Part shown: positions 1 to 64,000 of the stretch, one piece after another
Layout of the letters: each line of letters begins with the position of its first letter
Numbering within the stretch: the first letter of the stretch is position 1
Assembly (NCBI RefSeq): GCF_029761915.1
Contig: NZ_CP121695.1
Span: 8,337,501 to 8,401,500, forward strand
Length of the DNA stretch: 64,000 bases
Reading direction: 5' to 3'
From: Bradyrhizobium sp. CB1650
GTDB lineage: Bacteria > Pseudomonadota > Alphaproteobacteria > Rhizobiales > Xanthobacteraceae
Notes under the pieces: model-generated
Database searches by the model: none
What the model saw: only the letters and a program-made list of their open reading frames with translations
What the model was told of the DNA's origin: nothing
Program-made: the position numbers and the translations under genes

Positions 1-260
1 AGATCGACCGGGATATCCCCCAACGGACGCTGCGGCGCGCGCGGTTCGGCATCGATCTGATCCGCTATCCGGATGACGAAGAGTTCTACAGCCCGGCCAC
101 GATCTTGATGGGCATCGAGATGGGCACGGGACCATCGACGAGCCTGGTCGGGAAGAGCCACGGAACGGTATGCGTCACCGGAGAGATCCTCTGGATCGAT
201 GCCGCACGCGAGTGGGCGGTCTGCGAGGACGGCTTCTGGCGGACGCCAGCGGAGGAATAA
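1..260 (+). CDS. Hypothetical protein, C-terminal part (cut by window edge)
   Basis: An open frame runs in from the left edge (first full codon at base 3) and stops with TAA at 258-260. About 85 residues are visible, with no motif that I recognise; the visible part has two Cys and several Trp. It ends 2 bases before the ATG of the zinc-ribbon gene, so it is probably the upstream member of the same packed mobile-element operon. The start lies outside the window. Confidence 0.5.
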   Translation, partial: IDRDIPQRTLRRARFGIDLIRYPDDEEFYSPATILMGIEMGTGPSTSLVGKSHGTVCVTGEILWIDAAREWAVCEDGFWRTPAEE

Positions 261-262
261 AG

Positions 263-468
263 ATGGCCAGATTTCGCTGCAGCGTATGCGGCCGGGAAGG
301 CGAGTTCACCTACGATCCGACGCGGCACGAATGCCCGCGCTGCGGCTCCCCCAACGTGCAGTGTTCGCGCTCGGCATCGACGAGATGCCGGACGAGCTCA
401 TCGACCGCATTGTCCAGGCGCTGAGCCACGCCGAGCCGCTGGACGATCATCCAACCGACGAGGACTGA
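263..468 (+). pseudogene. Small zinc-ribbon protein, frameshifted
   Basis: The ATG at 263 opens a frame with two CxxC pairs (CSVC and CPRC), a rubredoxin-like zinc ribbon of about 33 residues. After the codons for NVQ (353-361) that frame becomes nonsense and stops at 424. The frame beginning at about 364 reads FALGIDEMPDEL and ends in an acidic tail at 468, which fits the continuation of one 67-residue protein. The likely lesion is 2 extra bases or 1 missing base near 360-364. The restored end lies 3 bases before the GTG of the phosphoesterase gene. Frame switching versus a sequencing error cannot be told apart here. Confidence 0.6.
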
Positions 469-471
469 GCC

Positions 472-1293
472 GTGTTGGTGTGGATCCTGTCAGATCTGCA
501 TGTCGAGCTAACCCGCGGCTGGGACCTTCCGTCCGGCGACGCGCGGCCGCGGTTCGACGTGCTGGTGGTCGCTGGCGACCTTATTCCGCGTGCGGAGCGC
601 GGGGTGAAGTGGCTGCGCGTACGCGTGACGGATCGACCCGTCGTCTATGTCATGGGCAATCACGAGGCCTACGGCACCGATATCCAGCGGACACTCGAGA
701 AAGCCAAGGCCGCGGCTGCCGGCACGAACGTGCACGTGCTAGAGAACGAGACCGTTCGCATCGATAACGTCACGTTCGCAGGCGCAACGCTCTGGACCGA
801 CTTCGCTATCAAAGGTGACGCGCATCGCGCGATGATGATCGCCGCCGACCGCATGAACGATTACAAGAAGATCAGGATTGCGGCTTACCGGCAGCATTTC
901 CTGCCACATCACGCTCTCACCCGTCACCTGAAATCCCGAGCGTTCCTGAAGGCCGAAATGCGCAAGCCGCGCGGCGACGGCAAGTTGGTCGTGGTCACCC
1001 ATCATGCGCCCGTGCCCGAGATGTCGCATGGAGCTGGATCGGACAACGATCCTGGACTCCAACCCGCCTACCGCAGCGATCTCACATCATTGATGTCGGC
1101 AGTCCCGGACGATGGCTGCGGCGCGCTGCGGCCGCCGGACCTCTGGATCTACGGCCACACCCACGAGTCGCTTGACGTCGTGATCGGCGCGACGCGCGTG
1201 GTGTCGAACGCAAAGGGTTATGGGCCTTGGCTTCCGCAGCAAGGCGCCTGGGACAACCCGCGCTTCGATCCGAACTTCGTCATCGAAATCTAA
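472..1293 (+). CDS. Calcineurin-like metallophosphoesterase
   Basis: A 273-residue protein that starts at GTG 472, directly after the zinc-ribbon gene. It shows the full metallophosphoesterase signature in order: SDLHVE near residue 7, AGDL near 34, GNHE near 61, a THHAP block near 176 and GHTHES near 228. These are the expected dinuclear-metal ligands of the calcineurin-like fold. The family hydrolyses phosphomonoesters, phosphodiesters or nucleotides, and the substrate cannot be read from sequence. It has no signal peptide, so it should be cytosolic. Being in a mobile-element operon, it may act on nucleic acid or nucleotides, which is inference only. Confidence 0.85.
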   Translation: MLVWILSDLHVELTRGWDLPSGDARPRFDVLVVAGDLIPRAERGVKWLRVRVTDRPVVYVMGNHEAYGTDIQRTLEKAKAAAAGTNVHVLENETVRIDNVTFAGATLWTDFAIKGDAHRAMMIAADRMNDYKKIRIAAYRQHFLPHHALTRHLKSRAFLKAEMRKPRGDGKLVVVTHHAPVPEMSHGAGSDNDPGLQPAYRSDLTSLMSAVPDDGCGALRPPDLWIYGHTHESLDVVIGATRVVSNAKGYGPWLPQQGAWDNPRFDPNFVIEI

Positions 1294-1305
1294 GGGAGGC
1301 CGGCC

Positions 1306-1383
1306 ATGACAAACATTGACGACCGCTCGACGCGGACTGACGTGATGCGACATGCCCTTCCTTCGATTTCGCGTGACAGTTGA
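1306..1383 (+). CDS. Possible 25-residue leader ORF
   Basis: The ATG at 1306, 12 bases after the phosphoesterase stop, opens a 25-codon frame ending in TGA at 1381-1383. This TGA overlaps the ATG of the next gene (TGATG), an arrangement typical of coupled translation. It has no similarity that I recognise. It could also be the original N-terminus of the next gene separated by a frameshift. Confidence 0.3.
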   Translation: MTNIDDRSTRTDVMRHALPSISRDS

Positions 1384-1691
1384 TGCTCAACAGAAAGCGG
1401 CCCAAGGCCGCCCCAATATCTTCTGGACATCGCCGCCGCGAGCCGCGCTACGCAAATTCGCGGTTGGTCTGGTCCTACAACCGCATTCCGGTCCCGCTGG
1501 GATTGCGCATACGCATCCTGCAGGTGCTTCTCGACGACGGACCGATGCCGCTCGGCCAGCTTCTTAAGTCCGTGCGCAGCGACCGCGATCCCACACCTTC
1601 GGTGATGGCGCTCGCGTGCATAGATCTCCACACCGTTGATCTCGTGTCCCAGCCGCTTGGTTCGGGCATCATCGTCAGGAGCCGGACATGA
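1383..1691 (+). CDS. Hypothetical basic protein, winged-helix-like segment
   Basis: 102 residues from ATG 1383. The N-terminus is very basic; the rest (about residues 45-95) alternates hydrophobic helices (IRILQVLLDD, LGQLLKSVR, MALACIDL) in a pattern like a small winged-helix domain. The stop overlaps the start of the AAA+ gene (ATGA at 1688-1691), so the two are translationally coupled and probably work together. I do not recognise the family. A DNA-contact or adaptor role for the downstream protease is only a guess from position. Confidence 0.5.
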   Translation: MLNRKRPKAAPISSGHRRREPRYANSRLVWSYNRIPVPLGLRIRILQVLLDDGPMPLGQLLKSVRSDRDPTPSVMALACIDLHTVDLVSQPLGSGIIVRSRT

Positions 1692-3840
1692 CGCGCAAGA
1701 CGCCAGCGGAATCGCGGCGCACGAAGAGGGCTGTTGCCACGAAACGGAACAGCCGTCCGGCGGCCAGCCGTGGTCGAGTGTTGCCAGCCGATACCGTCGT
1801 CCCGCGCCGCGCCATTTGGGATCTCAGCAAACGGCCACCGGCGGGGCCTTGGAATCCAGGGCAGATCGTCCACGACAACTCCGGCGCCATGGAGCAGTCG
1901 GTGCCGTGGGCTCCCGTCGCAAGCAAGGAGCGTCCGTCGGCGCAACGCTCGATCGTAGCGAGCGCATTTCTCGCCGCGACCAGCGGACTGATCCGGCGGC
2001 AATTGAGGGACAAGTCCGCGCTTGCGCTGGTCGTGCTGGTACCTGGCCCGAGTTGGATCAAGCCGGTCCGGGAGTTGTTCGTCTCTCGATTCGGCAGTCA
2101 CTGGCAGGCGGTCGCGGTCGACGCTTTGAAGACGCCGCAGCAGAAGTCCGACTGCAACATCGAGGTCGCGGCCGACCTTTCGCGCGACCGGCCGGTCATC
2201 GGTGTTGCGGTGGACCGTGACGCGCTGCCTTCCGCGCTGACCACAGCGGCAGACCTGACGATCCGCATCGGCGCTCCCACCGGGGCAACGATAGGTCGCG
2301 CGATCCGGATGTTCACAGGGCGGCGGGGGCGGGGCGCTCTGGACGACGGCATCGCCACCGGCCTTGAATTCCATGACCTCGTCGCGGCCTTCCGCTCCAA
2401 CTCCTCGCCCGCTGATATCATCGAGCGCCTCCGAAAGGCGGCTACCGCCTTGGGTGGCCCGGGGAACATCGATCGGCTGCCGAAACTGCAAGACGCAGTC
2501 GAATATGGCGCTGCCCGAACCTGGGGTCTGGCGCTCGCAAAGGATATTGCCGATTACCGCGCTGGTCGCCTCGATTGGCAAAGCGTCGATAGGGGAGCGG
2601 TGCTCTTTTCGGAACCGGGTCTCGGCAAATCGCTGTACGCGCGCATCCTAGCGCAAGCCTGCGGCGTGCCGCTCGTCACCTATTCGATCGCCGATCTCTT
2701 CGCGAACTCCCCGGGATACCTCGACTCGGTGATAAAATCGTCCCGCGCGATGTTCGAGCGCGCCGCCGCCATGGGGCCGTGCTGCATCCTCTTTCTCGAC
2801 GAGATCGACGCGCTGCCAAACCGCGCCACCATGTCGCCCCGCGGCGCGGACTGGTGGACCCCGTAGTGACGGACTTCCTCCTCAGCCTTGACAACGCAGT
2901 TGCCGGTAGGCGCGCTGGAATCGTGGTATGCGCGGCCACAAACAATATCAGGGGCGTCGACGCAGCCTTGCTGCGGCCCGGCAGGCTGGAGAGGGTGATC
3001 GAGATCAAGCGCCCCGATCATCCGGGTGTACTCAACATCCTGCGCCATCATTTGGACGACCAGCTCGCAGACGTGGATCTGGCCGACATCGCTCATCTGA
3101 TGGTCGGCTCGACCCCTGCCGAGATCATGATGGCGGTGCGCTGTGCACGCCGCATTGCCCGCTGCGCGGATCGGCCGTTGCTGCCGGAAGACCTCGTGCA
3201 AGCTCTCGCGCCGGTCGAGGACATCGCGCCGGCCGCGCTCAAGCGTATCTGCATCCACGAAGCCGCACACGCAGTGGCTTCGCTCGCGGTCCCGTCCGGA
3301 ACCCTCAAGCGCTGCTCCATCGGCGCAAGCGGCACAGCGGCTGGCCGCACGCTGATCGAGAACGAGATGAGCGATCTGATGACTCGCGATGCGGTCGAAC
3401 GGCGCGCCGTCGTTATCCTCGCTGGGCGTACAGCGGAGCGTGTTCTGATCGGCAACGCCAGTGCGGGAGCCGGCGGGGACGATGATTCCGATCTGGCGCA
3501 GGTGACGCAGCTCATAGCAACGCTGCACTCCTCGACGGGCTTGGGCGACACGCTGGCGTACGTCGTGTCGCACCGCGATGCGCTGTCGGCGGTCCGCGGC
3601 GACCGCGAGCTTCGGTCCAAGGTCGAGCAGCACTTGCAGATGCTGCAGCTTCGCACCGAGACACTCGTGCGCCGTCACCGCAACGCGATCCTCGCTGTGG
3701 CCGAATGGCTGCGGACCCGCCGCCATCTTTCGGGCGCGGAAATCCTCCGGATCATCGAGGCGACTCCGGTGCCATCGCCAGAGACCACAGAATTCAATCC
3801 GTATGTGGTGTGGTGGCCATGGCCTCAGGGCGGGTCATGA
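1688..3840 (+). pseudogene. FtsH-like AAA+ ATPase / M41 zinc protease, frameshifted
   Basis: Two frames together encode a roughly 717-residue AAA+ protease. The first frame has a P-loop (EPGLGKS) near residue 312 and Walker B ending FLDEIDALP. It stops at 2866. The second frame continues from about 2863 with sensor-1 (ATNN), an arginine-finger region (LLRPGRLERV), then a peptidase M41 domain with HEAAH at 3256-3270 and the distal Asp in GDDDSDLAQ. Inserting one base near 2862 would read DWWTPVVTDFLL without a break, so a single deletion explains the split. FtsH normally has N-terminal membrane helices; none are seen here, and the roughly 290-residue N-terminus is unrelated. If functional this would be a soluble, mobile-element-borne FtsH relative. 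Overlapping start with the upstream gene supports an operon. Confidence 0.75.
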
Positions 3841-3900
3841 AGCATTCGGCGGCGGCGACCCGAATACAGTGAGACGGCGCGAACGCGGGAGAATTTCTCA

Positions 3901-4440
3901 ATGGTGGTCAAACATGGGACGCGCGCGGAACGACGGCCGATTCGGGCTCGACGCATCGAACTGCCCGCTCCACTCACTTACTGGCGCAAGCTTGCGGCAA
4001 ACGACTTTGATGCCAAACGACGCGCTGAAGTCGCCGCAATCGTGACGAAGTTCGCTTCGACACTGCCTGAATGGAACGCCGCTATCGCGGGCAATGCCGG
4101 CGCCGCCGTTGGTCTCGTGTTGCGCCTAAGGCCTCCCTTCCATTTTAGCGCGCGTATCGACCTGGTTATGACGGTACTCTTGAACTGCGCCTTCGAAAGC
4201 ACCGGCGCAGCGCTCGCGTTGTCTTGGGCGCTGCAACGGATGCCACTGCATCGCTCCCGGCGGACTAGACTGTCGGGCTCGTGGGCAACGCACAACATGA
4301 CAATGGTAAGTCCCGGCAAAACGGTTCGATTCCACGTCGATCGCGCCGGAGGCAATAAGCGACCGCGAGCCACGGTTAGCCGCCGAGGGTCGCGGCGGGT
4401 GCCGACAAGCAGACATTCTTCGCGGCGCCGAAATGACTGA
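3901..4440 (+). CDS. Hypothetical protein of mobile element
   Basis: 179 residues from ATG 3901, with a basic N-terminus and a hydrophobic stretch near residues 82-103 that could be a single helix. The last 50 residues are Arg/Ser-rich and may be a read-through tail. The stop overlaps the start of the next gene by 8 bases. I recognise no family. The first 110 residues look like coding sequence (regular hydrophobic pattern). Confidence 0.45.
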   Translation: MVVKHGTRAERRPIRARRIELPAPLTYWRKLAANDFDAKRRAEVAAIVTKFASTLPEWNAAIAGNAGAAVGLVLRLRPPFHFSARIDLVMTVLLNCAFESTGAALALSWALQRMPLHRSRRTRLSGSWATHNMTMVSPGKTVRFHVDRAGGNKRPRATVSRRGSRRVPTSRHSSRRRND

Positions 4441-4939
4441 TCCGGATCCGGAATGCCACAAAGCGTTGGCCCGCCGCGATCGCTATCAACGCTACATCGC
4501 GAGCAGCGCCTGGCGCAACAATCCGGCGCGCTTGGCGGAGCTCGAAGCCTCCGGCATGCGCTGCCGCATCTGCAACGCCAGCGCGCAAGAGGCGGTACTG
4601 CAGGTGCACCACCGCACCTACGAGCGCTTCGAACATGAGCATGCGGAGGATCTAACGACGCTCTGCGCCGCTTGTCATTTCGACTTCACGCTGATTCTGC
4701 GCGGACGGCAGTACGTATCACGCATTCCCAAGCGCGCCGACGTCCCACGTCTGCTCGTCAATCAACCCAAAGTCCCGGATCCGTTTCATGGAGAGGCCAA
4801 TGGTGAGCGACTTCGTTTCCTTGCGCTTGATCGGCGTCCGCCCGCTTTTGATGCATGCCGGCCGCCTGTGCGACCCGTTGGATCCGATCTCGCGCGAGCT
4901 CGCGAGGATTACCGGAAAACGGCTGAAGACCGCATCTGA
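4433..4939 (+). CDS. HNH-like zinc-finger nuclease-type protein
   Basis: 168 residues from ATG 4433. A CRIC pair (about residue 45), then VHHRTYERFEHEHAEDLTTLC and AACH form an HNH-type zinc-finger/His-metal signature. HNH proteins of this size are common on phages and integrative elements as nicking or homing nucleases. The last ~45 codons overlap the next gene in another frame and look like its shadow; the natural stop may have been lost by a small indel near 4800, because a TGA occurs at 4804-4806 in a neighbouring frame. Function is by family only. Confidence 0.6.
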   Translation: MTDPDPECHKALARRDRYQRYIASSAWRNNPARLAELEASGMRCRICNASAQEAVLQVHHRTYERFEHEHAEDLTTLCAACHFDFTLILRGRQYVSRIPKRADVPRLLVNQPKVPDPFHGEANGERLRFLALDRRPPAFDACRPPVRPVGSDLARAREDYRKTAEDRI

Positions 4940-5372
4940 CCATTGCGAGATCGCCCGCATCGAATGGTTCGGCGGGCTTTGGCTCGCTGACGGCATCCCG
5001 TGCATTCCCGCCGAAGCGATCGAAGCCGCCTTCATCGCGGGTGCCAAGATGCAGCGGCGAGGCAAACAGGCTGCGGCCGGAATCGAGGTCGACGGTCCGG
5101 CGCGGCTGTTCTACGACGGCCCGCAGGATATCGACGAACTGTGGAAGCAGGAGCGATTCCGTCTGCGGGTGCCGGTGCGCGTCGGTACGGCGCGCACCAT
5201 GCGGACGCGGCCGCGGTTCGATACCTGGAACGTCGACTTCAAGGCATCTTTCCTACCCAGCCTGCTCAGCCCGCCATTGATCGCAGACATTTTTGCGACC
5301 AGCGGCGTTGCGCGTGGACTAGGCGATTGGCGTCCCAAGTTTGGAAGATTTCGCGTCGAGTGTCTCGACTGA
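4800..5372 (+). CDS. Conserved-looking hypothetical protein of mobile element
   Basis: 190 residues from ATG 4800 (an in-frame ATG at 4788 would add four residues). It has good coding character, with an N-terminus FVSLRLIGVRPLLMH and a mixed beta/alpha pattern, and no signal peptide or membrane helix. It overlaps the tail of the HNH-like gene. It lies between the nuclease-type gene and the excisionase/integrase pair, so a role in element maintenance is possible. I cannot name the family. Confidence 0.55.
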   Translation: MVSDFVSLRLIGVRPLLMHAGRLCDPLDPISRELARITGKRLKTASDHCEIARIEWFGGLWLADGIPCIPAEAIEAAFIAGAKMQRRGKQAAAGIEVDGPARLFYDGPQDIDELWKQERFRLRVPVRVGTARTMRTRPRFDTWNVDFKASFLPSLLSPPLIADIFATSGVARGLGDWRPKFGRFRVECLD

Positions 5373-5568
5373 CCAGCTTCGTGGCGGGGTGTGGCCCGGC
5401 GAGGCATGGCGCGGTCCGGTGTGGCAAGGGGAGAGCCGGCGCGAAGCCGGCTGCTCCAGCCGGGCCTGCCCGATCTCGCGCGCTTTTCCGAGCAACGGAC
5501 GTGCTCCTGATCAATCGTTGACCTCGCTTGAGGGCAGCAGCGTTTTCGGCGCGAGAAAGTTCGAGGCG
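5373..5568 (+). repeat. GTGGC-rich spacer with hairpin
   Basis: Between the hypothetical gene and the excisionase-like gene lies a run of imperfect GTGGC/CATGGC repeats (about 5382-5428). It is followed by a perfect 7-bp stem with a 5-base loop (AGCCGGC/GCCGGCT, 5434-5452). The hairpin lacks a T-tract, so it is a weak terminator at best. The repeats could be binding sites for the integrase/excisionase complex or simple mobile-element junk. Confidence 0.4.
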
Positions 5569-5925
5569 ATGCAAGGACTCGAGGATCACCTCGTTGAGAC
5601 GCTTCGGGACGGCTTCGGCGGACGCCCGACCGTGACCTTCGCTCAGGCCTGCAAATTATTGAATATCAACGCAAAAACGTTGCGACGGCATGTCCGCCGC
5701 GGTACCATCGCCTTCCGGCGGACGGGCCTCGGCAAGTTCCGCGTGCGCCGCGAATTTGCGCTGCAGGACCTCGTGGGGTTCTACACAGGTGTATTGCAGC
5801 AAGCGGATCTCGCATACCTGAGCCCGCCGGGCCACGTCGCCAGGCGCAAGCAGGCCAGTTTCTTGCAAGGTTACGCCGCCCGCAGGGCCGCCCGGAAGGA
5901 GCGGAAACGTCATGCAAGCGCCTGA
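5569..5925 (+). CDS. Excisionase-like helix-turn-helix protein
   Basis: 118 residues if started at ATG 5569; the frame is open further upstream into the GTGGC repeats, but that part does not look coding. Residues ~20-60 (VTFAQACKLLNINAKTLRRH... GKFRVR) fit a MerR/excisionase-type HTH_17 domain, which binds DNA at recombination sites. The C-terminus is strongly basic. Its last 14 bases overlap the integrase start, the usual xis-int arrangement, so it probably directs excision of this element. Confidence 0.65.
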   Translation: MQGLEDHLVETLRDGFGGRPTVTFAQACKLLNINAKTLRRHVRRGTIAFRRTGLGKFRVRREFALQDLVGFYTGVLQQADLAYLSPPGHVARRKQASFLQGYAARRAARKERKRHASA

Positions 5926-7273
5926 CCGAAAAGAAAAATCCGAGCCGCAGATCGGACCGTGTGGCACCAAGGCGGCTGCGGACAATGTCTACCGGCACAA
6001 AGGCAGCCGGTTCTGGCAGATGTTGTTCGAGGTTGACGGCAAGCCCTATCGGAAGTCGTCAGGGACCACCAGCAAGCGTGAGGCGATCGCAAAGGCGAAG
6101 CGGTGGAAGGCCGCGGTGCTGGCTGAGCGCGCCCAGCGGCCGCTGGCGGCATTGTCCGACGCGCGCCCGGCGACCGCACTGCCCGACATGCCCTTTGGCG
6201 AGGCGGCGCAGATCTACTGGGAACAGCAGGGCCAATTCACGCGCAACGCTGCCGCCTTGGATGGCTACCTCGCGCGCACCGTGCAACTCGTCGGCCCGGA
6301 CAAGATGTGCAGCACGATCACCCGTAACGACGAACGCCAGATTCGCGCGGCCTTGCGACGTGGCGAGCGGCCGGCGGGCATCGGCAAGAAAGGACGGCCC
6401 CTGACAATCGCCGGGACTTACCGGCCCAAATCCATCAACGGTTACACCGATCTGATCGGCACCGTGGTGAACTGGGTCGGGATCATTCCGCCCTACCGCT
6501 GGGCCCACCGCCGACGCAGGGGGGAGACCGACCGTGAGATCGTGCGGCCGCGCTTTCGCTGGCTGTCGTTCGAAGAGCAGTGGCGTCTCGACAAGGTGAT
6601 GGAGCGCGACCTCAAGGACGTGGTGCTGTTCGCGATCGATGTGGGAATGCGCGAGGACGTGCTCAGCCAGCTGACCTGGGGCGCGATCGACTGGTCGCTC
6701 TGCACCGTCACGTTCCGGCTCAAGGTGGCCGGCGCCGACGACAAGATGCATACGGTTGATCTCACCGAACAGGCCATGCAGATTCTCTATGCGCGCCGCG
6801 CCTTGCACGCGCGCGAAGGCGTCAAATCGGACCGCATCTTCCTGCTGCGCGCCCGCAGGAATCACTGGCATCAAAGCCAATTGCGCAAGAAGGGCGAGCT
6901 GATCGAATTTGCGCCACAACTGCTGTACCGCAGGTTCATCGAAGCCTGCGATGCGGCCGGCGTGCAGGACATGGTGTTTCACGACCTGCGACGGACCGCC
7001 GGCCGCCGCATCTATGATGAGGAGGGCTCGGACATCGAAGCCGCGCGCGCGCTGCTCGGGCACGTCAACATCAAGACCACCCAGGACTATCTCGGCGTCA
7101 CCGGGACCGCGATCAATCCTCACCTGCGTCGGCGCAGCGCGCGCGCAAAACTCGCGCTCGCCGAGCTCGAGTCCGCGGCACAGCGGACCGATGCCGCGCC
7201 GGGGAGCCGCGCGCACGTGCTGCACGACGTGCTGATGCACCGACCCGCCCCGCGCCTGCGCCGCGTTCGCTAG
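5912..7273 (+). CDS. Tyrosine recombinase / phage-type integrase
   Basis: 453 residues. The C-terminal catalytic domain shows GMREDVLSQLTW (first Arg), HDLRRTAGRRI (His-x-x-Arg), ALLGH and a final Tyr in TTQDYLGV. The N-terminal ~190 residues carry a basic, beta-rich Arm-type DNA-binding segment (SRFWQMLFEVDGKPYRKSSG) and a core-binding helical domain. It catalyses site-specific strand exchange between att sites. It overlaps the excisionase-like gene and converges with the KfrA-like gene (stops overlap by 4 bases). No clear att duplication was found by eye inside the window. Confidence 0.9.
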   Translation: MQAPDRKEKSEPQIGPCGTKAAADNVYRHKGSRFWQMLFEVDGKPYRKSSGTTSKREAIAKAKRWKAAVLAERAQRPLAALSDARPATALPDMPFGEAAQIYWEQQGQFTRNAAALDGYLARTVQLVGPDKMCSTITRNDERQIRAALRRGERPAGIGKKGRPLTIAGTYRPKSINGYTDLIGTVVNWVGIIPPYRWAHRRRRGETDREIVRPRFRWLSFEEQWRLDKVMERDLKDVVLFAIDVGMREDVLSQLTWGAIDWSLCTVTFRLKVAGADDKMHTVDLTEQAMQILYARRALHAREGVKSDRIFLLRARRNHWHQSQLRKKGELIEFAPQLLYRRFIEACDAAGVQDMVFHDLRRTAGRRIYDEEGSDIEAARALLGHVNIKTTQDYLGVTGTAINPHLRRRSARAKLALAELESAAQRTDAAPGSRAHVLHDVLMHRPAPRLRRVR

Positions 7274-8538
7274 ACTGGGACAACACGCGCGGCAGGTTCC
7301 GTGCGCGCCCGACGTCGTGTCTTGCGTCGCGACGCGCGAGGCCGCGCGATCACGTAACCGCCGCCGCGCATCTCGAATGCGCCGGCCTTCTTGCCGCGCT
7401 TCAGACACTGGGCCAGCCACACCGGGCTAAGATCGGAGAGCTCCGGCTCGAGGCTTGCCGCGATGTCGCGCCGCGCGAGCGGTGACGGCGAGACCGCGAT
7501 GGCCACCACCAGCCGCACCCACAGCAGCCGTCCGAATTCGCGCACGAGCTTGGCGTCGCTGTCGTCACTTGCCCGGACTTTCCTCGGCCGCGGCGCCGGC
7601 TCGTAGTCGAACCAATAGGCGCCGCGGCGGCCAGGGACGCGTGTGATCCGCGACCCCGCCAGCGCGGCGGCCAGATCGCGGTAGGGGCGGTTGGTCGTCA
7701 GGGGAATACGGCCTGATTTAATCAGCGCCTTGGCCGCCATCGGCCGACGTCCGGCCCGAAGCTCGAACGCGACCGCACGGGCCACCTTCGGCTTCGCGGC
7801 GCCCTGCCAATCGGAGTCTACAACGGGCATCGGCGGATAGGCGTCGGCGCGCTCCCGCATCACATAGGCGCGAATCCGCGCCAGGCGCGCTGCCTTGGCC
7901 GTTGGCGACTCCGGCGGTCGTGCAAAGCTGCGCCGCGTCGGCGGACGCTTTGGCCGTGGCGGCCGGTTCGTCGGCCACGACCGCGGACGGCCTTTTGGCG
8001 CGTCGGGCGGTCGTGCATTGACCGCAGGGTTGGATGCCCTTTCAGCGACCCGCTCCGCGTAGCCCGCGAGAAACGTCCGCCGGGCTTCGTTTGTCGCTGC
8101 GCCAACTGGCGCGAGGTGCGGTGCGATGTCCCTTGATGCGGCCGCGTTACTCCGAGGGACTGCGTCGCGCCGCGCGGCGCCGCGTGGCTCTGGCGCCGGG
8201 GTCGGTTGCGGCGCGTCAGCGCCCGAGGGCGGTTCGTCGCGGGGCGACGCTGCGGGTGCGGTGACCACCACGCCCGGCCGCTGGCCAAGCATGAGGATCA
8301 GCAACAGGTCGCGCGTGTACCGATACGCAGCGCGCAGCGCCGGGCCCTGCAAGCGCGCCGCCATCATCTCGCGATCGCTGCGCCAGCTGTTGAGGTAACG
8401 AGCGACGTTCTGCTTGCGGCCGCCGGCGCGGCTAACCACATCGGCGAGCCTGACCCCGTCGAGCCCGCCGTGCTCGAGCAGCAGGGCGTCGGCGACGGCG
8501 TACACCCGTGCTTCGGTCGAGGGTTTGTCGTCCGCCAT
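7270..8538 (-). CDS. KfrA-like N-terminal DNA-binding domain protein
   Basis: 422 residues when started at the ATG at 8538 (the frame stays open to 8958 but the extra N-terminus looks non-coding). Residues ~8-60 (ARVYAVADALLLEHGG...VRLADVV...QNVARYLNSWRSDRE) match the KfrA N-terminal wHTH pattern of plasmid and integrative-element partition/regulatory proteins. The middle is a Pro/Arg/Ala-rich linker and the C-terminal ~170 residues contain further basic helices. Unlike KfrA it lacks an obvious long coiled coil. It converges with the integrase gene. It is probably a DNA-binding regulator of the element. Confidence 0.6.
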   Translation of the reverse strand: MADDKPSTEARVYAVADALLLEHGGLDGVRLADVVSRAGGRKQNVARYLNSWRSDREMMAARLQGPALRAAYRYTRDLLLILMLGQRPGVVVTAPAASPRDEPPSGADAPQPTPAPEPRGAARRDAVPRSNAAASRDIAPHLAPVGAATNEARRTFLAGYAERVAERASNPAVNARPPDAPKGRPRSWPTNRPPRPKRPPTRRSFARPPESPTAKAARLARIRAYVMRERADAYPPMPVVDSDWQGAAKPKVARAVAFELRAGRRPMAAKALIKSGRIPLTTNRPYRDLAAALAGSRITRVPGRRGAYWFDYEPAPRPRKVRASDDSDAKLVREFGRLLWVRLVVAIAVSPSPLARRDIAASLEPELSDLSPVWLAQCLKRGKKAGAFEMRGGGYVIARPRASRRKTRRRARTEPAARVVPV

Positions 8539-8672
8539 CGCAAGCCTCCAAGGATTCGTCGGCAGGCGCGACGGCCGGCGCATGCCGGCCGTGTTGAACC
8601 GCCAGGCCGGCGGGAACGGATCGGCTCCCGACTCCGCCGGCAGGGGGTCCCGAACAATCCCCGAAGTCGGCC

Positions 8673-8719
8673 GGCAAATGCAAGAACCGCCTGCGGCGCA
8701 GGCGGTTCTTGCATTTGCC
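8673..8719. repeat. Perfect 22-bp inverted repeat, 3-base loop
   Basis: GGCAAATGCAAGAACCGCCTGC, loop GGC, then the exact reverse complement: 47 bases forming a near-continuous hairpin. It lies about 135 bp upstream of the KfrA-like start. There is no T-run, so it is not a standard terminator. It could be a cruciform recombination or partition site, or a regulatory hairpin. Confidence 0.8.
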
Positions 8720-9211
8720 ATTACAGCAACGGACTGTAAACGCGCCGGCTTCGTTTGCGATGCGCTGGGCCGGAGCACCTTAAAGAATAGGGTTTTCAAA
8801 CAATGGGTTAGCCCTCCAGCGTTGCGACAACACTTGGCGATCAGATAGGGAACAAAGAGAAAACAGGGGCACGCAAGGGTCGCGTGTGTCCCGAAGTCCT
8901 CCCGAAGCTCGGAGCGACCTGGTTCCCGGGCTTGAAAACTCAATTTCTCGTCCGACACGCTTGCGCACTCCTCGGCAGCACACCAAGGGCTCCCGCTATG
9001 CGACCTCTAAGCTTATCGGTCGGTGGCCGACCCCAAGCATTCGGTAGAGCGTCGGACCGCCCTCGCCGTCGCGAGGCCTCAGCGCAACACAGACTCGGCG
9101 CAAGCAGGGTCAGCGTGCCGTGCAAAGCGTTAGCGAGTTCAGCAGCTCACGAGTTGCAGCTACATTCGGCAAAGCGGAGGCGGCGATATCGACTAGTGGC
9201 GTTCGGCGCGC
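8720..9211. other. Non-coding stretch left of IS630 remnant
   Basis: No convincing gene. Bases 8715-8742 have a short stretch like a tRNA anticodon arm (ggactgtaaa), but the rest of a tRNA does not fold around it. The stretch may contain the element boundary. Confidence 0.4.
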
Positions 9212-9475
9212 GTGCCTCACCTCATCGACTACATCGTTGAGGTCGAGTGGCACCATCTCGACTTCAGCTTTTTTCGCGAGAGCCCGAACGTGCCGCGAGG
9301 CGTTCACGCCTCCGTCAGGCAGCTCGCGGCCGACATCCGCACCTTCATCGACCTGCACAACAAAAACCCGAAGCCCTTATCGACCAAGTCCGCAGATCAG
9401 ATCTTGGCTTGCGTCAAACGCTTCTGTCACAAGCTCAGCAAACCTTATGTGGCGAACTTTAGATTCGCGTGACTA
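9212..9475 (+). pseudogene. IS630-family transposase, C-terminal remnant
   Basis: About 86 codons read VPRGVHASVRQLAADIRTF, then LHNKNPKPLSTKSADQILACVKRFC. This is the usual C-terminal block of IS630 DDE transposases, in which the last catalytic Glu lies just upstream. The expected end (QTLCGEL) occurs in another frame at 9440-9462, so there is also a frameshift. The N-terminal catalytic part is missing. This is an old insertion remnant next to the integrase element. Confidence 0.75.
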
Positions 9476-9583
9476 GTAGATCAAGGATTCAGCAGGAACG
9501 ATCTTGTCACAACAAATGGCGGATAAGGCGAAGGCATCCACATCAACAACAGATTGGTCGGGACCAGAGCCGGAGCGACTCCA

Positions 9584-9829
9584 TTAGCGCGATTTCGCCG
9601 ACGGTGGTGCGGCGAACAGCGTGGCGACATCCACGCCGAGCGCGAACGCGATCTTGTCCAGCGATTCCAGCGTCGGGTTCGCGGTCGCGAGCTCGAGAGC
9701 GCTGATCAGCCCCTGACGCAAACCGGTCTCGTCGGCGAGATCGTACTGGGACCACGATCGCTCCAGACGAAGCCGTCGAAGATTGCGTGCAAGGAACCGC
9801 CTGGTATGTGCCGGATTACGCCGCCTCAT
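9584..9829 (-). CDS. XRE-family helix-turn-helix regulator
   Basis: 81 residues from the ATG at 9829 (an upstream ATG at 9868 would add 13 residues). Residues ~10-70 form a Cro/CI-type HTH: NLRRLRLERSWSQYDLADETGLRQGLISALE, then LESLDKIAFALGVDVATLF. It is a typical small dimeric repressor. A dyad at 9864-9881 overlaps the putative promoter/5' end, which is consistent with autoregulation. No ribosome site decides between the two starts. Confidence 0.75.
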   Translation of the reverse strand: MRRRNPAHTRRFLARNLRRLRLERSWSQYDLADETGLRQGLISALELATANPTLESLDKIAFALGVDVATLFAAPPSAKSR

Positions 9830-9863
9830 CCAGCAGGATGATGCATTGTCTCGGCCCGAACAA

Positions 9864-9881
9864 AACACGCTTTAACGTGTT
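9864..9881. promoter_or_regulatory. Candidate operator of the XRE regulator
   Basis: Perfect dyad AACACG-CTTTAA-CGTGTT followed by a partial third arm (ACGTGT near 9894). It sits at or just upstream of the XRE start on the minus strand. Size and position fit an autoregulatory Cro/CI-type operator; no direct evidence. Confidence 0.5.
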
Positions 9882-10114
9882 AAACACCTTAAAACGTGTC
9901 CTGATCACAAGAAGCGGCAGCCGACGGCCGGTTCGCGAACACCCTCGGGCCCACACTAGAATACTAGGCCCTGCACGAGCAGAGTCTCAATGACGGCCGA
10001 AAAGAAGCGACGCAGCAATTGCGGCGATCCTGGCCGAAAAGTCAGTGGCTGCTTGGAAACGCCTCCTAGTCTAGGACCGATAGTCGATATGGCAAACCAG
10101 CATTCTTGTGACCT

Positions 10115-10573
10115 TCAACCGCGCCACTTTTGCGGGCGCTTCATAGTCAGAAGGTTCGTCACATTATGCAGATCATCTGCCGATGCGACGGCAATCGTTA
10201 GCCATTTTCCGTCGATGTATGTTTTCGCGTCATCGTAGAGTTTGATCAATTGCGGGTGCCAAAGATAGCGCCGCTCCTCAAACTTTTCTCGCTCTGCTCT
10301 ACCCATGACCACCACAGCTGAAACTCGTCGGAATTCCGGCACCAGGTGGCAGAACGCCTTGGTCTTCTTGTAACGCAGGGACCAACCGCGGTTCTTTCCA
10401 CCGTAGAGCCAATCCGGCGCGAAAACTTCTGGGTAGGATTCATCGATCCAGGTCCGCAGCTTGGCCCAGTATTCGAAGCCATCTGCTCCGATCCATTCGC
10501 GAACGGTGCTTTCATCGGGCGATGCTGATTTCTCGGTGATCCTGTCGCCGATTTGCGGAAGCATACTAATCAT
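10115..10573 (-). CDS. DUF3788 family protein
   Basis: 152 residues. The pattern WAKLRTWIDESYPEVFAPDWLYGGKNRGWSLRYKK, then FCHLVPEFRRVSAVVVMGRAEREKFEE matches DUF3788 proteins as I know them: small cytosolic proteins of unknown function with a GWSLRY-type core. Full length for the family and no signal peptide. It stands alone between the XRE regulator and the azoreductase gene. No function is assigned. Confidence 0.7.
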   Translation of the reverse strand: MISMLPQIGDRITEKSASPDESTVREWIGADGFEYWAKLRTWIDESYPEVFAPDWLYGGKNRGWSLRYKKTKAFCHLVPEFRRVSAVVVMGRAEREKFEERRYLWHPQLIKLYDDAKTYIDGKWLTIAVASADDLHNVTNLLTMKRPQKWRG

Positions 10574-10730
10574 CGGAAGACCTCATGTTTGATATTCCCG
10601 CGGGGGGCCGGAGGTTAAACGGGCGCTTGTCAAGGCTTGCCATGGACCCTCGGAATGCCGCCGGTGCGACTTTGTCCAGAGCACGGAGAGCATTGCGATA
10701 CGGTCTGGCGATCCTCGAGAGCACGGCTGA

Positions 10731-11360
10731 TCAAGCAGCTACGTCTCGAAGCTCTCGCACGACTGTCAAATCGATAGCGTCAATTACCTTCTCGCTCGCT
10801 AGCGGAGCTTGGCCCTCTTCAATAAATGCGGTGGCCTGCAGCGGAAGGAATTGCAGCGTCTTCAGCCCAATAGAGTTCAGTGCCAGCGTCAGATAGGGCG
10901 TGAGAAAATCAGGCTGATTTGCTCGGTCTCCGGTGAAGACGCCGCCGGAAGCGACGCCGATAAAAACTGGACGATCCGGAAGCACTCCCACCTTCCCGGC
11001 GGGCGTTGACTCCATCGTGCGGCCAACGCGAAGGACCTGGTCGATCCACGCCTTAAGAACCGAAGGGATAGTGAAGTTGTGCATCGGCGTTCCAATGACA
11101 ATCACATCGGCCACCTCGACTTCCCGAATGAGCGTTTCGGTAAGGACCAAAGCGCCCTTCAGCGGTGCCGCCAGTGTGGCCGGCGATGATAGCGTATCCG
11201 CGTAGTCAGCCGTGGCGTGAGGCAGAGGATCAGCTCCAAGATCACGCCGTTTGATGCTCGCATCCGGCGCAACTTGAAGAAGCTTTTTGACGATCGCGGC
11301 CGAAAGCTCTCGGCTATGCGATTTCGGGCGAGGACTGCTATCAATATGGAGGATATTCAT
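10731..11360 (-). CDS. azoR: FMN-dependent NADH-azoreductase
   Basis: 209 residues, full length for the AcpD/AzoR flavodoxin-like family. The N-terminus MNILHIDSSPRPKSHSREL is the FMN phosphate-binding loop; GTPMHNFTIPSVLKAWIDQVLR and GVASGGVF are the isoalloxazine-binding segments. It reduces quinones and azo compounds by two electrons with NADH. It is last in the minus-strand redox cluster AraC regulator - nitroreductase - AhpD-like - azoR. It has its own upstream 13-bp inverted repeat (11389-11432), which suggests separate control by a quinone- or electrophile-sensing regulator. Confidence 0.88.
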   Translation of the reverse strand: MNILHIDSSPRPKSHSRELSAAIVKKLLQVAPDASIKRRDLGADPLPHATADYADTLSSPATLAAPLKGALVLTETLIREVEVADVIVIGTPMHNFTIPSVLKAWIDQVLRVGRTMESTPAGKVGVLPDRPVFIGVASGGVFTGDRANQPDFLTPYLTLALNSIGLKTLQFLPLQATAFIEEGQAPLASEKVIDAIDLTVVRELRDVAA

Positions 11361-11388
11361 GCGACCGATCCGAATGGCTAGGAAACTC

Positions 11389-11432
11389 TGGTATCAACCG
11401 CCTCCAGGGCTCCTTGAACGCGGTTGATACCA
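11389..11432. promoter_or_regulatory. 13-bp inverted repeat upstream of azoreductase
   Basis: TGGTATCAACCGC at 11389-11401 and its exact reverse complement at 11420-11432, with an 18-base spacer. It lies between the AhpD-like stop and the azoR start (minus strand), about 30 bp from the ATG. It may be a regulator site (two half-sites) or a large hairpin; no T-tract follows. Confidence 0.6.
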
Positions 11433-11441
11433 CTGGCAGGC

Positions 11442-11987
11442 TCAGATCGAGCCGGCCGGTGCGACTGCGGGGAAGTCCTTGTCGGGATTGAACACGTTGT
11501 TGAAGAAGTTCGTCAGCGAGTACATGGCCACAAGCGCGACGATCTCCATGATGTTCGCATCCGTGTAGCCAGCATCACGGACGGCTTGCAGATCGGCCTC
11601 TGTGACATGGCCACGCCTCTCGATGACCTTGCGTGCAAACTGGACGGCGGCATCCCGCTTCGGGTCCCTAGCGTGACCCTTTCGGGCGAGGATGACGTCC
11701 TCGGCCGGCAGCTTGGCCATGTGCTTCGCCGTGAAGCTGTGCACCGACAGGCAGTAGTTGCAGCCGTTCACCTCGGAGACGGCAAGGCCGATGCTGTCGC
11801 GGGTCTTGACGTCCAGCACCTTGCTCAAGGAGCCCAGCAGAGCGGCCCATGCGTTGAACGCGATCGGGCTTTGCGCGAAAGTCGCCATCATGTTTGGCGT
11901 GAACCCGATGTTCTTGGTGAACGCATCGAGTATCGGTTTCGATTCAGCCGGCACCTGTTCGGGCTTCAGAGCGGTGGCTCTGGTCAT
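11442..11987 (-). CDS. AhpD-like / carboxymuconolactone decarboxylase-family peroxidase
   Basis: 181 residues. The conserved redox region reads EVNGCNYCLSVHSFTAKHM: the CxxC...H of the AhpD fold is represented by CNYC and a downstream His. It fits the 'peroxidase-related' CMD subfamily (N-terminal LKPEQVPAESKPILDAF, C-terminal MYSLTNFFNNVF). It probably reduces peroxides or serves as a thiol reductant in the cytosol. It lies 36 bp after the nitroreductase stop, in the same direction, so it is co-transcribed. Confidence 0.8.
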   Translation of the reverse strand: MTRATALKPEQVPAESKPILDAFTKNIGFTPNMMATFAQSPIAFNAWAALLGSLSKVLDVKTRDSIGLAVSEVNGCNYCLSVHSFTAKHMAKLPAEDVILARKGHARDPKRDAAVQFARKVIERRGHVTEADLQAVRDAGYTDANIMEIVALVAMYSLTNFFNNVFNPDKDFPAVAPAGSI

Positions 11988-12023
11988 GATATTTTTTCCT
12001 TGAATGATTGATTTCAGAGTTGG

Positions 12024-12710
12024 TTATGCGAAGTGCAGCACGTCGGCCACGGGCAGACGCGGCTTCTGCGGCCAGTTGCCGGCCCGCTCCGGCCCGACGG
12101 TCAACAGCATGACCGGAATTTCGTGTTCGGCCAGGCCGAACTCTTTGTGCACGGCTTCTGAATCGAAACCGATCATCGGTGTCGACCCCAGGCCTAGCGA
12201 GCGGGCCGCATAGATGATAGCTGCGGCGCCGAAGCTCGCGGAGCGCACGGCCTCGTCGCGCTGGCGCTGCGGATGATTGTCGTACAAGCCGCGGGCAGGC
12301 CCCTCCCATTCCGGCACCAGATGTGCCGGCATGATCCCGGCTTCCACGACCGGAGCCAGGCGCTCAGGGACCGTGCTGGCATCGGCCAATTGGCCGACGA
12401 TGATGAAGGTCACGGCTGCTTCGGTGATTGCGGGCTGATTCCAGGCAATCGGAAGCAGCCGTGCCTTTGCTTCGGGTGAGCGCACGGCGATGAAGCGCCA
12501 GTTCTGCAGATGGAAGGATGTCGGCGCTGACGTGCCGATCCGCACGAGTTCGCGGATCTGATCGTCGCTGAGGACGGCCGTCGCGTCGTAATACTTCGCA
12601 GCACTGCGGCTCAGAATAGTTTCGATCACGGCGTTTGTCGGCAGCGGCTGCCCAAGCGAACGGCAGGGCTCCGGATCGGCAGCGGCAACAGTTGTAGCGG
12701 CTTGGTTCAT
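12024..12710 (-). CDS. Nitroreductase-family NAD(P)H oxidoreductase
   Basis: 228 residues with the nitroreductase fold: IETILSRSAAKYYDA, then IGTSAPTSFHLQNWRFIAV (FMN contact) and a C-terminal AARSLGLGSTPMIGFD. The family reduces nitroaromatics, quinones or flavins with an FMN cofactor. It follows the AraC-type regulator by 92 bp and precedes the AhpD-like gene, so the cluster looks like a response to nitro/quinone electrophiles. It is the usual length. Confidence 0.85.
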   Translation of the reverse strand: MNQAATTVAAADPEPCRSLGQPLPTNAVIETILSRSAAKYYDATAVLSDDQIRELVRIGTSAPTSFHLQNWRFIAVRSPEAKARLLPIAWNQPAITEAAVTFIIVGQLADASTVPERLAPVVEAGIMPAHLVPEWEGPARGLYDNHPQRQRDEAVRSASFGAAAIIYAARSLGLGSTPMIGFDSEAVHKEFGLAEHEIPVMLLTVGPERAGNWPQKPRLPVADVLHFA

Positions 12711-12802
12711 TGGGTTGCTCCGTTATCAGGTGACGGAGCCCAATTTACCGTTGGGCATGATCGTTTCGAGCCTTTTTTGGGTCAAATTGGTGCTCAAAAG
12801 GA

Positions 12803-13780
12803 TCATTCTGGCGACGGTTCGGACTCATCCCCGTTGTGCGCCAGTCGGCGCCATTCCCCCGGTGTCATCCCCATCCTCTCCGCAAACACACGCCGGAAGG
12901 CCGAAACCGATTGATACCCGACCATCTCAGCCACAGCTTCCGTGCTGATCCTTGGCTTCTTAAGCTCGTTGGCCGCCATGCTCATGCGAAGATCGGTCAA
13001 CAGGTCGAGGGCGGAGCGGCCTAACTTGTCCTGAAATTTGCGCATGAATGTTGCGCGTGACATGCCGCATAGATCGGCGAGGTCGGGAAGCTTCCAGGGT
13101 CGCGCCGGATCAGCGAACATCGCAGCAATGGCCGCTGCCAATCTCGGATTGCCAGCAAGGGCCAGTAAGCCTTCGGTGGATTTGCCGGCTTCGCTCGCGG
13201 CGCGGAGAACGAGAGTGAACAAGACCGAAGAAAGCGCGTTCAGAATGGCGCGTCCTCCCGCTCTATCCTCAACGGACTCCATTCGCATTAGGCTGACCAG
13301 TCCGGAAAGTTGGCTCGATGCCGACGCGATGTCCTCTTCCCCGTGGTTTTTCAGAGCCCGCACGACCAGATTTGCTGGCAGGTAATTGCGGACTAATCGA
13401 TCATGGGGTGGCACGACGAAAAATCGTCCGCACAGCAGATCTAGTTGCTCACCCCGTCCATTGTTCTCGCTCAACATCCATCCTGCGGAGCCCCTGCTTT
13501 CGTGCGTGTTGATTGGCGTTTTGCCGCTGCCGTCGTGCAGCACATGCGCCGAACCGTGAGGGAGCAGCACGATATCCCCGCTCCCAAGCTCCTGCACCGT
13601 TCTCGATTCAGGGTCCTCGAAAATCGCCCGGCCCTTGACTATGACATGGTAGGGGATCTCGTTCGCCGCCGCCCTAGGCCAGATAACACGCCATGGCGCG
13701 CCGTAGGCGCAGCGGACCTCAAGCTGGCCGGTAACGGTGATGATTTGCAGGAGATGACTCAACCAGTCGACTTGAGACAT
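12803..13780 (-). CDS. AraC-family regulator with cupin-type sensor domain
   Basis: 325 residues from the ATG at 13780 (an upstream in-frame start at 13813 is less likely). Residues 1-190 form a cupin_6/AraC N-terminal domain (PYHVIVKGRAIFEDPES...GDIVLLPHGSAHVL). The last ~100 carry two HTH motifs (WKLPDLADLCGMSRATFMRKF and AVAEMVGYQSVSAFRRVF). Regulators of this build often control adjacent oxidoreductase genes in response to small molecules. It is the first gene of the minus-strand redox cluster and the probable regulator of the nitroreductase-AhpD-azoR genes. Confidence 0.85.
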   Translation of the reverse strand: MSQVDWLSHLLQIITVTGQLEVRCAYGAPWRVIWPRAAANEIPYHVIVKGRAIFEDPESRTVQELGSGDIVLLPHGSAHVLHDGSGKTPINTHESRGSAGWMLSENNGRGEQLDLLCGRFFVVPPHDRLVRNYLPANLVVRALKNHGEEDIASASSQLSGLVSLMRMESVEDRAGGRAILNALSSVLFTLVLRAASEAGKSTEGLLALAGNPRLAAAIAAMFADPARPWKLPDLADLCGMSRATFMRKFQDKLGRSALDLLTDLRMSMAANELKKPRISTEAVAEMVGYQSVSAFRRVFAERMGMTPGEWRRLAHNGDESEPSPE

Positions 13781-13843
13781 AAGACCTCGAGAACCTGAAT
13801 TGCCAGGCAGCATATCGTATTGCGCCGAGCGCGCTTCTGATTA

Positions 13844-14120
13844 CTACGGCCCGGAGATCAGCTCGTATTTCCCACGATATGTGTTCCTGATCTCTTCCTG
13901 GCTCCCAAGGCAGATCAGCAAAGACATGAGCAGGAGAAAGAAGCCGTGAAATTGAAGTGGTTTCAATTCTGACGAGAGGATGGACAGAATACCCCGGGCC
14001 ATTCGTTGCACGGACCCGGTCGGCAATCATGGAAAACTCGTCATTTGCCGGTGGCGAAACCACGGCCCTCCACGAACCGGTATCCGCGGCGCTGGAACGT
14101 CGTGGTCGCAAAGCGCACGG
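13844..14120 (-). pseudogene. PPOX-family gene remnant (paralog of the one at 19.3 kb)
   Basis: Pieces in shifting frames match the intact pyridoxamine-oxidase-like protein at 19316-19786: TFQRRGYRF (near 14080), MIADRVRATNG (14030 downward), RIETTSIS.LLSPAHVFA, then GSQEEIRNTYRGKYELISGP to the stop at 13844. At least two frameshifts and a lost middle are visible. It is a decayed duplicate of the downstream gene on the opposite strand. Confidence 0.8.
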
Positions 14121-14216
14121 TTGCCCGCGATCGAGCACAACTGAAGCGTGAGCGGCACCAATCGCTACAGCTGCTCGTCGCCACACCTCTTCGATTGCCG
14201 TGGACGGCGCAACGAT

Positions 14217-14705
14217 TCAGTGCTCTTCGGTCTTGAGCCCGCCGACATGCTTCTGGGTGTAGAACTCGGGGCCGATGCGGCCGATTAGATCGAGCTGGGT
14301 TTCGAGGAAGTCGATGTGATCTTCCTCATCGCTCATCAGCTTCTCGAAGAGGTCGCGCGTGACGTAGTCCTTTACGCTGTGGCAATAGGTCGCCGCTTCC
14401 TCATAGAGGGCACGCGCGCTCATCTCCGCGGCGAGATCGCACTCGATAATCTCCTTGACGTTCTGGCCGATGCGCAGGGGATCGAGCACCTGCATGTTTG
14501 GGAAACCATCGAAGAAGATGATGCGGTCGGTGAGCTTGTCAGCGTGCTCCATCTCCTCGATGGACTCCTTGCGCCAGACCTTAGCCATCTCTAGGAGACC
14601 CCAATTATTCAGGAAGCGGTAGTGCAGCCAGTACTGATTAATTGCCGTGAGCTCGTGACGCAGTGCCTTGTTGAGATACTCGATGACTTTCGGGTCGCCC
14701 TGCAT
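14217..14705 (-). CDS. bfr: Bacterioferritin
   Basis: 162 residues from the ATG at 14705, full length. It contains the four-helix ferritin ligands: E in [30 protein letters not shown] and [12 protein letters not shown] haem-ligand Met is expected near residue 52 in the family; here the MEHAD block supplies it. It stores iron as a mineral core inside a 24-mer. The gene is preceded by an Irr-type iron control element (14748-14764) and lies downstream of bfd, its ferredoxin partner for iron release. A truncated second copy is at 58.8 kb. Confidence 0.93.
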
Positions 14706-14747
14706 GATGAACTCCAAGCCTTGAGCCCCGTTCTTGACCCTCGCAAG

Positions 14748-14764
14748 TTTAGAACGATTCTGAC
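14748..14764. promoter_or_regulatory. Iron control element (Irr box) upstream of bfr
   Basis: TTTAGAA-CGA-TTCTGAC, 43 bp upstream of the bfr ATG. It matches the rhizobial ICE consensus TTTAGAA-N3-TTCTAAA in 12 of 14 specified bases. In Bradyrhizobium, Irr binds such elements and represses iron-storage genes when iron is low. The same motif precedes the second bfr copy. Confidence 0.75.
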
Positions 14765-14861
14765 GAAGAACAAGCAGACAGGTATTCTCTGGGCGTGAAA
14801 CCGAGAGGCGCCTGTCCAGCAAATCAAGGGAACCTAGGCTATTTTCGACGCGAGTTTGGGC

Positions 14862-15083
14862 TCATTCATCCTTGGTCCCACCATGCGGGCAGCCAGCCTG
14901 ACAGGCTAGTGCACTGTACGCCTCGTCGATAATCGTCCTCATGGTGTGCGCGCAGCGGCCGCATTCGGCGCTGCAACCGGGGTGCCCATAGATCTGCCTG
15001 GCATTGCGCAGCGCGGCGTCAGCCGTGTTCACTGCGTGGCGAACATCCCGGTCGCTGAGGACATTACAGGAGCAGATAATCAT
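14862..15083 (-). CDS. bfd: Bacterioferritin-associated ferredoxin
   Basis: 73 residues with the Bfd [2Fe-2S] ligands: CSC at residues 4-6, then GCSAECGRC (Cys-x4-Cys region). It delivers electrons to bacterioferritin to release stored Fe(III) as Fe(II). It is transcribed towards bfr, 157 bp away, the common arrangement. A close paralog of 94 residues is at 58402, with a longer C-terminal tail. Confidence 0.92.
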   Translation of the reverse strand: MIICSCNVLSDRDVRHAVNTADAALRNARQIYGHPGCSAECGRCAHTMRTIIDEAYSALACQAGCPHGGTKDE

Positions 15084-15531
15084 GAAACTCGAAGGAAGAC
15101 CCTCAGTGATACGGCGTCACCGATAGGAGACGAAGCCAGTGCGCGTCGGAGGCTCCAAACAAGGAGGAGATGGCGCGTGTAGACCGTCATGGGAAGTCAG
15201 CCTTGACCTTTGATCTTTGGAGGTCAGCAAAAAATCTGCTTGGTCAATCGGGGGCGACCGGTAGCTGCGGATCGGACGGAGGACACAGAAGCACCGCTCC
15301 ACGCCCGCCGAAGATCAACGCTTTCGGTTAACGTAGATGACACAGCCGCGGCTAAGCAACTTGTCTTGATCTAAGAACGGGATTGAGGACTGTCGCCGCA
15401 CAATTCCCCCCGCTATGGAAACCATAAGTACTGGCTATTGGAAACTTTCGAGCCGCGCTGCGACCTTGACAGCCACTCAGTCGAATAACGACCAGGACAA
15501 CCGTTTTAGCCAGCACGAGCAGGAGACCCTG
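15084..15531. other. Intergenic region upstream of bfd
   Basis: 448 bp with no convincing coding frame on either strand. It separates bfd (minus) from the NTF2-like pseudogene (plus) and so holds the two divergent promoters. No perfect ICE was seen near bfd. Confidence 0.4.
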
Positions 15532-15961
15532 ATGTCCGGATCCAATCCGCTCGCTTCCAAACCCGAAGACATTCTGACGTCGCTGCTCGAGCGTTTTCAC
15601 TCCGAAGGTCAGCGCGATGATGCCAGTGTATGAGCCAAAGCCCGTCTTCATCACGAGAGACGGACGAACTACTACCACCGAAATCGCCGCCCGACTCGAT
15701 TGCGATCTCAAGTACAGTTTGCCGCTCAAGGCCAGCGCGCGTCATGTGTACGTTGCCGGCGATTTCGCCCTGATCGTGCTGGATCGGTCAATTGATGGCA
15801 AAGGTCTAAGTCGCAAATACGTTGGAGGCTCAGCGAGCGGCGTCGTACGCCGAGCGGATCGACGATGGCAGTACCTGATCGACAATAACCAAAGGACGGC
15901 TGTGGCAGCTCTCAGCGATGGAGCCACTCGTCAGCTTGGCACCAATATCACCGCCACCTAG
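15532..15961 (+). pseudogene. NTF2/SnoaL-like (DUF4440-type) protein, frameshifted
   Basis: The ATG at 15532 follows a good Shine-Dalgarno (AGGAG). The first frame reads MSGSNPLASKPEDILTSLLERF then stops at 15633. The second frame, from 15617, continues YEPKPVFITRDGR...VAGDFALIVLDRSI...WQYLIDNNQ to 15961. Together this is the order of the YybH/SnoaL-like 'ketosteroid isomerase-like' fold, split by a one-base shift near 15610-15620. The family forms a cone-shaped pocket for small ligands. It is first in the plus-strand redox cluster; its stop overlaps the MFS start. Confidence 0.7.
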
Positions 15962-17310
15962 TGAAGCAAACCAATCGGAGAACTCGGACCTGCGCGCCCG
16001 AATTCTTTGGAAGACGACCGATTCGCTACTCGATGCAAAACTTGCCACCAGTGATCAGCCAGTCTCACCGGAGCGGAATGCTCCCGCTGGCATTTTTATC
16101 AGCGGTAGTTTCCTTGGTGGTCTCATTCGCCGCTGCGGCCGCTCCGATCCCCCTTTACAACACCTACCGGACAGAAGACGGGTTCACTAACGCCGGTATT
16201 TCGATGGCCGTCGTCGCGTACGCCGTCGGCACCATATCCGCACTGTTGGTACTGGGACGGCTGTCCAATCATCTGGGCCGCCGGGTCACTGCGATCACTA
16301 GCCTCGGTCTTCTCCTGCTGGGGTGTCTGCTGTTGCTGAATGTGCACGACATCGACACTCTGCTGGCCGGTCGGCTCCTCTTGGGCCTCGGCACCGGGTT
16401 GGCTGGCAGCAGTCTGACCTCCTACATCGTCGATGCGGCACCCAGCAGACCGGAATGGTTGGCGTCCGTTGTCACCAGCCAAGGACCGATGCTCGGCGTA
16501 GCTATCGGCGCCATAGCATCCGGCGCGCTCGTTGAGTTCGGCCCCTGGCCGCGCGAACTCATCTATCTCGTCTGCGTTTGCTTCCTATTACTGTCTGTTG
16601 CACTCGTCGCAATCAGTCCGGAAACAGCAACTCCAACTCCGGGCGCTTGGCGATCGCTGTTACCCCAGGTCAGCGTACCGGCGCGGGTCAGGCATCTGCT
16701 CCCTGTCGCGGCGGCGGTCTTTCTGGCCACTTGGGCCAGCGGGGGCTTCTACCAAGCGGTCATGCCTGCGCTTGTACAAGATGAACTCCACACCCGCAGC
16801 CCGTTGATCCTCGGGCTAGTGTTCGCTGCCTATATGACCCCCAGCGTTCTCGGCGCTCCCATCGGTGGCTGGTTCACATCCGCGGTAGCCCAACGCGTCG
16901 GTATGATCACCTTCATGGCCGGAATGATCGGCATCAGCACTGCAATCTTAGCCGGCACACTGGTGTTGTTCATCACCGCGACCATGGTTGCCGGTGCCGG
17001 CCAGGGCATCGCCATCAGCGCCGCCACACGCGGCTTGCTGCACGGCAGCACGCTCGCCGAACGGGCACCAATCTTCAGCGCGATCTACCTTCTCTGCTAC
17101 AGCGGCGCCGCCTTCCCCAGCTTCATCTCCGGACAACTTTCCAATGCGTTCTCGCTAGTGCAGATCACGCTCGGATACGCCGGACTTGCCGTCGTCGCCA
17201 CCCTGCTCACCGTTCTCGGTGCACGCGATCCGCACACCGACAGGACGGGAAAGAGCACGTGCCACGGCTCGCACGCTGCCGGTTCACCAGTACAGGAAAC
17301 ACTGTCATGA
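15961..17310 (+). CDS. MFS efflux transporter
   Basis: 449 residues from GTG 15961 or 425 from ATG 16033; the latter is more likely because the extra 24 residues are basic and unlike a membrane protein N-terminus. About 12 hydrophobic helices are visible. The loop 2-3 signature LGRLSNHLGRRVT and the motif GLGTGLAGSSLTSYIVDAAP are typical of drug-efflux MFS members. It would export small compounds by proton antiport in the inner membrane. It lies in the plus-strand cluster with an MDR oxidoreductase, GST and PPOX, suggesting xenobiotic handling. Confidence 0.85.
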   Translation: MKQTNRRTRTCAPEFFGRRPIRYSMQNLPPVISQSHRSGMLPLAFLSAVVSLVVSFAAAAAPIPLYNTYRTEDGFTNAGISMAVVAYAVGTISALLVLGRLSNHLGRRVTAITSLGLLLLGCLLLLNVHDIDTLLAGRLLLGLGTGLAGSSLTSYIVDAAPSRPEWLASVVTSQGPMLGVAIGAIASGALVEFGPWPRELIYLVCVCFLLLSVALVAISPETATPTPGAWRSLLPQVSVPARVRHLLPVAAAVFLATWASGGFYQAVMPALVQDELHTRSPLILGLVFAAYMTPSVLGAPIGGWFTSAVAQRVGMITFMAGMIGISTAILAGTLVLFITATMVAGAGQGIAISAATRGLLHGSTLAERAPIFSAIYLLCYSGAAFPSFISGQLSNAFSLVQITLGYAGLAVVATLLTVLGARDPHTDRTGKSTCHGSHAAGSPVQETLS

Positions 17311-17402
17311 GACTCGTCGCTGTCCTCGGCGCCGCCTTGTTCTGTTGAAGCGCAGATTATCGCCGCAACATACCAGCAATGAACCGATAAGGAGATCATT
17401 CC

Positions 17403-18320
17403 ATGAAAGCGATCGTTGTGACGGACCAGGCTGCGGGAACGGCGGGTATGAAGCTAGTGGAACGGCCAGAACCGCAGGCAGCGATAAACGACGTCCTCGT
17501 TCAGGTTCATGCGTCTGGGTTCACCTCGGGTGAGCTGACGTGGCCTTCAACCTGGACCGATCGCCTCGACCGTGACCGGTCGCCGACGATTCCCGGCCAG
17601 GAGCTGGCCGGTGTCGTCACCGCTCTCGGCTATGGCACCACCGGACTGTCGGTGGGACAACGGGTGTTCGGTCTCTCGGACTCGTATCGCGGTGGCACCC
17701 TGGCCGAGTATGTGGCCGTGGAGGCACGTAATCTCGCACCGCTGCCGGGCGACGTCGATTTCTCGGTGGGGGCGGCGGTGGCCATGCCGGGGCTGACCGC
17801 TTGGCAGGGACTGTTCGTGCACGGTCGCCTTCAGGCGGGGCAGAGCATTCTCGTGCACGGCTCGGCCGGCGCGGTCGGCTCGATGGTGACGCAGCTCGCA
17901 CGAGAGGCCGGTGCCTACGTCATCGGCACGGGACGCGCCGCCGACCGCCAGAAGGCACTCGACTTCGGCGCACAGGAGTTCGTCAACCTGGAGAACGACG
18001 ATCTCGAAGGCGTCGGCGCGGTCCATCTGGTTTTCGACGTTATCGGGGGCGAGATCGGGAAACGGTCCGCTGGCCTGGTGCGAAACGGAGGAACGCTGGT
18101 GACGATCGCCGGGCCGATCGAAGCGCGGCCCGCCGACGGCCAGGCCATCGACTTTGTTCTGGTGTCCGATCGCGCCCAACTAAGTGAGATCATTCAGCGG
18201 GTACGGGACGGACGGCTTCGTCCAAACATCGGCAACATCGCGCCCCTTGACGAGGCTGTCGCCGCTTTCAATCCGACGCGGCGGATCAGCGGGAAAACGA
18301 TCATCCGAGTTCGTCCGTGA
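17403..18320 (+). CDS. Quinone oxidoreductase-like MDR protein (copy 1)
   Basis: 305 residues, full length for the zinc-free medium-chain reductase family. Substrate domain at residues 1-120 (IPGQELAGVVTALG, VGQRVFGL); nucleotide-binding loop HGSAGAVGSMVTQLA at ~144-158 (Gly-rich dinucleotide motif), then VIGTGRAADRQKAL, typical of NADPH binding. It should reduce quinones or enals. A close paralog lies at 35468-36385 on the minus strand, sharing most residues, so one arose by duplication or repeated capture. Confidence 0.85.
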   Translation: MKAIVVTDQAAGTAGMKLVERPEPQAAINDVLVQVHASGFTSGELTWPSTWTDRLDRDRSPTIPGQELAGVVTALGYGTTGLSVGQRVFGLSDSYRGGTLAEYVAVEARNLAPLPGDVDFSVGAAVAMPGLTAWQGLFVHGRLQAGQSILVHGSAGAVGSMVTQLAREAGAYVIGTGRAADRQKALDFGAQEFVNLENDDLEGVGAVHLVFDVIGGEIGKRSAGLVRNGGTLVTIAGPIEARPADGQAIDFVLVSDRAQLSEIIQRVRDGRLRPNIGNIAPLDEAVAAFNPTRRISGKTIIRVRP

Positions 18321-18587
18321 GGAAGCAGCGAAGGCGAGCGGTTCTCCCCTCCTACATGGATTGTCGGCGCTGTCCCCGCGGGCTTGTGCGTGGGCAGGCA
18401 GTGCCCATCCATTCCGTCGTCTCTCAGCTGATTTCCAAAGGTCATGCCCGGATACCCATGCCATACCGCGGCCGTATCGTTGCCTGCTTTTCTGGATGCA
18501 CCAGCGGCCAAGCTCGGCTCGCATCCTGGCGGAGGATTCGCCTTTGCCCCGGCCCGGCGCGGCCCGCTTATCTATAGGAGGAAGAAA

Positions 18588-19283
18588 GTGACCGTCGATC
18601 ATCCAATTTTTGCGCGCTGGCCGGCGCAGTATCCCGATCGGCTGCAACTCTTTTCCACCTCCACGCCCAACGGAGTGAAGGTCGGCATCATGCTTGAGGA
18701 AACGAGCCTTCCTTACGAGCCGCACCGGATCGACATCATGGCGAACGAAACCCACGATCCGGCCTTTCTCGCGCTCAACCCCAACGGAAAGATTCCCGCA
18801 ATCTACGACCCTGATGGGCCTAGCGGAACACCGCTCGCGCTGTTCGAATCGGGCGCGATCCTCCTCTACCTTGCCGACAAGACCGGACAATTCATCTCGG
18901 CCGATCCAAACACCCGCTATGAAACGATCCAGTGGGTGATGTGGCAGATGGGCGGAGTGGGACCAATGTTCGGCCAGGTCGGGTTCTTCAACAAATTTGC
19001 CGGTAAGGCCTATGAAGACAAGCGCCCGCGCGACCGCTACGCGACCGAATCAGCGCGGCTGCTCGGTGTCCTGGACCAACGGCTCGCGGGCCGGGACTGG
19101 GTGATGGGGGCCGACTACAGCATCGCCGACATTTCGCTGCTCGGCTGGGTGCGTAATTTGATCGGCTTCTACGAAGCACGCGATCTCGTCGGCTTCCACC
19201 GCTTTCTTCATGTGCAGGCGTGGCTCACCCGTGGCCTTGCGCGGCCGGCGGTGCAACGCGGGCTGCAAGTGACAGCTGGCTAG
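18588..19283 (+). CDS. Glutathione S-transferase (Nu-class / YfcG-like)
   Basis: 231 residues from GTG 18588, chosen because AGGAGG ends 5 bp upstream. Features of Nu-class GSTs: N-terminal TSTPNGVKVGIMLEE (the Asn/Thr that replaces catalytic Ser/Tyr), NPNGKIPAIYD (glutathione cis-Pro), LFESGAILLYLADKTG and a C-terminal all-helical domain with IADISLLGWV. It conjugates glutathione or reduces disulfides. It is in the plus-strand redox cluster between the MDR and PPOX genes. Confidence 0.88.
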   Translation: MTVDHPIFARWPAQYPDRLQLFSTSTPNGVKVGIMLEETSLPYEPHRIDIMANETHDPAFLALNPNGKIPAIYDPDGPSGTPLALFESGAILLYLADKTGQFISADPNTRYETIQWVMWQMGGVGPMFGQVGFFNKFAGKAYEDKRPRDRYATESARLLGVLDQRLAGRDWVMGADYSIADISLLGWVRNLIGFYEARDLVGFHRFLHVQAWLTRGLARPAVQRGLQVTAG

Positions 19284-19315
19284 AAGCGTTCGCGAAGAAC
19301 AAGGAGATGGTATCT

Positions 19316-19786
19316 ATGATTGAAATCACTGCCGACATGGAGGCAATCATCAAACAGGCGATATTGTCGTTTGTGGCGACAGTCAACGAGGATGGAACGC
19401 CAAATCTTTCCCCGAAGGCGTCTTTGACGGTGAGAAACGCCGTTCTTTACTTCGCCGACATCGCCTCGCCTCGGACGATATTGAACTTGAAGCGCAATTC
19501 CGCTGTCGAAATTAACGTAGTCGACATATTCCAGAGGCGCGGCTACCGATTCAAGGGCCGTGCGTTGATACTGCCGCCAGCAGATGGCGAGTCCTTGATG
19601 ATCGCCGACTGGGTTCGGGCAACGAATGGCCGAGAGTATCCTGTCGATCACGTTGTCAAAATCGAAACCACTTCAATCAGCCCGTTGCTATCTCCAGCCC
19701 ATGTCTTCGCCCGCCCTCCTCGAAGTCAGGACGAAATCAGGAGCACCTACTATCAAAAGTACAGTGTGAGGCCCATCGGAGCATAA
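19316..19786 (+). CDS. Pyridoxamine 5'-phosphate oxidase-family flavin protein
   Basis: 156 residues from ATG 19316, with AAGGAG 9 bp upstream (the ATG at 19307 is too close to it). The split-barrel FMN-binding fold is suggested by ILSFVATVNEDGTPNLSPKAS, VLYFADIASPRTILNLK and KGRALILPPADGE. Members reduce or degrade small flavin-linked substrates; the exact role is unknown. It ends the plus-strand cluster. A decayed duplicate lies at 13844-14120. Confidence 0.8.
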   Translation: MIEITADMEAIIKQAILSFVATVNEDGTPNLSPKASLTVRNAVLYFADIASPRTILNLKRNSAVEINVVDIFQRRGYRFKGRALILPPADGESLMIADWVRATNGREYPVDHVVKIETTSISPLLSPAHVFARPPRSQDEIRSTYYQKYSVRPIGA

Positions 19787-20544
19787 GTGGCGGCTCCGCA
19801 AAAAAGGCCGGTCGATACCCAGAGGTAGAAAGCCCGCGAAGATTCGAACCATTATCTCGACCGCCCGTGCGCAGCCTTATCGATGGCGGCCCCACGGTGA
19901 TGTGAGTTCGGGCGCGAGGCTGCTCGCTGTCTACTGCCTGGACATCAATGACAAGGCGCTTACCGCGCTCATCAAATGAGGAGCGAAGGTCTTTCGTCGT
20001 AGGGCGGAAGCGGTCCATGTCGTCGAATTTACCTGCGACGCCTCAATCGCGACGGTGGGAGCTTCCATGGGCGCGTTTACGAAGTTTCTTTCTTTACTTT
20101 CTACTGGACGTGCCAGGAAGAGCCTGCAGCTCCTCGGTGGCGTATCGAAACAATATGACCGTCCCGCGACCGAAGGAAAGTAACCCGTGGAGATCGTGAT
20201 CGGCGGCACAGGCATCATTAGCTCGAAGATCGTTCTACTCCAGCGGGCATGACATCGTCGCGGCGTCGTGGGCATCAACATCGTCACTGGAGATACCAAA
20301 GAGCCACGGCGGGCGCACAGGTGGTGATCGACGTCTGTCGTTGACGTGACCGCTTAGCTGTCGCCTACGGCGAATACTTCGCTCCGACCTGATCATGACT
20401 GCCTTGGTCGAGCTCGGCCGCGCTTATCTCATCCCAGTCCTGGCAGATTTCCTCACGCCAGCCTGGACCCAAGCAAATTGACTCCTCGCGGATCGAGCGC
20501 GGAGTCGCGGAACCTATTTGAGGAGCAAAATCGGCCCGGGGGCT
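19787..20544. other. Non-coding stretch with SDR/NmrA remnant
   Basis: No intact gene. At 20188-20250 (plus) a GTG with SD opens VEIVIGGTGIISSKIV, the start of an NAD(P)-binding Rossmann protein of the NmrA/SDR type. It stops after about 22 codons; downstream in other frames come pieces like GHDIVAA and AQVVIDV (to ~20345). The remnant is broken by several indels. The rest shows nothing I recognise. Confidence 0.5.
20188..20345 (+). pseudogene. SDR/NmrA-type NAD(P)-binding protein remnant
   Basis: The N-terminal dinucleotide-binding motif IGGTGIISSKIV is intact in one frame; the following beta-alpha pieces (GHDIVAA, INIVTG and QVVIDV) appear in two other frames. The pattern fits proteins that begin KIVVIGGTGLIGSKLV. 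It is broken by at least two indels and then lost. Confidence 0.55.
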
Positions 20545-20754
20545 CTAAGCGCCCCTGCCATCCTTCTTACCGAGCACGCAACGCCATGCTGCGAGGCGCT
20601 CGGTCGGATGCTGATTCATCCAGTCGGCAAGCTGCGGTGCGCCCATCAGGCAGGACTGCATCGAGATGTCGGCGAAGTTCGAGGTGGTGACGGTCTGCTC
20701 GTGGCAATTTACCGGAGAAGACAAGCTGCAGAGTACGGCGATGATCGCGATCAT
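20545..20754 (-). CDS. Small secreted protein
   Basis: 69 residues from the ATG at 20754. The N-terminus IIAVLCSLSSPVNCHEQ is a short signal peptide; the mature part has three Cys (C at CLMG, CVLG plus the pre-cleavage one) and a Trp-rich end. The start overlaps the stop of the upstream gene (ATGA), so the pair is an operon. I recognise no family; a periplasmic role is inferred from the signal. Confidence 0.5.
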   Translation of the reverse strand: MIAIIAVLCSLSSPVNCHEQTVTTSNFADISMQSCLMGAPQLADWMNQHPTERLAAWRCVLGKKDGRGA

Positions 20755-20939
20755 GATGCGCCCCCATCGCCGTGATCGATGTCTGCGCCCACGCGCATGT
20801 GGCTTGCGAATGCATTGTCCGGCTGGTCGCAGGCGCATTCAGACGGCGGGAAGACGCTGTCATAGATCGCTCGAGCTTCTCGAACAAGGCGAGCTCGCTC
20901 TCGCTCCGACTTTGGTGCAAATCGAATGATCTCACCCAT
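20751..20939 (-). CDS. Small hypothetical protein (MGEIIRF family)
   Basis: 62 residues: MGEIIRFAPKSERERARLVREARAIYDSVFPP. I recognise this as a recurring small rhizobial protein, but without known function. It has a charged amphipathic helix of about 25 residues and an acidic, Gly-rich tail. It overlaps the following secreted-protein gene by 4 bases, so both are translated together. Confidence 0.55.
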   Translation of the reverse strand: MGEIIRFAPKSERERARLVREARAIYDSVFPPSECACDQPDNAFASHMRVGADIDHGDGGAS

Positions 20940-21087
20940 GTTTCACTCCTATCACAGTACATTGTCGTACCATTTAGCGATTTAGGTTCGTTGACGTCGA
21001 TTTGAGCACCGGCGCAGTAGCAAACGAGGGGGTAAGAACAAGTAACGGATCGGATGTTGTAGACGTCAGTCGTTTGGCCCGGTCGAG

Positions 21088-22323
<1,236 letters not shown>

Positions 22324-22414
22324 GGCGATCTCAAACCATATCCAGGTGGTTGTAAACGGGAATACGATCATCTGCGGCCCAGCGCCCATTGTCATTGTCA
22401 GAGAACAGTGAGGG

Positions 22415-22723
22415 TCAACCGCCGCATTTCGGCGCCAACAGATCGTTGAAAATATTGATCACGGAATCGAGCGCAGTTAACACCCTCGCGCCGTCGACGC
22501 CGCCAGCCGCGGCTTGCCGCAGCATCGCGGACTGATAGAATGAGGCGAGGTAGACGCGGCAAGCCTCGTCTTTGTCGGCCGCATTGGCGGGTTTGCTGTG
22601 CACCGTCGCCAAAGCCGCGCGAGCGGCGTTAACATCCTTGTTTAAGTTGGACTCTGCGGCAGGCCCGGCATTAGTAGATGCAATGATCAGAGCCGAGGCG
22701 ACGAGAACAGTGATTCTTCTCAT
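22415..22723 (-). CDS. Small exported protein
   Basis: 102 residues from the ATG at 22723, with a GGAG about 10 bp upstream. [25 protein letters not shown] is a classical signal peptide cleaved near AGPA-AES. The mature protein has two Cys (CRVY and the C-terminal KCGG) and a long helical middle. I do not recognise the family. It lies between the variant clpX and a decayed LysR gene. Confidence 0.55.
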
Positions 22724-23309
22724 GATCAGGCTCCAGAATGGCAGGTGTTGCGAGGGACTTACATTTCGGCCGGGCGATAACGCATCCAGGTCTTTCTTTG
22801 ATCTCCGTTGCGCCAAGCCTAAGGCGATTGTCACGAGCGGCTCAATTGAGCGCCGGTTGAGCTCGGGCACCCAAAACGGCGCGGGACGACGATCCGAAGG
22901 TTTAATGCACTCGAACAAATCGTAGAGTTCGTCCGCTTCGACATCCTGCGACTGCTTTCCTTCCGGCGGACGCCCACAATCCATGCGGGATTTGCTTCGC
23001 AATCAGGCTCGCACCTTCGCGCGAAACCGATTTTCGGCCCGTACACGATGAGCGGGCGATGCTAGGTTCCATATTTTCGATGAGGCCGGTTGAAAGAAAA
23101 ACTATATTTCGTCTTGGAGTTGCCAGCCGACCGTCGCTGGGAGAGCTGAGGCACGCCTTCCCGCGGGGAGAGGGCGCACTCGTCGATGAGGATCGGCTCG
23201 ACGGAACTTTCGGATCAGATTCGTGACGCGGATTTTCGCCCTTAAGCCGCGGTCGCCGTGGTGAGTACGGCGGGCAAATCCCTCATTCTTGCCAAAATGA
23301 AGAAGGGTC
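22724..23309. other. Non-coding stretch
   Basis: No supported gene. A minus-strand frame is open from 23002 through the exported protein but its upstream part has no ribosome site or recognisable domain. No repeats stand out. Confidence 0.35.
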
Positions 23310-23732
23310 AATCATACAGCTTCCGAGGGTACTGTGGCCCCTCCGGACTACCTACGAGAGCGCGGCGCGCCCGACACGCTCTCGGACCTCGCGCACCACT
23401 CGGTGATCGTTAGTCCGGCGCACTCATCGCCGACCTTCTCCTTACGCAAAGACGGCCGTATCACCTCCGAGCGCGTTGAGAGTCAGCTCGCGATCACCAC
23501 CAGCGAAGGAGCCACAGCAAGCGCCGTCGCCGGGCTAGGGATTGCCGCGTCGGGCGAAATCAGCGTGCGGGCAGAGCTGGAGACTGGGCAGCTCGTGCGG
23601 GTGCTGCCTGAATGGGATTTCGGCTCGATAGAACTGAATGCGCTTTTCGTGAGGGGAAAGACCATAAAGCCTGCCGCAGGGCATTTGCCAATTTCCTCGT
23701 CAGGGAGCTCCGCCCACCTCGCTGCGCACTAG
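23310..23732 (+). pseudogene. LysR-type regulator, C-terminal remnant
   Basis: The frame reads VAPPDYLRERGAPDTLSDLAHH, then LAITTSEGATASAVAGLGIAA and TGQLVRVLPEWDF, all parts of the C-terminal LysR substrate-binding domain (about 130 residues). The HTH and first half are absent, and there is no start codon with a ribosome site. It precedes an intact LysR gene by 160 bp but is a different subfamily. Confidence 0.7.
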
Positions 23733-23890
23733 CCCGGCTCTCAGAGCCTCCAGAAAGCGTGTCCGTGCGTCCAAACCAATAGACTGAGCCGTTCCAACGT
23801 GTGCATGCAAGTGGCATCCATATGCCGTCATTTCGGCGGCCCCCCGTCACGGCGTCAAGTGCATAGACAGGAGCAAGTTATCGGAGACCC

Positions 23891-24907
23891 ATGGAGCTTC
23901 ATCAAGTTCGCTATTTCCTCGCGGTCGCGTCCACGCTTAACTTCACCCGCGCGGCCGAGCAGTGCAATGTAACACAGCCCGCTTTGACCAAGGGGATCCA
24001 GAAGCTGGAGCAGGCACTTGGGGGCCCGTTAATTTATCGTGAGCGCCAGCTGACGCAGCTCACCGACCTCGGGAAGGAGGTTCTTCCGATGCTGGCGCGC
24101 ACACTGGCCTCGGCAGAAACGGCACGTCGCAGAGCTAAAGAATTTCAACGCAAGGAGATCGCGCCACTCAAGATCGGCCTCGCCCCCTCTATCTCGGCTT
24201 CGCTCATTGTCGATCTGATTACTGAGATTGCAAAGTTCGTCGCAGGACTTAACGTCGAGCTGCGCGAGGGCACGGCGGAGAAGCTCATCGACCTGCTGCT
24301 TGAGGGGGAAATCAGCGCCGCAATCGTCGGGGACGTGCAGGACATACCCGCCCGCATCGACGACTGGTTGCTCTTCGAAGAGCGCTACGTCGCGGTTCTG
24401 GCGCCGACACACCAGCTCGCAAATCGCCCCTCGATCGGAATTGACGACCTCCGCGAGACCGTCTTGCTGGAACGCGTCGGATGCGACGTCGCCCCAAAGA
24501 TTCAACGGTCGTATTTCCCCAAGGAACCGCCGCATCTGGGCCACTGCAGCGGTCACGACTTGCACCTTCAGTACATGGCCGCAGCTGGCTTCGGCGTGAT
24601 ACTCGCGCCCGAGCACATGCCACGCCTTCCGACGCTAAAGACCATTCCGCTCGAGGGGGACCCGATTTCGCGGGAGGTGCGGCTGCTGGCCGTGCAGGGG
24701 CGCCGCTACTCGCCGGCGCTGGACGCTTTTATCAAAGTCGCGCGGTTTCGAGACTGGTCGATCGAAGTCCCCCAGAAGGACGAAAGGCTCCCGGAGATGG
24801 CGAGCGCGCCCGCGCCGGCGAGCTCGCAGAGGGCGAGCGGCTTCCAGCGCATCGATGCCACGGCCCGAGGGCTTACGCGGTGCAAACGAGCTAAGACGCT
24901 CGCCTGA
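23891..24907 (+). CDS. LysR-family transcriptional regulator
   Basis: 338 residues. The N-terminal wHTH is exact: MELHQVRYFLAVASTLNFTRAAEQCNVTQPALTKGIQKLE. The C-terminal substrate-binding domain covers residues ~90-290. The last ~40 residues are Ala/Ser-rich and look like a tail extension. LysR proteins bind as tetramers and sense a small coinducer. No target is adjacent except possibly the pseudogenised LysR region upstream and the AraC gene downstream. Whether it binds the 37-bp elements described at 41-57 kb is unknown. Confidence 0.88.
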   Translation: MELHQVRYFLAVASTLNFTRAAEQCNVTQPALTKGIQKLEQALGGPLIYRERQLTQLTDLGKEVLPMLARTLASAETARRRAKEFQRKEIAPLKIGLAPSISASLIVDLITEIAKFVAGLNVELREGTAEKLIDLLLEGEISAAIVGDVQDIPARIDDWLLFEERYVAVLAPTHQLANRPSIGIDDLRETVLLERVGCDVAPKIQRSYFPKEPPHLGHCSGHDLHLQYMAAAGFGVILAPEHMPRLPTLKTIPLEGDPISREVRLLAVQGRRYSPALDAFIKVARFRDWSIEVPQKDERLPEMASAPAPASSQRASGFQRIDATARGLTRCKRAKTLA

Positions 24908-25152
24908 ATCCGCACCGAGCCTCGACTGGATGCGCGATACAGCCGTGGCGTCAACTCGTTGAAGGTCGGGATTCCGCAGAATTCGTTCTACGAGATGCCG
25001 GAGTCACCTCCACGAGCAGCGCGCCGCCTGAGATGTCGACGCTTAGCTCGCGCCCGACCCGAGAGGGCACTGAGTTGATCGAGCTCGGGTGTCATCACAA
25101 GGCCGCTATGAGCTCGCCGGCGGCGGCGCCAACGCTCTTGCGGACGAAATTC

Positions 25153-26163
25153 TCACGCGGCATCGGATTGCTCAATCGCATCTTCAGTTGGAGCAGCCCT
25201 TGAGGACCGTGCGCTCTGCGCTTTGGAGCGGTATTCTGAAGGGTCGCTGCCGTAGTACCGACGAAAACTGCGCGTAAAGCTGCTCCGGCTCCGGTAGCCG
25301 ACGTTTAGGGCGACCTGGTCGATCGATAGCGCGTTGGCTGAGAGCAGGTCAGCAGCGAGGCGCATCCTAAGGCGGCGCAGGAGTGACATGGGCGCCTCAC
25401 CGAAGGCAGTTGAGAACCGCGCCATGAAAGCTGAGCGGCTGAGACCGACGGCGTGGGATAGACTTTGTACGGTGTGCGGAAAGGAGGGGCGCGAGGCCAT
25501 CTCGGCGAAAGCTCGTGCGATCGGCGGGTCGCTTAAGATCGCGAAGCGCTCGACCCACGCTTTCGTCGAGACTAGGCAACGTCGAAGCAGCGCGAGCAAC
25601 ACGAGCTTCAGCAGCGACGCCGACATTGGCCCCACACCGACGTCCTGGGTCGCGAGCTCGGCTATTGCGCAGGCTATCACCTGGTCGAGTTGGTCATGTA
25701 CGTCGAACGTCTCGACAATGGGCGTTGCAAGGGATGCGAACAAGTCCAGTGCTGGGCCGTAGGTGGCTCGAAACATGCCGCACGCAAGCACCAGTGTCGG
25801 CTCGCCATCGCCGATGGTGTGCCGGTACGACGAGCCGGGCACGAAGAGGCAGTCGCCGCCCTTGCCGACCTTCCGTAGTGCGGTCGGGCGCTCCGTGGCG
25901 ACAATTGTCATTGCTCGTCCAGGCGGGACTATCACCAGTGTATGCGGCGTCAGGCGGATGGGCGTTTCACCATCAAGGAGAATGAACCCGACGCCTCGAA
26001 GACAGTAGTGGATGGTGGTGGCATCCGCGCAGGCGACGGAAAGGTGAGCCCCCGTCGCAAGCACGCATTGCGATAGCCTGACGAAGGTGACGTCCAATGT
26101 GGTCATCAACTTGTCGAGGTCTTGTCGCGATATACGCCAGAATGGCTCACCTGCCACGTCCAA
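25153..26163 (-). CDS. AraC-family regulator
   Basis: 336 residues from TTG 26163; an ATG at 26106 (MTTLDVTF) is possible but the upstream DLDKLM looks part of the protein. N-terminal cupin-like sensor (IHYCLRGVGFILLDG...LVIVPPGRAMTIV) and C-terminal double HTH (TVQSLSHAVGLSRSAFMARF and IDQVALNVGYRSRSSFTRSFR). It is a paralog in architecture of the AraC gene at 12.8 kb. No intact gene is adjacent, so its target is unknown. Confidence 0.85.
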   Translation of the reverse strand: MDVAGEPFWRISRQDLDKLMTTLDVTFVRLSQCVLATGAHLSVACADATTIHYCLRGVGFILLDGETPIRLTPHTLVIVPPGRAMTIVATERPTALRKVGKGGDCLFVPGSSYRHTIGDGEPTLVLACGMFRATYGPALDLFASLATPIVETFDVHDQLDQVIACAIAELATQDVGVGPMSASLLKLVLLALLRRCLVSTKAWVERFAILSDPPIARAFAEMASRPSFPHTVQSLSHAVGLSRSAFMARFSTAFGEAPMSLLRRLRMRLAADLLSANALSIDQVALNVGYRSRSSFTRSFRRYYGSDPSEYRSKAQSARSSRAAPTEDAIEQSDAA

Positions 26164-27197
26164 AACGCCTCTATGTTGCTCAGGTTCATGAGCTCAACGC
26201 GGGCGGCGAGAGGACGCATCTCGCAAGCAGCCAATCTCGCAACCGAGCGAAGGGTCCTTCCGCGCCTTAACCTGATCTGGGATTTTGATTGGTTCGGTCT
26301 TCGTTGCCTCCGACTAAACACGCAGGACAAATAGCCACTTGCGGCTGACCCAGTAGTGGCGACAGCCGAATTAGATATATTCAGCTGTAACATGAATGAG
26401 CCCGCTGAGCGTCTCAATGACTTGGGAAACTTTATGAATTCGCGTGAACGCTCGCCGGCGCGCGTCAGGAAGCCCCGAGCCGCCATCGCACAGCTGGCTT
26501 CGTCACGGACCGATCGTACGCACGGGTGTCGGACGCGCAGGTCGTGATGTGACCGCGGACTGCTCGACCCCCTCGCAACTCGTATGCGACGAACCGTAAG
26601 GCGAGCAGGATAGGCACGTTCCAGATCAAAAGCCGCGCGCGGGTGAGTATTACCGCGGTTCAAGCCGCGCACTTGTCGCGATCTCGTCGTTTCGGTCGCG
26701 ATCGTCACGCCGAAGCCAATCCGGGCCGATTGGGTGCTTCCCTACCTGTTTCCCCGCGAAGCGCTGGAGCCGGATCCAGGCTCGAGCTGGAAGGAGTGCT
26801 CGCGCATGACGATTCGAAGCAACCCAACGGGAAAGAGTGATCGCGAATTGCCCTTTTTATGTTCCTACGCCACGCCCACAGGCCTCTTGGACGATATCTC
26901 ACGCCTATCGAATGCATGTCCAAAAGGAATTTCTCATTTTGTCCGCTGTATCCGATCTTTCGGTGTGGCGGGCGGTCGAGCGCACGCGGCCGTCCCGTTA
27001 AGGACTGAAACTATCGCGCGATTCGCCGTGACGCGCGCGGCCAGCGAAGGATGCGCGATGAAAGTACCAATGTAGGCCCGGCTGTAGCCGCGCGGATCTC
27101 GTCTGCTAGGCGCACCACCCGCCTCGACTCGGAGACGATCTCAACGATTTCGCGCAGCCGCGCCACCTCTGATCCCGATAAAAAAAGGATGTTCGTA
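26164..27197. other. About 1 kb without a supported gene
   Basis: Open frames here lack ribosome sites and recognisable domains. Bases ~26840-26985 resemble bases ~27895-28095 (shared pieces gatcgcgaa...gcccctt...atgt...ctacgcc, and later aatgcatg.ccaaa.gga), suggesting a decayed duplication on both sides of the cytochrome c gene. Confidence 0.4.
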
Positions 27198-27575
27198 ATG
27201 AACAGCGCAGGAACACTTCGTGCGATTCTCGCGGCGCTCTTGTTTGCGGGAGCCGCCGCCAATCCGGGCCACGCGCAGGACGCCGCGCACGGAAAGACCA
27301 TCTTCCAAGCTTGCGCAACGTGCCACGCTACGGATCAGGCCAATCGTGTGGGGCCTGGCCTGGGAGGAATCGTCGGCAGAAAGGCGGGTACGGCTCCCGG
27401 GTTCCCCTACAGTGACGCGATGAAGAAGTCCGATATTGTCTGGGATACGAAGATCCTCGATGCGTATTTGGAATCGCCCCAGAAGGTAGTTCCCGGAAAC
27501 AAGATGCCCTACGCAGGGCTGAAGAACCCGACGGACCGGGCTGACCTCGATGCCTATCTTGCGACGTTGAAGTAG
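27198..27575 (+). CDS. Class I cytochrome c (periplasmic)
   Basis: 125 residues from ATG 27198, with AAAGG upstream. A cleavable signal peptide ends near GHAQD. The haem motif CATCH follows (residue ~37), and the axial Met is in NKMPYAGL near the C-terminus; the spacing fits a c2/c552-type mono-haem protein. It carries electrons in the periplasm, possibly to the oxidases of this region, though none is adjacent. Confidence 0.88.
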   Translation: MNSAGTLRAILAALLFAGAAANPGHAQDAAHGKTIFQACATCHATDQANRVGPGLGGIVGRKAGTAPGFPYSDAMKKSDIVWDTKILDAYLESPQKVVPGNKMPYAGLKNPTDRADLDAYLATLK

Positions 27576-28156
27576 CGGATCGTTGGGCGAGACCTTGGCA
27601 GGGCACAGCCCAGTTGAACGTCTAAGCATCTTTTTACTGCCGCCTCGTCTGCGCAGGCAGCCGAATTGCCTGATCCCGTGTCTGATGAGCGAACGTGGAA
27701 AGAAAAATCCGGAACAAGCGGCCTGAGCCGCTTTGAAATGCCCTCGGCGACGGTGGCCTCGCAGTGGCCTACCACAAAGTCGAAGACAGGCGCATCGTTC
27801 TGCTCCGCACCCGCAGGAGCTGAATGGCCTGGGACACACATTACGATAGGCGGGTGGCGTTTTCGAAGCCTTGCGAGTCGATCGGGGAGCCAGTGATCGC
27901 GAAGCGCCCCTTCATGTGTTTCTACGCCGCCCTACACCGCGAGTATGGCGCACTTCTCGATGGCTAATCGATAAGGGCAAGATGCACGCGTGTCCTAGGC
28001 GACTATTTCCCTTAATCATGAAATGCATGCCCAAAGGATATTTCCAATTTCGCCGGCACCGTCCGATGTTGAGATCCGCTACGCAGGCCGAACAAGCACG
28101 GAGGCTCGACAAGGCTCCAAGACGTTGCGCCTCGCCGCGCGAGCAGTAAAGGGCCG
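27576..28156. other. Non-coding stretch with possible toxin fragment
   Basis: No intact gene. At ~27765-27825 (plus) a short frame AYHKVEDRRIVLLRTRRS resembles the end of RelE/ParE-type toxins, but it is too short to be sure. Confidence 0.3.
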
Positions 28157-28231
28157 GATCACTCTGCCAAGCGCATTCACGAACTCTTCCCCTGGAACTG
28201 GCGTCCGCAGAACGTCGCTCACGCTGCTTAA
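28157..28231 (+). pseudogene. IS66 transposase TnpC tail (copy 1)
   Basis: DHSAKRIHELFPWNW then RPQNVAHAA and TAA at 28229-28231. It is the last ~24 residues of IS66-type TnpC (usual DHP.NRIDELLPWNW). The rest of the gene is not visible. Confidence 0.75.
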
Positions 28232-28374
28232 GCCCAATCAACTGTCCGGCAAAGATGACGAATGCCTACTTCAAGCAAGCTTTCAGAGATGCTTCGTCTC
28301 CACGACTCGCATGGCGGCGGTGAATCGCGGTCGCAGTGCGACGCCGCTTGATCCGCCGCAGCGCACGGAGCAGA

Positions 28375-28662
28375 TCAAAACTCAAGGTCGACGTCTTTCG
28401 CGACCTGGCCTTTGCGACGGATGAGTCTCGTGCCGAAGTCGTCTTCGAGCACTACCGCCGCTAGCGCGTACTCGATAAGCTCGGTGTCGGACGATATGCC
28501 GGATTTTTTCTTCGCAGCTGCCACCAGATCTTGGCAAACGCGGCCGCCGATCCGACGGTTTTCGCCACCGAGCAGACCAAGTTTCCGTGCCGTTTCCAAA
28601 ACCGTACGCCGCCTGACGTTCGGCTGTACCGGTATGTTTGGACTGTCGCGGGTCGACTTCAA
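28375..28662 (-). CDS. RHH/VapB-like antitoxin, orphan
   Basis: 95 residues starting at TTG 28662, with AGGAG 11 bp upstream. The C-terminal half (ELIEYALAAVVLEDDFGTRLIRRKG...DVDLEF) matches small antitoxins of the VapB/Arc-type and the helix-turn region VCQDLVAAAKKKSGISSDT fits a ribbon-helix-helix DNA-binding part. The matching toxin is not directly downstream; only a VapC-like N-terminal scrap lies at 29120-29204. It may be a solitary antitoxin or a transcription regulator. Confidence 0.6.
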   Translation of the reverse strand: MKSTRDSPNIPVQPNVRRRTVLETARKLGLLGGENRRIGGRVCQDLVAAAKKKSGISSDTELIEYALAAVVLEDDFGTRLIRRKGQVAKDVDLEF

Positions 28663-28950
28663 AATGATAAATCTCCTGCTTGGAAAATAGAGATTTGGTC
28701 AACGGGTTCAACGTCACTATGGCCCAAAAGACGTCAATCTTTTCCGGCCTGATGAAAAATGCCGAACCCACGGGTGAAGGACGAGCTTGCGGGATCACCT
28801 CAAAGCACTCCGATCGGAGGCACGATCACAGCTATCCGGCTCGGATTGATTCAAACCTGACTCCAAGGAAACCACTAACCCCGGACTGAACATCAAAACC
28901 ATCTTGCGGCGAACCCAGACCAAACGGAAACGACAGATCCAGCCAAGGGT

Positions 28951-29043
28951 CTTCACCGCATGCGTACGGATCACCCTGCCACGCGCATTGACGAACTACT
29001 GCCTTGGAATTGGCAGCCCCAAAGCGTCGCTCACGCCGCTTAA
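28951..29043 (+). pseudogene. IS66 transposase TnpC tail (copy 2)
   Basis: LHRMRTDHPATRIDELLPWNW then QPQSVAHAA and TAA at 29041-29043. It is the same C-terminal block as the copy at 28157, with 18 of 24 residues shared, and in the same direction. It ends next to a PIN-domain scrap on the minus strand, so an IS66 may have inserted into a vapC gene. Confidence 0.75.
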
Positions 29044-29114
29044 GCGCGATCAGCCTTGCCAAAAAACGGCGTAGCCGGGGCGGTCGTTGGACGCGCACAA
29101 AAGCACCAGGGGGA

Positions 29115-29204
29115 TCACCGACAGATTGACCTGCCGCGCCAATGGCAGGTGGGATCGTCGCCCACCAGATAGCGCATGATGAGACTAGTATCGATTGCGA
29201 GCAT
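29115..29204 (-). pseudogene. VapC-like PIN toxin, N-terminal scrap
   Basis: The ATG at 29204 opens MLAIDTSLIMRYLVGDDPT, the typical PIN N-terminus with the first catalytic Asp (IDTS). It becomes nonsense after DDPT; the frame after one shift continues LARQVNLSVIPLVLL. It overlaps the end of the HigA-like gene. Confidence 0.65.
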
Positions 29205-29571
29205 GCCGCCGTTTCGCCTCCGCGGCGATCCCCGCCTCCATATCCGCGATCGACTTTGCTGGCCCCTTATATGGCAGGGACCCGAATACGCCTTTTGGTT
29301 GGACATGCAGTTCAACACCAAGAGAACCAAGTACTTTTATAACGGTGCTGAACTCAGGATGTCCCTCTGGACTAAGGGCCTTATAAAGGTTTTCGCGTGA
29401 AAGACCTGTATCCTTAGCAAGAGCGGACATACCGCGCGCGCGGGCAACAATGCCGATAGCGTCGGTGACGAAGCCTGGATCATTGGTTTCAAAGGCTTCG
29501 CTTAGGTAAGCGACGATCGCCTCAGGACTGTCCAGATACTCGGATGCGTCAAATGGTCTAGTTTTGGCCAT
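29185..29571 (-). CDS. HigA-like addiction module antidote, orphan
   Basis: 128 residues from the ATG at 29571. The start KTRPFDASEYLDSPEAIVAYLSEAFE and the HTH block GMSALAKDTGLSRENLYKALSPEGHPEFSTVIKVLGSLGVEL match the addiction-module antidote family (COG3636). In that family the killer gene lies directly upstream; here the region upstream holds the end of a RES-domain gene, so the toxin partner is missing. It may cross-neutralise another toxin or act as a repressor. Confidence 0.75.
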   Translation of the reverse strand: MAKTRPFDASEYLDSPEAIVAYLSEAFETNDPGFVTDAIGIVARARGMSALAKDTGLSRENLYKALSPEGHPEFSTVIKVLGSLGVELHVQPKGVFGSLPYKGPAKSIADMEAGIAAEAKRRHARNRY

Positions 29572-29644
29572 TGCTCTTCTCCAACGCCGCTGGCGAGCGC
29601 GCCAAATCACTAACGGATTAAGACAATTGGCCGGTTTCTCTAAC

Positions 29645-30216
29645 CTACGCCACGCCGTATTTTATAAGATACGAATGCCGTAGCAACAACTCAATGCCGT
29701 CGTTTCTCACTCGATCTGGCTGCCAAACCACCGAGTCAACGGCGAGCTTGCGGGACCAGGGTCTTGCCCGGACGCGTACCCTGCTTTTGCGATAGCTTTC
29801 CACGATGTTCCAGCTGTGACTGGACACCACAGTTGGGATCACGACGAATTTGTGCTTGGCCAAGAGCACATCCCCGAACGCCTGCTGGCCTGCGCCTGGG
29901 ATTCCCGGTCGCAGCCAATTGGCGTTCGGAACGTCGACAGGGCGAACAATATGAACGTCAGACACGTCGACGATATGAAGCGCGGTCAGTACGTGCGGCA
30001 GAGTCTCGAGCGCTTTGAAGTCTTTGTGAACCGCCACTTCGAGTATCGCGGTCGCTGGATCAAGCGCGCAATACGCGACGCGAAGACCTTTGCGTTCCAC
30101 CGGCCGCCGACCTGGAATGCGCCTTCGCCACTATCCCAGATCGAGGCAAAGCGCGCCTGATCGAGGCGCCAAGCGATGAGCTTGCCGCCTCCCGATGGCT
30201 CTACAAAAGGCGTCAT
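29645..30216 (-). pseudogene. RES-domain toxin, frameshifted
   Basis: Starting at the ATG 30216, which overlaps the antitoxin stop (ATGA), the first frame reads LIAWRLDQARFASIWDSGEG and GGRWN (Arg of the RES triad), and then goes off-frame to a stop at 29986. The second frame, from about 30090, reads RVAYCALDPATAILEVAVH (Glu) and VVSSHSWN (Ser). Together these give the R-E-S arrangement of NAD+-degrading RES toxins. A shift near 30080-30100 separates Arg from Glu and Ser, so the toxin should be inactive as read, while the antitoxin is intact. Confidence 0.8.
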
Positions 30217-30695
30217 GCATAGACGCCGTATGCGAGGCGCGTGAGGTATTGCTCAACTAGCTCGATGCCCGCCGGAGTGGCAAGCAGGTCGATCGGACGA
30301 CGCTGGTCAAGACCGATGGCCGGACGCTCGAGCCACTGCTCGGCTTCTTCCTGCGAACCGAACACGTCCGTGGCCTTGGCCAGGATTTCGGCAAACTTCC
30401 AGGTCCGCCCACTTTGCTCCTGGCTGAGCGGCTTGTCCGGAGCGTCCTTGCGTCGCTGAAAGGTGCGAAGGCTCATTCCGAAGGCTTTTTCCAGCGAGTC
30501 CGTTTGAATGAAGTTGAGGTGACTGGCGAAGTAGGTCAACGCAGAGCCTGGCAGTCCGTCCAGCAGCAGTTCGTGGGCGTCGAGGGCGCCTGTAATCCGG
30601 CGCGACAGGATGCGCGGCCCGCCGAGCAAATCGGCCACCTTCTGCAGATCATTGCCTGGCCCCTTCGGAGCCGGCTTCTCGGCTGCGGCAGTCAT
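30213..30695 (-). CDS. Xre/ParS-type antitoxin of RES-Xre module
   Basis: 160 residues from the ATG at 30695 (GAGGG upstream); GTG 30719 is an alternative start. The N-terminal part has an Xre-like helix set and the C-terminal part the DUF2384/ParS toxin-binding domain: ATDVFGSQEEAEQWLERPAIGLDQRRPIDLL then LVEQYLTRLAYGVYA. The C-terminal Ala/Tyr tail normally plugs the RES active site. The stop overlaps the RES start. A 13-bp dyad (30724-30736) just upstream is a candidate autorepression site. Confidence 0.85.
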   Translation of the reverse strand: MTAAAEKPAPKGPGNDLQKVADLLGGPRILSRRITGALDAHELLLDGLPGSALTYFASHLNFIQTDSLEKAFGMSLRTFQRRKDAPDKPLSQEQSGRTWKFAEILAKATDVFGSQEEAEQWLERPAIGLDQRRPIDLLATPAGIELVEQYLTRLAYGVYA

Positions 30696-30723
30696 GGCAG
30701 CCCTCGCGTCACGTGTCACCTAG

Positions 30724-30736
30724 CATGTGCCACATG
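30724..30736. promoter_or_regulatory. Palindrome upstream of RES-Xre module
   Basis: CATGTG-C-CACATG, 28 bp upstream of the antitoxin ATG. Symmetric with a single central base and in the right place for antitoxin autorepression. Confidence 0.45.
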
Positions 30737-30793
30737 TCGCAATTAATCAAGCATAGCCCTCCAAGGTCTGGCGTTCGCCGCGATGAGGCTGTA

Positions 30794-30820
30794 GAGGGCG
30801 GCCGCACGCCGGCCGCCCTC
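30794..30820. terminator. Strong GC hairpin
   Basis: GAGGGCGGCCG, loop CACGC, then the exact complement: an 11-bp GC-rich stem. It has no T-run on either side, so intrinsic termination is uncertain. It lies between the RES-Xre module and the IS4 element. Confidence 0.45.
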
Positions 30821-30850
30821 ATCTCATTCGGCAAGGCGGCCTTCACCGGG

Positions 30851-32445
30851 CTTCACCGGCTTTCAATTACCCACAAATTCTCCTCCGACCATGGCGCCCA
30901 GCGCGATGTCGGTGAGGCGTGATAGCCCGCGCCACATGACGGTATTGCCGGGCGGCGGATCGCTGGCGCGGGCGAGATAACCGCCGAGCCGGGCGATCTT
31001 GATCAGATAGTGCGAGAGCGTTTTCTGTCTTGCTCTTGGTTTGTCGTTGACGAGGCGATCGAGCACGCCGATTTCAGTCGCAGTCAACGCGAGGGTTGGC
31101 GGCGCGTCTGGGGCGGAACGGTTGAGCATCGTTATCCAGAAGACCCGCCAACTCAGGATGCAAAAGAGCGAGATCAAATTGGTGAGACGCTGGGCGGTCC
31201 TGAGCTTTGACTCCTCGGCTTTGCAGCCCGATTTGAGGATCTTGTGGAACACCTCGATCTTCCATCTCAAAGCATACCATTCAAGTTTCTCAATGGCGTC
31301 GGTGCGGGAACCAACAGGCAGGTCGGTGATCAGCTTCCAGTCGATCTTCTTTCTGTTCTTCGGCGTTCCGCGCTCTTCGGCATGGATTACCGTCAAGGTC
31401 AGCGCGGGATAGCGCTTCTGCTTTCCGATCGGCGGCAGGACGCGAATCTTGCGATACCTGATCTCAAGAACGGCCTCGTCGGGATCGCCGTTGCTATCTC
31501 TGACTTCGATGCGATGGAGCCCTTTGACGGCGACCTCGTCCATTTCGTCCGCGATCGTGTGATCCCCGTCTCCAGCCAAGCGGTCGACGCAGGTTCTGAT
31601 CAGAAAATGAGTTCCGATCTCCTGTGCTGCGCAGAAAAGCTCGTATATGTCACTCTCACGATCAGCAATATGGATGCATCGTCCCGGATGATCCAAGAGT
31701 TGCGTGGACTGCTTGAGATTCTCCAACCACCGGACGCTTTCCTTTTTCTCGATAGGAATCCGGGTCGGATTGATCTTCTTTTTAAGCGCTGCCGTCCCCT
31801 TGAATTTCTTCCGGGTCCAGAACTTAACGGCCGCCAACCCCAGCGGCACACCCTCGATTGTAACTGCGAGGCTCGAATGCATCAGGATGCCGCAAACCGT
31901 GTGCGATCTGAGGCGACCCGCCTTATCCCGTCCACTGTTTATGCTCTTGGTGATGCCGATCGCTTCGGAATTTTCGCGCTGATAGCTAAACTCGGTTGTG
32001 TCGTGCAGCACAAGAACGAGACCTTCAGTGGCTGCGGCGCGATCACTTGTCGATTGGAAATGGCCGGCCAGAATGTCCGCTTCGCTGACCCGGTCGTTAG
32101 AGAAGAAGCGGTAGGCCGCCTTGGTATTCGCCCAATCCTGGCAGACGAGCGGAATGCTTTGTCCCATGGCGCTTCCAATCTGCGTGAGCAGTTTGCGGAA
32201 TCTGTCGCCGAGCCGCGCGTCCCTAAACTCGCATCCACTAGTCTCTCGATCAATCCAACATTCACCCTCCAAGGACCGCAACCGGCCTCTTGTCGATCGA
32301 TCCCTTAATGTCAGCCCCATAGAGCACCCCCTCGCGAATCAGGTGCTCAGCAAGGAATCACAAGTGATTCTTTCGACTCAAGATTTCGCCGATCAGGAAA
32401 TCAGGCCGAGTGGTCAAAGTTATGGGTAATTGAAAGCTTCACCGG
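30851..32445. mobile_element. Complete IS4-family (IS50-like) insertion sequence with target duplication
   Basis: The element spans 30860-32436 (1577 bp). Its ends are the imperfect inverted repeats CTTTCAATTACCCACAA (30860-30876) and TTATGGGTAATTGAAAG (32420-32436), with 16 of 17 matches. It is flanked by a 9-bp direct repeat, CTTCACCGG, at 30851-30859 and 32437-32445, the length expected for the IS50 group. The transposase inside is uninterrupted, so the element looks intact and rather recent. Confidence 0.93.
30863..32320 (-). CDS. IS4-family DDE transposase
   Basis: 485 residues, with a Tn5-like architecture. N-terminal DNA-binding part with DARLGDRFRKLLTQIGSAMGQSIP and WANTKAAYRFFSN; catalytic Asp in VLHDTTEF (residue ~105) and ADRESDIYELF (~228), and the YREK-type block WYALRWKIEVFHKILKSGCKAEE with the catalytic Glu. 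It cuts and joins the ends of the IS. It starts just inside the right inverted repeat and ends at the left one; no frameshift is seen. Confidence 0.93.
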   Translation of the reverse strand: MGLTLRDRSTRGRLRSLEGECWIDRETSGCEFRDARLGDRFRKLLTQIGSAMGQSIPLVCQDWANTKAAYRFFSNDRVSEADILAGHFQSTSDRAAATEGLVLVLHDTTEFSYQRENSEAIGITKSINSGRDKAGRLRSHTVCGILMHSSLAVTIEGVPLGLAAVKFWTRKKFKGTAALKKKINPTRIPIEKKESVRWLENLKQSTQLLDHPGRCIHIADRESDIYELFCAAQEIGTHFLIRTCVDRLAGDGDHTIADEMDEVAVKGLHRIEVRDSNGDPDEAVLEIRYRKIRVLPPIGKQKRYPALTLTVIHAEERGTPKNRKKIDWKLITDLPVGSRTDAIEKLEWYALRWKIEVFHKILKSGCKAEESKLRTAQRLTNLISLFCILSWRVFWITMLNRSAPDAPPTLALTATEIGVLDRLVNDKPRARQKTLSHYLIKIARLGGYLARASDPPPGNTVMWRGLSRLTDIALGAMVGGEFVGN

Positions 32446-32713
32446 ACGGATACGTTGAAAAGTCAGCTCTGGCTTTATGATGTCAACAACGCCAGCCATT
32501 AATACGGTGCGTAGCCATGGGGCAACTCACCCATCGACCGTTGCAAGATCCATCCAGCGCTCCTGCAGCAACTTCTTGCTACCACTCTCGCAGCGCCGCA
32601 CCATCTGAGCCCAGTCCTTGAATGGTGCATTCCACGAAATCGTCTCGTTTGGACCAACTCGGCTCTGCACCATCGTCCCCGCGCACGCTGCAGCGCGCCG
32701 GGATAGGCAAGGA

Positions 32714-34918
32714 CTATGACGACGACTTCAGCGAATCCGTATCGATCGGCAGGCTGCGCACACGCTTGCCGGTGGCGGCGAAGATCGCATTAGTCACTGC
32801 AGCACTGGCAATCGCTGTCGGAGCTTCACCGATGCCACCTGGAGCTTCTGCGTTCCTAATCAAGTGCGTCTCCACCACCGGCACTTCGTCAATGCGCATC
32901 GGCAGATAGTTATCGAAATTGCTCTGCTCGACGCGCCCATCCTTGAAAGTGATCGAGCCATGAAGCGCGGCGGTTAGCCCGAAAATCGTTCCACCCTGAA
33001 CCTGTGCTTCGATCGTATCGGGATTGACGCACATGCCACAATCAACCGCACAGACGATCCGCTTGACCTTGACAGAACCATCGGCCGCCACTTCGACCTC
33101 GGCGACCGCCGACAAGTAACTTCCGAAGGCGAATTGTACCGAAATCCCGCGGCCATTCCGGGCTGGAAGTTGCGATCCCCAGCCTGCTTTTTCCGCGGCA
33201 AGGGACAGAACAGCAAGCGCTCGCGGATTGTGACTAAGCAATTCTTTGCGATAAGCGACAGGATCCTGTTTCGCGGCATGCGAGAGCTCATCCATGAAGC
33301 TTTCGACTACAAAGACATTGTGAGTCGGTCCGACGCCGCGCCAGAAAGTAGTCCGAACACCAGGGGGTTCGACCCGGACATAGTCCACGTGGATATTGGG
33401 CAGCGCGTAAGGCCCGACCGCGCATTCTACGGCATCGAGGTCTACTCCATCCTTGAACCAAGAGGGAATATATCGAGCGGTAATCGAGGAGCCGGCGATC
33501 CGATGCGTCCAAGCGATTGGCTTGCCGGCCGCATCAAGCGCAGCCGATAGCCGATCGAAGTAGTAGGGCCGATACATGTCGTGCTGGATGTCTTCCTCGC
33601 GGCTCCAGATCACCTTCACTGGGCCATCGACGTGCTTGGCGATCTTCACGGCCAGCACCGTGCCATCCGCCTCCAGCCGTCGGCCGAAGCCACCGCCAAT
33701 CAGATGATTGTGAATTTTGATCGCATCCTTTGGCAGGCCGGTGAGTTCGACGACCAGAGACTGTGTGAGCGCCATCGCCTGCGTCCCAACCCAGATGTCG
33801 CAACGATGCTTCTGCAGATGAACGGTGCAATTCATCGGCTCCATCGCCGCGTGGGCGAGGAAAGGTACCTGATAAATGGCGTCAAGCCGTTGCGCCGCCT
33901 TCGCAAGAGCCTTCCCTGCATCGCCATCATTGCGGGCGACCGCGCCCGGCTTTCGGGATTCTTCCTCCAATTGTTCGACGATGTCGGCGTTGCTGATCTT
34001 GCCATTCGGCCCATCGTCCCACGTGATGGTGGCAGCCTTGAGCCCCTTCTTCGCCGCACCGAAGTGATCCGCCACCACAGCAACCGCTTCATCGATATTG
34101 ATCACCTGTCGGACGCCCTTCACCGCCAGTGCTGCCTTCTCGTCCACGGTTTTCGCCTTGCCACCGAGTACGGGCGAAATAGCAACCGCCGCAACCTTCA
34201 TTCCCGGCAATCGCGTGTCGATGCCGTAGAGCGCGCGCCCATCGACCTTTATAGAAGAATCCACGCGCTTGGCACGCGTGCCGATCAGGCGAAATCCTTT
34301 TGGATCCTTTAATTTCACGTTTGCCGCAGGAGGCACGGGCAATTTCGCCGCAGCCTTCGCAAGTGCGCCGTAGGTCAGACGCTTCGAGCCTGAGGCATCG
34401 AAAACGACGCCATCCTTGGCTCGGCAAGTCGCTGGATCGACATTCCAGCGCTTTGCGGCAGCCGCAATCAACAGATTGCGGCCCACCGCCCCTGCCTGAC
34501 GTAGCGGCGTCCAGAAGGCACGTACAGAGGAGGAAGCACCTGTAGTTTGAATGTGCAGGAACGAGTTGGCGTAAAGCGTATCATTTGCCGGCGCATGCTG
34601 AACCTGAATTTGGTCAAGCTTCACTTCCAGTTCTTCAGCCAGAAGCATCGAGAGCGCAGTGTAAACCCCCTGTCCCATCTCGGCCATCGGTATGACCAGG
34701 GTCACGTCGCCGGTTGGATTGATCCGTATAAATCCATTCGGCGCGAACGCACCCGTGACCTCATTTTCGACCACCCGCGAAGCAGGCGCCGCGAAGACGG
34801 ATTCCGTGCTTGCACCGGTCAGCGCAAAACCAAGCAGCAAGCCTGCGCCCTGTAGAAGAGCGCGCCGCGACATCGCCGTTCCATCGACGACCTGCTCTCT
34901 CGTAATAGGTCCTTTCAT
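32714..34918 (-). CDS. iorB: Molybdenum hydroxylase large subunit (xanthine dehydrogenase family, IorB-like)
   Basis: 734 residues. A Tat signal is visible (SRRALLQGAGLLLGFALTG), so the protein is exported folded. Aldehyde-oxidase/xanthine-dehydrogenase MoCo-binding motifs follow: GGGFGRRLEADGT, MAEMGQGVYTALS and EAPGGIGEAPTAIASAAVTNAI at the C-terminus with the catalytic Glu region. The layout (duplicated alpha/beta MoCo domains, no FAD) fits isoquinoline 1-oxidoreductase-type enzymes that hydroxylate N-heterocycles or aldehydes. The gene starts 4 bp after the iron-sulfur subunit. Confidence 0.85.
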   Translation of the reverse strand: MKGPITREQVVDGTAMSRRALLQGAGLLLGFALTGASTESVFAAPASRVVENEVTGAFAPNGFIRINPTGDVTLVIPMAEMGQGVYTALSMLLAEELEVKLDQIQVQHAPANDTLYANSFLHIQTTGASSSVRAFWTPLRQAGAVGRNLLIAAAAKRWNVDPATCRAKDGVVFDASGSKRLTYGALAKAAAKLPVPPAANVKLKDPKGFRLIGTRAKRVDSSIKVDGRALYGIDTRLPGMKVAAVAISPVLGGKAKTVDEKAALAVKGVRQVINIDEAVAVVADHFGAAKKGLKAATITWDDGPNGKISNADIVEQLEEESRKPGAVARNDGDAGKALAKAAQRLDAIYQVPFLAHAAMEPMNCTVHLQKHRCDIWVGTQAMALTQSLVVELTGLPKDAIKIHNHLIGGGFGRRLEADGTVLAVKIAKHVDGPVKVIWSREEDIQHDMYRPYYFDRLSAALDAAGKPIAWTHRIAGSSITARYIPSWFKDGVDLDAVECAVGPYALPNIHVDYVRVEPPGVRTTFWRGVGPTHNVFVVESFMDELSHAAKQDPVAYRKELLSHNPRALAVLSLAAEKAGWGSQLPARNGRGISVQFAFGSYLSAVAEVEVAADGSVKVKRIVCAVDCGMCVNPDTIEAQVQGGTIFGLTAALHGSITFKDGRVEQSNFDNYLPMRIDEVPVVETHLIRNAEAPGGIGEAPTAIASAAVTNAIFAATGKRVRSLPIDTDSLKSSS

Positions 34919-34922
34919 GATC

Positions 34923-35378
34923 TCAAACTCCCGCAGCGTGCCTTATCGCAGCGCGAATGCGCTGATAAGTGCCGCATCGGCAGACGTTCCCCGACATGGC
35001 AGCGTCAATGTCGTTATCCGTCGGCTTCGGCGTATCCTTCAGGAGCGCAGCCGCCGACATGATCTGGCCGGGCTGACAGTAGCCGCACTGCGCCACCTCC
35101 AGCTCCAGCCATGCCTTCTGTAAGGCTGCACCCTGCGGCGCCTGGCCGATCGCCTCGATCGTGGTGACCGCGCTGTCGCCAACGCTGTCGACCAGTGTTT
35201 GGCAGGAGCGGACCGGCTGGCCGTCGACATGCACGGTGCAGGCGCCGCACAGCGCCTGGCCGCAGCCGAACTTGGTCCCGGTCATACCGAGCACATCGCG
35301 GAGCACCCACAGCAGCGGGGTGTCGCCGTCGACATCGACCTCATGGGGTGTGCCGTTGATCTTTAACGTGAAAACCAT
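34923..35378 (-). CDS. iorA: Molybdenum hydroxylase [2Fe-2S] subunit (IorA-like)
   Basis: 151 residues from the ATG at 35378. Plant-type [2Fe-2S] ligands [12 protein letters not shown] and C at SCQTLVDS, then the second cluster CGYCQPGQI...[11 protein letters not shown]. It passes electrons from MoCo in the large subunit to an outside acceptor. With the next gene it forms a two-subunit IorAB-type enzyme; no FAD or cytochrome subunit is adjacent. Export would occur with the Tat-bearing partner. Confidence 0.9.
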
Positions 35379-35467
35379 GGATGCCTCGTGGTGGCTAGGG
35401 CTGATAAGACGCAGGCGGTCGACCCGGACCGCGCCGGCCGACTGCATGCATCAAGGGGCACGGGTCC

Positions 35468-36385
35468 CTACGGACGAACGCGGATGATAGTCTTCCCCTT
35501 GCGTCGCTCGGTCCGGTTGAAAGAAGCGACGGCATCGTCGAGGGTCGCGATGTTGCCAATGTTCGTCCGCAGTCGCCCGTCCCGTACTCGCTGGACGATC
35601 TCACGCAGTTGGGAACGATCGGACTCGACGACGAAATCGACTGCCAAGCCGTTGGCGGGCCGTTCCTCGCTTGGCCCGACGATTGAAACAAGGGTTCCTC
35701 CGGCTCGAACCAGCCGCGCCGACCGCTTTCCGATGTCGCCGCCGAAGATATCGAAAACCAGATCGATTTGGCCGACGTCTTCCAAAACATCGTTCTCGAG
35801 GTCGACGAACTCCTGAGCGCCGAAGTCGAGCGCCTTCTGACGGTCGGCAGCGCGTCCGGTGCCGATGACGTAGGCGCCGGCCTCTCGCGCGAGCTGGGTC
35901 ACCATCGAACCGACTACGCCAGCCGCGCCGTGCGCCAGGACGCTCTGCCCCGCCTGAAGGCGGCCGTGCTCGAACAGTCCCTGCCACGCGGTCAGGCCCG
36001 GCATCGGCAGGCTCGCGCCCACGGCGAAATCGACGTCGCCCGGGAGCGCCGCGAGGTTGCGCGCCTCGACCGCGACATACTCAGCCAGTGTGCCGTCGCG
36101 ATACCAGTCCGTGAGGCCGAACACCCGCTGTCCCACCGACAGCCCCGTCGTGCCATAGCCGAGCGCGGTGACCACTCCGGCCAACTCGTGCCCAGGGATC
36201 GACGGTGTTCGGTCATGATCGAGGCGATCGGTCCAGGTTGGGGGCCACGTCAGCTCATCCCACGTGAAACCCGACGCACGAACCTGAACGACGACGTCGT
36301 TTATCGCTGCCTGTGGCTCGGGCTGCTCCACCAGCTTCATACCGGCCGTTCCCGCAGCCCGGTCCGTCACAATGATCGCCTTCAT
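35468..36385 (-). CDS. Quinone oxidoreductase-like MDR protein (copy 2)
   Basis: 305 residues from the ATG at 36385, with AGGAGAG upstream. It is a close paralog of the 17403-18320 gene along the full length: same GxxG loop (HGAAGVVGSMVTQLA), same VIGTGRAADRQKALDFGAQEF. Main differences are in the substrate half. It lies between the IorAB genes and the RND pump genes, same strand. Both copies being intact suggests each is used, perhaps under different control. Confidence 0.85.
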   Translation of the reverse strand: MKAIIVTDRAAGTAGMKLVEQPEPQAAINDVVVQVRASGFTWDELTWPPTWTDRLDHDRTPSIPGHELAGVVTALGYGTTGLSVGQRVFGLTDWYRDGTLAEYVAVEARNLAALPGDVDFAVGASLPMPGLTAWQGLFEHGRLQAGQSVLAHGAAGVVGSMVTQLAREAGAYVIGTGRAADRQKALDFGAQEFVDLENDVLEDVGQIDLVFDIFGGDIGKRSARLVRAGGTLVSIVGPSEERPANGLAVDFVVESDRSQLREIVQRVRDGRLRTNIGNIATLDDAVASFNRTERRKGKTIIRVRP

Positions 36386-36460
36386 GGGAATTCTCTCCTC
36401 GGTCATTTGCCTCTTCGGCGGCGGCCGTTCTGGCTTCATCTCGATCGGCGTAACCGCAAC

Positions 36461-39400
36461 TCACTCCGCCGCGGCGGCCATCGCGTGGGTTGGCTTGCCC
36501 TCATCCTTTCCTTCCGCGAGGTTGCGCACGACCATGTAGAAGATCGGCGTGAAGATTAGGCCGAACAGCGTAACTCCGAGCATACCGAAGAACACGGCGA
36601 CGCCGACGGCCTGGCGCATCTCCGATCCGGGACCGGTGGAGACGACGAGCGGCAGCACGCCGAGGATGAAGGCGAACGAGGTCATCAGGATCGGCCGCAG
36701 TCGCAACCGGCAGGCCTCGATCACCGCCTCCAGGCGCGGTTTGCCCTCAAGCTCGATGTCCCGCGCGAACTCGACGATCAGGATCGCGTTTTTGGCCGCA
36801 AGTCCCACCAACACAACGAAGCCGATCTGGGTCAGGATGTTAATGTCCTCGCCCATGATGCGCACGCCGATGGTGGCCGCGAAGAGGCACATCGGCACGA
36901 TCAGGATCACCGCGAGTGGTAGCGTCCAACTGCCGTACTGCGCAGCCAGCACCAGATAGACGAACAGCACACAGATCGGAAACACATACAGTCCGGCATT
37001 GCCACCCGTCACCTGTTGATAGGACAGATCGGTCCATTCGAAAGAAAAACCGCTCGGTAATATTTTGTCGGCCAACAGCTTGATGGTGTTGAGCGCGGTC
37101 TTCGAGCTCACGCCTGGCGCCGGCTCGCCCTGCAGCTCGGATGCTGAGTAGAGATTGTAGCGCGCGACACGATCAGGCCCGGAGATATCCTTGAAGTCCA
37201 CTACGCTCCCCAGCATAACCATGTCACCGGCCGCGTTGCGGGTACGCAGCCGCGCCAAATCAGAGGCCTCTCTTCGGAATGGCAGATCGGCCTGCGCGGT
37301 GACATGATAGGTCCGCCCAAACAGATTGAAATCGTTGACATAGGTCGAACCGAAGTAGGTTTGGATCGTGTCGTTAATGCTGGCGATGGGAACACCGAGC
37401 TTCTGCGCCCTCACGCGATCGATGTCGACGAATAGCTGCGGCGTATTCGCCGTGAACGGTGAGAACACCGACGTTAGGTTTGGCGACTTCCGCGCGGCGG
37501 CCACGAGCTCGTCCGTGGCAGCTCCGAGCAGCTCGGGACCGCGCCCCTGTCGATCCTGGATGCGGATGGCGAAGCCGCCGCCGGTGCCGATGCCTGGCAC
37601 CGCAGGCGGTGGGATGACGATGATGAAGGCGCCCTGGATCGCCGACAGCCGCTTTCGCAGATCCGCAGTGATCACGCTGGCAGTCAGGCCCTTCCTAACT
37701 CGCGCCTCGGGGTCGTCGAAGACGGGGAACAGTGCCGCAGCGTTGCCCGCCTGCGTGCGGGTCGCGCCGGAGAAGCCAGCAAACGCCGCGACACGGATGA
37801 TCCCTGGCGTATCCAGCGCAATTCGCTCGATTTCCCGCACCACCGCGGTGGTCCGCACCAGCGACGCGGCGCCCGGCAATTGCACCGAGATGATCAGATA
37901 ACCACGATCCTGCGCCGGGATGAAGCCCTGAGAAGTGGTGGCGAGCAGCCAGCCAGCACCGCCGATCAGCGCGAGGTAGATTGCCAGCATCACCACCGTG
38001 TGTCGGATCACGAAGGCGGTGGCGGCCGCGTAGCCATGCGCTAGGCGATCGAAGATGCAATTGAAAAGCGCCGTGAAGCCGTCCCAGCCACGTGCAACGA
38101 TGTTCCAGCGCGCCGTTGGACGTTTCTGCTCATGCGGCGTAAGAATCCGGGAGGCCAGTGCTGGCGACAGCGTTAGCGAACAGAAGCAAGAGATCGCGGT
38201 CGCGACCGCGATTGTGACGGCGAATTGCTGGAAGAACCGCCCGGAAATGCCGCCGAGGAACGCGGTCGGCACGAACACCGCGCAGAGCACGAGGGCGATC
38301 GAGACCAGCGCGCCGCCGACCTCCTCCATCGTCTTGAGAGCCGCCTCGCGCCGGCTCATACCTGCCTGGAGATGTCGCTCGACATTCTCCACAACCACGA
38401 TGGCGTCGTCTACCACGATGCCGACCGCAAGTACGAGGCCGAACAGCGTAAGATTATTGATGCCGAAGCCGAGCACAGCCATCGCTGCAAATGTGCCGAC
38501 CAGCGACACCGGGATCGCGACAATTGGGATGATCGCAGGCCGCCAACCTTGAAGGAACGCCAGCACCACGATGACCACGAGCGCCATCGCCTCGTAAATC
38601 GTCTTAATCAGCTCATGAACCGACTGGGCGATGAATTCGGTCGGATTGTAGCCGATGTTGTAATCGAGCCCGTTTGGGAAGCTCGCCTTGAGCTTCACCA
38701 TCGTCTCGGAAATATGCTTCGCGGTGGCCAGCGCATTCGATCCGGGCCTCTGCGTCACCACCATCGCAACGGCTGACTTTCGTAGTATGAAGCTGTTGGT
38801 GGTGTAGGCCAGCGCGCCAAGCTCGATGCGCGCAACGTCACGCAGCCGTACGATACGGCCGTCGGGGCCAGCCTTCACAACGATGCCCTCGAACTGCCTG
38901 ATATCTTTGAGGCGGCCAGTGAAGACGAGGTTCGGTTGGAATGCGCGATCCGCAATCGGTGGCTCTGCGATCTGGCCGCCGGCGATCTGCAGGTTTTGGG
39001 CCCGGACCGCGGCAATGACGTCGCTTGAGGTCATGCCGAGATTGGCGATCCGGTCAGGATCGAGCCATAACCGCATCGAATAGTCGCGCGCGCCAAACAT
39101 CTGGATGTCGCCAATGCCATCGAGCCGCAGAAGCTGGTCGCGCACCTGCAACAGCGTATAATTTGATATGTAGAGCTGGTCGAAGCTATCGTCGGGCGAC
39201 AGCATGAACACGACCATCAGGATGTCGGGTGAGTTCTTACGGGTGACTACTCCGTTGCGCTGCACCTCCTCCGGCAGCCGCGGCTGCGCGATTGCGACGC
39301 GGTTCTGCACCAGGACTTGGGCCTTGTCGAGATCGGTGCCAAGCTTGAAAGTCACGGTTATCGTGAGCTGGCCGTTGGAGGTCGCCTGGCTGTACAAGTA

Positions 39401-39634
39401 CAGCATGTCCTCGACCCCATTGATCTCCTGCTCGATGGGAGCTGCGACCGTATCGGACACAGTCTGTGCCGAGGCGCCGGGGTATTGCGTGGTGACCGTA
39501 ACCGTAGGCGGCACTACCTGCGGATATTCAGAGACGGGCAGCGTCTGGTACGCGATCGCGCCCACAATCAAGAGCACGATCGACAGCACCATCGCCAGAA
39601 TGGGCTGATTGACGGAAAGACGTCCGAGATTCAT
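36461..39634 (-). CDS. RND efflux pump inner-membrane protein (HAE1 family)
   Basis: 1057 residues, full length for AcrB/MexB-type trimers. About 12 membrane helices with two large periplasmic loops; N-terminal PILAMVLSIVLLIVGAIAYQTLPVSEYPQVVPPTV and a central VVDDAIVVVENVERHL (proton-relay Asp pair). It exports drugs or toxic compounds using the proton gradient. The ATG overlaps the stop of the membrane-fusion gene upstream (ATGA), so they are coupled. No outer-membrane TolC-like gene is adjacent; it may use one encoded elsewhere. A 37-bp element (41140-41176) lies upstream of the operon. Confidence 0.92.
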   Translation of the reverse strand: MNLGRLSVNQPILAMVLSIVLLIVGAIAYQTLPVSEYPQVVPPTVTVTTQYPGASAQTVSDTVAAPIEQEINGVEDMLYLYSQATSNGQLTITVTFKLGTDLDKAQVLVQNRVAIAQPRLPEEVQRNGVVTRKNSPDILMVVFMLSPDDSFDQLYISNYTLLQVRDQLLRLDGIGDIQMFGARDYSMRLWLDPDRIANLGMTSSDVIAAVRAQNLQIAGGQIAEPPIADRAFQPNLVFTGRLKDIRQFEGIVVKAGPDGRIVRLRDVARIELGALAYTTNSFILRKSAVAMVVTQRPGSNALATAKHISETMVKLKASFPNGLDYNIGYNPTEFIAQSVHELIKTIYEAMALVVIVVLAFLQGWRPAIIPIVAIPVSLVGTFAAMAVLGFGINNLTLFGLVLAVGIVVDDAIVVVENVERHLQAGMSRREAALKTMEEVGGALVSIALVLCAVFVPTAFLGGISGRFFQQFAVTIAVATAISCFCSLTLSPALASRILTPHEQKRPTARWNIVARGWDGFTALFNCIFDRLAHGYAAATAFVIRHTVVMLAIYLALIGGAGWLLATTSQGFIPAQDRGYLIISVQLPGAASLVRTTAVVREIERIALDTPGIIRVAAFAGFSGATRTQAGNAAALFPVFDDPEARVRKGLTASVITADLRKRLSAIQGAFIIVIPPPAVPGIGTGGGFAIRIQDRQGRGPELLGAATDELVAAARKSPNLTSVFSPFTANTPQLFVDIDRVRAQKLGVPIASINDTIQTYFGSTYVNDFNLFGRTYHVTAQADLPFRREASDLARLRTRNAAGDMVMLGSVVDFKDISGPDRVARYNLYSASELQGEPAPGVSSKTALNTIKLLADKILPSGFSFEWTDLSYQQVTGGNAGLYVFPICVLFVYLVLAAQYGSWTLPLAVILIVPMCLFAATIGVRIMGEDINILTQIGFVVLVGLAAKNAILIVEFARDIELEGKPRLEAVIEACRLRLRPILMTSFAFILGVLPLVVSTGPGSEMRQAVGVAVFFGMLGVTLFGLIFTPIFYMVVRNLAEGKDEGKPTHAMAAAAE

Positions 39635-40824
39635 GACTTACTGCCGCTGATCTCGACGCTGCGCGGGCTCACCTTAGCGCCAACGCGTGCTCGCTGGAGG
39701 CCGTCGATGATGATACGATCCTCCGGCTTCAGGCCTGTGCGAACAACGCGCAGTCCCTGATCCAACGGACCGAGTTCAACCGCACGCGCTTCCACAGTGC
39801 TGTCATCCTTGACCACGAACACGATCTTGCGCGACTGATCGGTCGCGATCGCTACATCTGGCAAAAGAAGGGCCTCATAGGGCGAGGAGCCAATCAGCCG
39901 CACGCGGCCGAACTGGCCGGGCAGGATGGATAGATCGTGGTTCGGGATGATCGCGCGGCTGCGCAGCGTGCCGGTGGAGACATCGAGCCGATTGTCGATG
40001 AAATCCATATGGCCGTCGTGCGATGGTTTGGTCTCGCCGGTCAGCGCCACCTGCACTGGATTAGGCGTATCGCGTGAGCTCGGCCGCTTACCCTCGAACC
40101 ACAGTTTGTTGTTCTTAAGATAGGTCGCCTCGTCAACGTCGAAATATACGTACATTGGGTCCATTGAAACAATCGTGGTAAGTAGCGTCGAGCCGCCATT
40201 GTCGCTCCCCTGCACGAGGTTGCCGGCGCTCACGAAATGGCGGCTGACGCGGCCAGTTATCGGTGCCACCACATGCGTGAATTCGACATTAAGCTGGGCG
40301 GCCTTTAGCGCGCCTTCGGCGATAGTCTCAGCGGCGTGAGCGGCCTCCAAGGCCTCGCGACGCTGGTCGACGACTTGCTCGGAGACAGCACTGGTCTTTA
40401 CGAGTGTGAGCCCGCGCTCAAGCTCGCGCTTGGCCAGCTCTGTTTTGGCGCGCGCATCGGCAAGCTGACCGTCCGCTTGGGTCGCCACCGCCTCGAACGG
40501 GCGCGGGTCAATGATGTAGAGCAGATCGCCGGCGTGCACCATGTCGCCGTCTTTGAACTCGACACTGGTGACAAAGCCACCGACGCGGGCACGGACTTGC
40601 ACCTCCTGGATCGCTTCGAACCTGCCGGTGAACTCGTCCCAGTCGGTGACGGTGCGTTTGACCGGTTGCGCCACCGTAACGGACGGCGGAGGCGCGACCA
40701 CCTGCGATTGCGCCTTCTCGTTGCAGCCCGCGAGCGTAAGCGCAAGTAGCATGCAGATCGATGCGCCAACGCATCTGCGAAAGCGACGAAACGGACGTCC
40801 GATGAACTGGATCGCCACAGCCAT
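39631..40824 (-). CDS. RND efflux periplasmic adaptor (membrane-fusion lipoprotein)
   Basis: 397 residues from the ATG at 40824. A lipobox is present (LALTLAGC), so the mature protein starts at Cys and is anchored to the inner membrane. Biotinyl-lipoyl-like (EVQVRARVGGFVTSVEFKDGDMVHAGDLLYIID), alpha-hairpin and beta-barrel domains follow in order. It links the RND protein to an outer-membrane channel. It is preceded by a 69-residue gene whose stop is 4 bp upstream. Confidence 0.92.
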   Translation of the reverse strand: MAVAIQFIGRPFRRFRRCVGASICMLLALTLAGCNEKAQSQVVAPPPSVTVAQPVKRTVTDWDEFTGRFEAIQEVQVRARVGGFVTSVEFKDGDMVHAGDLLYIIDPRPFEAVATQADGQLADARAKTELAKRELERGLTLVKTSAVSEQVVDQRREALEAAHAAETIAEGALKAAQLNVEFTHVVAPITGRVSRHFVSAGNLVQGSDNGGSTLLTTIVSMDPMYVYFDVDEATYLKNNKLWFEGKRPSSRDTPNPVQVALTGETKPSHDGHMDFIDNRLDVSTGTLRSRAIIPNHDLSILPGQFGRVRLIGSSPYEALLLPDVAIATDQSRKIVFVVKDDSTVEARAVELGPLDQGLRVVRTGLKPEDRIIIDGLQRARVGAKVSPRSVEISGSKS

Positions 40825-40828
40825 TCTT

Positions 40829-41038
40829 TCAGCTGCGCTCACTTCCGGCTCTCCCAAACGAGCTAGAACGCCGCATTGACTGAGACAGGTATCTTGCGGC
40901 CTTGCGAAGTTTGCGGTCATGTTCGATCGATACAAAGGCAATTACCGCACGAACGGCAGCAATGTCTTGGAAGTAGATAACTTGGCTGACGGCACCGCTA
41001 AGAGACGCGACAGCCTCAATTGCGCCGCTGCATTGCAT
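40829..41038 (-). CDS. Small hypothetical protein upstream of RND operon
   Basis: 69 residues from the ATG at 41038, with GGAGAG upstream. It has two Cys near the N-terminus, a hydrophobic stretch (VSQVIYFQDIAAVRAVIAFVSI) and a basic C-terminus. It ends 4 bp before the efflux adaptor gene, so it is the first gene of that operon. I do not recognise it; a leader or small membrane-associated regulator is possible. Confidence 0.45.
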   Translation of the reverse strand: MQCSGAIEAVASLSGAVSQVIYFQDIAAVRAVIAFVSIEHDRKLRKAARYLSQSMRRSSSFGRAGSERS

Positions 41039-41724
41039 GTCGACTCTCCAATAGCATCGTGTTCCGCGTGTCGGTTCAGCGTTGAACGTTACGACACGAA
41101 GATGCTTTAGAGAGTGACCCTGCAGCACGGCTAAGGGAAATTACAATTCGACATCGACTTGATAAACGATGGTTATTGCTGCTTTCCGATTAGCATGATT
41201 ATGTAGTCGGAATGCACGACCACACCGCACACTGAGCCCGGCGCTTCGTTTCAGCAGAGACTCCTGAGCCGCGTTGAGGCGCAATGAACGGCGTCACGAC
41301 ACGCACACCGTTGCCGCGACTTCGGTCGCGAGCTCGAAGAGACGCTCATCAGTAACCTTCGCGAGCGACACGCACTACGAACAGTAAAGGTGAGCCATTC
41401 ATGATGCGCATGAATAACTCAAATACATTTTAGCCGGCTAGCGGCTCATAGGCGAATTGGGCAGCTTGTGTGCCAAGATCCGCCGTTCTATCAGGACATT
41501 ACTTGCCTTCGGCGGAAGCTTCGACTGACGCTACCTTCTCTTGCTATGACACTGGTCGAACATTCAAAAGCACAATGAAGACGGTGATTGATCGAAAGAG
41601 ACACTCCACCCAGCAATGAACGATTGATCGGAACACCGATGCGCGACGCAGACAATACTCGAAGGCCCGCCTATCTCGGAAGTCGTCTCGAACCCGGTTT
41701 CTTAACCGTGACTCTGTAGGGTGG
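41039..41724. other. Intergenic region with one 37-bp element
   Basis: 686 bp with no supported gene; contains the element at 41140-41176 and a conserved 15-16-base block (agagtgaccctgcag) at 41111-41125. The remaining ~500 bp show nothing I recognise. Confidence 0.5.
41140..41176 (-). promoter_or_regulatory. OxyR/LysR-like tetrad element, copy A
   Basis: In gene orientation: ATAA-N7-TTAT-N7-ATGT-N7-TAAT. Followed, 14 bases later, by CTGCAGGGTCACTCT. It lies about 100 bp upstream of the 69-residue gene and the RND efflux operon. Confidence 0.6.
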
Positions 41725-42762
41725 ATGATGGACGCAATTGTTCACGGGCAAAATCGCAGTAGGCGTCTCGAGAAGCGCGATGGCTATGTCGCTCTTGCGC
41801 CGGCGGCGGCGGCGATTTGTTATCCATTTCTGCTCAATGCTTTCCATGCTATCGTCGGCACGCAAGCCGCAAGCCTGCCACCCGTCGCAATCGCCTGCGC
41901 GACCAGTGTTTTGGTCGTTGCGTTCGTGGTGCCGTTCCTCGGGATCGCTCTAGCTTGTCGACCAACGTCCGATCCCGGTTCAAGACGCCTCGCCTATGCG
42001 AGCGTTGTGTCGCCGACGCTCTATGTTTTTCTCAGCGTTGTGCAAGCCCTAATCAAGAGCCCTATTCCCGATGAGGTCATCTGGTGCGCGATCTGGCTCG
42101 CAATCGCGAAATGGTCGCAGTCTGCACGAGGTCCGGCTGAATCAGCTGAGCCTGTGGTCGGAGGTTGGCGGGTTGTCCATGGAGTAACGGCCGTGGTCCT
42201 GAGCCTATATGTGGTGTTTCATCTAGCGAACCATCTGTTCGGCTTGATAGGTCCTGATGCGCACGTCGCAGTGATGAAGATCGGACGCATGGTTTATCGC
42301 TCCGCCGTAGGTGAACCGTCGTTGGTTGCAACCATGCTTTTCCAAACGGGGACCGGCCTCTTTCTGGCGTGGCGCTGGAGCGCCTCGGCCCATGACTTCC
42401 AGAGGACCTATCAGGTCGCTTCGGGAGCCTATCTCTCAGTCTTCATCCTCGGCCACATGAATTCGGTCTTCGTCTACGCACGAAGCTTTCTTGGCATACC
42501 CACGGATTGGAACTTCGCGATCGGAGCTCCGACTGGGCTCATTCATGACGCTTGGAACATCCGTCTGCTGCCTCACTACGCGCTCGGTGTCTTCTTTGTC
42601 CTGAGCCACCTCGCTTCAGGATTAAGGGTAGTGCTGATTGCACACGGTGTCGATCAACGTACTGCCGGTCGACTTTGGGGTATCTGCATCGCTATAAGTG
42701 CCGTCGTAGCGTCAGCGATCATCGCGGGAATGTCTGGAGTCAGAATCGGTGCACTCGCTTAG
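41725..42762 (+). CDS. SdhC-like multi-pass membrane protein
   Basis: 345 residues, about 8-9 hydrophobic helices. A repeated pattern resembles succinate dehydrogenase/fumarate reductase cytochrome b: VVHGVTAVVLSLYVVFHLANHLFGL and LPHYALGVFFVLSHLASGLR contain paired His that could bind haem. No SdhA/B genes are adjacent, so it is not a classical complex II subunit. It may be a membrane cytochrome-like redox sensor or carrier; the family is uncertain. Confidence 0.6.
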   Translation: MMDAIVHGQNRSRRLEKRDGYVALAPAAAAICYPFLLNAFHAIVGTQAASLPPVAIACATSVLVVAFVVPFLGIALACRPTSDPGSRRLAYASVVSPTLYVFLSVVQALIKSPIPDEVIWCAIWLAIAKWSQSARGPAESAEPVVGGWRVVHGVTAVVLSLYVVFHLANHLFGLIGPDAHVAVMKIGRMVYRSAVGEPSLVATMLFQTGTGLFLAWRWSASAHDFQRTYQVASGAYLSVFILGHMNSVFVYARSFLGIPTDWNFAIGAPTGLIHDAWNIRLLPHYALGVFFVLSHLASGLRVVLIAHGVDQRTAGRLWGICIAISAVVASAIIAGMSGVRIGALA

Positions 42763-43009
42763 TGAGTTTCGACCGTAAATTGCCTGGCATACACCTTTCT
42801 GAGCAAGGCCCGTGGATACTTACTTAATTTTGCTTTCTGTCGAAGCTAAGAGAACCATACGTCTCATAGTATGGCGCTGCCAAGCGATGACTACGATCCG
42901 GCGACCGCCAATGGGGACCTGGCGGGGAAGTCCCGACCCGCTTCCGTTTACGCGCCATCGCCCAGGTCAGCGGCACTTGCGGTGCTACATCTACCCTATA
43001 ACCAATCTA
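42763..43009. other. Short intergenic region
   Basis: No gene supported. The plus-strand frame starting near 42871 reads through the AraC remnant in the wrong direction and is not convincing. Confidence 0.3.
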
Positions 43010-43474
43010 AGGCGCGCTATCGCATTCTCCTACTGACGAGACTGCCCGCTTCGGAAGATGGTGAAGAAAGGCAGTCGGTGGCATTTTCATTACTTGCCGG
43101 AAGGCAAACGAGAACGCGGCAGCGCTGCTGAAGCCGACATCTGCCGCGACTTGCGAGATTGAACGCCCGACCGAGAGTTGATCGATCGCAAAAGCTATTC
43201 TTGCTCTTCGTGGCCGAGCTTTGAAGCTCAATCCAGTTTCCATTGGGGAAATGCGGCTCACCGTGCGAACCGCGGTTGCCGCGCGACGGGCAAGGTCACT
43301 AACGCCGAGACGCATCTGCGAATCGGCTAAAGCGATCCGCAACGCGTCTTCCGTCGGGCTTTTGGCATCGAAAGAAACACGGGAACCTCGGATGTCTCAG
43401 TAAGCTCATGAAGGATCAATCGAACGAGGAGCTCGGCTTTCGCGGACGGTATATCTGTCGTAAAGGCGGTGAGC
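43010..43474 (-). pseudogene. AraC-family regulator, frameshifted remnant
   Basis: The C-terminal HTH part is clear: LGVSDLARRAATAVRTVSRI and VGRSISQVAADVGFSSAAAFSFAFRQ. Upstream, LTAFTTDIPSAKAELLVRLILHELTE is in another frame; joining needs a one-base shift near 43375 (SFDAKSPTEDALRIALADSQ results). The N-terminal sensor is missing. It is a truncated AraC regulator. Confidence 0.7.
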
Positions 43475-43947
43475 ATCAATTATGGCGGTTAGCCCTTTGT
43501 GGGTATCGGCTTCGGCCTTTTCTAGACCCCGAACAAACACTGCGATGATGACGGCTGGATCCATAGAACGTAGCGCAGCTGCAAGAGGGATGAATGCTGC
43601 GGCTCGCTACGTCGGATGGTCGCTGGGTTCCGCCTTGGTTTCGCTGATCTTCGGACTAGCTAGGCGGAGATCATAGCACGATCTTTTGTTTGGTTGCAGG
43701 AATGACCTTCGCCCTGATGGGAGCTGCTAGCAGCAACGTTCGCCAACTTAGATAGCTTCCAAAACCGGAATGCCAGCACTTCGTCGAAAGTGTTGCCGTT
43801 ATCTGACTAGGTGAGCCGCTGCAGACGTCGTGGCGGAACCCTAACCAACCGCGCAAAAACATTCCTGAATCATGTCCCCGGCCAAGCGCCATCCAGACAC
43901 GTGCGCCATCCATCGATCTTCCAGCTAATCCCGCTGCTTTGCTGCTT
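43475..43947. other. Non-coding stretch
   Basis: Open frames exist on both strands (for example plus 43482-43676 with a membrane-like end LGSALVSLIFGLARRRS), but none has a ribosome site or known domain. Confidence 0.3.
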
Positions 43948-44427
43948 TCAATTTTTTGCCAAAGATTTGAGGTGGCGGACAAAACCGAGCACATCGTCGG
44001 GCATCAGACGGCCGATCGCGCGGGTCGAATAGACGGCCGTCACCACTCGGCTTTCGGGGTTCAAGACGAAGCCGGTTGCCTGGAGACAGACGGGATCGTC
44101 ATTAACGAAGGCGCCGGTCATCGCGGAAACCGCTCGCGCGTCAGCACCGTAAGCGACGGGGAAACCGATTTTGTGCTTTTCGACGAGCATTTCCGATTTT
44201 TCCCGGTCGTCTACCGATACCGAGACGACCTTGATGCCTTCACCGACGAATTTGTCTGCCGCTCGCGCGAAAGCGGCGAGCTGAGCGTTGCAGTACGGGC
44301 ACCAGGAGCCACGATGGAATAAAACCACGCCAAACCAACCTGCAAGATCGGCAGGCAGGCTGATTTTTCCGCCCCCGACGCGAGCGAAGGTAAGAGATGG
44401 AAAGATGTCGCCGTTTTGCAGCATCAT
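43948..44427 (-). CDS. Peroxiredoxin (AhpC/TSA-type)
   Basis: 159 residues from the ATG at 44427 (GTG 44439 is the next choice). The active-site block LFHRGSWCPYCNAQLAAFA carries the peroxidatic/resolving Cys pair as CxxC, as in 'redoxin domain' proteins of the Bcp/PrxQ-like side branch. The N-terminal part fits the thioredoxin fold. It reduces hydroperoxides. A 37-bp element (44672-44708) lies about 250 bp upstream, consistent with an oxidative-stress link. Confidence 0.8.
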   Translation of the reverse strand: MMLQNGDIFPSLTFARVGGGKISLPADLAGWFGVVLFHRGSWCPYCNAQLAAFARAADKFVGEGIKVVSVSVDDREKSEMLVEKHKIGFPVAYGADARAVSAMTGAFVNDDPVCLQATGFVLNPESRVVTAVYSTRAIGRLMPDDVLGFVRHLKSLAKN

Positions 44428-45163
44428 AATCGGCCTCACTGTTTGAACCGCAAGGCGCTCGAACCGCCCGCGGCTTCCTCAAGAACGGCCCCGCATCCGG
44501 TGACCAGGTCTCTTCGCTGATCCCATCTCCGGAAGGCGCGCCGATTCGATGAGGTCGTTGCTTCGCATAATCGAGCCGCCTAGCTTCTCAAGCCGACATT
44601 GTATGTCGGTCACAGGATCGAATTATACGACGTTAGCTCGGAGATTGACCAAAGGACGTCGGCAACGCAAAATTGATTGTCGCCATAAAATCAATAAACG
44701 ATAGTTATAGTCACTCGCGCAGTGCGCCCCCGAGCCAGATGCCAGTGGCCGCGTCTGCAGAAACTCGCCGCCTCGGCAATCGATCAACGTCCCAGCCTGC
44801 GGGAAACGGCCGCCTATCCACTCCTGAACTGGCATTGCATGGCGCCAATGACGTCATGTGTGGCGTTGACGTGGCACACCTAATTCGCCAGGTGCGTGTG
44901 GCACGCGGGCTCCTCTCGCGTCGGACCTCATCAGCACAATGGACGCGTTGGAATGGAAACCATAACAGTCAGACATTTTCCCGTGAGGTGACGTCAGCTT
45001 AGCATCGCTCAAGCGAGCCTAACGTTCCACCACGAGTTTCAGATAACATTTGAAATAGCCAGTCTCGTGACGACCTCTTCCCGCCCGTTATAACGGATAC
45101 GATCGTGATTTTCCTATCGAGGATCATCATCTTTCCGACTTGTTGCTCAAAAGGACAAAGCCC
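44428..45163. other. Intergenic region with one 37-bp element
   Basis: 736 bp with no supported gene. Contains copy B of the tetrad element (44672-44708). A plus-strand frame at 44673-45002 overlaps it but has no ribosome site and no domain. Confidence 0.4.
44672..44708 (-). promoter_or_regulatory. OxyR/LysR-like tetrad element, copy B
   Basis: In gene orientation: ATAA-N7-TTAT-N7-ATGG-N7-CAAT. Oriented towards the peroxiredoxin gene. It lacks the second TTGCARGG block seen in copies A, D, E and G, and its last tetrad deviates most. Confidence 0.5.
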
Positions 45164-45580
45164 ATGAAGATCCAAACCATTACCGTCCTCAGCGCCGCTC
45201 TCGCCTTCTCGATGACCGGCCCTATTTGCGCCCTTGATAGCGGGGCGGAAACCGTCACCAAGAACTTCGAGGCGGCTATTCCCAATATCCCTGGCAAGTC
45301 GCTGATTGCTGTGGAAGTCGATTACGCACCGGGCGCGGCCTCTCCGCCCCACACCCACGCGAAATCTGCTTTTATCTATGCATATGTGATCTCAGGCGCG
45401 ATCGAGTCGAAGGTAAATGATAGCGAGACGCGCATCTATCGGGCCGGCGAGAGCTGGTCTGAATCTCCGGGTTCGCTCCACTCGATCAGCCGCAACGCGA
45501 GCAAGACCGAGCCGGCGAAGCTGCTCGCCCTGTTCGTCCTTGACACCAATGACAGCCCGCTCACCACTCCTACCAACTGA
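45164..45580 (+). CDS. Secreted cupin-domain protein
   Basis: 138 residues from ATG 45164, with an AAAGGA ribosome site. The signal peptide IQTITVLSAALAFSMTGPICA is cleaved near ALDSG. The cupin motif SPPHTHAKSAFIYAYVISGAIESKV...YRAGESWSESPGSLHSI contains the metal-binding His/Glu set (HTH...). Small exported single-domain cupins of this kind are common near redox genes. Metal or substrate is unknown. Confidence 0.8.
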   Translation: MKIQTITVLSAALAFSMTGPICALDSGAETVTKNFEAAIPNIPGKSLIAVEVDYAPGAASPPHTHAKSAFIYAYVISGAIESKVNDSETRIYRAGESWSESPGSLHSISRNASKTEPAKLLALFVLDTNDSPLTTPTN

Positions 45581-46084
45581 CGCTTCAGACGCAGTGAGCA
45601 ACGAACGTCCTCAAGGAGCTAACGATAGGCGAGTACAATGCGTTCACTCGGTTCACCGGGCCTGCACCGCATCGAACGGATCTTAGCCACGCTCGCTAGC
45701 ACATTCTACGACAAGCCAACTGCCCGCGCCGTCGAGGCTGTTTGCGGCAGGATCGGCAACCCCAACGCAGATCTTCACGCGCTACGATTGCGCAAACTAC
45801 TTGCGCGACGTCGAACAAACGAGCCTCAATGTCGCTAGACTTGATTGGGTAATCGGCAATTCGGCGACTCAAATTGCACCAGCTAACAACGGCGGTCTGA
45901 GGGCGACCTCGGCTTCCTGCAGGAGGCACGGACTTTGACATCATCTACCGTATTTGTGTCAGTGCGCTGTCGCGACGAACTCCTGTCAGTTGGAGCGGCA
46001 GCGCATGAGATTCAGTGAATTTTGCAAGCAAACATCGCCAATTTCAGAGGGAATACGGCTCTCCGCGGTACTCGGACTGATCAT
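45581..46084. other. Non-coding stretch, possible IS630 tail
   Basis: No gene supported. Around 45757-45840 (plus) one frame reads IFTRYDCANYLRDVEQ, which resembles the end of IS630-type transposases; too short to be certain. Nothing else recognised. Confidence 0.3.
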
Positions 46085-46618
46085 TCATGCGCCGGGAATC
46101 ATCGACTGAAACACTTCATCACGCAGATAAAAGTAGTGGAAGAGGGCCGCGGCTGTATGCACGCCGGCAACCCAGAGGATGGCGTTACCTAGCGTGGCAT
46201 GTATTTCCATCATCAGATGACCCAGACCATGCGCTTTCGTGATCTGCGGAGCGATGTCGAATCCGGGAAGAGTGACGGGAATCCCCTCAAGCCAGGTACC
46301 AAGCACGGCCGTTGTTGGAATCGCAATGAGGAACACATAAAGCACGAAGTGGACGAGCTGCGCGATCAGGGTCATCCATCGCGGCATCGGCTGCTTCGCT
46401 GGCGCGCTGTCGATCAGCCTCCATACCAACCGCAGTACGACGACACTGAAAACAAGAACCCCGAGCGTCTCGTGAATCCTCCGGAGCCCGTCCGCGGAGG
46501 CGGAATAGAGCGAGTAGCCATCGCCACTGCTCAGCACATAGGCGACAAGAACCAGCATGACCGTCAGCCAATGGAACAATCGGGCGCCGGCGCCGTAGCG
46601 AGAAGAAGTGCTGCGCAA
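46085..46618 (-). CDS. Cytochrome b561
   Basis: 177 residues with four membrane helices. Haem-ligand His are placed as in the bacterial b561 family: LFHWLTVMLVLVAYVL (first helix), RIHETLGVLVF, then MMEIHATLGNAILWVAGVHTAAALFHYFYLRDEVFQSM. It shuttles electrons between quinone and a periplasmic partner. It is 5 bp after the RidA-type pseudogene, same strand, so both are read from the promoter region around 47.1 kb (copy D element). Confidence 0.88.
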   Translation of the reverse strand: MRSTSSRYGAGARLFHWLTVMLVLVAYVLSSGDGYSLYSASADGLRRIHETLGVLVFSVVVLRLVWRLIDSAPAKQPMPRWMTLIAQLVHFVLYVFLIAIPTTAVLGTWLEGIPVTLPGFDIAPQITKAHGLGHLMMEIHATLGNAILWVAGVHTAAALFHYFYLRDEVFQSMIPGA

Positions 46619-46623
46619 AGCGA

Positions 46624-47062
46624 TTACCTAACTTGGAAACTCACCACCGCGGCTTCGCCTCTGGCTCCGGGCAGCGTCCCCCTGAAGGTGATTTCGACGA
46701 GCTGTTCAGGAAAGGCCAGTCTCGCCACACCGATCAGGTTGCTGGCGCACCGAGGCGTGTCGCCGGCCTCCCTGCGCACGTTGCCCGCCGCGGCGAATGC
46801 GGCGACGACGAGGACATAAAGCCTCTCCTGGACGGCGGTGTTCAGCGTTGCTCCGAAGCGCGCTGAACTCTTGACGGCATTGGCGTCGGTCGCTCGCATC
46901 TGTCGTTCCATCATCGAAACCTCCGCGAGCCGACCGAATTCATCGAGAAGCAGGCGCTATCAGGTTGCCATTTTCTTGCCGGCTGAGTTGGCCAGAGACA
47001 TGGATCGCATCACCGACCTCAAACTGTTGTCTTTCATATCGACCCTCGTTGCTTTTCACGCT
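46624..47062 (-). pseudogene. RidA-family protein, frameshifted (copy 1)
   Basis: The first frame begins at GTG ~47062 and reads NEGRYERQQFEVGDAIHVSGQLSRQENGNLIAPA then stops at 46940. A one-base shift gives LLDEFGRLAEVSMMERQMRATDANAVKSSARFGATL and the usual RidA C-terminus CASNLIGVARLAFPEQLVEITF. RidA enzymes deaminate reactive enamine/imine intermediates. As read the protein is split near 46945. The end lies 5 bp before cytochrome b561. The copy D element and a conserved TTGCAGGG block precede it. Confidence 0.75.
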
Positions 47063-47138
47063 GGTCGCGTCTCGTTGGCGGCATTTAGTATTTGAATGAC
47101 GATGGTTGAAGAATGACCCTGCAACTGCGCCGAGTGAA

Positions 47139-47175
47139 ATCACCTTTCGCCATAGAGTCGATAGACGATCGTTAT
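47139..47175 (-). promoter_or_regulatory. OxyR/LysR-like tetrad element, copy D
   Basis: In gene orientation: ATAA-N7-CTAT-N7-ATGG-N7-TGAT. Followed 14 bases later by TTGCAGGGTCATTCT. Upstream of the RidA copy 1 and cytochrome b561 genes. Confidence 0.65.
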
Positions 47176-47389
47176 TGCCGCCTCGGCGGTGTGACGACGC
47201 CATAGCGTGGAATGCCTGCAGGCGCATATCCAAGCGACTGGCGCTCGCGCCTTTGGACAAATCGAGTTTTGCTCGTTCCATAGCGACACCCGCTTACCCG
47301 TGTCGCAACCTAGGCGATCAGCGTAGGGCAACCTGGATCTCTGGAGATGCGACGGGTGGCATTCCTCACTACGACGCTGTTGGTCGGCG

Positions 47390-47426
47390 ATAACGATCGT
47401 ATATCGACTCTATGTCGAAAGGTGAT
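47390..47426 (+). promoter_or_regulatory. OxyR/LysR-like tetrad element, copy E
   Basis: ATAA-N7-ATAT-N7-ATGT-N7-TGAT, followed 15 bases later by TTGCAAGCTCATTCT. Upstream of RidA copy 2 and the cbb3-like oxidase genes. It is divergent from copy D, 214 bp away. Confidence 0.65.
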
Positions 47427-47531
47427 TTCCCTTGGCGGGCCTTGCAAGCTCATTCTCCAACGCGTCGTCATACCGCAGCTTTCAATGACGTCACCAACAC
47501 GCGATCAGATCGACAAGCCAGGAGGCTCGAT

Positions 47532-47796
47532 ATGCAAAGCAACGGCGTAAACCCGGCTTCCGTAAGTGGTAAAGCCGCCGATTTCGGCGAACCATGGGAA
47601 GATGGCTACCGGTACGTAACGGCGGACAGGATCGGCGAAACGATCCATGTTTCCGACCAGCTCAGCTACAAAAATAAGGACAAAGTGATCGCGCCGGATT
47701 CTCCCGATAAAGCCGGCCCGGTTGCAATGCCGCTGACGTCACGCTTTTGGTGCGCCTCAGGGCAACGCTGAACAACGTCGTCGAGGAGACGGATGA
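47532..47796 (+). pseudogene. RidA-family protein, truncated (copy 2)
   Basis: ATG 47532 with AGGAGG 6 bp upstream. Reads GKAADFGEPWEDGYRYVTADRIGETIHVSDQLSYKN...VIAPDSPDKAG, the RidA N-terminal half. The frame then stops at 47771; the other frame, from ~47738, shows LLVRLRATLNNVVEETDDV, a piece of the middle. A deletion removed the region between and the C-terminus runs into the oxidase gene. It has its own good ribosome site and upstream element, so it was a real gene. Confidence 0.75.
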
Positions 47797-49193
47797 TGTC
47801 CGATAGCGCTGCAGCCATTCCACTTCGCGCGCTCCCTCCGGATGACCGTGTTTTGGCACGGGTGCTCGCGGCGTACGTGGCCTCGGCAACAATCTGGCTT
47901 GTATTCGCCACGGCCGTGGGGCTCCTCGTCAGCTTCAAATTCGCTTACCCGGATTTCGCGACCACGCCAGCGCTGTCGTTCGGTCGGCTGCGCGCGATAC
48001 ACACCAGCGGAACGTTTTATGCCTGGGCGAGCCAGGCGCTGATTGGGCTTGCGCTGTTTGTCGCCGCGCGCAGTTCTGGCGCAAGGCTCTACAGCGAGCG
48101 CCTCGCATGGATCAGTCTTGCGCTCCTCAATGTCGCCGCCGTGCTGGGCACGGTCACACTCGATCTCGGCTTCACCTACGGCCAGGAGTATCGCGAATGG
48201 CTGTGGTGGATTCGCGTAATCCTTGGACTCGGCTTGATCACCGCGGTCTGGAATATGATCGCCACTGTCGAGCGCCGGGATGGCGAGCATATCTATGTTT
48301 CTAACTGGTATACTATCGGGGGCACGCTGTGGACGATTGTTATGGTCGTGGTGTCGATGTTGCCCTGGTATCAGTACGGACTGGGTCAGGTCGCGGTACA
48401 GGCCTTCTTCATGCATAACGCCGTCGGACTATGGTTCACGCCTCTATCGCTCGGTGTGTCCTACTATGCGCTGCCGAAGCTCTTGAACCGGCCGATCTAT
48501 TCATATTCTCTCGGCGTCTTTGCATTCTGGACCAATCTCATCTTCTATCCGATCATCGGCGCTCATCATTTTGAATTCAGTCCACTACCATGGTGGCTGC
48601 AGACTACGGCCATCGTCTTTAGTGTGGCCATGCTGGTTCCAGTGCTGAGCGGCACCGCAAACTTCCTTCTCACCTTCCGGGGGACTCACGAATGGATATA
48701 TCGCTCGCCCGCGGTTTTCATCCTCGTCGGCGTCTACGGCTATATACTGGGTTCGACACAAGGCACATTCGAGGCGTTTCGCTCGCTGCAGCAGCTTTGG
48801 CATCTGACCAATTACACGGTAGGGCACTCGCACCTGACGATGTATGGCTTCGTCACTTTCGCGATCTGGGGCGGCATCTATGCGCTGTTGCCGCGCGCCA
48901 CTGGCAAGTACCCCTACAACCTGACCATGGGCATACATTTCTGGCTGTCCGCCGTCGGCGTTGTCATATACGTTGCGGCGCTATCGGCCGCCGGCACCGT
49001 TCAGGGGCTCGATTGGTTTCGAGGACTCACCTTCATCCAGTCGGTCGAAGATGCCGCGCCATACTGGCTGTGGCGCTCCGTCGGCGGCTCGCTGATGTTC
49101 GCCGGCCATCTTGTCTTCGCTTTCAACGTCTGGACAATGACCTACGGTAGGTCCTGCACCAAGCTTGCGGCAGCCAAGACGGTGCCGGCATGA
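47793..49193 (+). CDS. cbb3-like haem-copper oxidase subunit I
   Basis: 466 residues, about 12 membrane helices. Metal ligands are in place: RAIHTSGTFYAW (low-spin haem His), FFMHNAVGLW (Cu-B His), IIGAHHFEF (Cu-B His pair), YTVGHSHLTMYGF (two haem His). RPIYSYSLGV corresponds to the C-family YSY helix that holds the cross-linked Tyr, so it belongs to the C (cbb3) family. It is shorter and more divergent than FixN. It reduces O2 (or possibly NO) at the inner membrane. It overlaps the next gene by 4 bases. Confidence 0.85.
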   Translation: MMSDSAAAIPLRALPPDDRVLARVLAAYVASATIWLVFATAVGLLVSFKFAYPDFATTPALSFGRLRAIHTSGTFYAWASQALIGLALFVAARSSGARLYSERLAWISLALLNVAAVLGTVTLDLGFTYGQEYREWLWWIRVILGLGLITAVWNMIATVERRDGEHIYVSNWYTIGGTLWTIVMVVVSMLPWYQYGLGQVAVQAFFMHNAVGLWFTPLSLGVSYYALPKLLNRPIYSYSLGVFAFWTNLIFYPIIGAHHFEFSPLPWWLQTTAIVFSVAMLVPVLSGTANFLLTFRGTHEWIYRSPAVFILVGVYGYILGSTQGTFEAFRSLQQLWHLTNYTVGHSHLTMYGFVTFAIWGGIYALLPRATGKYPYNLTMGIHFWLSAVGVVIYVAALSAAGTVQGLDWFRGLTFIQSVEDAAPYWLWRSVGGSLMFAGHLVFAFNVWTMTYGRSCTKLAAAKTVPA

Positions 49194-50518
49194 ACAGGAC
49201 ATTGGCCATTTCTGGCGGTTCAACGCTGATCTACACTGGATTAGCGGTTCTTATGGGCGTGCTGCCGGGGATCTGGCTGTCGAAGGTGCCACCGACGCCG
49301 GGCCTTAAGCCACTAACCTCGATTGAGGCGCGGGGTCGAGATGTCTATGTCTCCGAAGGCTGCTTCTATTGCCATACCCAGCAAGTACGCCCGCTCTCTG
49401 GAGATAAGCCGTTTGGCCGCCCGTCTGCGCCGGGTGATTATGCCTACCAGACTACGGAATTACTAGGTTCGGAGCGCACTGGTCCAGACTTGAGCAATAT
49501 CGGCGCGCGGCAGTCGAGTAGCATATGGCAGTACATCCATCTCTTTCAACCGCGAGCAGTTGTGCCTCAATCGATCATGCCCGCCTTCCCCTGGCTGTTC
49601 AAGATTGTGGACAAACTACCCCCGGGAGAGAAAGCGGTGCCATTGCCGCCCCAGTTCGCGCCAGGCGGGACCGTCATCCCCAACGAGGACGGCAAGGCGC
49701 TCGTAGCCTATTTGTTGTCCCTGAAGCAGCCCCCGCTCGTTCCGACGCAGTCCCGCGCCGCGACTGAGAGTCCTTCGAGCGGGTCCCTGGGGTTTGACGC
49801 CACCAAGGGTGCCGCATTGTTCGCCGACAACTGCGCGTCCTGCCATGGTGCGGAAGGCAAGGGTGTGCCGGGAACGTTTCCGCCGCTCGCCGGAGACCCG
49901 GTGGTTAACGACGCCGATCCCACGGCACATATTGGCGCTGTGCTGCACGGACTTGGCGGGCGGGTAATCAATGGCCAGAGCTATGAAGCGCAAATGCCGG
50001 CGTTTGCCGATCAATTGTCTGATCAGCAGATTGCTGACATCATCAATTACGAGCGATCCTCGTGGGGCAATCGTGGTGCCTTAATCAGTGCGGCTGATGT
50101 CGTCGCGGCTCGCGCCAACGAATCACTGCAGAAGCAGGCAACGACGCCGAAACAGGTCTCGCCGGTAGCGCCCCCGGCACCGACGTTCGATGCTGCGGAA
50201 GGATCGAAGCTCTTCGCCGACAACTGCGGCGTCTGCCACGGCGCCGAGGGCAAAGGCGTTCCTGGCACATTTCCGCCGCTTGCAGGCGATCCGGTCGTTA
50301 ATGCCACTGACCCTGCCGAACATATCACCACCATGCTGCGCGGCCTTAGCGGTAAGGCAATCGACGGCCAGAAGTACGAAGTAGAGATGCCGCCGTTCGC
50401 TGACCGACTGTCTGATCAGCAGATCGCCGATATCATCAATCACGAGCGCACGTCATGGGGTAACCACGGGCCGTTGGTGACGCCTGCCGAGATCACGAAG
50501 CTCCGTGCTGAAAAATAG
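49190..50518 (+). CDS. Tri-haem cytochrome c subunit: fused CcoO-like and two CcoP-like domains
   Basis: 442 residues. An N-terminal membrane anchor (TLIYTGLAVLMGVLPGIWL) is followed by a CcoO/FixO-like domain with CFYCHTQQVRPL and QSIMPAFPW (axial Met). Two similar class I cytochrome c domains follow, with CASCH and CGVCH, each with ERSSWGN or ERTSWGN near its end, so one arose by duplication of the other. In normal cbb3 oxidases CcoO (one haem) and CcoP (two haems) are separate proteins. Here they are one polypeptide. It overlaps the subunit I gene (ATGA). Confidence 0.9.
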   Translation: MNRTLAISGGSTLIYTGLAVLMGVLPGIWLSKVPPTPGLKPLTSIEARGRDVYVSEGCFYCHTQQVRPLSGDKPFGRPSAPGDYAYQTTELLGSERTGPDLSNIGARQSSSIWQYIHLFQPRAVVPQSIMPAFPWLFKIVDKLPPGEKAVPLPPQFAPGGTVIPNEDGKALVAYLLSLKQPPLVPTQSRAATESPSSGSLGFDATKGAALFADNCASCHGAEGKGVPGTFPPLAGDPVVNDADPTAHIGAVLHGLGGRVINGQSYEAQMPAFADQLSDQQIADIINYERSSWGNRGALISAADVVAARANESLQKQATTPKQVSPVAPPAPTFDAAEGSKLFADNCGVCHGAEGKGVPGTFPPLAGDPVVNATDPAEHITTMLRGLSGKAIDGQKYEVEMPPFADRLSDQQIADIINHERTSWGNHGPLVTPAEITKLRAEK

Positions 50519-50527
50519 GAGGCGACG

Positions 50528-50770
50528 ATGACCGATACGATTACCACCTGGATTCTCTCGGCGCTTGGCTACCTCTGCACTGCGTCTTCGATCGCTGGTG
50601 GCGCTGGCGGTCCTAGTCTTGGCGGACCACTACTCGGCAACGCGCTGGTGGCGGGCGGGGCCGGGCTCGTGACACTTAGCTGCATCGTGGCGGCGGTGTG
50701 GATGCTGGTCGCCCCCGGCGAACGGGATCCCCATCATCCAAAATATCGCGTCCTGCATGCCGACCGTTAG
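50528..50770 (+). CDS. Small oxidase-associated membrane protein
   Basis: 80 residues with two hydrophobic helices separated by Gly-rich turns (GGAGGPSLGGPLLGNALVAGG) and a polar end PGERDPHHPKYRVLHADR. It lies 9 bp after the tri-haem subunit and just before a 148-residue membrane protein. The small size and position fit a CcoQ-like or assembly subunit; the family is not sure. Confidence 0.6.
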   Translation: MTDTITTWILSALGYLCTASSIAGGAGGPSLGGPLLGNALVAGGAGLVTLSCIVAAVWMLVAPGERDPHHPKYRVLHADR

Positions 50771-50783
50771 AGGATTGCAACAC

Positions 50784-51230
50784 GTGTCCGATCCGCGCAT
50801 CCGCATCTATCTCGACGAAGCGACCGATCCCGTCACCGATCAGCGGCCACCGGCGCAGATAGCGCTCGACACCAAGAGCCTTGCCGACGGCGAACACGGC
50901 CTGCGCATCGAAGCCCAGGACGCCACCGGCCAAGTCGGCGTCCGACGCCTTCGGTTCCAGGTCCGCAATGGGCCTGGGATCACACTCAGCGGGCTCGGTG
51001 ATGGGGCCGTCGTTCACGGTACGCTGCGCTTCATGGTCAACGCGTTTGGAGCCGAAGAACCATTCGAGCCGCACCGGGCAGAATCGCCCTCGCCAATCCC
51101 TGTTTGGGTTTGGGTGCTAAGCCTGCTGATCGTTGCTTGGACCGCCTGGTATGTCGCGACGCTTTGGAACGTTCCCGCGAACTATGCCAAAACCCCGACC
51201 TATTCCGCGTCAATGAATCCATTCAAATAG
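50784..51230 (+). CDS. Oxidase-cluster membrane protein with beta-sandwich domain
   Basis: 148 residues from GTG 50784, with AGAGG 10 bp upstream; ATG 50757 would overlap the preceding gene. Residues 1-95 look like an immunoglobulin-like/beta-sandwich domain (LDTKSLADGEHGLRIEAQD, FQVRNGPGITLSGL). A single C-terminal membrane helix follows (PIPVWVWVLSLLIVAWTAWYV). I have seen this layout next to alternative oxidases in rhizobia, with no known role. It probably ends the oxidase operon. Confidence 0.6.
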   Translation: MSDPRIRIYLDEATDPVTDQRPPAQIALDTKSLADGEHGLRIEAQDATGQVGVRRLRFQVRNGPGITLSGLGDGAVVHGTLRFMVNAFGAEEPFEPHRAESPSPIPVWVWVLSLLIVAWTAWYVATLWNVPANYAKTPTYSASMNPFK

Positions 51231-51295
51231 CGCGCCGCTAGAAAAGCGAGCTTAACAATGAGGGGCTTCGCCCCAGCATCAGGGATCAAGCTCAC

Positions 51296-51511
51296 ATGCC
51301 ACGCACCATAGTCAACAAGCACGGCTTCCCCGGCGTCAGGAAGCGGTCGGACTGTGCTAGGCGGCGAAAACCCTACTACGCCCGCATTAGCAATGGTTGC
51401 GAAAACTTCATCTATAGCAAGAACTTCGCGACGGCCGAGGAGGCCGCTGCGGAATATCAGCGAATGAGGGCTGAAAAGTCATCGCCCCTATCGTCGAAGG
51501 ATTGCCGGTGA
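51296..51511 (+). CDS. Small AP2-like DNA-binding protein
   Basis: 71 residues from ATG 51296. GFPGVRKRS...RKPYYARISNG...FIYSKNFATAEEAAAEYQRM resembles the AP2 integrase-type fold (three beta strands and one helix). Such stand-alone small AP2-like proteins recur in Bradyrhizobium. It may bind DNA, but its target is unknown. Confidence 0.6.
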   Translation: MPRTIVNKHGFPGVRKRSDCARRRKPYYARISNGCENFIYSKNFATAEEAAAEYQRMRAEKSSPLSSKDCR

Positions 51512-52066
51512 GCATCCTGCCCGAAGTGACCACCCCGGCGCCACCGATCCATCCGGATTTTCACGCCTCCGAGCGAATATGCGCGTTCACGACACAGTGC
51601 GTGGAGGCGACTAGAAAGCGACGCGATCCAATCGAGCGGCTTCGGCTCTTGATCATGGAGGCTCCCCCCTTGGCTTGGCATAATGGCCACAGGATTTTTC
51701 GATCACCGTCCTACCTTTATCGCTTCGTTATGAACACAAGTGACGGCAGCCCACATGAAGGCTTACAGGTCGATCCCTTCGACTTGAAAGGATGCAGGGA
51801 ATCAATCGATGCACTCGCATTTAAAGGCTCACATTCCATTCTCGTCGAACCGGCATCCTCGTTCTCGACTTGGTCCAGCAACTTTTCGAAGTTGCGATCC
51901 AGGCTGCTATCCGTTTCGGGCGGTGTGAATTGATGAAATACGGACCGAGGAAAGATGCTCACGCACCAGAGTTCTGTCGTGCGGCTAAAACGAGCAGGTG
52001 CCGACCTTATTGCTACGTGCGCAGCGCTAAAAGTCGGCGCGCTACACAACAATCAGAGCCTTGATC
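51512..52066. other. Non-coding stretch
   Basis: Open frames occur on both strands (for example minus 51717-52052), but they have no domains and no ribosome sites. No regulatory repeat seen. Confidence 0.35.
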
Positions 52067-53002
52067 ATGGAAATTCGCCTCGGCACCAGGCGAAGTGATT
52101 TGGCCCGCTGGCAAGCCAGTCACGTCGCCGCTCTTATTCATGGCGTCGAGCCGGCCGCTGAGGTAAGACTCGTTTTCACAAGTTCGGTTGGCGATAGAGA
52201 TCGACGGTCGTCCTTTCAACAGTTTGGCGGCATCGGAGCATTCACGAAGGAGAGCGAAGACGCGCTTACGCACAAAGAAGTTGACTTGGTCGTTCACTCT
52301 CTCAAGGATCTTCCGACCAGATTGCAGCCCGGTTTGGTATTGGCGGCCGTTCCCAAAAGAGCGGATCCTCGTGACGCAATTTGTGGCGTTACACTAGATC
52401 AGCTACGACCAGGGCTGCGCGTCGGCACTGGATCAATTCGCCGCAAAGCGCAACTTCTCGCTCTTTGCAGTGGTCTGGATGTTCGACCCATCCGTGGAAA
52501 CGTTTTTCCAAGGCTTTGTAAGGCAAAGAACCGAGAGGGAATAGACGCTACTCTTTTGGCAGCGGCGGGGTTGTCACGGCTAGGATTGCTACATGAGGCC
52601 TCACAGATTCTAGACCCGAATGTTTTCCCGTATGCAGTCGGCCAAGGCGCCCTCGCGGTCGAAGCTCGCGAAGAAGATACGGCACTCATAGCACTGCTTC
52701 AAAAGATTGAAGATCGGAAATCGCGTACCGAAGTAGACGCAGAGCGCGCATTGATGAGAAGTCTCGATGCGGGTTGCAGCTTACCGCTCGGGGTTTCTGT
52801 CAGATGGGTCGCCGGGACATTAACGCTTCGAGGACAGGTGACTCATCCAGATGGCCACACGAAGATTGCTGATGAATGCGTCGGTACGGCCGATCAAGCA
52901 GACGCAATAGGCACACGTCTAGGAGACAAACTTCTTCAGCGAGGTGCGGAGGAGATATTGAAGGCGGTGCCTCGCATCATGGAAGAGCAAAGGCCAATCT
53001 GA
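52067..53002 (+). CDS. hemC: Hydroxymethylbilane synthase (porphobilinogen deaminase)
   Basis: 311 residues from ATG 52067. Family motifs: RLGTRRSDLARWQ, DLVVHSLKDLPT (catalytic Asp), GTGSIRRKAQL, RGNVFPRL, ATLLAAAGLSRLG, GQGALAVE and SLDAGCSLPLG with the dipyrromethane Cys. It joins four porphobilinogen units in haem synthesis. It is moderately divergent from a typical rhizobial HemC (for example RRSDLARWQ instead of RGSPLALWQ) and stands apart from other hem genes, so it is probably a second copy. Confidence 0.9.
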   Translation: MEIRLGTRRSDLARWQASHVAALIHGVEPAAEVRLVFTSSVGDRDRRSSFQQFGGIGAFTKESEDALTHKEVDLVVHSLKDLPTRLQPGLVLAAVPKRADPRDAICGVTLDQLRPGLRVGTGSIRRKAQLLALCSGLDVRPIRGNVFPRLCKAKNREGIDATLLAAAGLSRLGLLHEASQILDPNVFPYAVGQGALAVEAREEDTALIALLQKIEDRKSRTEVDAERALMRSLDAGCSLPLGVSVRWVAGTLTLRGQVTHPDGHTKIADECVGTADQADAIGTRLGDKLLQRGAEEILKAVPRIMEEQRPI

Positions 53003-53275
53003 ATTCGATACCTGGCGTGACGAAGGACTTCGGTCTTTGGTCACCGCATGCGATTTCGGCGCGACCAGTTGCAAAGCCTGAAACCTGGCCCACCACCGAA
53101 ACGCAAGGCTGGCGGCCGCGTTAGCTGCCCAGCGCGCGCAAGCACTCCTCCGCAATTCGTGTCGGCGCGTTGCGGCGCTGACGCTGAAGATAGTCTTCGT
53201 TAGGGCACCAGCGGCCTGCTTTTCAAGTGGGACATATGCGCGTTGGTCCAAAGGATCGCTTGGAACACGGCGACC
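53003..53275. other. Short intergenic region
   Basis: No gene supported. It is downstream of hemC and downstream of the DUF6894 gene on the other strand, so two convergent units end here. Confidence 0.4.
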
Positions 53276-53509
53276 TCAATTCGGCTCCCCGAGCACGAAA
53301 GTGAAGGGCACAACGAAGAGCTCATCGCCCTGATCATCGCTGACATGCAGAACCCAGTCACGCCAATCCTCGAGGCTGCGCTCTTTGGTGAGGGACTGCA
53401 CGATGCGGTTCGCATGATCCCGCGCTTCAGCAAGATCATCCACGACGGCGCCGCGGCGATCGACGAAAACCTTCTTGGTGTTCGCGCAGTGGAAATATAC
53501 GTGCGTCAT
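53276..53509 (-). CDS. DUF6894 family protein
   Basis: 77 residues from the ATG at 53509, with AAGGAG upstream. HVYFHCANTKKVFVDRRGAVVDDLAEARDHANRIV, then SLEDWRDWVLHVSDDQGDELFVVPF matches the small DUF6894 family, very common in Bradyrhizobium and of unknown function. Full length for the family. Confidence 0.75.
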   Translation of the reverse strand: MTHVYFHCANTKKVFVDRRGAVVDDLAEARDHANRIVQSLTKERSLEDWRDWVLHVSDDQGDELFVVPFTFVLGEPN

Positions 53510-53694
53510 TTCGACTCCTTCAAATGCGACGGTTCGCCACGATAACTCTGCGTTGCTGGTGTCCTCGACGGCGGGATACCAGGAGATCTCGACCAAGTGC
53601 TCCTAAGTTTCACGCCTGCGATGTGGAACAGGCGGACCGCCTCGTCGCAGGTGGAATCATCTCCTTTTCACGGTCAGGCATAAGCGGCGGCAAG

Positions 53695-55563
53695 CTATGA
53701 TGATTTCATGCCGGAGCTCTGCGGCGCATCTCCGATAAGCTCCTGACGCGAAGCTCCCCAGAGCAGGCCAGTCCCGACGACGGCAGAAAGACTCGAGGCG
53801 GCGAACACAGCGATTTTTGCGGCCGAGAAGTCGGTGGCGCTTGGAAATGCCTGTCCGGCGATGAAGAGCGACATCGTGAAGCCAATGCCAGCGAGGGCTC
53901 CTGCCCCGCCCAGCTGCCGCCACGTGTATTCGGCCGGCTTGACGGCTATGCCTGTGCGCACTGCCGCTGCGGCCGCGAGGAAGACGCCGAGCGGTTTTCC
54001 TATAGCGAGACTAGCGACGATCGCAGCCGTGAGACGGCCATGGCCAGCGAGGACGCCTGGGTTGATCGTCACTCCGGCATTCGCCAATGCGAAGATTGGC
54101 AGGACAGCGTAGCTCGATCGCGCGCCGGCGTGTCGTAGCAGTCGATCGGCCGGCGATTCAATTCTATCGTAAATTGCATCGAGCGCCTGCAGGGCTGGAG
54201 TGGAGGGGCCGCGCCTGAGAACTTCGCCCTCATGCCGAGCTTCGGACGCGATGATGGTGCTCGCCTGCATCATCAGGGCGGCCAGATTGGCGGGCGGTCG
54301 CGTCGGAATGAACAAGGCAAGTAACACGCCGGCCAATGTAGCGTGGAGACCGCCCGCGTATACGAGGGCCCACAGCGCAGCGCCCATCAGGATGTAGGGC
54401 GAGAGATGGTACACCCCAGATCGGCTCAGCAGCACCAGCGCAACTACAACCATCGCCGCCGCAACAAGGTAGGTCAGATGTATTTCGCCGGAGTAAAACA
54501 CGGCGACGACGACGATCGCACCGATGTCGTCAACGATGGCCGCCGCGGTGAGGAAGATACGCAGCTCGACGGGGACGCGGGAGCCCATCACTGCAATCAA
54601 GGCAATCGCGAACGCCGTGTCGGTCGCCATCGGAACGCCCCACCCGTACGACCACGGCCCCGCGGGGAGAACCAGCGAATACAGACACGCCGGCACAACC
54701 ATGCCGCCGAGCGCGGCCGCGATCGGAAGCGCCGCGGAGCGACGGCTTGCGAGGTGTCCGACTGTCATCTCGCGCTTCACTTCCAACCCCACAACGAGGA
54801 AGAACAGCGTCAACAGCCCGTCGTTGACCCAATGGAGGATGGACATCTGAAAGGCTGCGCTGCCCAAGCTCACGCCGAACTCCCAGCGCCAGAGCGCCTC
54901 GAACGCCGGCCCGATCGGCGAGTTCGTCAAGACAATCGCCGCCACAGTCGCGACGACGAGCAAAACGCCGGCAGACGGCCCCCAGCTCGCGAAGTCCAGG
55001 GCAGCCGTACGGACGCGGTGGCCAAGCGTGCCAAGCATTGCATCAACGAGAGAACTTTCGTCCCAGGGTCCGTCGTAGCGCCGGCGGTTGATGTAAAATG
55101 TCGGCGTGAATCTCACGCCGCTCGCGCGTGCACTCGCGATGTCCGACTCCACCCTCGCCTTCGCGCGACGAACCGCGTCGCTATCGCGAAGCGTGGGGTT
55201 GGCATGCACACCTAGGTCAGCGGCCACCGCCGAAAGGTCGTCCTCTGTGAGCTGCATCGACCTCGTCATCAGCTTGATGTGCGCGGACCAGAACGTCTCT
55301 GGCGTCTGAGCAAGCTCAGCGAGCTCCGCAGCACGGAAGGAAAGACTGTTGTCCGTGAGCGGCCTGTGGCGGAAGGCATAGCAAACGCGGTCGCCAAGTT
55401 GATCGCGCGCCTGCGCGATGCGCTCGTTGGCAGCCCTGCAGTGCGGACAGGCGTAGCTGCCGTACTCAACCAGCGAGATCTCGGCATCGGCGGGGCCGAG
55501 CACGTGCTCTGTCTTGTGATCGACCGCACGATCGAGGCGGCCGGGCGGGATCATAAGCTTCAT
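53695..55563 (-). CDS. nhaA: NhaA Na+/H+ antiporter fused to N-terminal DsbA-like domain
   Basis: 622 residues from the ATG at 55563. Residues 1-190 are a DsbA/thioredoxin-like domain: SYACPHCRA (CxxC), cis-Pro region GVRFTPTFYINRR. Residues ~200-610 are NhaA: VGLEVKREMTVGHL, GGMVVPACLYSLVL, MATDTAFAIAL and AAIVDDIGAIVVVAVFY with the paired Asp of the ion site (VDD), then GIGFTMSLFIAG. It exports Na+ for H+. The redox domain could sense or support disulfides at the membrane; such fusions are known in some bacteria. It overlaps the upstream gene (ATGA). Confidence 0.88.
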   Translation of the reverse strand: MKLMIPPGRLDRAVDHKTEHVLGPADAEISLVEYGSYACPHCRAANERIAQARDQLGDRVCYAFRHRPLTDNSLSFRAAELAELAQTPETFWSAHIKLMTRSMQLTEDDLSAVAADLGVHANPTLRDSDAVRRAKARVESDIASARASGVRFTPTFYINRRRYDGPWDESSLVDAMLGTLGHRVRTAALDFASWGPSAGVLLVVATVAAIVLTNSPIGPAFEALWRWEFGVSLGSAAFQMSILHWVNDGLLTLFFLVVGLEVKREMTVGHLASRRSAALPIAAALGGMVVPACLYSLVLPAGPWSYGWGVPMATDTAFAIALIAVMGSRVPVELRIFLTAAAIVDDIGAIVVVAVFYSGEIHLTYLVAAAMVVVALVLLSRSGVYHLSPYILMGAALWALVYAGGLHATLAGVLLALFIPTRPPANLAALMMQASTIIASEARHEGEVLRRGPSTPALQALDAIYDRIESPADRLLRHAGARSSYAVLPIFALANAGVTINPGVLAGHGRLTAAIVASLAIGKPLGVFLAAAAAVRTGIAVKPAEYTWRQLGGAGALAGIGFTMSLFIAGQAFPSATDFSAAKIAVFAASSLSAVVGTGLLWGASRQELIGDAPQSSGMKSS

Positions 55564-55883
55564 CGCTGAACGGAGCCCAAGTGTTCGCGCGCCGTTCTCA
55601 CCGGGGGCCGCTCGCCGGCAGCGACCGCGGCTCGCGCATCGAACGGATTGGTATGGCACAAGACGCCCGACACCTCGCCGTTGGACCCGACGACTGGGAT
55701 CTCCATACATCTCGACGCGATGCGGCCGGTATCGTCATCGCGCACGCAACTCACACTTGTGCTGAACGCACGCTCCAATCCGTTCGCAACACCCGCGCCC
55801 TCCACGAGCACGACGACATTCTCCGACGGCGGGCGTTCGACAGAGCGGGGCAAGGAAATGCGGGCCGTCTCTTCGATGTGCAT
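55560..55883 (-). CDS. Short GAF-like domain protein
   Basis: 107 residues from the ATG at 55883 (55907 is a possible earlier start). The C-terminal half, MEIPVVGSNGEVSGVLCHTNPFDARAA, resembles the last strands of GAF sensor domains (pattern VPV...DG...GTLCHFD). The N-terminal part NVVVLVEGAGVANGL is not typical. It is translationally coupled to nhaA (stop overlaps start). Preceded by the copy F element, so it may be a redox or stress sensor for this operon. Confidence 0.5.
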   Translation of the reverse strand: MHIEETARISLPRSVERPPSENVVVLVEGAGVANGLERAFSTSVSCVRDDDTGRIASRCMEIPVVGSNGEVSGVLCHTNPFDARAAVAAGERPPVRTAREHLGSVQR

Positions 55884-55982
55884 GTCGGACCTCTTATGAT
55901 CGTCCAACGGAAGGCCGACTTCGGCCGCAGCCGCGGCGGGCGATGACGGATTAAGATTAGGTCAGGGACGGTGGAAAAGAAA

Positions 55983-56019
55983 ATCACCTCTCGCCATGAA
56001 GTCGATAGCCAGCCGTTAT
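55983..56019 (-). promoter_or_regulatory. OxyR/LysR-like tetrad element, copy F
   Basis: In gene orientation: ATAA-N7-CTAT-N7-ATGG-N7-TGAT. About 100 bp upstream of the GAF-like gene and nhaA. It lacks the second block TTGCARGG. Confidence 0.65.
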
Positions 56020-56751
56020 CGGAACGGCTCAAAAGTAGTGCGTCACGTGCTGCGGGCCGGAGCGGAACTTTCGGCTGGCGCGAAGAGGTGTTCACGCGCT
56101 CATACTTTCGGCGGAAGGATTATTATGCGCGGCTCAGCCGATCTCTCGGCAAAAACACTGGTGCCGCGAGCGCGGTCGTAAAGCCCAAGCGCCCGTACAC
56201 CCCGCCGCAATCGGAGCTGCGAGTAAACCGTGACCCAGAGCATTGCAGGAAGACCGGCCCCTCACCTCGCCGTCCCCCACCGCATCGATGCGGAGAGAAG
56301 AACGCCTGTCGCTCTGAAGGCACACGGCCCGACACGGCTTTGCGCTTTCTACCCTGGTGCGGTGCCCGCCACTCGCACGGGTTTCCAACACTCGAGGCGT
56401 CGGTTTAAGCAAGCTCCGCGCACCGACGACGTCGAGGGCGCGGCCGTCCCGACCGGGTTCGAGGGTACCCACCGTCAATCCGCGCAAAACCAGCGTCGCT
56501 ATGGCGCCGGGGTCCCTCCGGCCACAAGAGCCCGTCGTCCACCGGCGTCCTTTACCACGACGGAAACTTTGGTTCTTCGAATGCATATCACGCGAAGTCG
56601 GTGCCATCACGCTCTAGCCCATGAGTTCGCCGCGCCATGGGTGGTACATGATTGTCTGCTCGCCACGTCCGCAGAGGCTCCTAACTCGTCGTCGCCGTTG
56701 AACTACCCGATGATGGGCCTCCTCACTGTAGTCTCGCCCAGCAAAGCGGCA

Positions 56752-56788
56752 ATAATGGTCGTCTATCGACTCCATGGCGAGAGGTGAT
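56752..56788 (+). promoter_or_regulatory. OxyR/LysR-like tetrad element, copy G
   Basis: ATAA-N7-CTAT-N7-ATGG-N7-TGAT, followed 14 bases later by TTGCAAGGTCATTCT. It lies 61 bp upstream of the secreted protein gene at 56850. Confidence 0.7.
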
Positions 56789-56849
56789 TTCCCTCGACCG
56801 AGTTGCAAGGTCATTCTCGTTGCGTGGTTTAAAGCGAAGAGGAGCTTCC

Positions 56850-57329
56850 ATGAAGATTCAGGTCTGCAAGCTCGCGAGTGCGCTCGCAATTGCTGTTCCT
56901 ATCGCGATCGCCGCCACAGCCAAATCGTCAGCCTCGCCGATCAATGGCACGTCGATCAGGGCGGCGAAACCAGATTTGACGACAGACGTGCACTTATTGG
57001 CGCGGCGGAGTCACCACTCTGCACCCGCAGCATACGGTTCATCGTCCTACGACGGCTCGTGGGACCTCGTCTTCGTGACGCAAAGAGGAACCTGCGATTC
57101 CACTTACAGCTTCACTGTCGATGTGACCAACGGAATTGTCACGCATCCCAATCTCGTGAAGTTTCGAGGATACGTTGGAAAAACGGGCGCGGTTCGCGCT
57201 TCCGTGACGGTCCAAGACAAATATGCCGCGGGCGCGGGCAAACTGTTTGCGACGTCCGGTCGGGGGACCTGGAGCGGCCACTCAGGATCAGCGCGCTGTT
57301 CAGGCTACTGGACGGCGCGACGGAATTGA
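56850..57329 (+). CDS. Secreted beta-rich protein of rhizobial type
   Basis: 159 residues from ATG 56850, with a ribosome site (AGAGGAG). The signal peptide KIQVCKLASALAIAVPIAIAATAKSSA is clear. The mature part has SSYDGSWDLVFVTQRGTCDSTYSFTVDVTNGIV...VSVTVQDKYAAGAGKL...GTWSGHSGSARCSGYWTARRN, a beta-rich pattern I know from exported rhizobial proteins without a known function. Two Cys (TCDS, RCSG) may form a disulfide. The copy G element lies just upstream. Confidence 0.65.
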   Translation: MKIQVCKLASALAIAVPIAIAATAKSSASPINGTSIRAAKPDLTTDVHLLARRSHHSAPAAYGSSSYDGSWDLVFVTQRGTCDSTYSFTVDVTNGIVTHPNLVKFRGYVGKTGAVRASVTVQDKYAAGAGKLFATSGRGTWSGHSGSARCSGYWTARRN

Positions 57330-57371
57330 CGAGCAAGCGGAAAGGCGCGTTTCTTCGGAGACCATAATGGA

Positions 57372-58238
57372 ATGAGATCTCCCAGACTAATCGGCGTTGC
57401 AATCTCGCTCAGCTTGCTCTCAACCAGTCTCGACGGGACAAGGCAGCGGGAGACGCCTCGGCCCATCAGCGATCCCATCTGGTCGGGCAAATCCGCGCCC
57501 CTCGATACTAGTCGACTGGCGCTGGTGATTGGCAATTCGGCCTATCCCGATGCTGACTCTCCTCTTCCCATAATGACACGCGACGCGGAAGGCCTGACAA
57601 ATGCTCTTCGCGAGCACGGCTTTCTGGTCGATGCCATTGAAAATGCCACGGGCTCGGACATGACACACGCAGTCGATCATCTAAGGGCAAGAGTACATTC
57701 GAACTCGACTGTGTTAGTTTATTTCGGAGGTTACGGAATCCAGTCTGACGGACACAATTATCTAATCCCAGTCGATGCGAAGATTTGGAGTGAAGAAGAT
57801 ATCCGTCTACAAGGGCTAAGCATTGACCATCTCCTCTCGCAACTCCAGACTTCAGGAGCACGCGTCAGGCTCCTAGTTATTGAGGCTTCGCGCCGCAACC
57901 CTTACGAGCGACGCTTCAGGACTTATTCACATGGGCTTGCACCCATTCAAGGAGGTGAGAATGCGCTGATCCTGAGCTCAGCCGCGCCTGGTGCAATCGT
58001 CGAAGACCCTGATGAACTACATAGCCGGCTGATGACCGCTCTTCTTACGCAGATGGATTCTTCGAGGGGGATAGAGGAGGTCTTCAACAATACCCAAAAT
58101 GCAGTGGTGACTGCATCTCAGGGCCAGCAGACTCCAGTTGTGTCATCTACGCTAACCGAGAGTGTCGATCTTTGGGCGGAGCGGAGCGGCGTTCCCGTGT
58201 TCTCGGTCGGATCTGCGGCTAGCGGTCGCAGCGAGTGA
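57372..58238 (+). CDS. Caspase-fold pseudo-protease
   Basis: 288 residues. The caspase-like fold is clear: RLALVIGNSAYPDADSPLPIMTRDAEGLTNALREHGF, then VLVYFGGYGIQ and VRLLVIEASRRNPYERRF. In active members the His is in YF-G-H-G and the Cys in DACR. Here His is Tyr (GGYG) and Cys is Ser (EASR), so catalysis is lost. A signal peptide-like N-terminus (LIGVAISLSLLSTSL) suggests export. It lies 42 bp after the secreted protein gene, possibly the same transcript. It probably works as a binding protein. Confidence 0.85.
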   Translation: MRSPRLIGVAISLSLLSTSLDGTRQRETPRPISDPIWSGKSAPLDTSRLALVIGNSAYPDADSPLPIMTRDAEGLTNALREHGFLVDAIENATGSDMTHAVDHLRARVHSNSTVLVYFGGYGIQSDGHNYLIPVDAKIWSEEDIRLQGLSIDHLLSQLQTSGARVRLLVIEASRRNPYERRFRTYSHGLAPIQGGENALILSSAAPGAIVEDPDELHSRLMTALLTQMDSSRGIEEVFNNTQNAVVTASQGQQTPVVSSTLTESVDLWAERSGVPVFSVGSAASGRSE

Positions 58239-58401
58239 ACATACAAAGTTCTGCTGATCTGCAAGGAACAAAGGTCAGGGAAAGACTTCCAAGGGCGGGT
58301 CACCACTCAATCACCTCCGTGCTCTTTGGACTATTCTACGCGCCCGACCGCCGTCCAATATCGATCTCAACCGCCTTGCTGAAACGTCCTTTTAGGGTTT
58401 C

Positions 58402-58686
58402 ATGATCGTTTGCTCCTGCAATGTCCTCACCGACCGCGATGTTCGCCACGCCGTGAACACGGCCGAGGATGCGCTGCGCAATGCCAAACAGATCTATGAC
58501 TGTCTCGGCTGCAGCGCTGAGTGCGGCCGCTGCGCGCGCACCATCAAGACGATCATCGACGAGGCGTATAGGGAATGTGCGCTGGCCTGTCAGGCCGACT
58601 GTCCGCATCGCCGGATCAAGGATGACGCGCAGGACGAGCCCAGAGTTGGACCCGCAGCGACCAACTTCCTTGGTTTTTCTCGGTAG
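58402..58686 (+). CDS. bfd: Bacterioferritin-associated ferredoxin (copy 2)
   Basis: 94 residues. [2Fe-2S] ligands CSC (residues 4-6) and GCSAECGRCART. It matches the Bfd at 14862-15083 closely through residue ~70 and has a 20-residue extra tail. Plus strand, followed by an ICE and a truncated bfr, the mirror of the locus at 14-15 kb. Its partner bacterioferritin here is broken, so it may serve the other copy. Confidence 0.88.
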   Translation: MIVCSCNVLTDRDVRHAVNTAEDALRNAKQIYDCLGCSAECGRCARTIKTIIDEAYRECALACQADCPHRRIKDDAQDEPRVGPAATNFLGFSR

Positions 58687-58727
58687 GTGGCTCTCGGTTT
58701 CGTCTCGGGGATGCTTGCTAGTTTTTC

Positions 58728-58744
58728 CTCAGAAGCGTTCTAAA
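58728..58744. promoter_or_regulatory. Iron control element upstream of truncated bfr
   Basis: CTCAGAA-GCG-TTCTAAA, 43 bp upstream of the bfr ATG at 58787. It is the same element as at 14748-14764 in opposite halves. Spacing to the gene is conserved between the two loci, which supports a real Irr-type site. Confidence 0.75.
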
Positions 58745-58786
58745 CTAAGAAGGGCAAAGGCCCAACCTCAAGCCTTGGAGTTCATC

Positions 58787-58991
58787 ATGAAGGGCGACCC
58801 TAGAGTCATCGAGTATCTTAACAAGGGACTGCGTCACGAGCTCACCGCAATCAAACAATACTGGCTGCACTACCGGTTCTTGGCCAACTGGGGCCTGCTG
58901 GAAATGGCCAAGGCTTGGCGCAGGGAGTCGAGCGAGGAGATGAAGCACGCTGACCGCTTCACCGATGTTGGGCCTGTCGGAGGATCGCTCG

Positions 58992-59011
<20 letters not shown>
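58787..59011 (+). pseudogene. bfr: Bacterioferritin, 3'-truncated (copy 2)
   Basis: 74 codons: [25 protein letters not shown]...WRRESSEEMKHADRFTD, matching the first ~63 residues of Bfr. Then the frame leaves the family ([14 protein letters not shown]) and runs into the 3' end of hemE. Helices C and D and the other metal ligands are lost, so it cannot make a cage. It keeps the upstream iron element. Confidence 0.88.
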
Positions 59012-60419
<1,408 letters not shown>

Positions 60420-60796
60420 GAGTACCAAGCATCTTATCAACGTTGTCGAGGATCGGCTTGGAGCCCGCAGGAGCGTCCTCGCGCTTCAGAATGGCAATAT
60501 GGGATTCTCCTGCTGCGAACCGCAAATGACTATTCGATGCCCGTGGTCGCCACTGGACTGGCTCGAAACCTAGGGCCGATCGCGCCACCCCACTGAAGTG
60601 GACGGCAACCTGTCCTTCCAACGCCGCAGCATCGGTCGCGATAGCCCGGCAGATTATCAAGGCCTACAAACAGTAGCGTCGAGTCCTAGCGCGTGCCCAT
60701 CAAATTCGCATCGACGTGAGAGGGAAGCGTCGGTGGTTAAGAGACCGATTGCGCTTCCCGCATGAACGAGGGAAGCGCAGCTATGTGGCCAGGAGA
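60420..60796. other. Non-coding stretch
   Basis: A minus-strand frame (60379-60660) is open, with SALGFEPVQWRPRASNSHLRF, but it overlaps the end of the previous gene and has no ribosome site. I cannot support it as a gene. Confidence 0.35.
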
Positions 60797-61888
60797 TTAT
60801 TCATTGGTGAAGCCTACAACCGGACAATTCACTAGATTCCCCGTCGTCTTCACCGGCCCTCCCGCAGGGCTCACCAGTAAGCCCGCCGCACTTTTGGATT
60901 CAAGATCGTCGCCGTCAGTGATCAGTTTCCTTTGATCCTTCACGATAGCTTCCTTGGTCCACTCGGCTAGTCGTACGTCCCACATCGGGGAGTATCCGGC
61001 GCTGATCTCAGTGAAGTGCGCGAGGATGTCGAGCGAAGGCCCCTCTCCCTTGATAGCACTGTTGAGTCCCTGGCGATTCGGATCGTTCGCCCCCATGTTG
61101 CCATTCACAATCGTATAGATCACCTCGATCGCGCCGCTCTGAAGAATGTCGCTTTCCGCAGGCGCAAAGGTGGACGCCTCAAGGGTCGCCGACTCCTCGG
61201 AATTTGCGTCAAAACTAAGATAACGCAGGTGTTTTCCGTTCGCGAATCCAGACCGGAGTTTCAAGTCGACAGTGCCCTTATCAGGACAGATGCTTGCTAC
61301 GGAGTCCGTCACCACGGAGTAGTCAGGGCTGCCGTTGCAGAATGAAATTTTGTCCGGGCCGACATCGAACGCGATGATCGGCGCATTGAAAACGATATTC
61401 ATACTATTGGACACCCGCACCAGTGGGCTGTAGTGCGCATCCCCAATAGATCCGGCTCGGGCTGTCTTAGGAGGAAAGAAACTGGGCGCGTCCCCTCCGA
61501 CCAACTCCTGCGAAGGTGAGAAATCGACCCGCCCTGATTTAAAGGTGAAGTTACCCGAGTCGTCCATTTCCGCAATCCGTGTGCTCTTCAGGTTCTTGGC
61601 ATCAGTGAGACTCGGCGCCCACGTAAGTCCCATCTTTTGCGAAGTATCGTAATCGCTTACGTCGGTGAGAACGAACCAAACGGTCTCTCCCGAGGCAAGA
61701 CGGCCGCGATGGAGCGGTAGCGTCACCACCTCTCGTACTAGGTCCACCTGGCCCGACGTAAGAAATTGCTTCGTGATCTTTTTGCCAGCAGCTGGATCGG
61801 CCGCTAGACTTACATGAGTCGAAAACGACACCACAAACATCACCATCGATCCGCAAACGCATCTGACGAGCTTCCCGCTGGGCTTCAT
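60797..61888 (-). CDS. Unknown exported protein next to P460 genes
   Basis: 363 residues from the ATG at 61888, with GAAGGT upstream. A signal peptide is visible (SGKLVRCVCGSMVMFVVSFSTHVSLAA). The mature part is beta-rich, with motifs VWFVLTDVSDYDTSQKMGLTWAPSL and VIAFDVGPDKISFCNGSPDY, and four Cys that could form disulfides. It has no haem motif (CxxCH). It is last in an operon after two P460 genes (69 bp gap), so it may be their partner. I do not know the family. Confidence 0.6.
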   Translation of the reverse strand: MKPSGKLVRCVCGSMVMFVVSFSTHVSLAADPAAGKKITKQFLTSGQVDLVREVVTLPLHRGRLASGETVWFVLTDVSDYDTSQKMGLTWAPSLTDAKNLKSTRIAEMDDSGNFTFKSGRVDFSPSQELVGGDAPSFFPPKTARAGSIGDAHYSPLVRVSNSMNIVFNAPIIAFDVGPDKISFCNGSPDYSVVTDSVASICPDKGTVDLKLRSGFANGKHLRYLSFDANSEESATLEASTFAPAESDILQSGAIEVIYTIVNGNMGANDPNRQGLNSAIKGEGPSLDILAHFTEISAGYSPMWDVRLAEWTKEAIVKDQRKLITDGDDLESKSAAGLLVSPAGGPVKTTGNLVNCPVVGFTNE

Positions 61889-61957
61889 GACGTTACCTTC
61901 TTTGCATCCAGTCTGGTTTTGCACACGTGACATTAAAGCTAGTTCGCCGAGGGCCTG

Positions 61958-62527
61958 TCACTTTTTGAGTCCGGGATACCCTTGAACATAAATCCAGTCA
62001 GTCGCTTTGGCAGGGATGTGGCAACCTAGACAATCTGAGCGGAAGTCGGTTGAGGTCGTTTTCACCGGGTCACCCGCGTCAAACCAGGACCAGCCCCAAC
62101 CGTTGCCCCACAATTTATTATCGGGGTGACTGTTTTTGCCGTCCTTCACCATCATGAACCAGCCTTTGAGGCTTTGTTGATGGCTGACGGTCCCAGTCGT
62201 CATTTCCGAAGTCGCCGCGGCGTACACTTCTTTCACCAGGATCGAACCCTCGGGAAATTTGCCAGTCGTCCGATAAGCTGCCGCAGTTCCGGGCGACCCA
62301 TAGACCACGTGCATCTCCTTAGCACCTTTGTCACCTGCAACAGACCAGCTCCCAAGGAATTCGTAGGTCGTTCGGTACTTTTTCGGGACATGCATGTTGC
62401 CTGCCCCGTCGACGAGTTGTTCTTGCGCAGAGGCGGCCTGGCTAGGTACGACCTGTGATACTAGGCAGCCGACGCTCACAGCGATGAACGATGCGGACGC
62501 TATGGCCGCACTTCTGAGAATTTTCAT
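61958..62527 (-). CDS. Cytochrome P460-family protein (2)
   Basis: 189 residues from the ATG at 62527. Signal peptide SAAIASASFIAVSVGCLVSQ. The P460 block reads RTTGKFPEGSILVKEVYAA, with the Lys that in P460 forms the haem cross-link, and the C-terminal haem-binding motif CLGCHIPA. P460 proteins oxidise hydroxylamine or NO-related species in the periplasm. It lies 11 bp after the first P460 gene. Confidence 0.85.
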   Translation of the reverse strand: MKILRSAAIASASFIAVSVGCLVSQVVPSQAASAQEQLVDGAGNMHVPKKYRTTYEFLGSWSVAGDKGAKEMHVVYGSPGTAAAYRTTGKFPEGSILVKEVYAAATSEMTTGTVSHQQSLKGWFMMVKDGKNSHPDNKLWGNGWGWSWFDAGDPVKTTSTDFRSDCLGCHIPAKATDWIYVQGYPGLKK

Positions 62528-62538
62528 CACGGTTGTCC

Positions 62539-63213
62539 CTACTTTTTGATAGACGGATTCTCGTTGGGCGGCATTTTCTTGGAGCCACTCTGGCCGGGCG
62601 GTAGCGGCACCTGGTCGAGCAGCGCGTAGAACTGCGTCCATACGTCATCCCGTTTCGCGCTTGCGATGTGGCAGTAGCCGCATTCCTCGACCGGCCGGAC
62701 TTTGGCAGTGGCCGCTTTCGGTTCGTGGTGATTGAAGTTGAAATAACCCCAACCGTCGCTTGCCTTATATCTCTCGGTGTCCTTGACGGTCACATCCGCT
62801 CCGTTGAACGCCCCCGGGAAAAATCCTTTTCCCGATGGCGCGGTACTCGAACCGTCCGGATTGGTGGCAGGCTGCATAAGCTGCAATTCCTTCACGAAGA
62901 TTGTTCCTTCAGGGAAGACGCCCGTTTTCTTGTAAATATCGTAAGAACCGGGCTCGATATACACGTTATGAAATTCCGGGAAGTTTGCTTGAGGCGGGTT
63001 CAAAAAGTTGGGCGTCAGTGGCGATCCAACGTAAACCCATTCGTGAAAGTTTTTTGGCAGAATAAGGTCCCCGTCTTTCGTGTATTCAGGAAGATAGCGG
63101 CCGGTGGCGTGCCAATCGTCGGGTGGCGGAAGCTGTGGTTGCTGCGCGAAGGCTGCGGTTGCTAGAGCGCCAACGCCAAGGACCGTGGAAAGTGCCAGTA
63201 CGGTGCGTCTCAT
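62539..63213 (-). CDS. Cytochrome P460-family protein (1)
   Basis: 224 residues. Signal peptide TVLALSTVLGVGALATAAFAQ. Domain pattern: LPKNFHEWVYVGSPLTPN, KKTGVFPEGTIFVKELQL (Lys of the cross-link) and CGYCHIAS near the end (haem c motif). It is longer than the second copy by an insert with GFFPGAFNGADVTVKD. It is first in the three-gene operon. Having two P460 in tandem suggests a two-step or dimeric oxidation of N compounds. Confidence 0.85.
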   Translation of the reverse strand: MRRTVLALSTVLGVGALATAAFAQQPQLPPPDDWHATGRYLPEYTKDGDLILPKNFHEWVYVGSPLTPNFLNPPQANFPEFHNVYIEPGSYDIYKKTGVFPEGTIFVKELQLMQPATNPDGSSTAPSGKGFFPGAFNGADVTVKDTERYKASDGWGYFNFNHHEPKAATAKVRPVEECGYCHIASAKRDDVWTQFYALLDQVPLPPGQSGSKKMPPNENPSIKK

Positions 63214-64000
63214 AATCTCTCTCCTATGACAGCTCGATATTGCCGATGAGGCATTTGCGCAGGTGGTCTCATTAACTGCGCGCAGATCAGACTAGGCGTG
63301 GATGCCCAAGTGCGAAAGCAACAAGGGGGCATGAAATCGATGCCCGATGGAAATGACGCACTCTCGAACTATTGCTGTTTGATCATCGAATCTTTCTGTT
63401 CCCTCGCAACGCGGCGCAGTGAGTTGCGACTAATGGCCATGTCCAGTCCTTGCTGATGAGCTAGACTCTTTGCTCATCTGCAGATTGGGCCATTGAGTGT
63501 CCAATTCTTGTTGTTCCAAATGTCGCACGCGATCCCACGGAAGGGGCCAGTGCAGTTTCTCGGCCGATACCGAGCCCCGATCACTCAATCCCTTTTAGCG
63601 TCGTCCACTCGCTCGCGGCTTGCCTCTGCCTACTCCGAGCGATTGTCGCGTCACCGCAGCTTACGAGCTAATGTCCAGCGTGTTGGTGGAGGCACTTCGC
63701 GAGAAGGCATAGTGTCTCGACTGGCGACACCTCACCGCGCCAGCGCTGAAGAGGCCTCCTACATGAAACAATGGGTGCATGACACTACCAGTCGGCAGGC
63801 GCTCTTTGTTCACTTCGACCCGGCTGCCGATCCGGATCGCCGAGCTCTTCGCTGGTGAACAGCCATCGAGCGGCTTGGACTATGATCTGGGCGGCATCTT
63901 AGAATGCGGTGAGCGACGAACCATCTCGCTGATCTGGTCGTACAGTTGACTTAGCGTCCGGTACCAAGTCGCGACCAGGGGGATTTTGCGTCCGGGCGGC
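63214..64000. other. Right-end stretch without a supported gene
   Basis: 787 bp. Plus-strand frame 63493-63858 and minus frames near 63870-64000 (for example IPLVATWYRTLSQLYDQISEMVRR) are open, but no start, ribosome site or known domain is convincing. The promoter of the P460 operon should lie in 63214-63400. Confidence 0.35.

Follow-up and report, generated by a model that had tools for sequence, protein, structure and literature searches.

The six 37-bp elements that punctuate the window (the whole 64,000-nucleotide stretch of Bradyrhizobium sp. CB1650 DNA analysed here) are probably operators of an OxyR-like LysR protein, and operator and regulator would travel jointly within a set of stress and respiration genes that has spread horizontally. 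A stress regulon of many operons usually sits on the chromosome under a housekeeping regulator. Here, the operators and their likely regulator seem to be transferred as one, which could let soil and nodule bacteria acquire or lose a whole oxidative-stress programme in a single step.

Each element follows the pattern ATAA-N7-YTAT-N7-ATGK-N7-TRAT. Scanning the window with up to one mismatch returned precisely the six sites that an earlier note had named, and none in 100 dinucleotide shuffles. The note had assigned the four tetrads to all six; in fact four sites fit exactly and two carry one mismatch, and the seven-base spacing is intact in every case. Read towards their targets, the exact copies are site 1 (41140..41176, minus strand), which faces an operon encoding an RND periplasmic adaptor (39631..40941, minus) and efflux permease (36461..39634, minus); site 3 (47139..47175, minus), which faces a broken RidA copy followed by cytochrome b561 (46085..46618, minus); site 5 (55983..56019, minus), which faces a leader protein and a thioredoxin/DsbA-NhaA fusion (53695..55710, minus); and site 6 (56752..56788, plus), which faces a secreted small protein (56850..57329, plus) and a pseudo-caspase (57372..58238, plus). 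In site 4 (47390..47426, plus) the second tetrad is ATAT; it faces a truncated RidA copy and a cbb3-like oxidase, comprising a COX1/CcoN-like subunit (47793..49193, plus) and a CcoO-like protein with two further cytochrome c domains (49190..50518, plus). In site 2 (44672..44708, minus), which faces a peroxiredoxin of the AhpC/TSA family (43948..44439, minus), the fourth tetrad is CAAT. This site has the lowest matrix score among the strong sites (50.7 bits), and a TATAAT lies 44 bp downstream of it.

How far do these sites extend beyond the window? The genome-wide search that the earlier note had called for gave nine matches at up to three mismatches (reversed control, 0), all inside 78 kb of the 9.43-Mb genome and none elsewhere. 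Equal frequency inside genes across the genome, which the earlier note said would refute its proposal, was not seen. A matrix scan of the surrounding 180 kb found 11 strong sites, five of them beyond the right edge of the window (G000 8426792, 8429063, 8438483, 8445730 and 8456399). The same scan picked out a weaker variant, which we call class III (26894..26930, plus), scoring 23.1 bits against 13.6 for the next background match; it faces a c-type cytochrome with a cytochrome c domain and is conserved in the islands of G039, G011, G091, G191, G147, G201 and G072. A search for a tRNA anchor found no tRNA in the 180 kb.

Such a set of copies could in principle have arisen by recent multiplication of a promoter segment or repeat element, with no shared regulator. 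RidA and the small secreted protein are each present more than once with sites of their own, and a 39-bp core may be identical from genome to genome, as multiplication would have it. However, mean pairwise identity among the 11 genome sites is 0.78 over the 37 bp and only 0.25–0.29 in every block outside −5 to +66. The flanks of the copies are thus at chance identity and the targets fall into many clusters, which rules out segment duplication as the sole explanation, the outcome that the earlier note had named as fatal to its proposal. Conservation is also patterned on A/T positions with dyad symmetry, the distance to the start is near constant where a start was found (98 of 125 collected sites), and none of the 11 sites lies inside a gene called by our script. 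We consider multiplication without a regulator very improbable.

The form of the conserved bases points instead to a LysR-type operator. Our collection, made from fetched loci with orthologues included and with a matrix derived from the 11 sites of CB1650, comprises 125 distinct sites, in which conservation extends well past the tetrads: ATAA (0–3), TAT (12–14), A17, T19, AT (22–23), A30, T33 and ATTT (35–38) are near-invariant. These bases make two T-N11-A boxes 22 bp apart (T1-A13 and T23-A35), as in OxyR operators, and the best dyad is centred on position 18.0, the half-box dyads on 7 and 29. The sites therefore combine the T-N11-A box, imperfect dyad and paired boxes for a tetramer that define a LysR-type operator with the four ATAG/CTAT tetrads at N7 spacing that define an OxyR operator, and the OxyR/LysR geometry that had been suggested for them holds. 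Matches to the 16 OxyR consensus bases number 10, 12, 12, 10, 12 and 12 for window sites 1 to 6; 12 of 16 are matched by 101 of the 125 collected sites.

Downstream of the site, the second block that the earlier note had described is real but weaker than the site itself, with a mean identity of 0.43 over +43 to +66. Its strongest part is CAnTCT at +60 to +65, and its TTGCARGG-type form accompanies 63 of the 125 sites. Reading TTGCARGG as a sigma-54 promoter was rejected by eye because the GG-N10-GC spacing is not preserved, and an Rfam search of the whole window for RNA elements, at gathering thresholds, gave no match. A start preceded by a ribosome site lies within 400 bp at 98 of the 125 sites, at a median of 106 bp (quartiles 96.5 and 113.5). 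At 4 of the 11 genome sites our simple gene caller placed the next gene on the same strand beyond 400 bp; at two of these four, short reading frames are present that it missed. The targets of the 125 sites sort into 32 clusters, the largest class being that of the site 5 target (32 sites); the RND adaptor is preceded by a site in 8 cases and the site 6 target family in 9.

The resemblance to OxyR operators raises the question of whether acquired island genes have simply plugged into the housekeeping chromosomal OxyR. The OxyR model has two matches elsewhere in the genome, and the 12 of 16 consensus matches equal the number that a P. aeruginosa paper gives for the ahpC and phnW OxyR sites. Moreover, G054 and G194 each have a single site but no relative of the island LysR at E ≤ 1e-60. 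The oxyR-adjacent spacer even contains a site of the same geometry, ATCA-CTAT-ATCA-CAAC, with 10 of 16 consensus bases, but it scores −15 bits on the island matrix against at least 50 for the island sites of this genome. While an orthologue (at least 80% identity) of the katG-adjacent OxyR is present in 22 of 25 sampled genus genomes, the motif is present in only 3 of the 25. In addition, island sites conserve the bases between the tetrads, a departure from OxyR operators, and no island-type site occurs elsewhere in the genome at up to three mismatches. The island sites thus share with OxyR operators the four tetranucleotides at seven-base spacing, the two T-N11-A boxes and a position upstream of redox-defence genes, but differ in being restricted, in this genome, to the island and in having a candidate regulator that scores below the OxyR cut-off. 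We regard the chromosomal OxyR as unlikely to be their regulator.

Motif clusters occur in 43 of 265 genomes of the genus, 38 of them with at least two sites (reversed controls all 0), and also on Rhizobium and Sinorhizobium plasmids and in Afipia. The local regulon posited by the earlier note is therefore borne out as an idea, but it is not limited to the window, being common to several genera on islands and plasmids. One site in G213 lies about 0.62 Mb from the rest, so not every site falls within one block. Island annotations in S. mexicanum include MsrA, MsrB, RidA and DUF417. We read the block as an oxidant-stress regulon that has spread horizontally and is governed by an OxyR-like LysR. 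Among the open-licence PMC papers matched by full-text searches, no title or abstract opening described the motif, the regulator or the island.

Which protein is the regulator? The best candidate, by co-occurrence and by the cysteine discussed below, is the LysR-type protein that the earlier note had put forward for testing (23891..24907, plus), which carries an N-terminal HTH_1 domain (E 2.9e-19) and a C-terminal LysR_substrate domain (E 1.1e-24). At E ≤ 1e-110 it is found in 40 of the 265 genus genomes, 39 of which are motif-positive (Fisher p 6e-41, phylogeny ignored). Conversely, 39 of the 43 motif carriers have it, 35 at 80% identity or more and four (G109, G115, G188 and G221) only as a 59–61% paralogue; G188 nonetheless has many sites. 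In G121 and G138 the only relatives are contig-edge fragments at 58–59%, and in G147 the LysR is accompanied by the motif only as the weak variant site. LysR and motif are found in the identical 3 of 397 genomes of the order, and all five further genomes or plasmids tested from Rhizobium, Sinorhizobium and Afipia carry the LysR. Co-occurrence with the motif is shared by other island genes and so is not specific to the LysR. Autoregulation through the motif was ruled out, none of nine 600-bp regions upstream of the LysR genes examined scoring above −5.8 bits.

The islands hold other regulators that could bind the sites in its place: an AraC-type protein (25153..26163, minus), response regulators, and further or more distant LysR paralogues with closely similar DNA-binding domains. 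A relative of the AraC protein is present in 42 of 47 carriers when distant paralogues are counted, but an orthologue (at least 58% identity) in only 13 of 47, which rules it out as a universal regulator, and the 60-kb pieces of G091 and G191 yielded none of the response regulators. Tetrads with T-N11-A geometry are characteristic of LysR proteins, not of AraC proteins or response regulators. Binding by one of these other proteins seems to us rather unlikely.

For the island LysR, likeness to OxyR extends to the protein. The best PDB match of its family profile is a solved OxyR, 4x6g (1.8e-25), which we take to be that of P. aeruginosa. LysR residue Cys198 aligns with Cys200 of the katG-adjacent OxyR and with a cysteine of 6g1b, presumably C. 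glutamicum OxyR, and is one residue off in alignments to 4x6g. It thus appears to lie at or next to the position that we take to be peroxidatic in OxyR. This cysteine is present in the 120 best-scoring of 2833 LysR homologues and is aligned in all 17 island LysR copies and paralogues. Unlike OxyR, the island LysR has no resolving cysteine at the aligned position nine residues on, which is Ser207 in the window protein (18 of the 120 best homologues have Cys one residue further, at 208), and most genomes of the genus lack it. Its score on the NCBIfam OxyR model NF008361 is 78.4 bits, below the cut-off of 329; the cut-off is strict, since the genome's own katG-adjacent OxyR reaches only 251 bits. 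AlphaFold gave no usable structure for the LysR (mean pLDDT 36.3). LysR regulators of the BenM/CatM type are lower-ranked PDB matches to the profile (1.6e-17 and 4.3e-16). Their sites are of the ATA-N-TAT type of T-N11-A; they are pathway-specific regulators, whereas the regulon here spans many operons.

We propose that a tetramer of the island LysR, or of a close paralogue of the G000 8424943 type, would bind the two T-N11-A boxes, 22 bp apart, and act as an activator that senses oxidant. The gene start lies about 106 bp past the operator, and CAnTCT at +60 to +65 would fall in the core promoter. Oxidation of Cys198 would alter the grip of the tetramer and turn on unrelated genes together, namely those for efflux, peroxiredoxin, GMC oxidoreductase, Dps, RidA, thioredoxin-NhaA and the oxidase. 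More tentatively, the system may be a self-contained transmissible regulon, in which an OxyR-like regulator that lacks the resolving cysteine is passed between Hyphomicrobiales genera as a unit with as many as about 11 near-identical operators, partly on plasmids. Its cargo would comprise efflux, peroxide enzymes, methionine-repair enzymes and a second complement of genes for heme, cytochrome c maturation and oxidase, and its signal would be an oxidant other than plain H2O2 (hypochlorite or an electrophile, for instance), sensed without an OxyR disulfide. The E. coli hypochlorite regulators HypT and RclR belong to the LysR and AraC families, as do the island candidates, but the island AraC is far below the NCBIfam RclR cut-off (its best match there, at 75.9 bits against 400). 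A review ties RidA and Msr proteins to hypochlorite stress and attributes HypT activation to methionine oxidation (PMC7464077).

The stress and respiration theme seen by the earlier note in the targets stands, with amendments to individual genes. The two RidA copies that follow the divergent sites at 47139 and 47390 are fragments, two of their reading frames having been tested and having no Pfam match, and a complete RidA that has a site of its own lies outside the window. The leader before NhaA, formerly called GAF-like, has no Pfam match here, and its S. mexicanum relative is an HATPase_c protein. The NhaA protein itself carries its thioredoxin/DsbA domain at the N-terminus. The small protein behind site 6 has a signal-like N-terminus by eye; its family is unassigned, frame 56784-57329 giving no Pfam match. 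If the sites are operators of one LysR, then the thioredoxin-NhaA fusions, the pseudo-caspase, the GMC oxidoreductase and the small secreted proteins, all unexplained accessory genes, would be tied to one response. Similarly, the OxyR-like LysR group would gain a testable function and the 37-bp operator would serve as a precise probe for target genes in further genomes. Finally, the pseudo-caspase, of the Peptidase_C14 family, has YFGGYG and VIEASRRNP at what we take to be the positions of the catalytic His and Cys motifs, and is likely inactive.

Do the six 37-bp sites constitute a regulon, and which protein reads them? All six lie where the earlier note had placed them (window 41140-41176, 44672-44708, 47139-47175, 47390-47426, 55983-56019 and 56752-56788). 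Four fit ATAA-N7-YTAT-N7-ATGK-N7-TRAT perfectly, and the other two each deviate from it at one base. A window scan allowing one mismatch returned these six only, and 100 dinucleotide shuffles of the window gave no match at the same tolerance. With up to three mismatches to a degenerate form of the pattern, the 9.43-Mb genome contains nine matches, all within 8378640-8456435, and no match to the reversed pattern used as a control. In a matrix scan covering 180 kb around the window, strong sites number 11 (50.7 to 72.8 bits); a weaker one, at window 26894, scores 23.1 bits, and the background begins at 13.6 bits. By the calls of a simple script, none of the 11 lies inside a gene; the next same-strand gene start is more than 400 bp away at four of them, some of these distances arising partly because the script missed short genes. 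Mean pairwise identity among the 11 is 0.78 within the site and at +37 to +43, 0.63 at −5 to −1, and 0.43 at +43 to +66, and falls to chance (0.25-0.29) in all five blocks of outer flank. Neither refuting condition of the earlier note, a motif equally frequent inside genes or copies explained only by duplication of one segment, was borne out, and duplication is ruled out as the whole explanation. It does contribute, since some paralogous targets (RidA, the secreted protein) were copied along with their own site.

We gathered 125 distinct sites above 35 bits from the loci retrieved, counting sites with an identical 100-base sequence once. This set is conditional on the matrix built from the 11 sites (the island matrix), covers part of the matches in the 265 genus genomes described below, and includes orthologues as well as one or two class II variants. 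Near-invariant are ATAA at 0-3, TAT at 12-14, A17, T19, AT at 22-23, A30, T33 and ATTT at 35-38. Symmetry is best about position 18, with half-sites about 7 and 29; together these features define a pair of T-N11-A boxes set 22 bp apart, as in the OxyR tetramer site. Compared with the 16 consensus bases of OxyR, 101 sites have 12 matches, three have 13, 17 have 11, three have 10 and one has nine. A P. aeruginosa study (PMC5720770) provides this consensus and gives the ahpC and phnW sites with 12 matches. On the 3′ side of the 125 sites, TTTCCCT and CAnTCT (+60 to +65) are conserved, and a start preceded by a ribosome site lies within 400 bp at 98 of the 125 (median 106 bp). TATAAT occurs 44 bp past the site at 44672-44708.

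A downstream reading frame of at least 60 aa starts within 450 bp at 120 of the 125 sites. These frames form 32 sequence clusters, of which 11 have at least two members and cover 99 sites. These 11, named by eye or from their best match in S. mexicanum, are HATPase leader/NhaA (32 sites), GMC oxidoreductase (18), secreted protein (9), RidA (9), RND adaptor (8), cupin-like (6), MFS (6), peroxiredoxin (3) and cbb3 oxidase (2), with two unnamed clusters of three sites each. The 21 singletons, some of which are probably chance frames, include Dps and a TlpA-like protein. The earlier note had assigned RidA targets to the divergent sites; the operators are indeed retained, but both RidA copies behind them (window 46624-47771) are fragments. 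At genome position 8429205 there is an intact RidA, which has a site of its own. Also behind a shared operator, a caspase-family protein (window 57372-58238) has Tyr and Ser at what we take to be the catalytic His and Cys positions, and is likely a pseudo-enzyme.

How widely is the motif distributed? With up to three mismatches it occurs in 43 of 265 genus genomes, 38 with at least two matches, and the reversed-pattern controls were zero in every one of the 265. Matches are mostly clustered within a genome, spread over several contigs in drafts; in one genome (G213), about 0.62 Mb separates a single site from the rest of those listed. Across genome contigs of 84,980 species, 63 stretches match the exact degenerate pattern, from Bradyrhizobium, Rhizobium calliandrae, Rhizobium sp. 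P32RR-XVIII, Afipia sp. 1NLS2 and one Alphaproteobacteria MAG. Among 72,556 plasmid records there are two with the motif: R. jaguaris pRCCGE525c (six places; typed non-mobilizable) and S. mexicanum pEmeITTGR7a (five places, four of them read; typed conjugative). An even sample of the order (397 genomes, 141 genera) has it in three, the genome of the window, G248 and G321. The earlier note's local stress regulon keeps its OxyR-like geometry but reaches further than proposed, into other genera and plasmids. Judged from sequence, we regard the sites as a genuine local regulon, OxyR-like in design and spread horizontally; searches of open-licence papers turned up no description of it.

With moderate confidence, we propose that the direct regulator is the LysR-type protein at window 23891-24907 or its close paralogue. 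Each of the five Bradyrhizobium islands compared at the outset has a relative, 72-78% identical to the S. mexicanum copy, and the five genomes or plasmids tested from outside Bradyrhizobium all have one too (67-83%). At E<=1e-110 this LysR is present in 40 of the 265 genus genomes, 39 of them among the 43 motif carriers (Fisher p 6e-41, uncorrected for phylogeny), and in the 397-genome sample the three genomes with the motif are precisely the three with the LysR. A copy of at least 80% identity is present in 35 of the 39 and only a 59-61% paralogue in the other four (G109, G115, G188, G221), so that the claim covers the LysR group, not one orthologue. Among the remaining carriers, G121 and G138 have contig-edge fragments (58-59%), and G054 and G194, with one site each, have no relative at E<=1e-60; G147 has the LysR and a weak variant site only. 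Co-occurrence does not set this LysR apart from other co-travelling island genes. A competing candidate, the AraC-type protein at window 25153-26163, has an orthologue of at least 58% in only 13 of 47 carriers. Two further LysR genes lie in the island at genome positions 8424943-8426007 and 8454889-8455776; the former shares 59% identity with the candidate.

A profile from 28 LysR sequences finds OxyR (4x6g) as best solved relative (1.8e-25); the island LysR scores far below the NCBIfam OxyR cut-off. Out of 2833 homologues, the 120 with the best scores all have its Cys198, as do 17/17 island copies and paralogues. It aligns with a cysteine of 6g1b OxyR and with Cys200 of the chromosomal OxyR, which adjoins what we take from its sequence to be katG, and falls one residue off in 4x6g; this is at or next to what is presumably the peroxidatic cysteine. 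OxyR's resolving cysteine is absent. Less probably, the chromosomal OxyR may itself read the sites, and the spacer beside oxyR has the geometry of an island site; however, that spacer scores −15 with the island matrix, and among 25 genus genomes sampled, 22 have an orthologue of at least 80% but three of the 25 have the motif. This distribution and low score argue that the regulator is carried by the island and has a specificity of its own.

What might the signal be? Annotated around the S. mexicanum sites are GMC oxidoreductase, Dps, MsrA, MsrB, OsmC, EgtB, EgtD, P460, RND efflux and NhaA, peroxiredoxin-like proteins adjoining LysR genes, and hem, ccm and cbb3 genes; we count as regulon members only genes directly behind a site. 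A response to oxidant or electrophile would be the most economical reading. RidA and Msr proteins are tied to hypochlorite in a review (PMC7464077), and PMC4284807 names activation of RidA by N-chlorination in its title. An accessory heme/cytochrome c set spans window 52061-62641 and genome 8401501-8410363: porphobilinogen deaminase (window 52061-53002), uroporphyrinogen decarboxylase (58992-60086), cytochrome P460 (61958-62641) and, just right of the window, matches to hemA, ccmA, B, C, E, F, H and DsbE. A comparable set is found on the S. mexicanum plasmid.

Finally, two operator variants were seen. The second, TCATAACGCGCGGCTATCGACTTCATGGCGTGACGTCATTTC and relatives (24-38 bits), occurs at loci L160 (G321 2749836), L162 (G283 1248949), L129 (G091 7959770), L139 (G223 6038960 and 6039769) and L123 (G011 2844698). 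A LysR paralogue might be its reader. In G321 and G283 the variant is followed, after about 100 bp, by paired genes for a molybdopterin oxidoreductase and a ferredoxin reductase. The third, CGATATCTCACGCCTATCGAATGCATGTCCAAAGGGAATTTC and relatives (19-25 bits), occurs at window 26894-26930 and in the islands of G039, G011, G091, G191, G147, G201 and G072. Several islands have it close to the LysR-peroxiredoxin pair, and in some it precedes cytochrome c or P460 genes.
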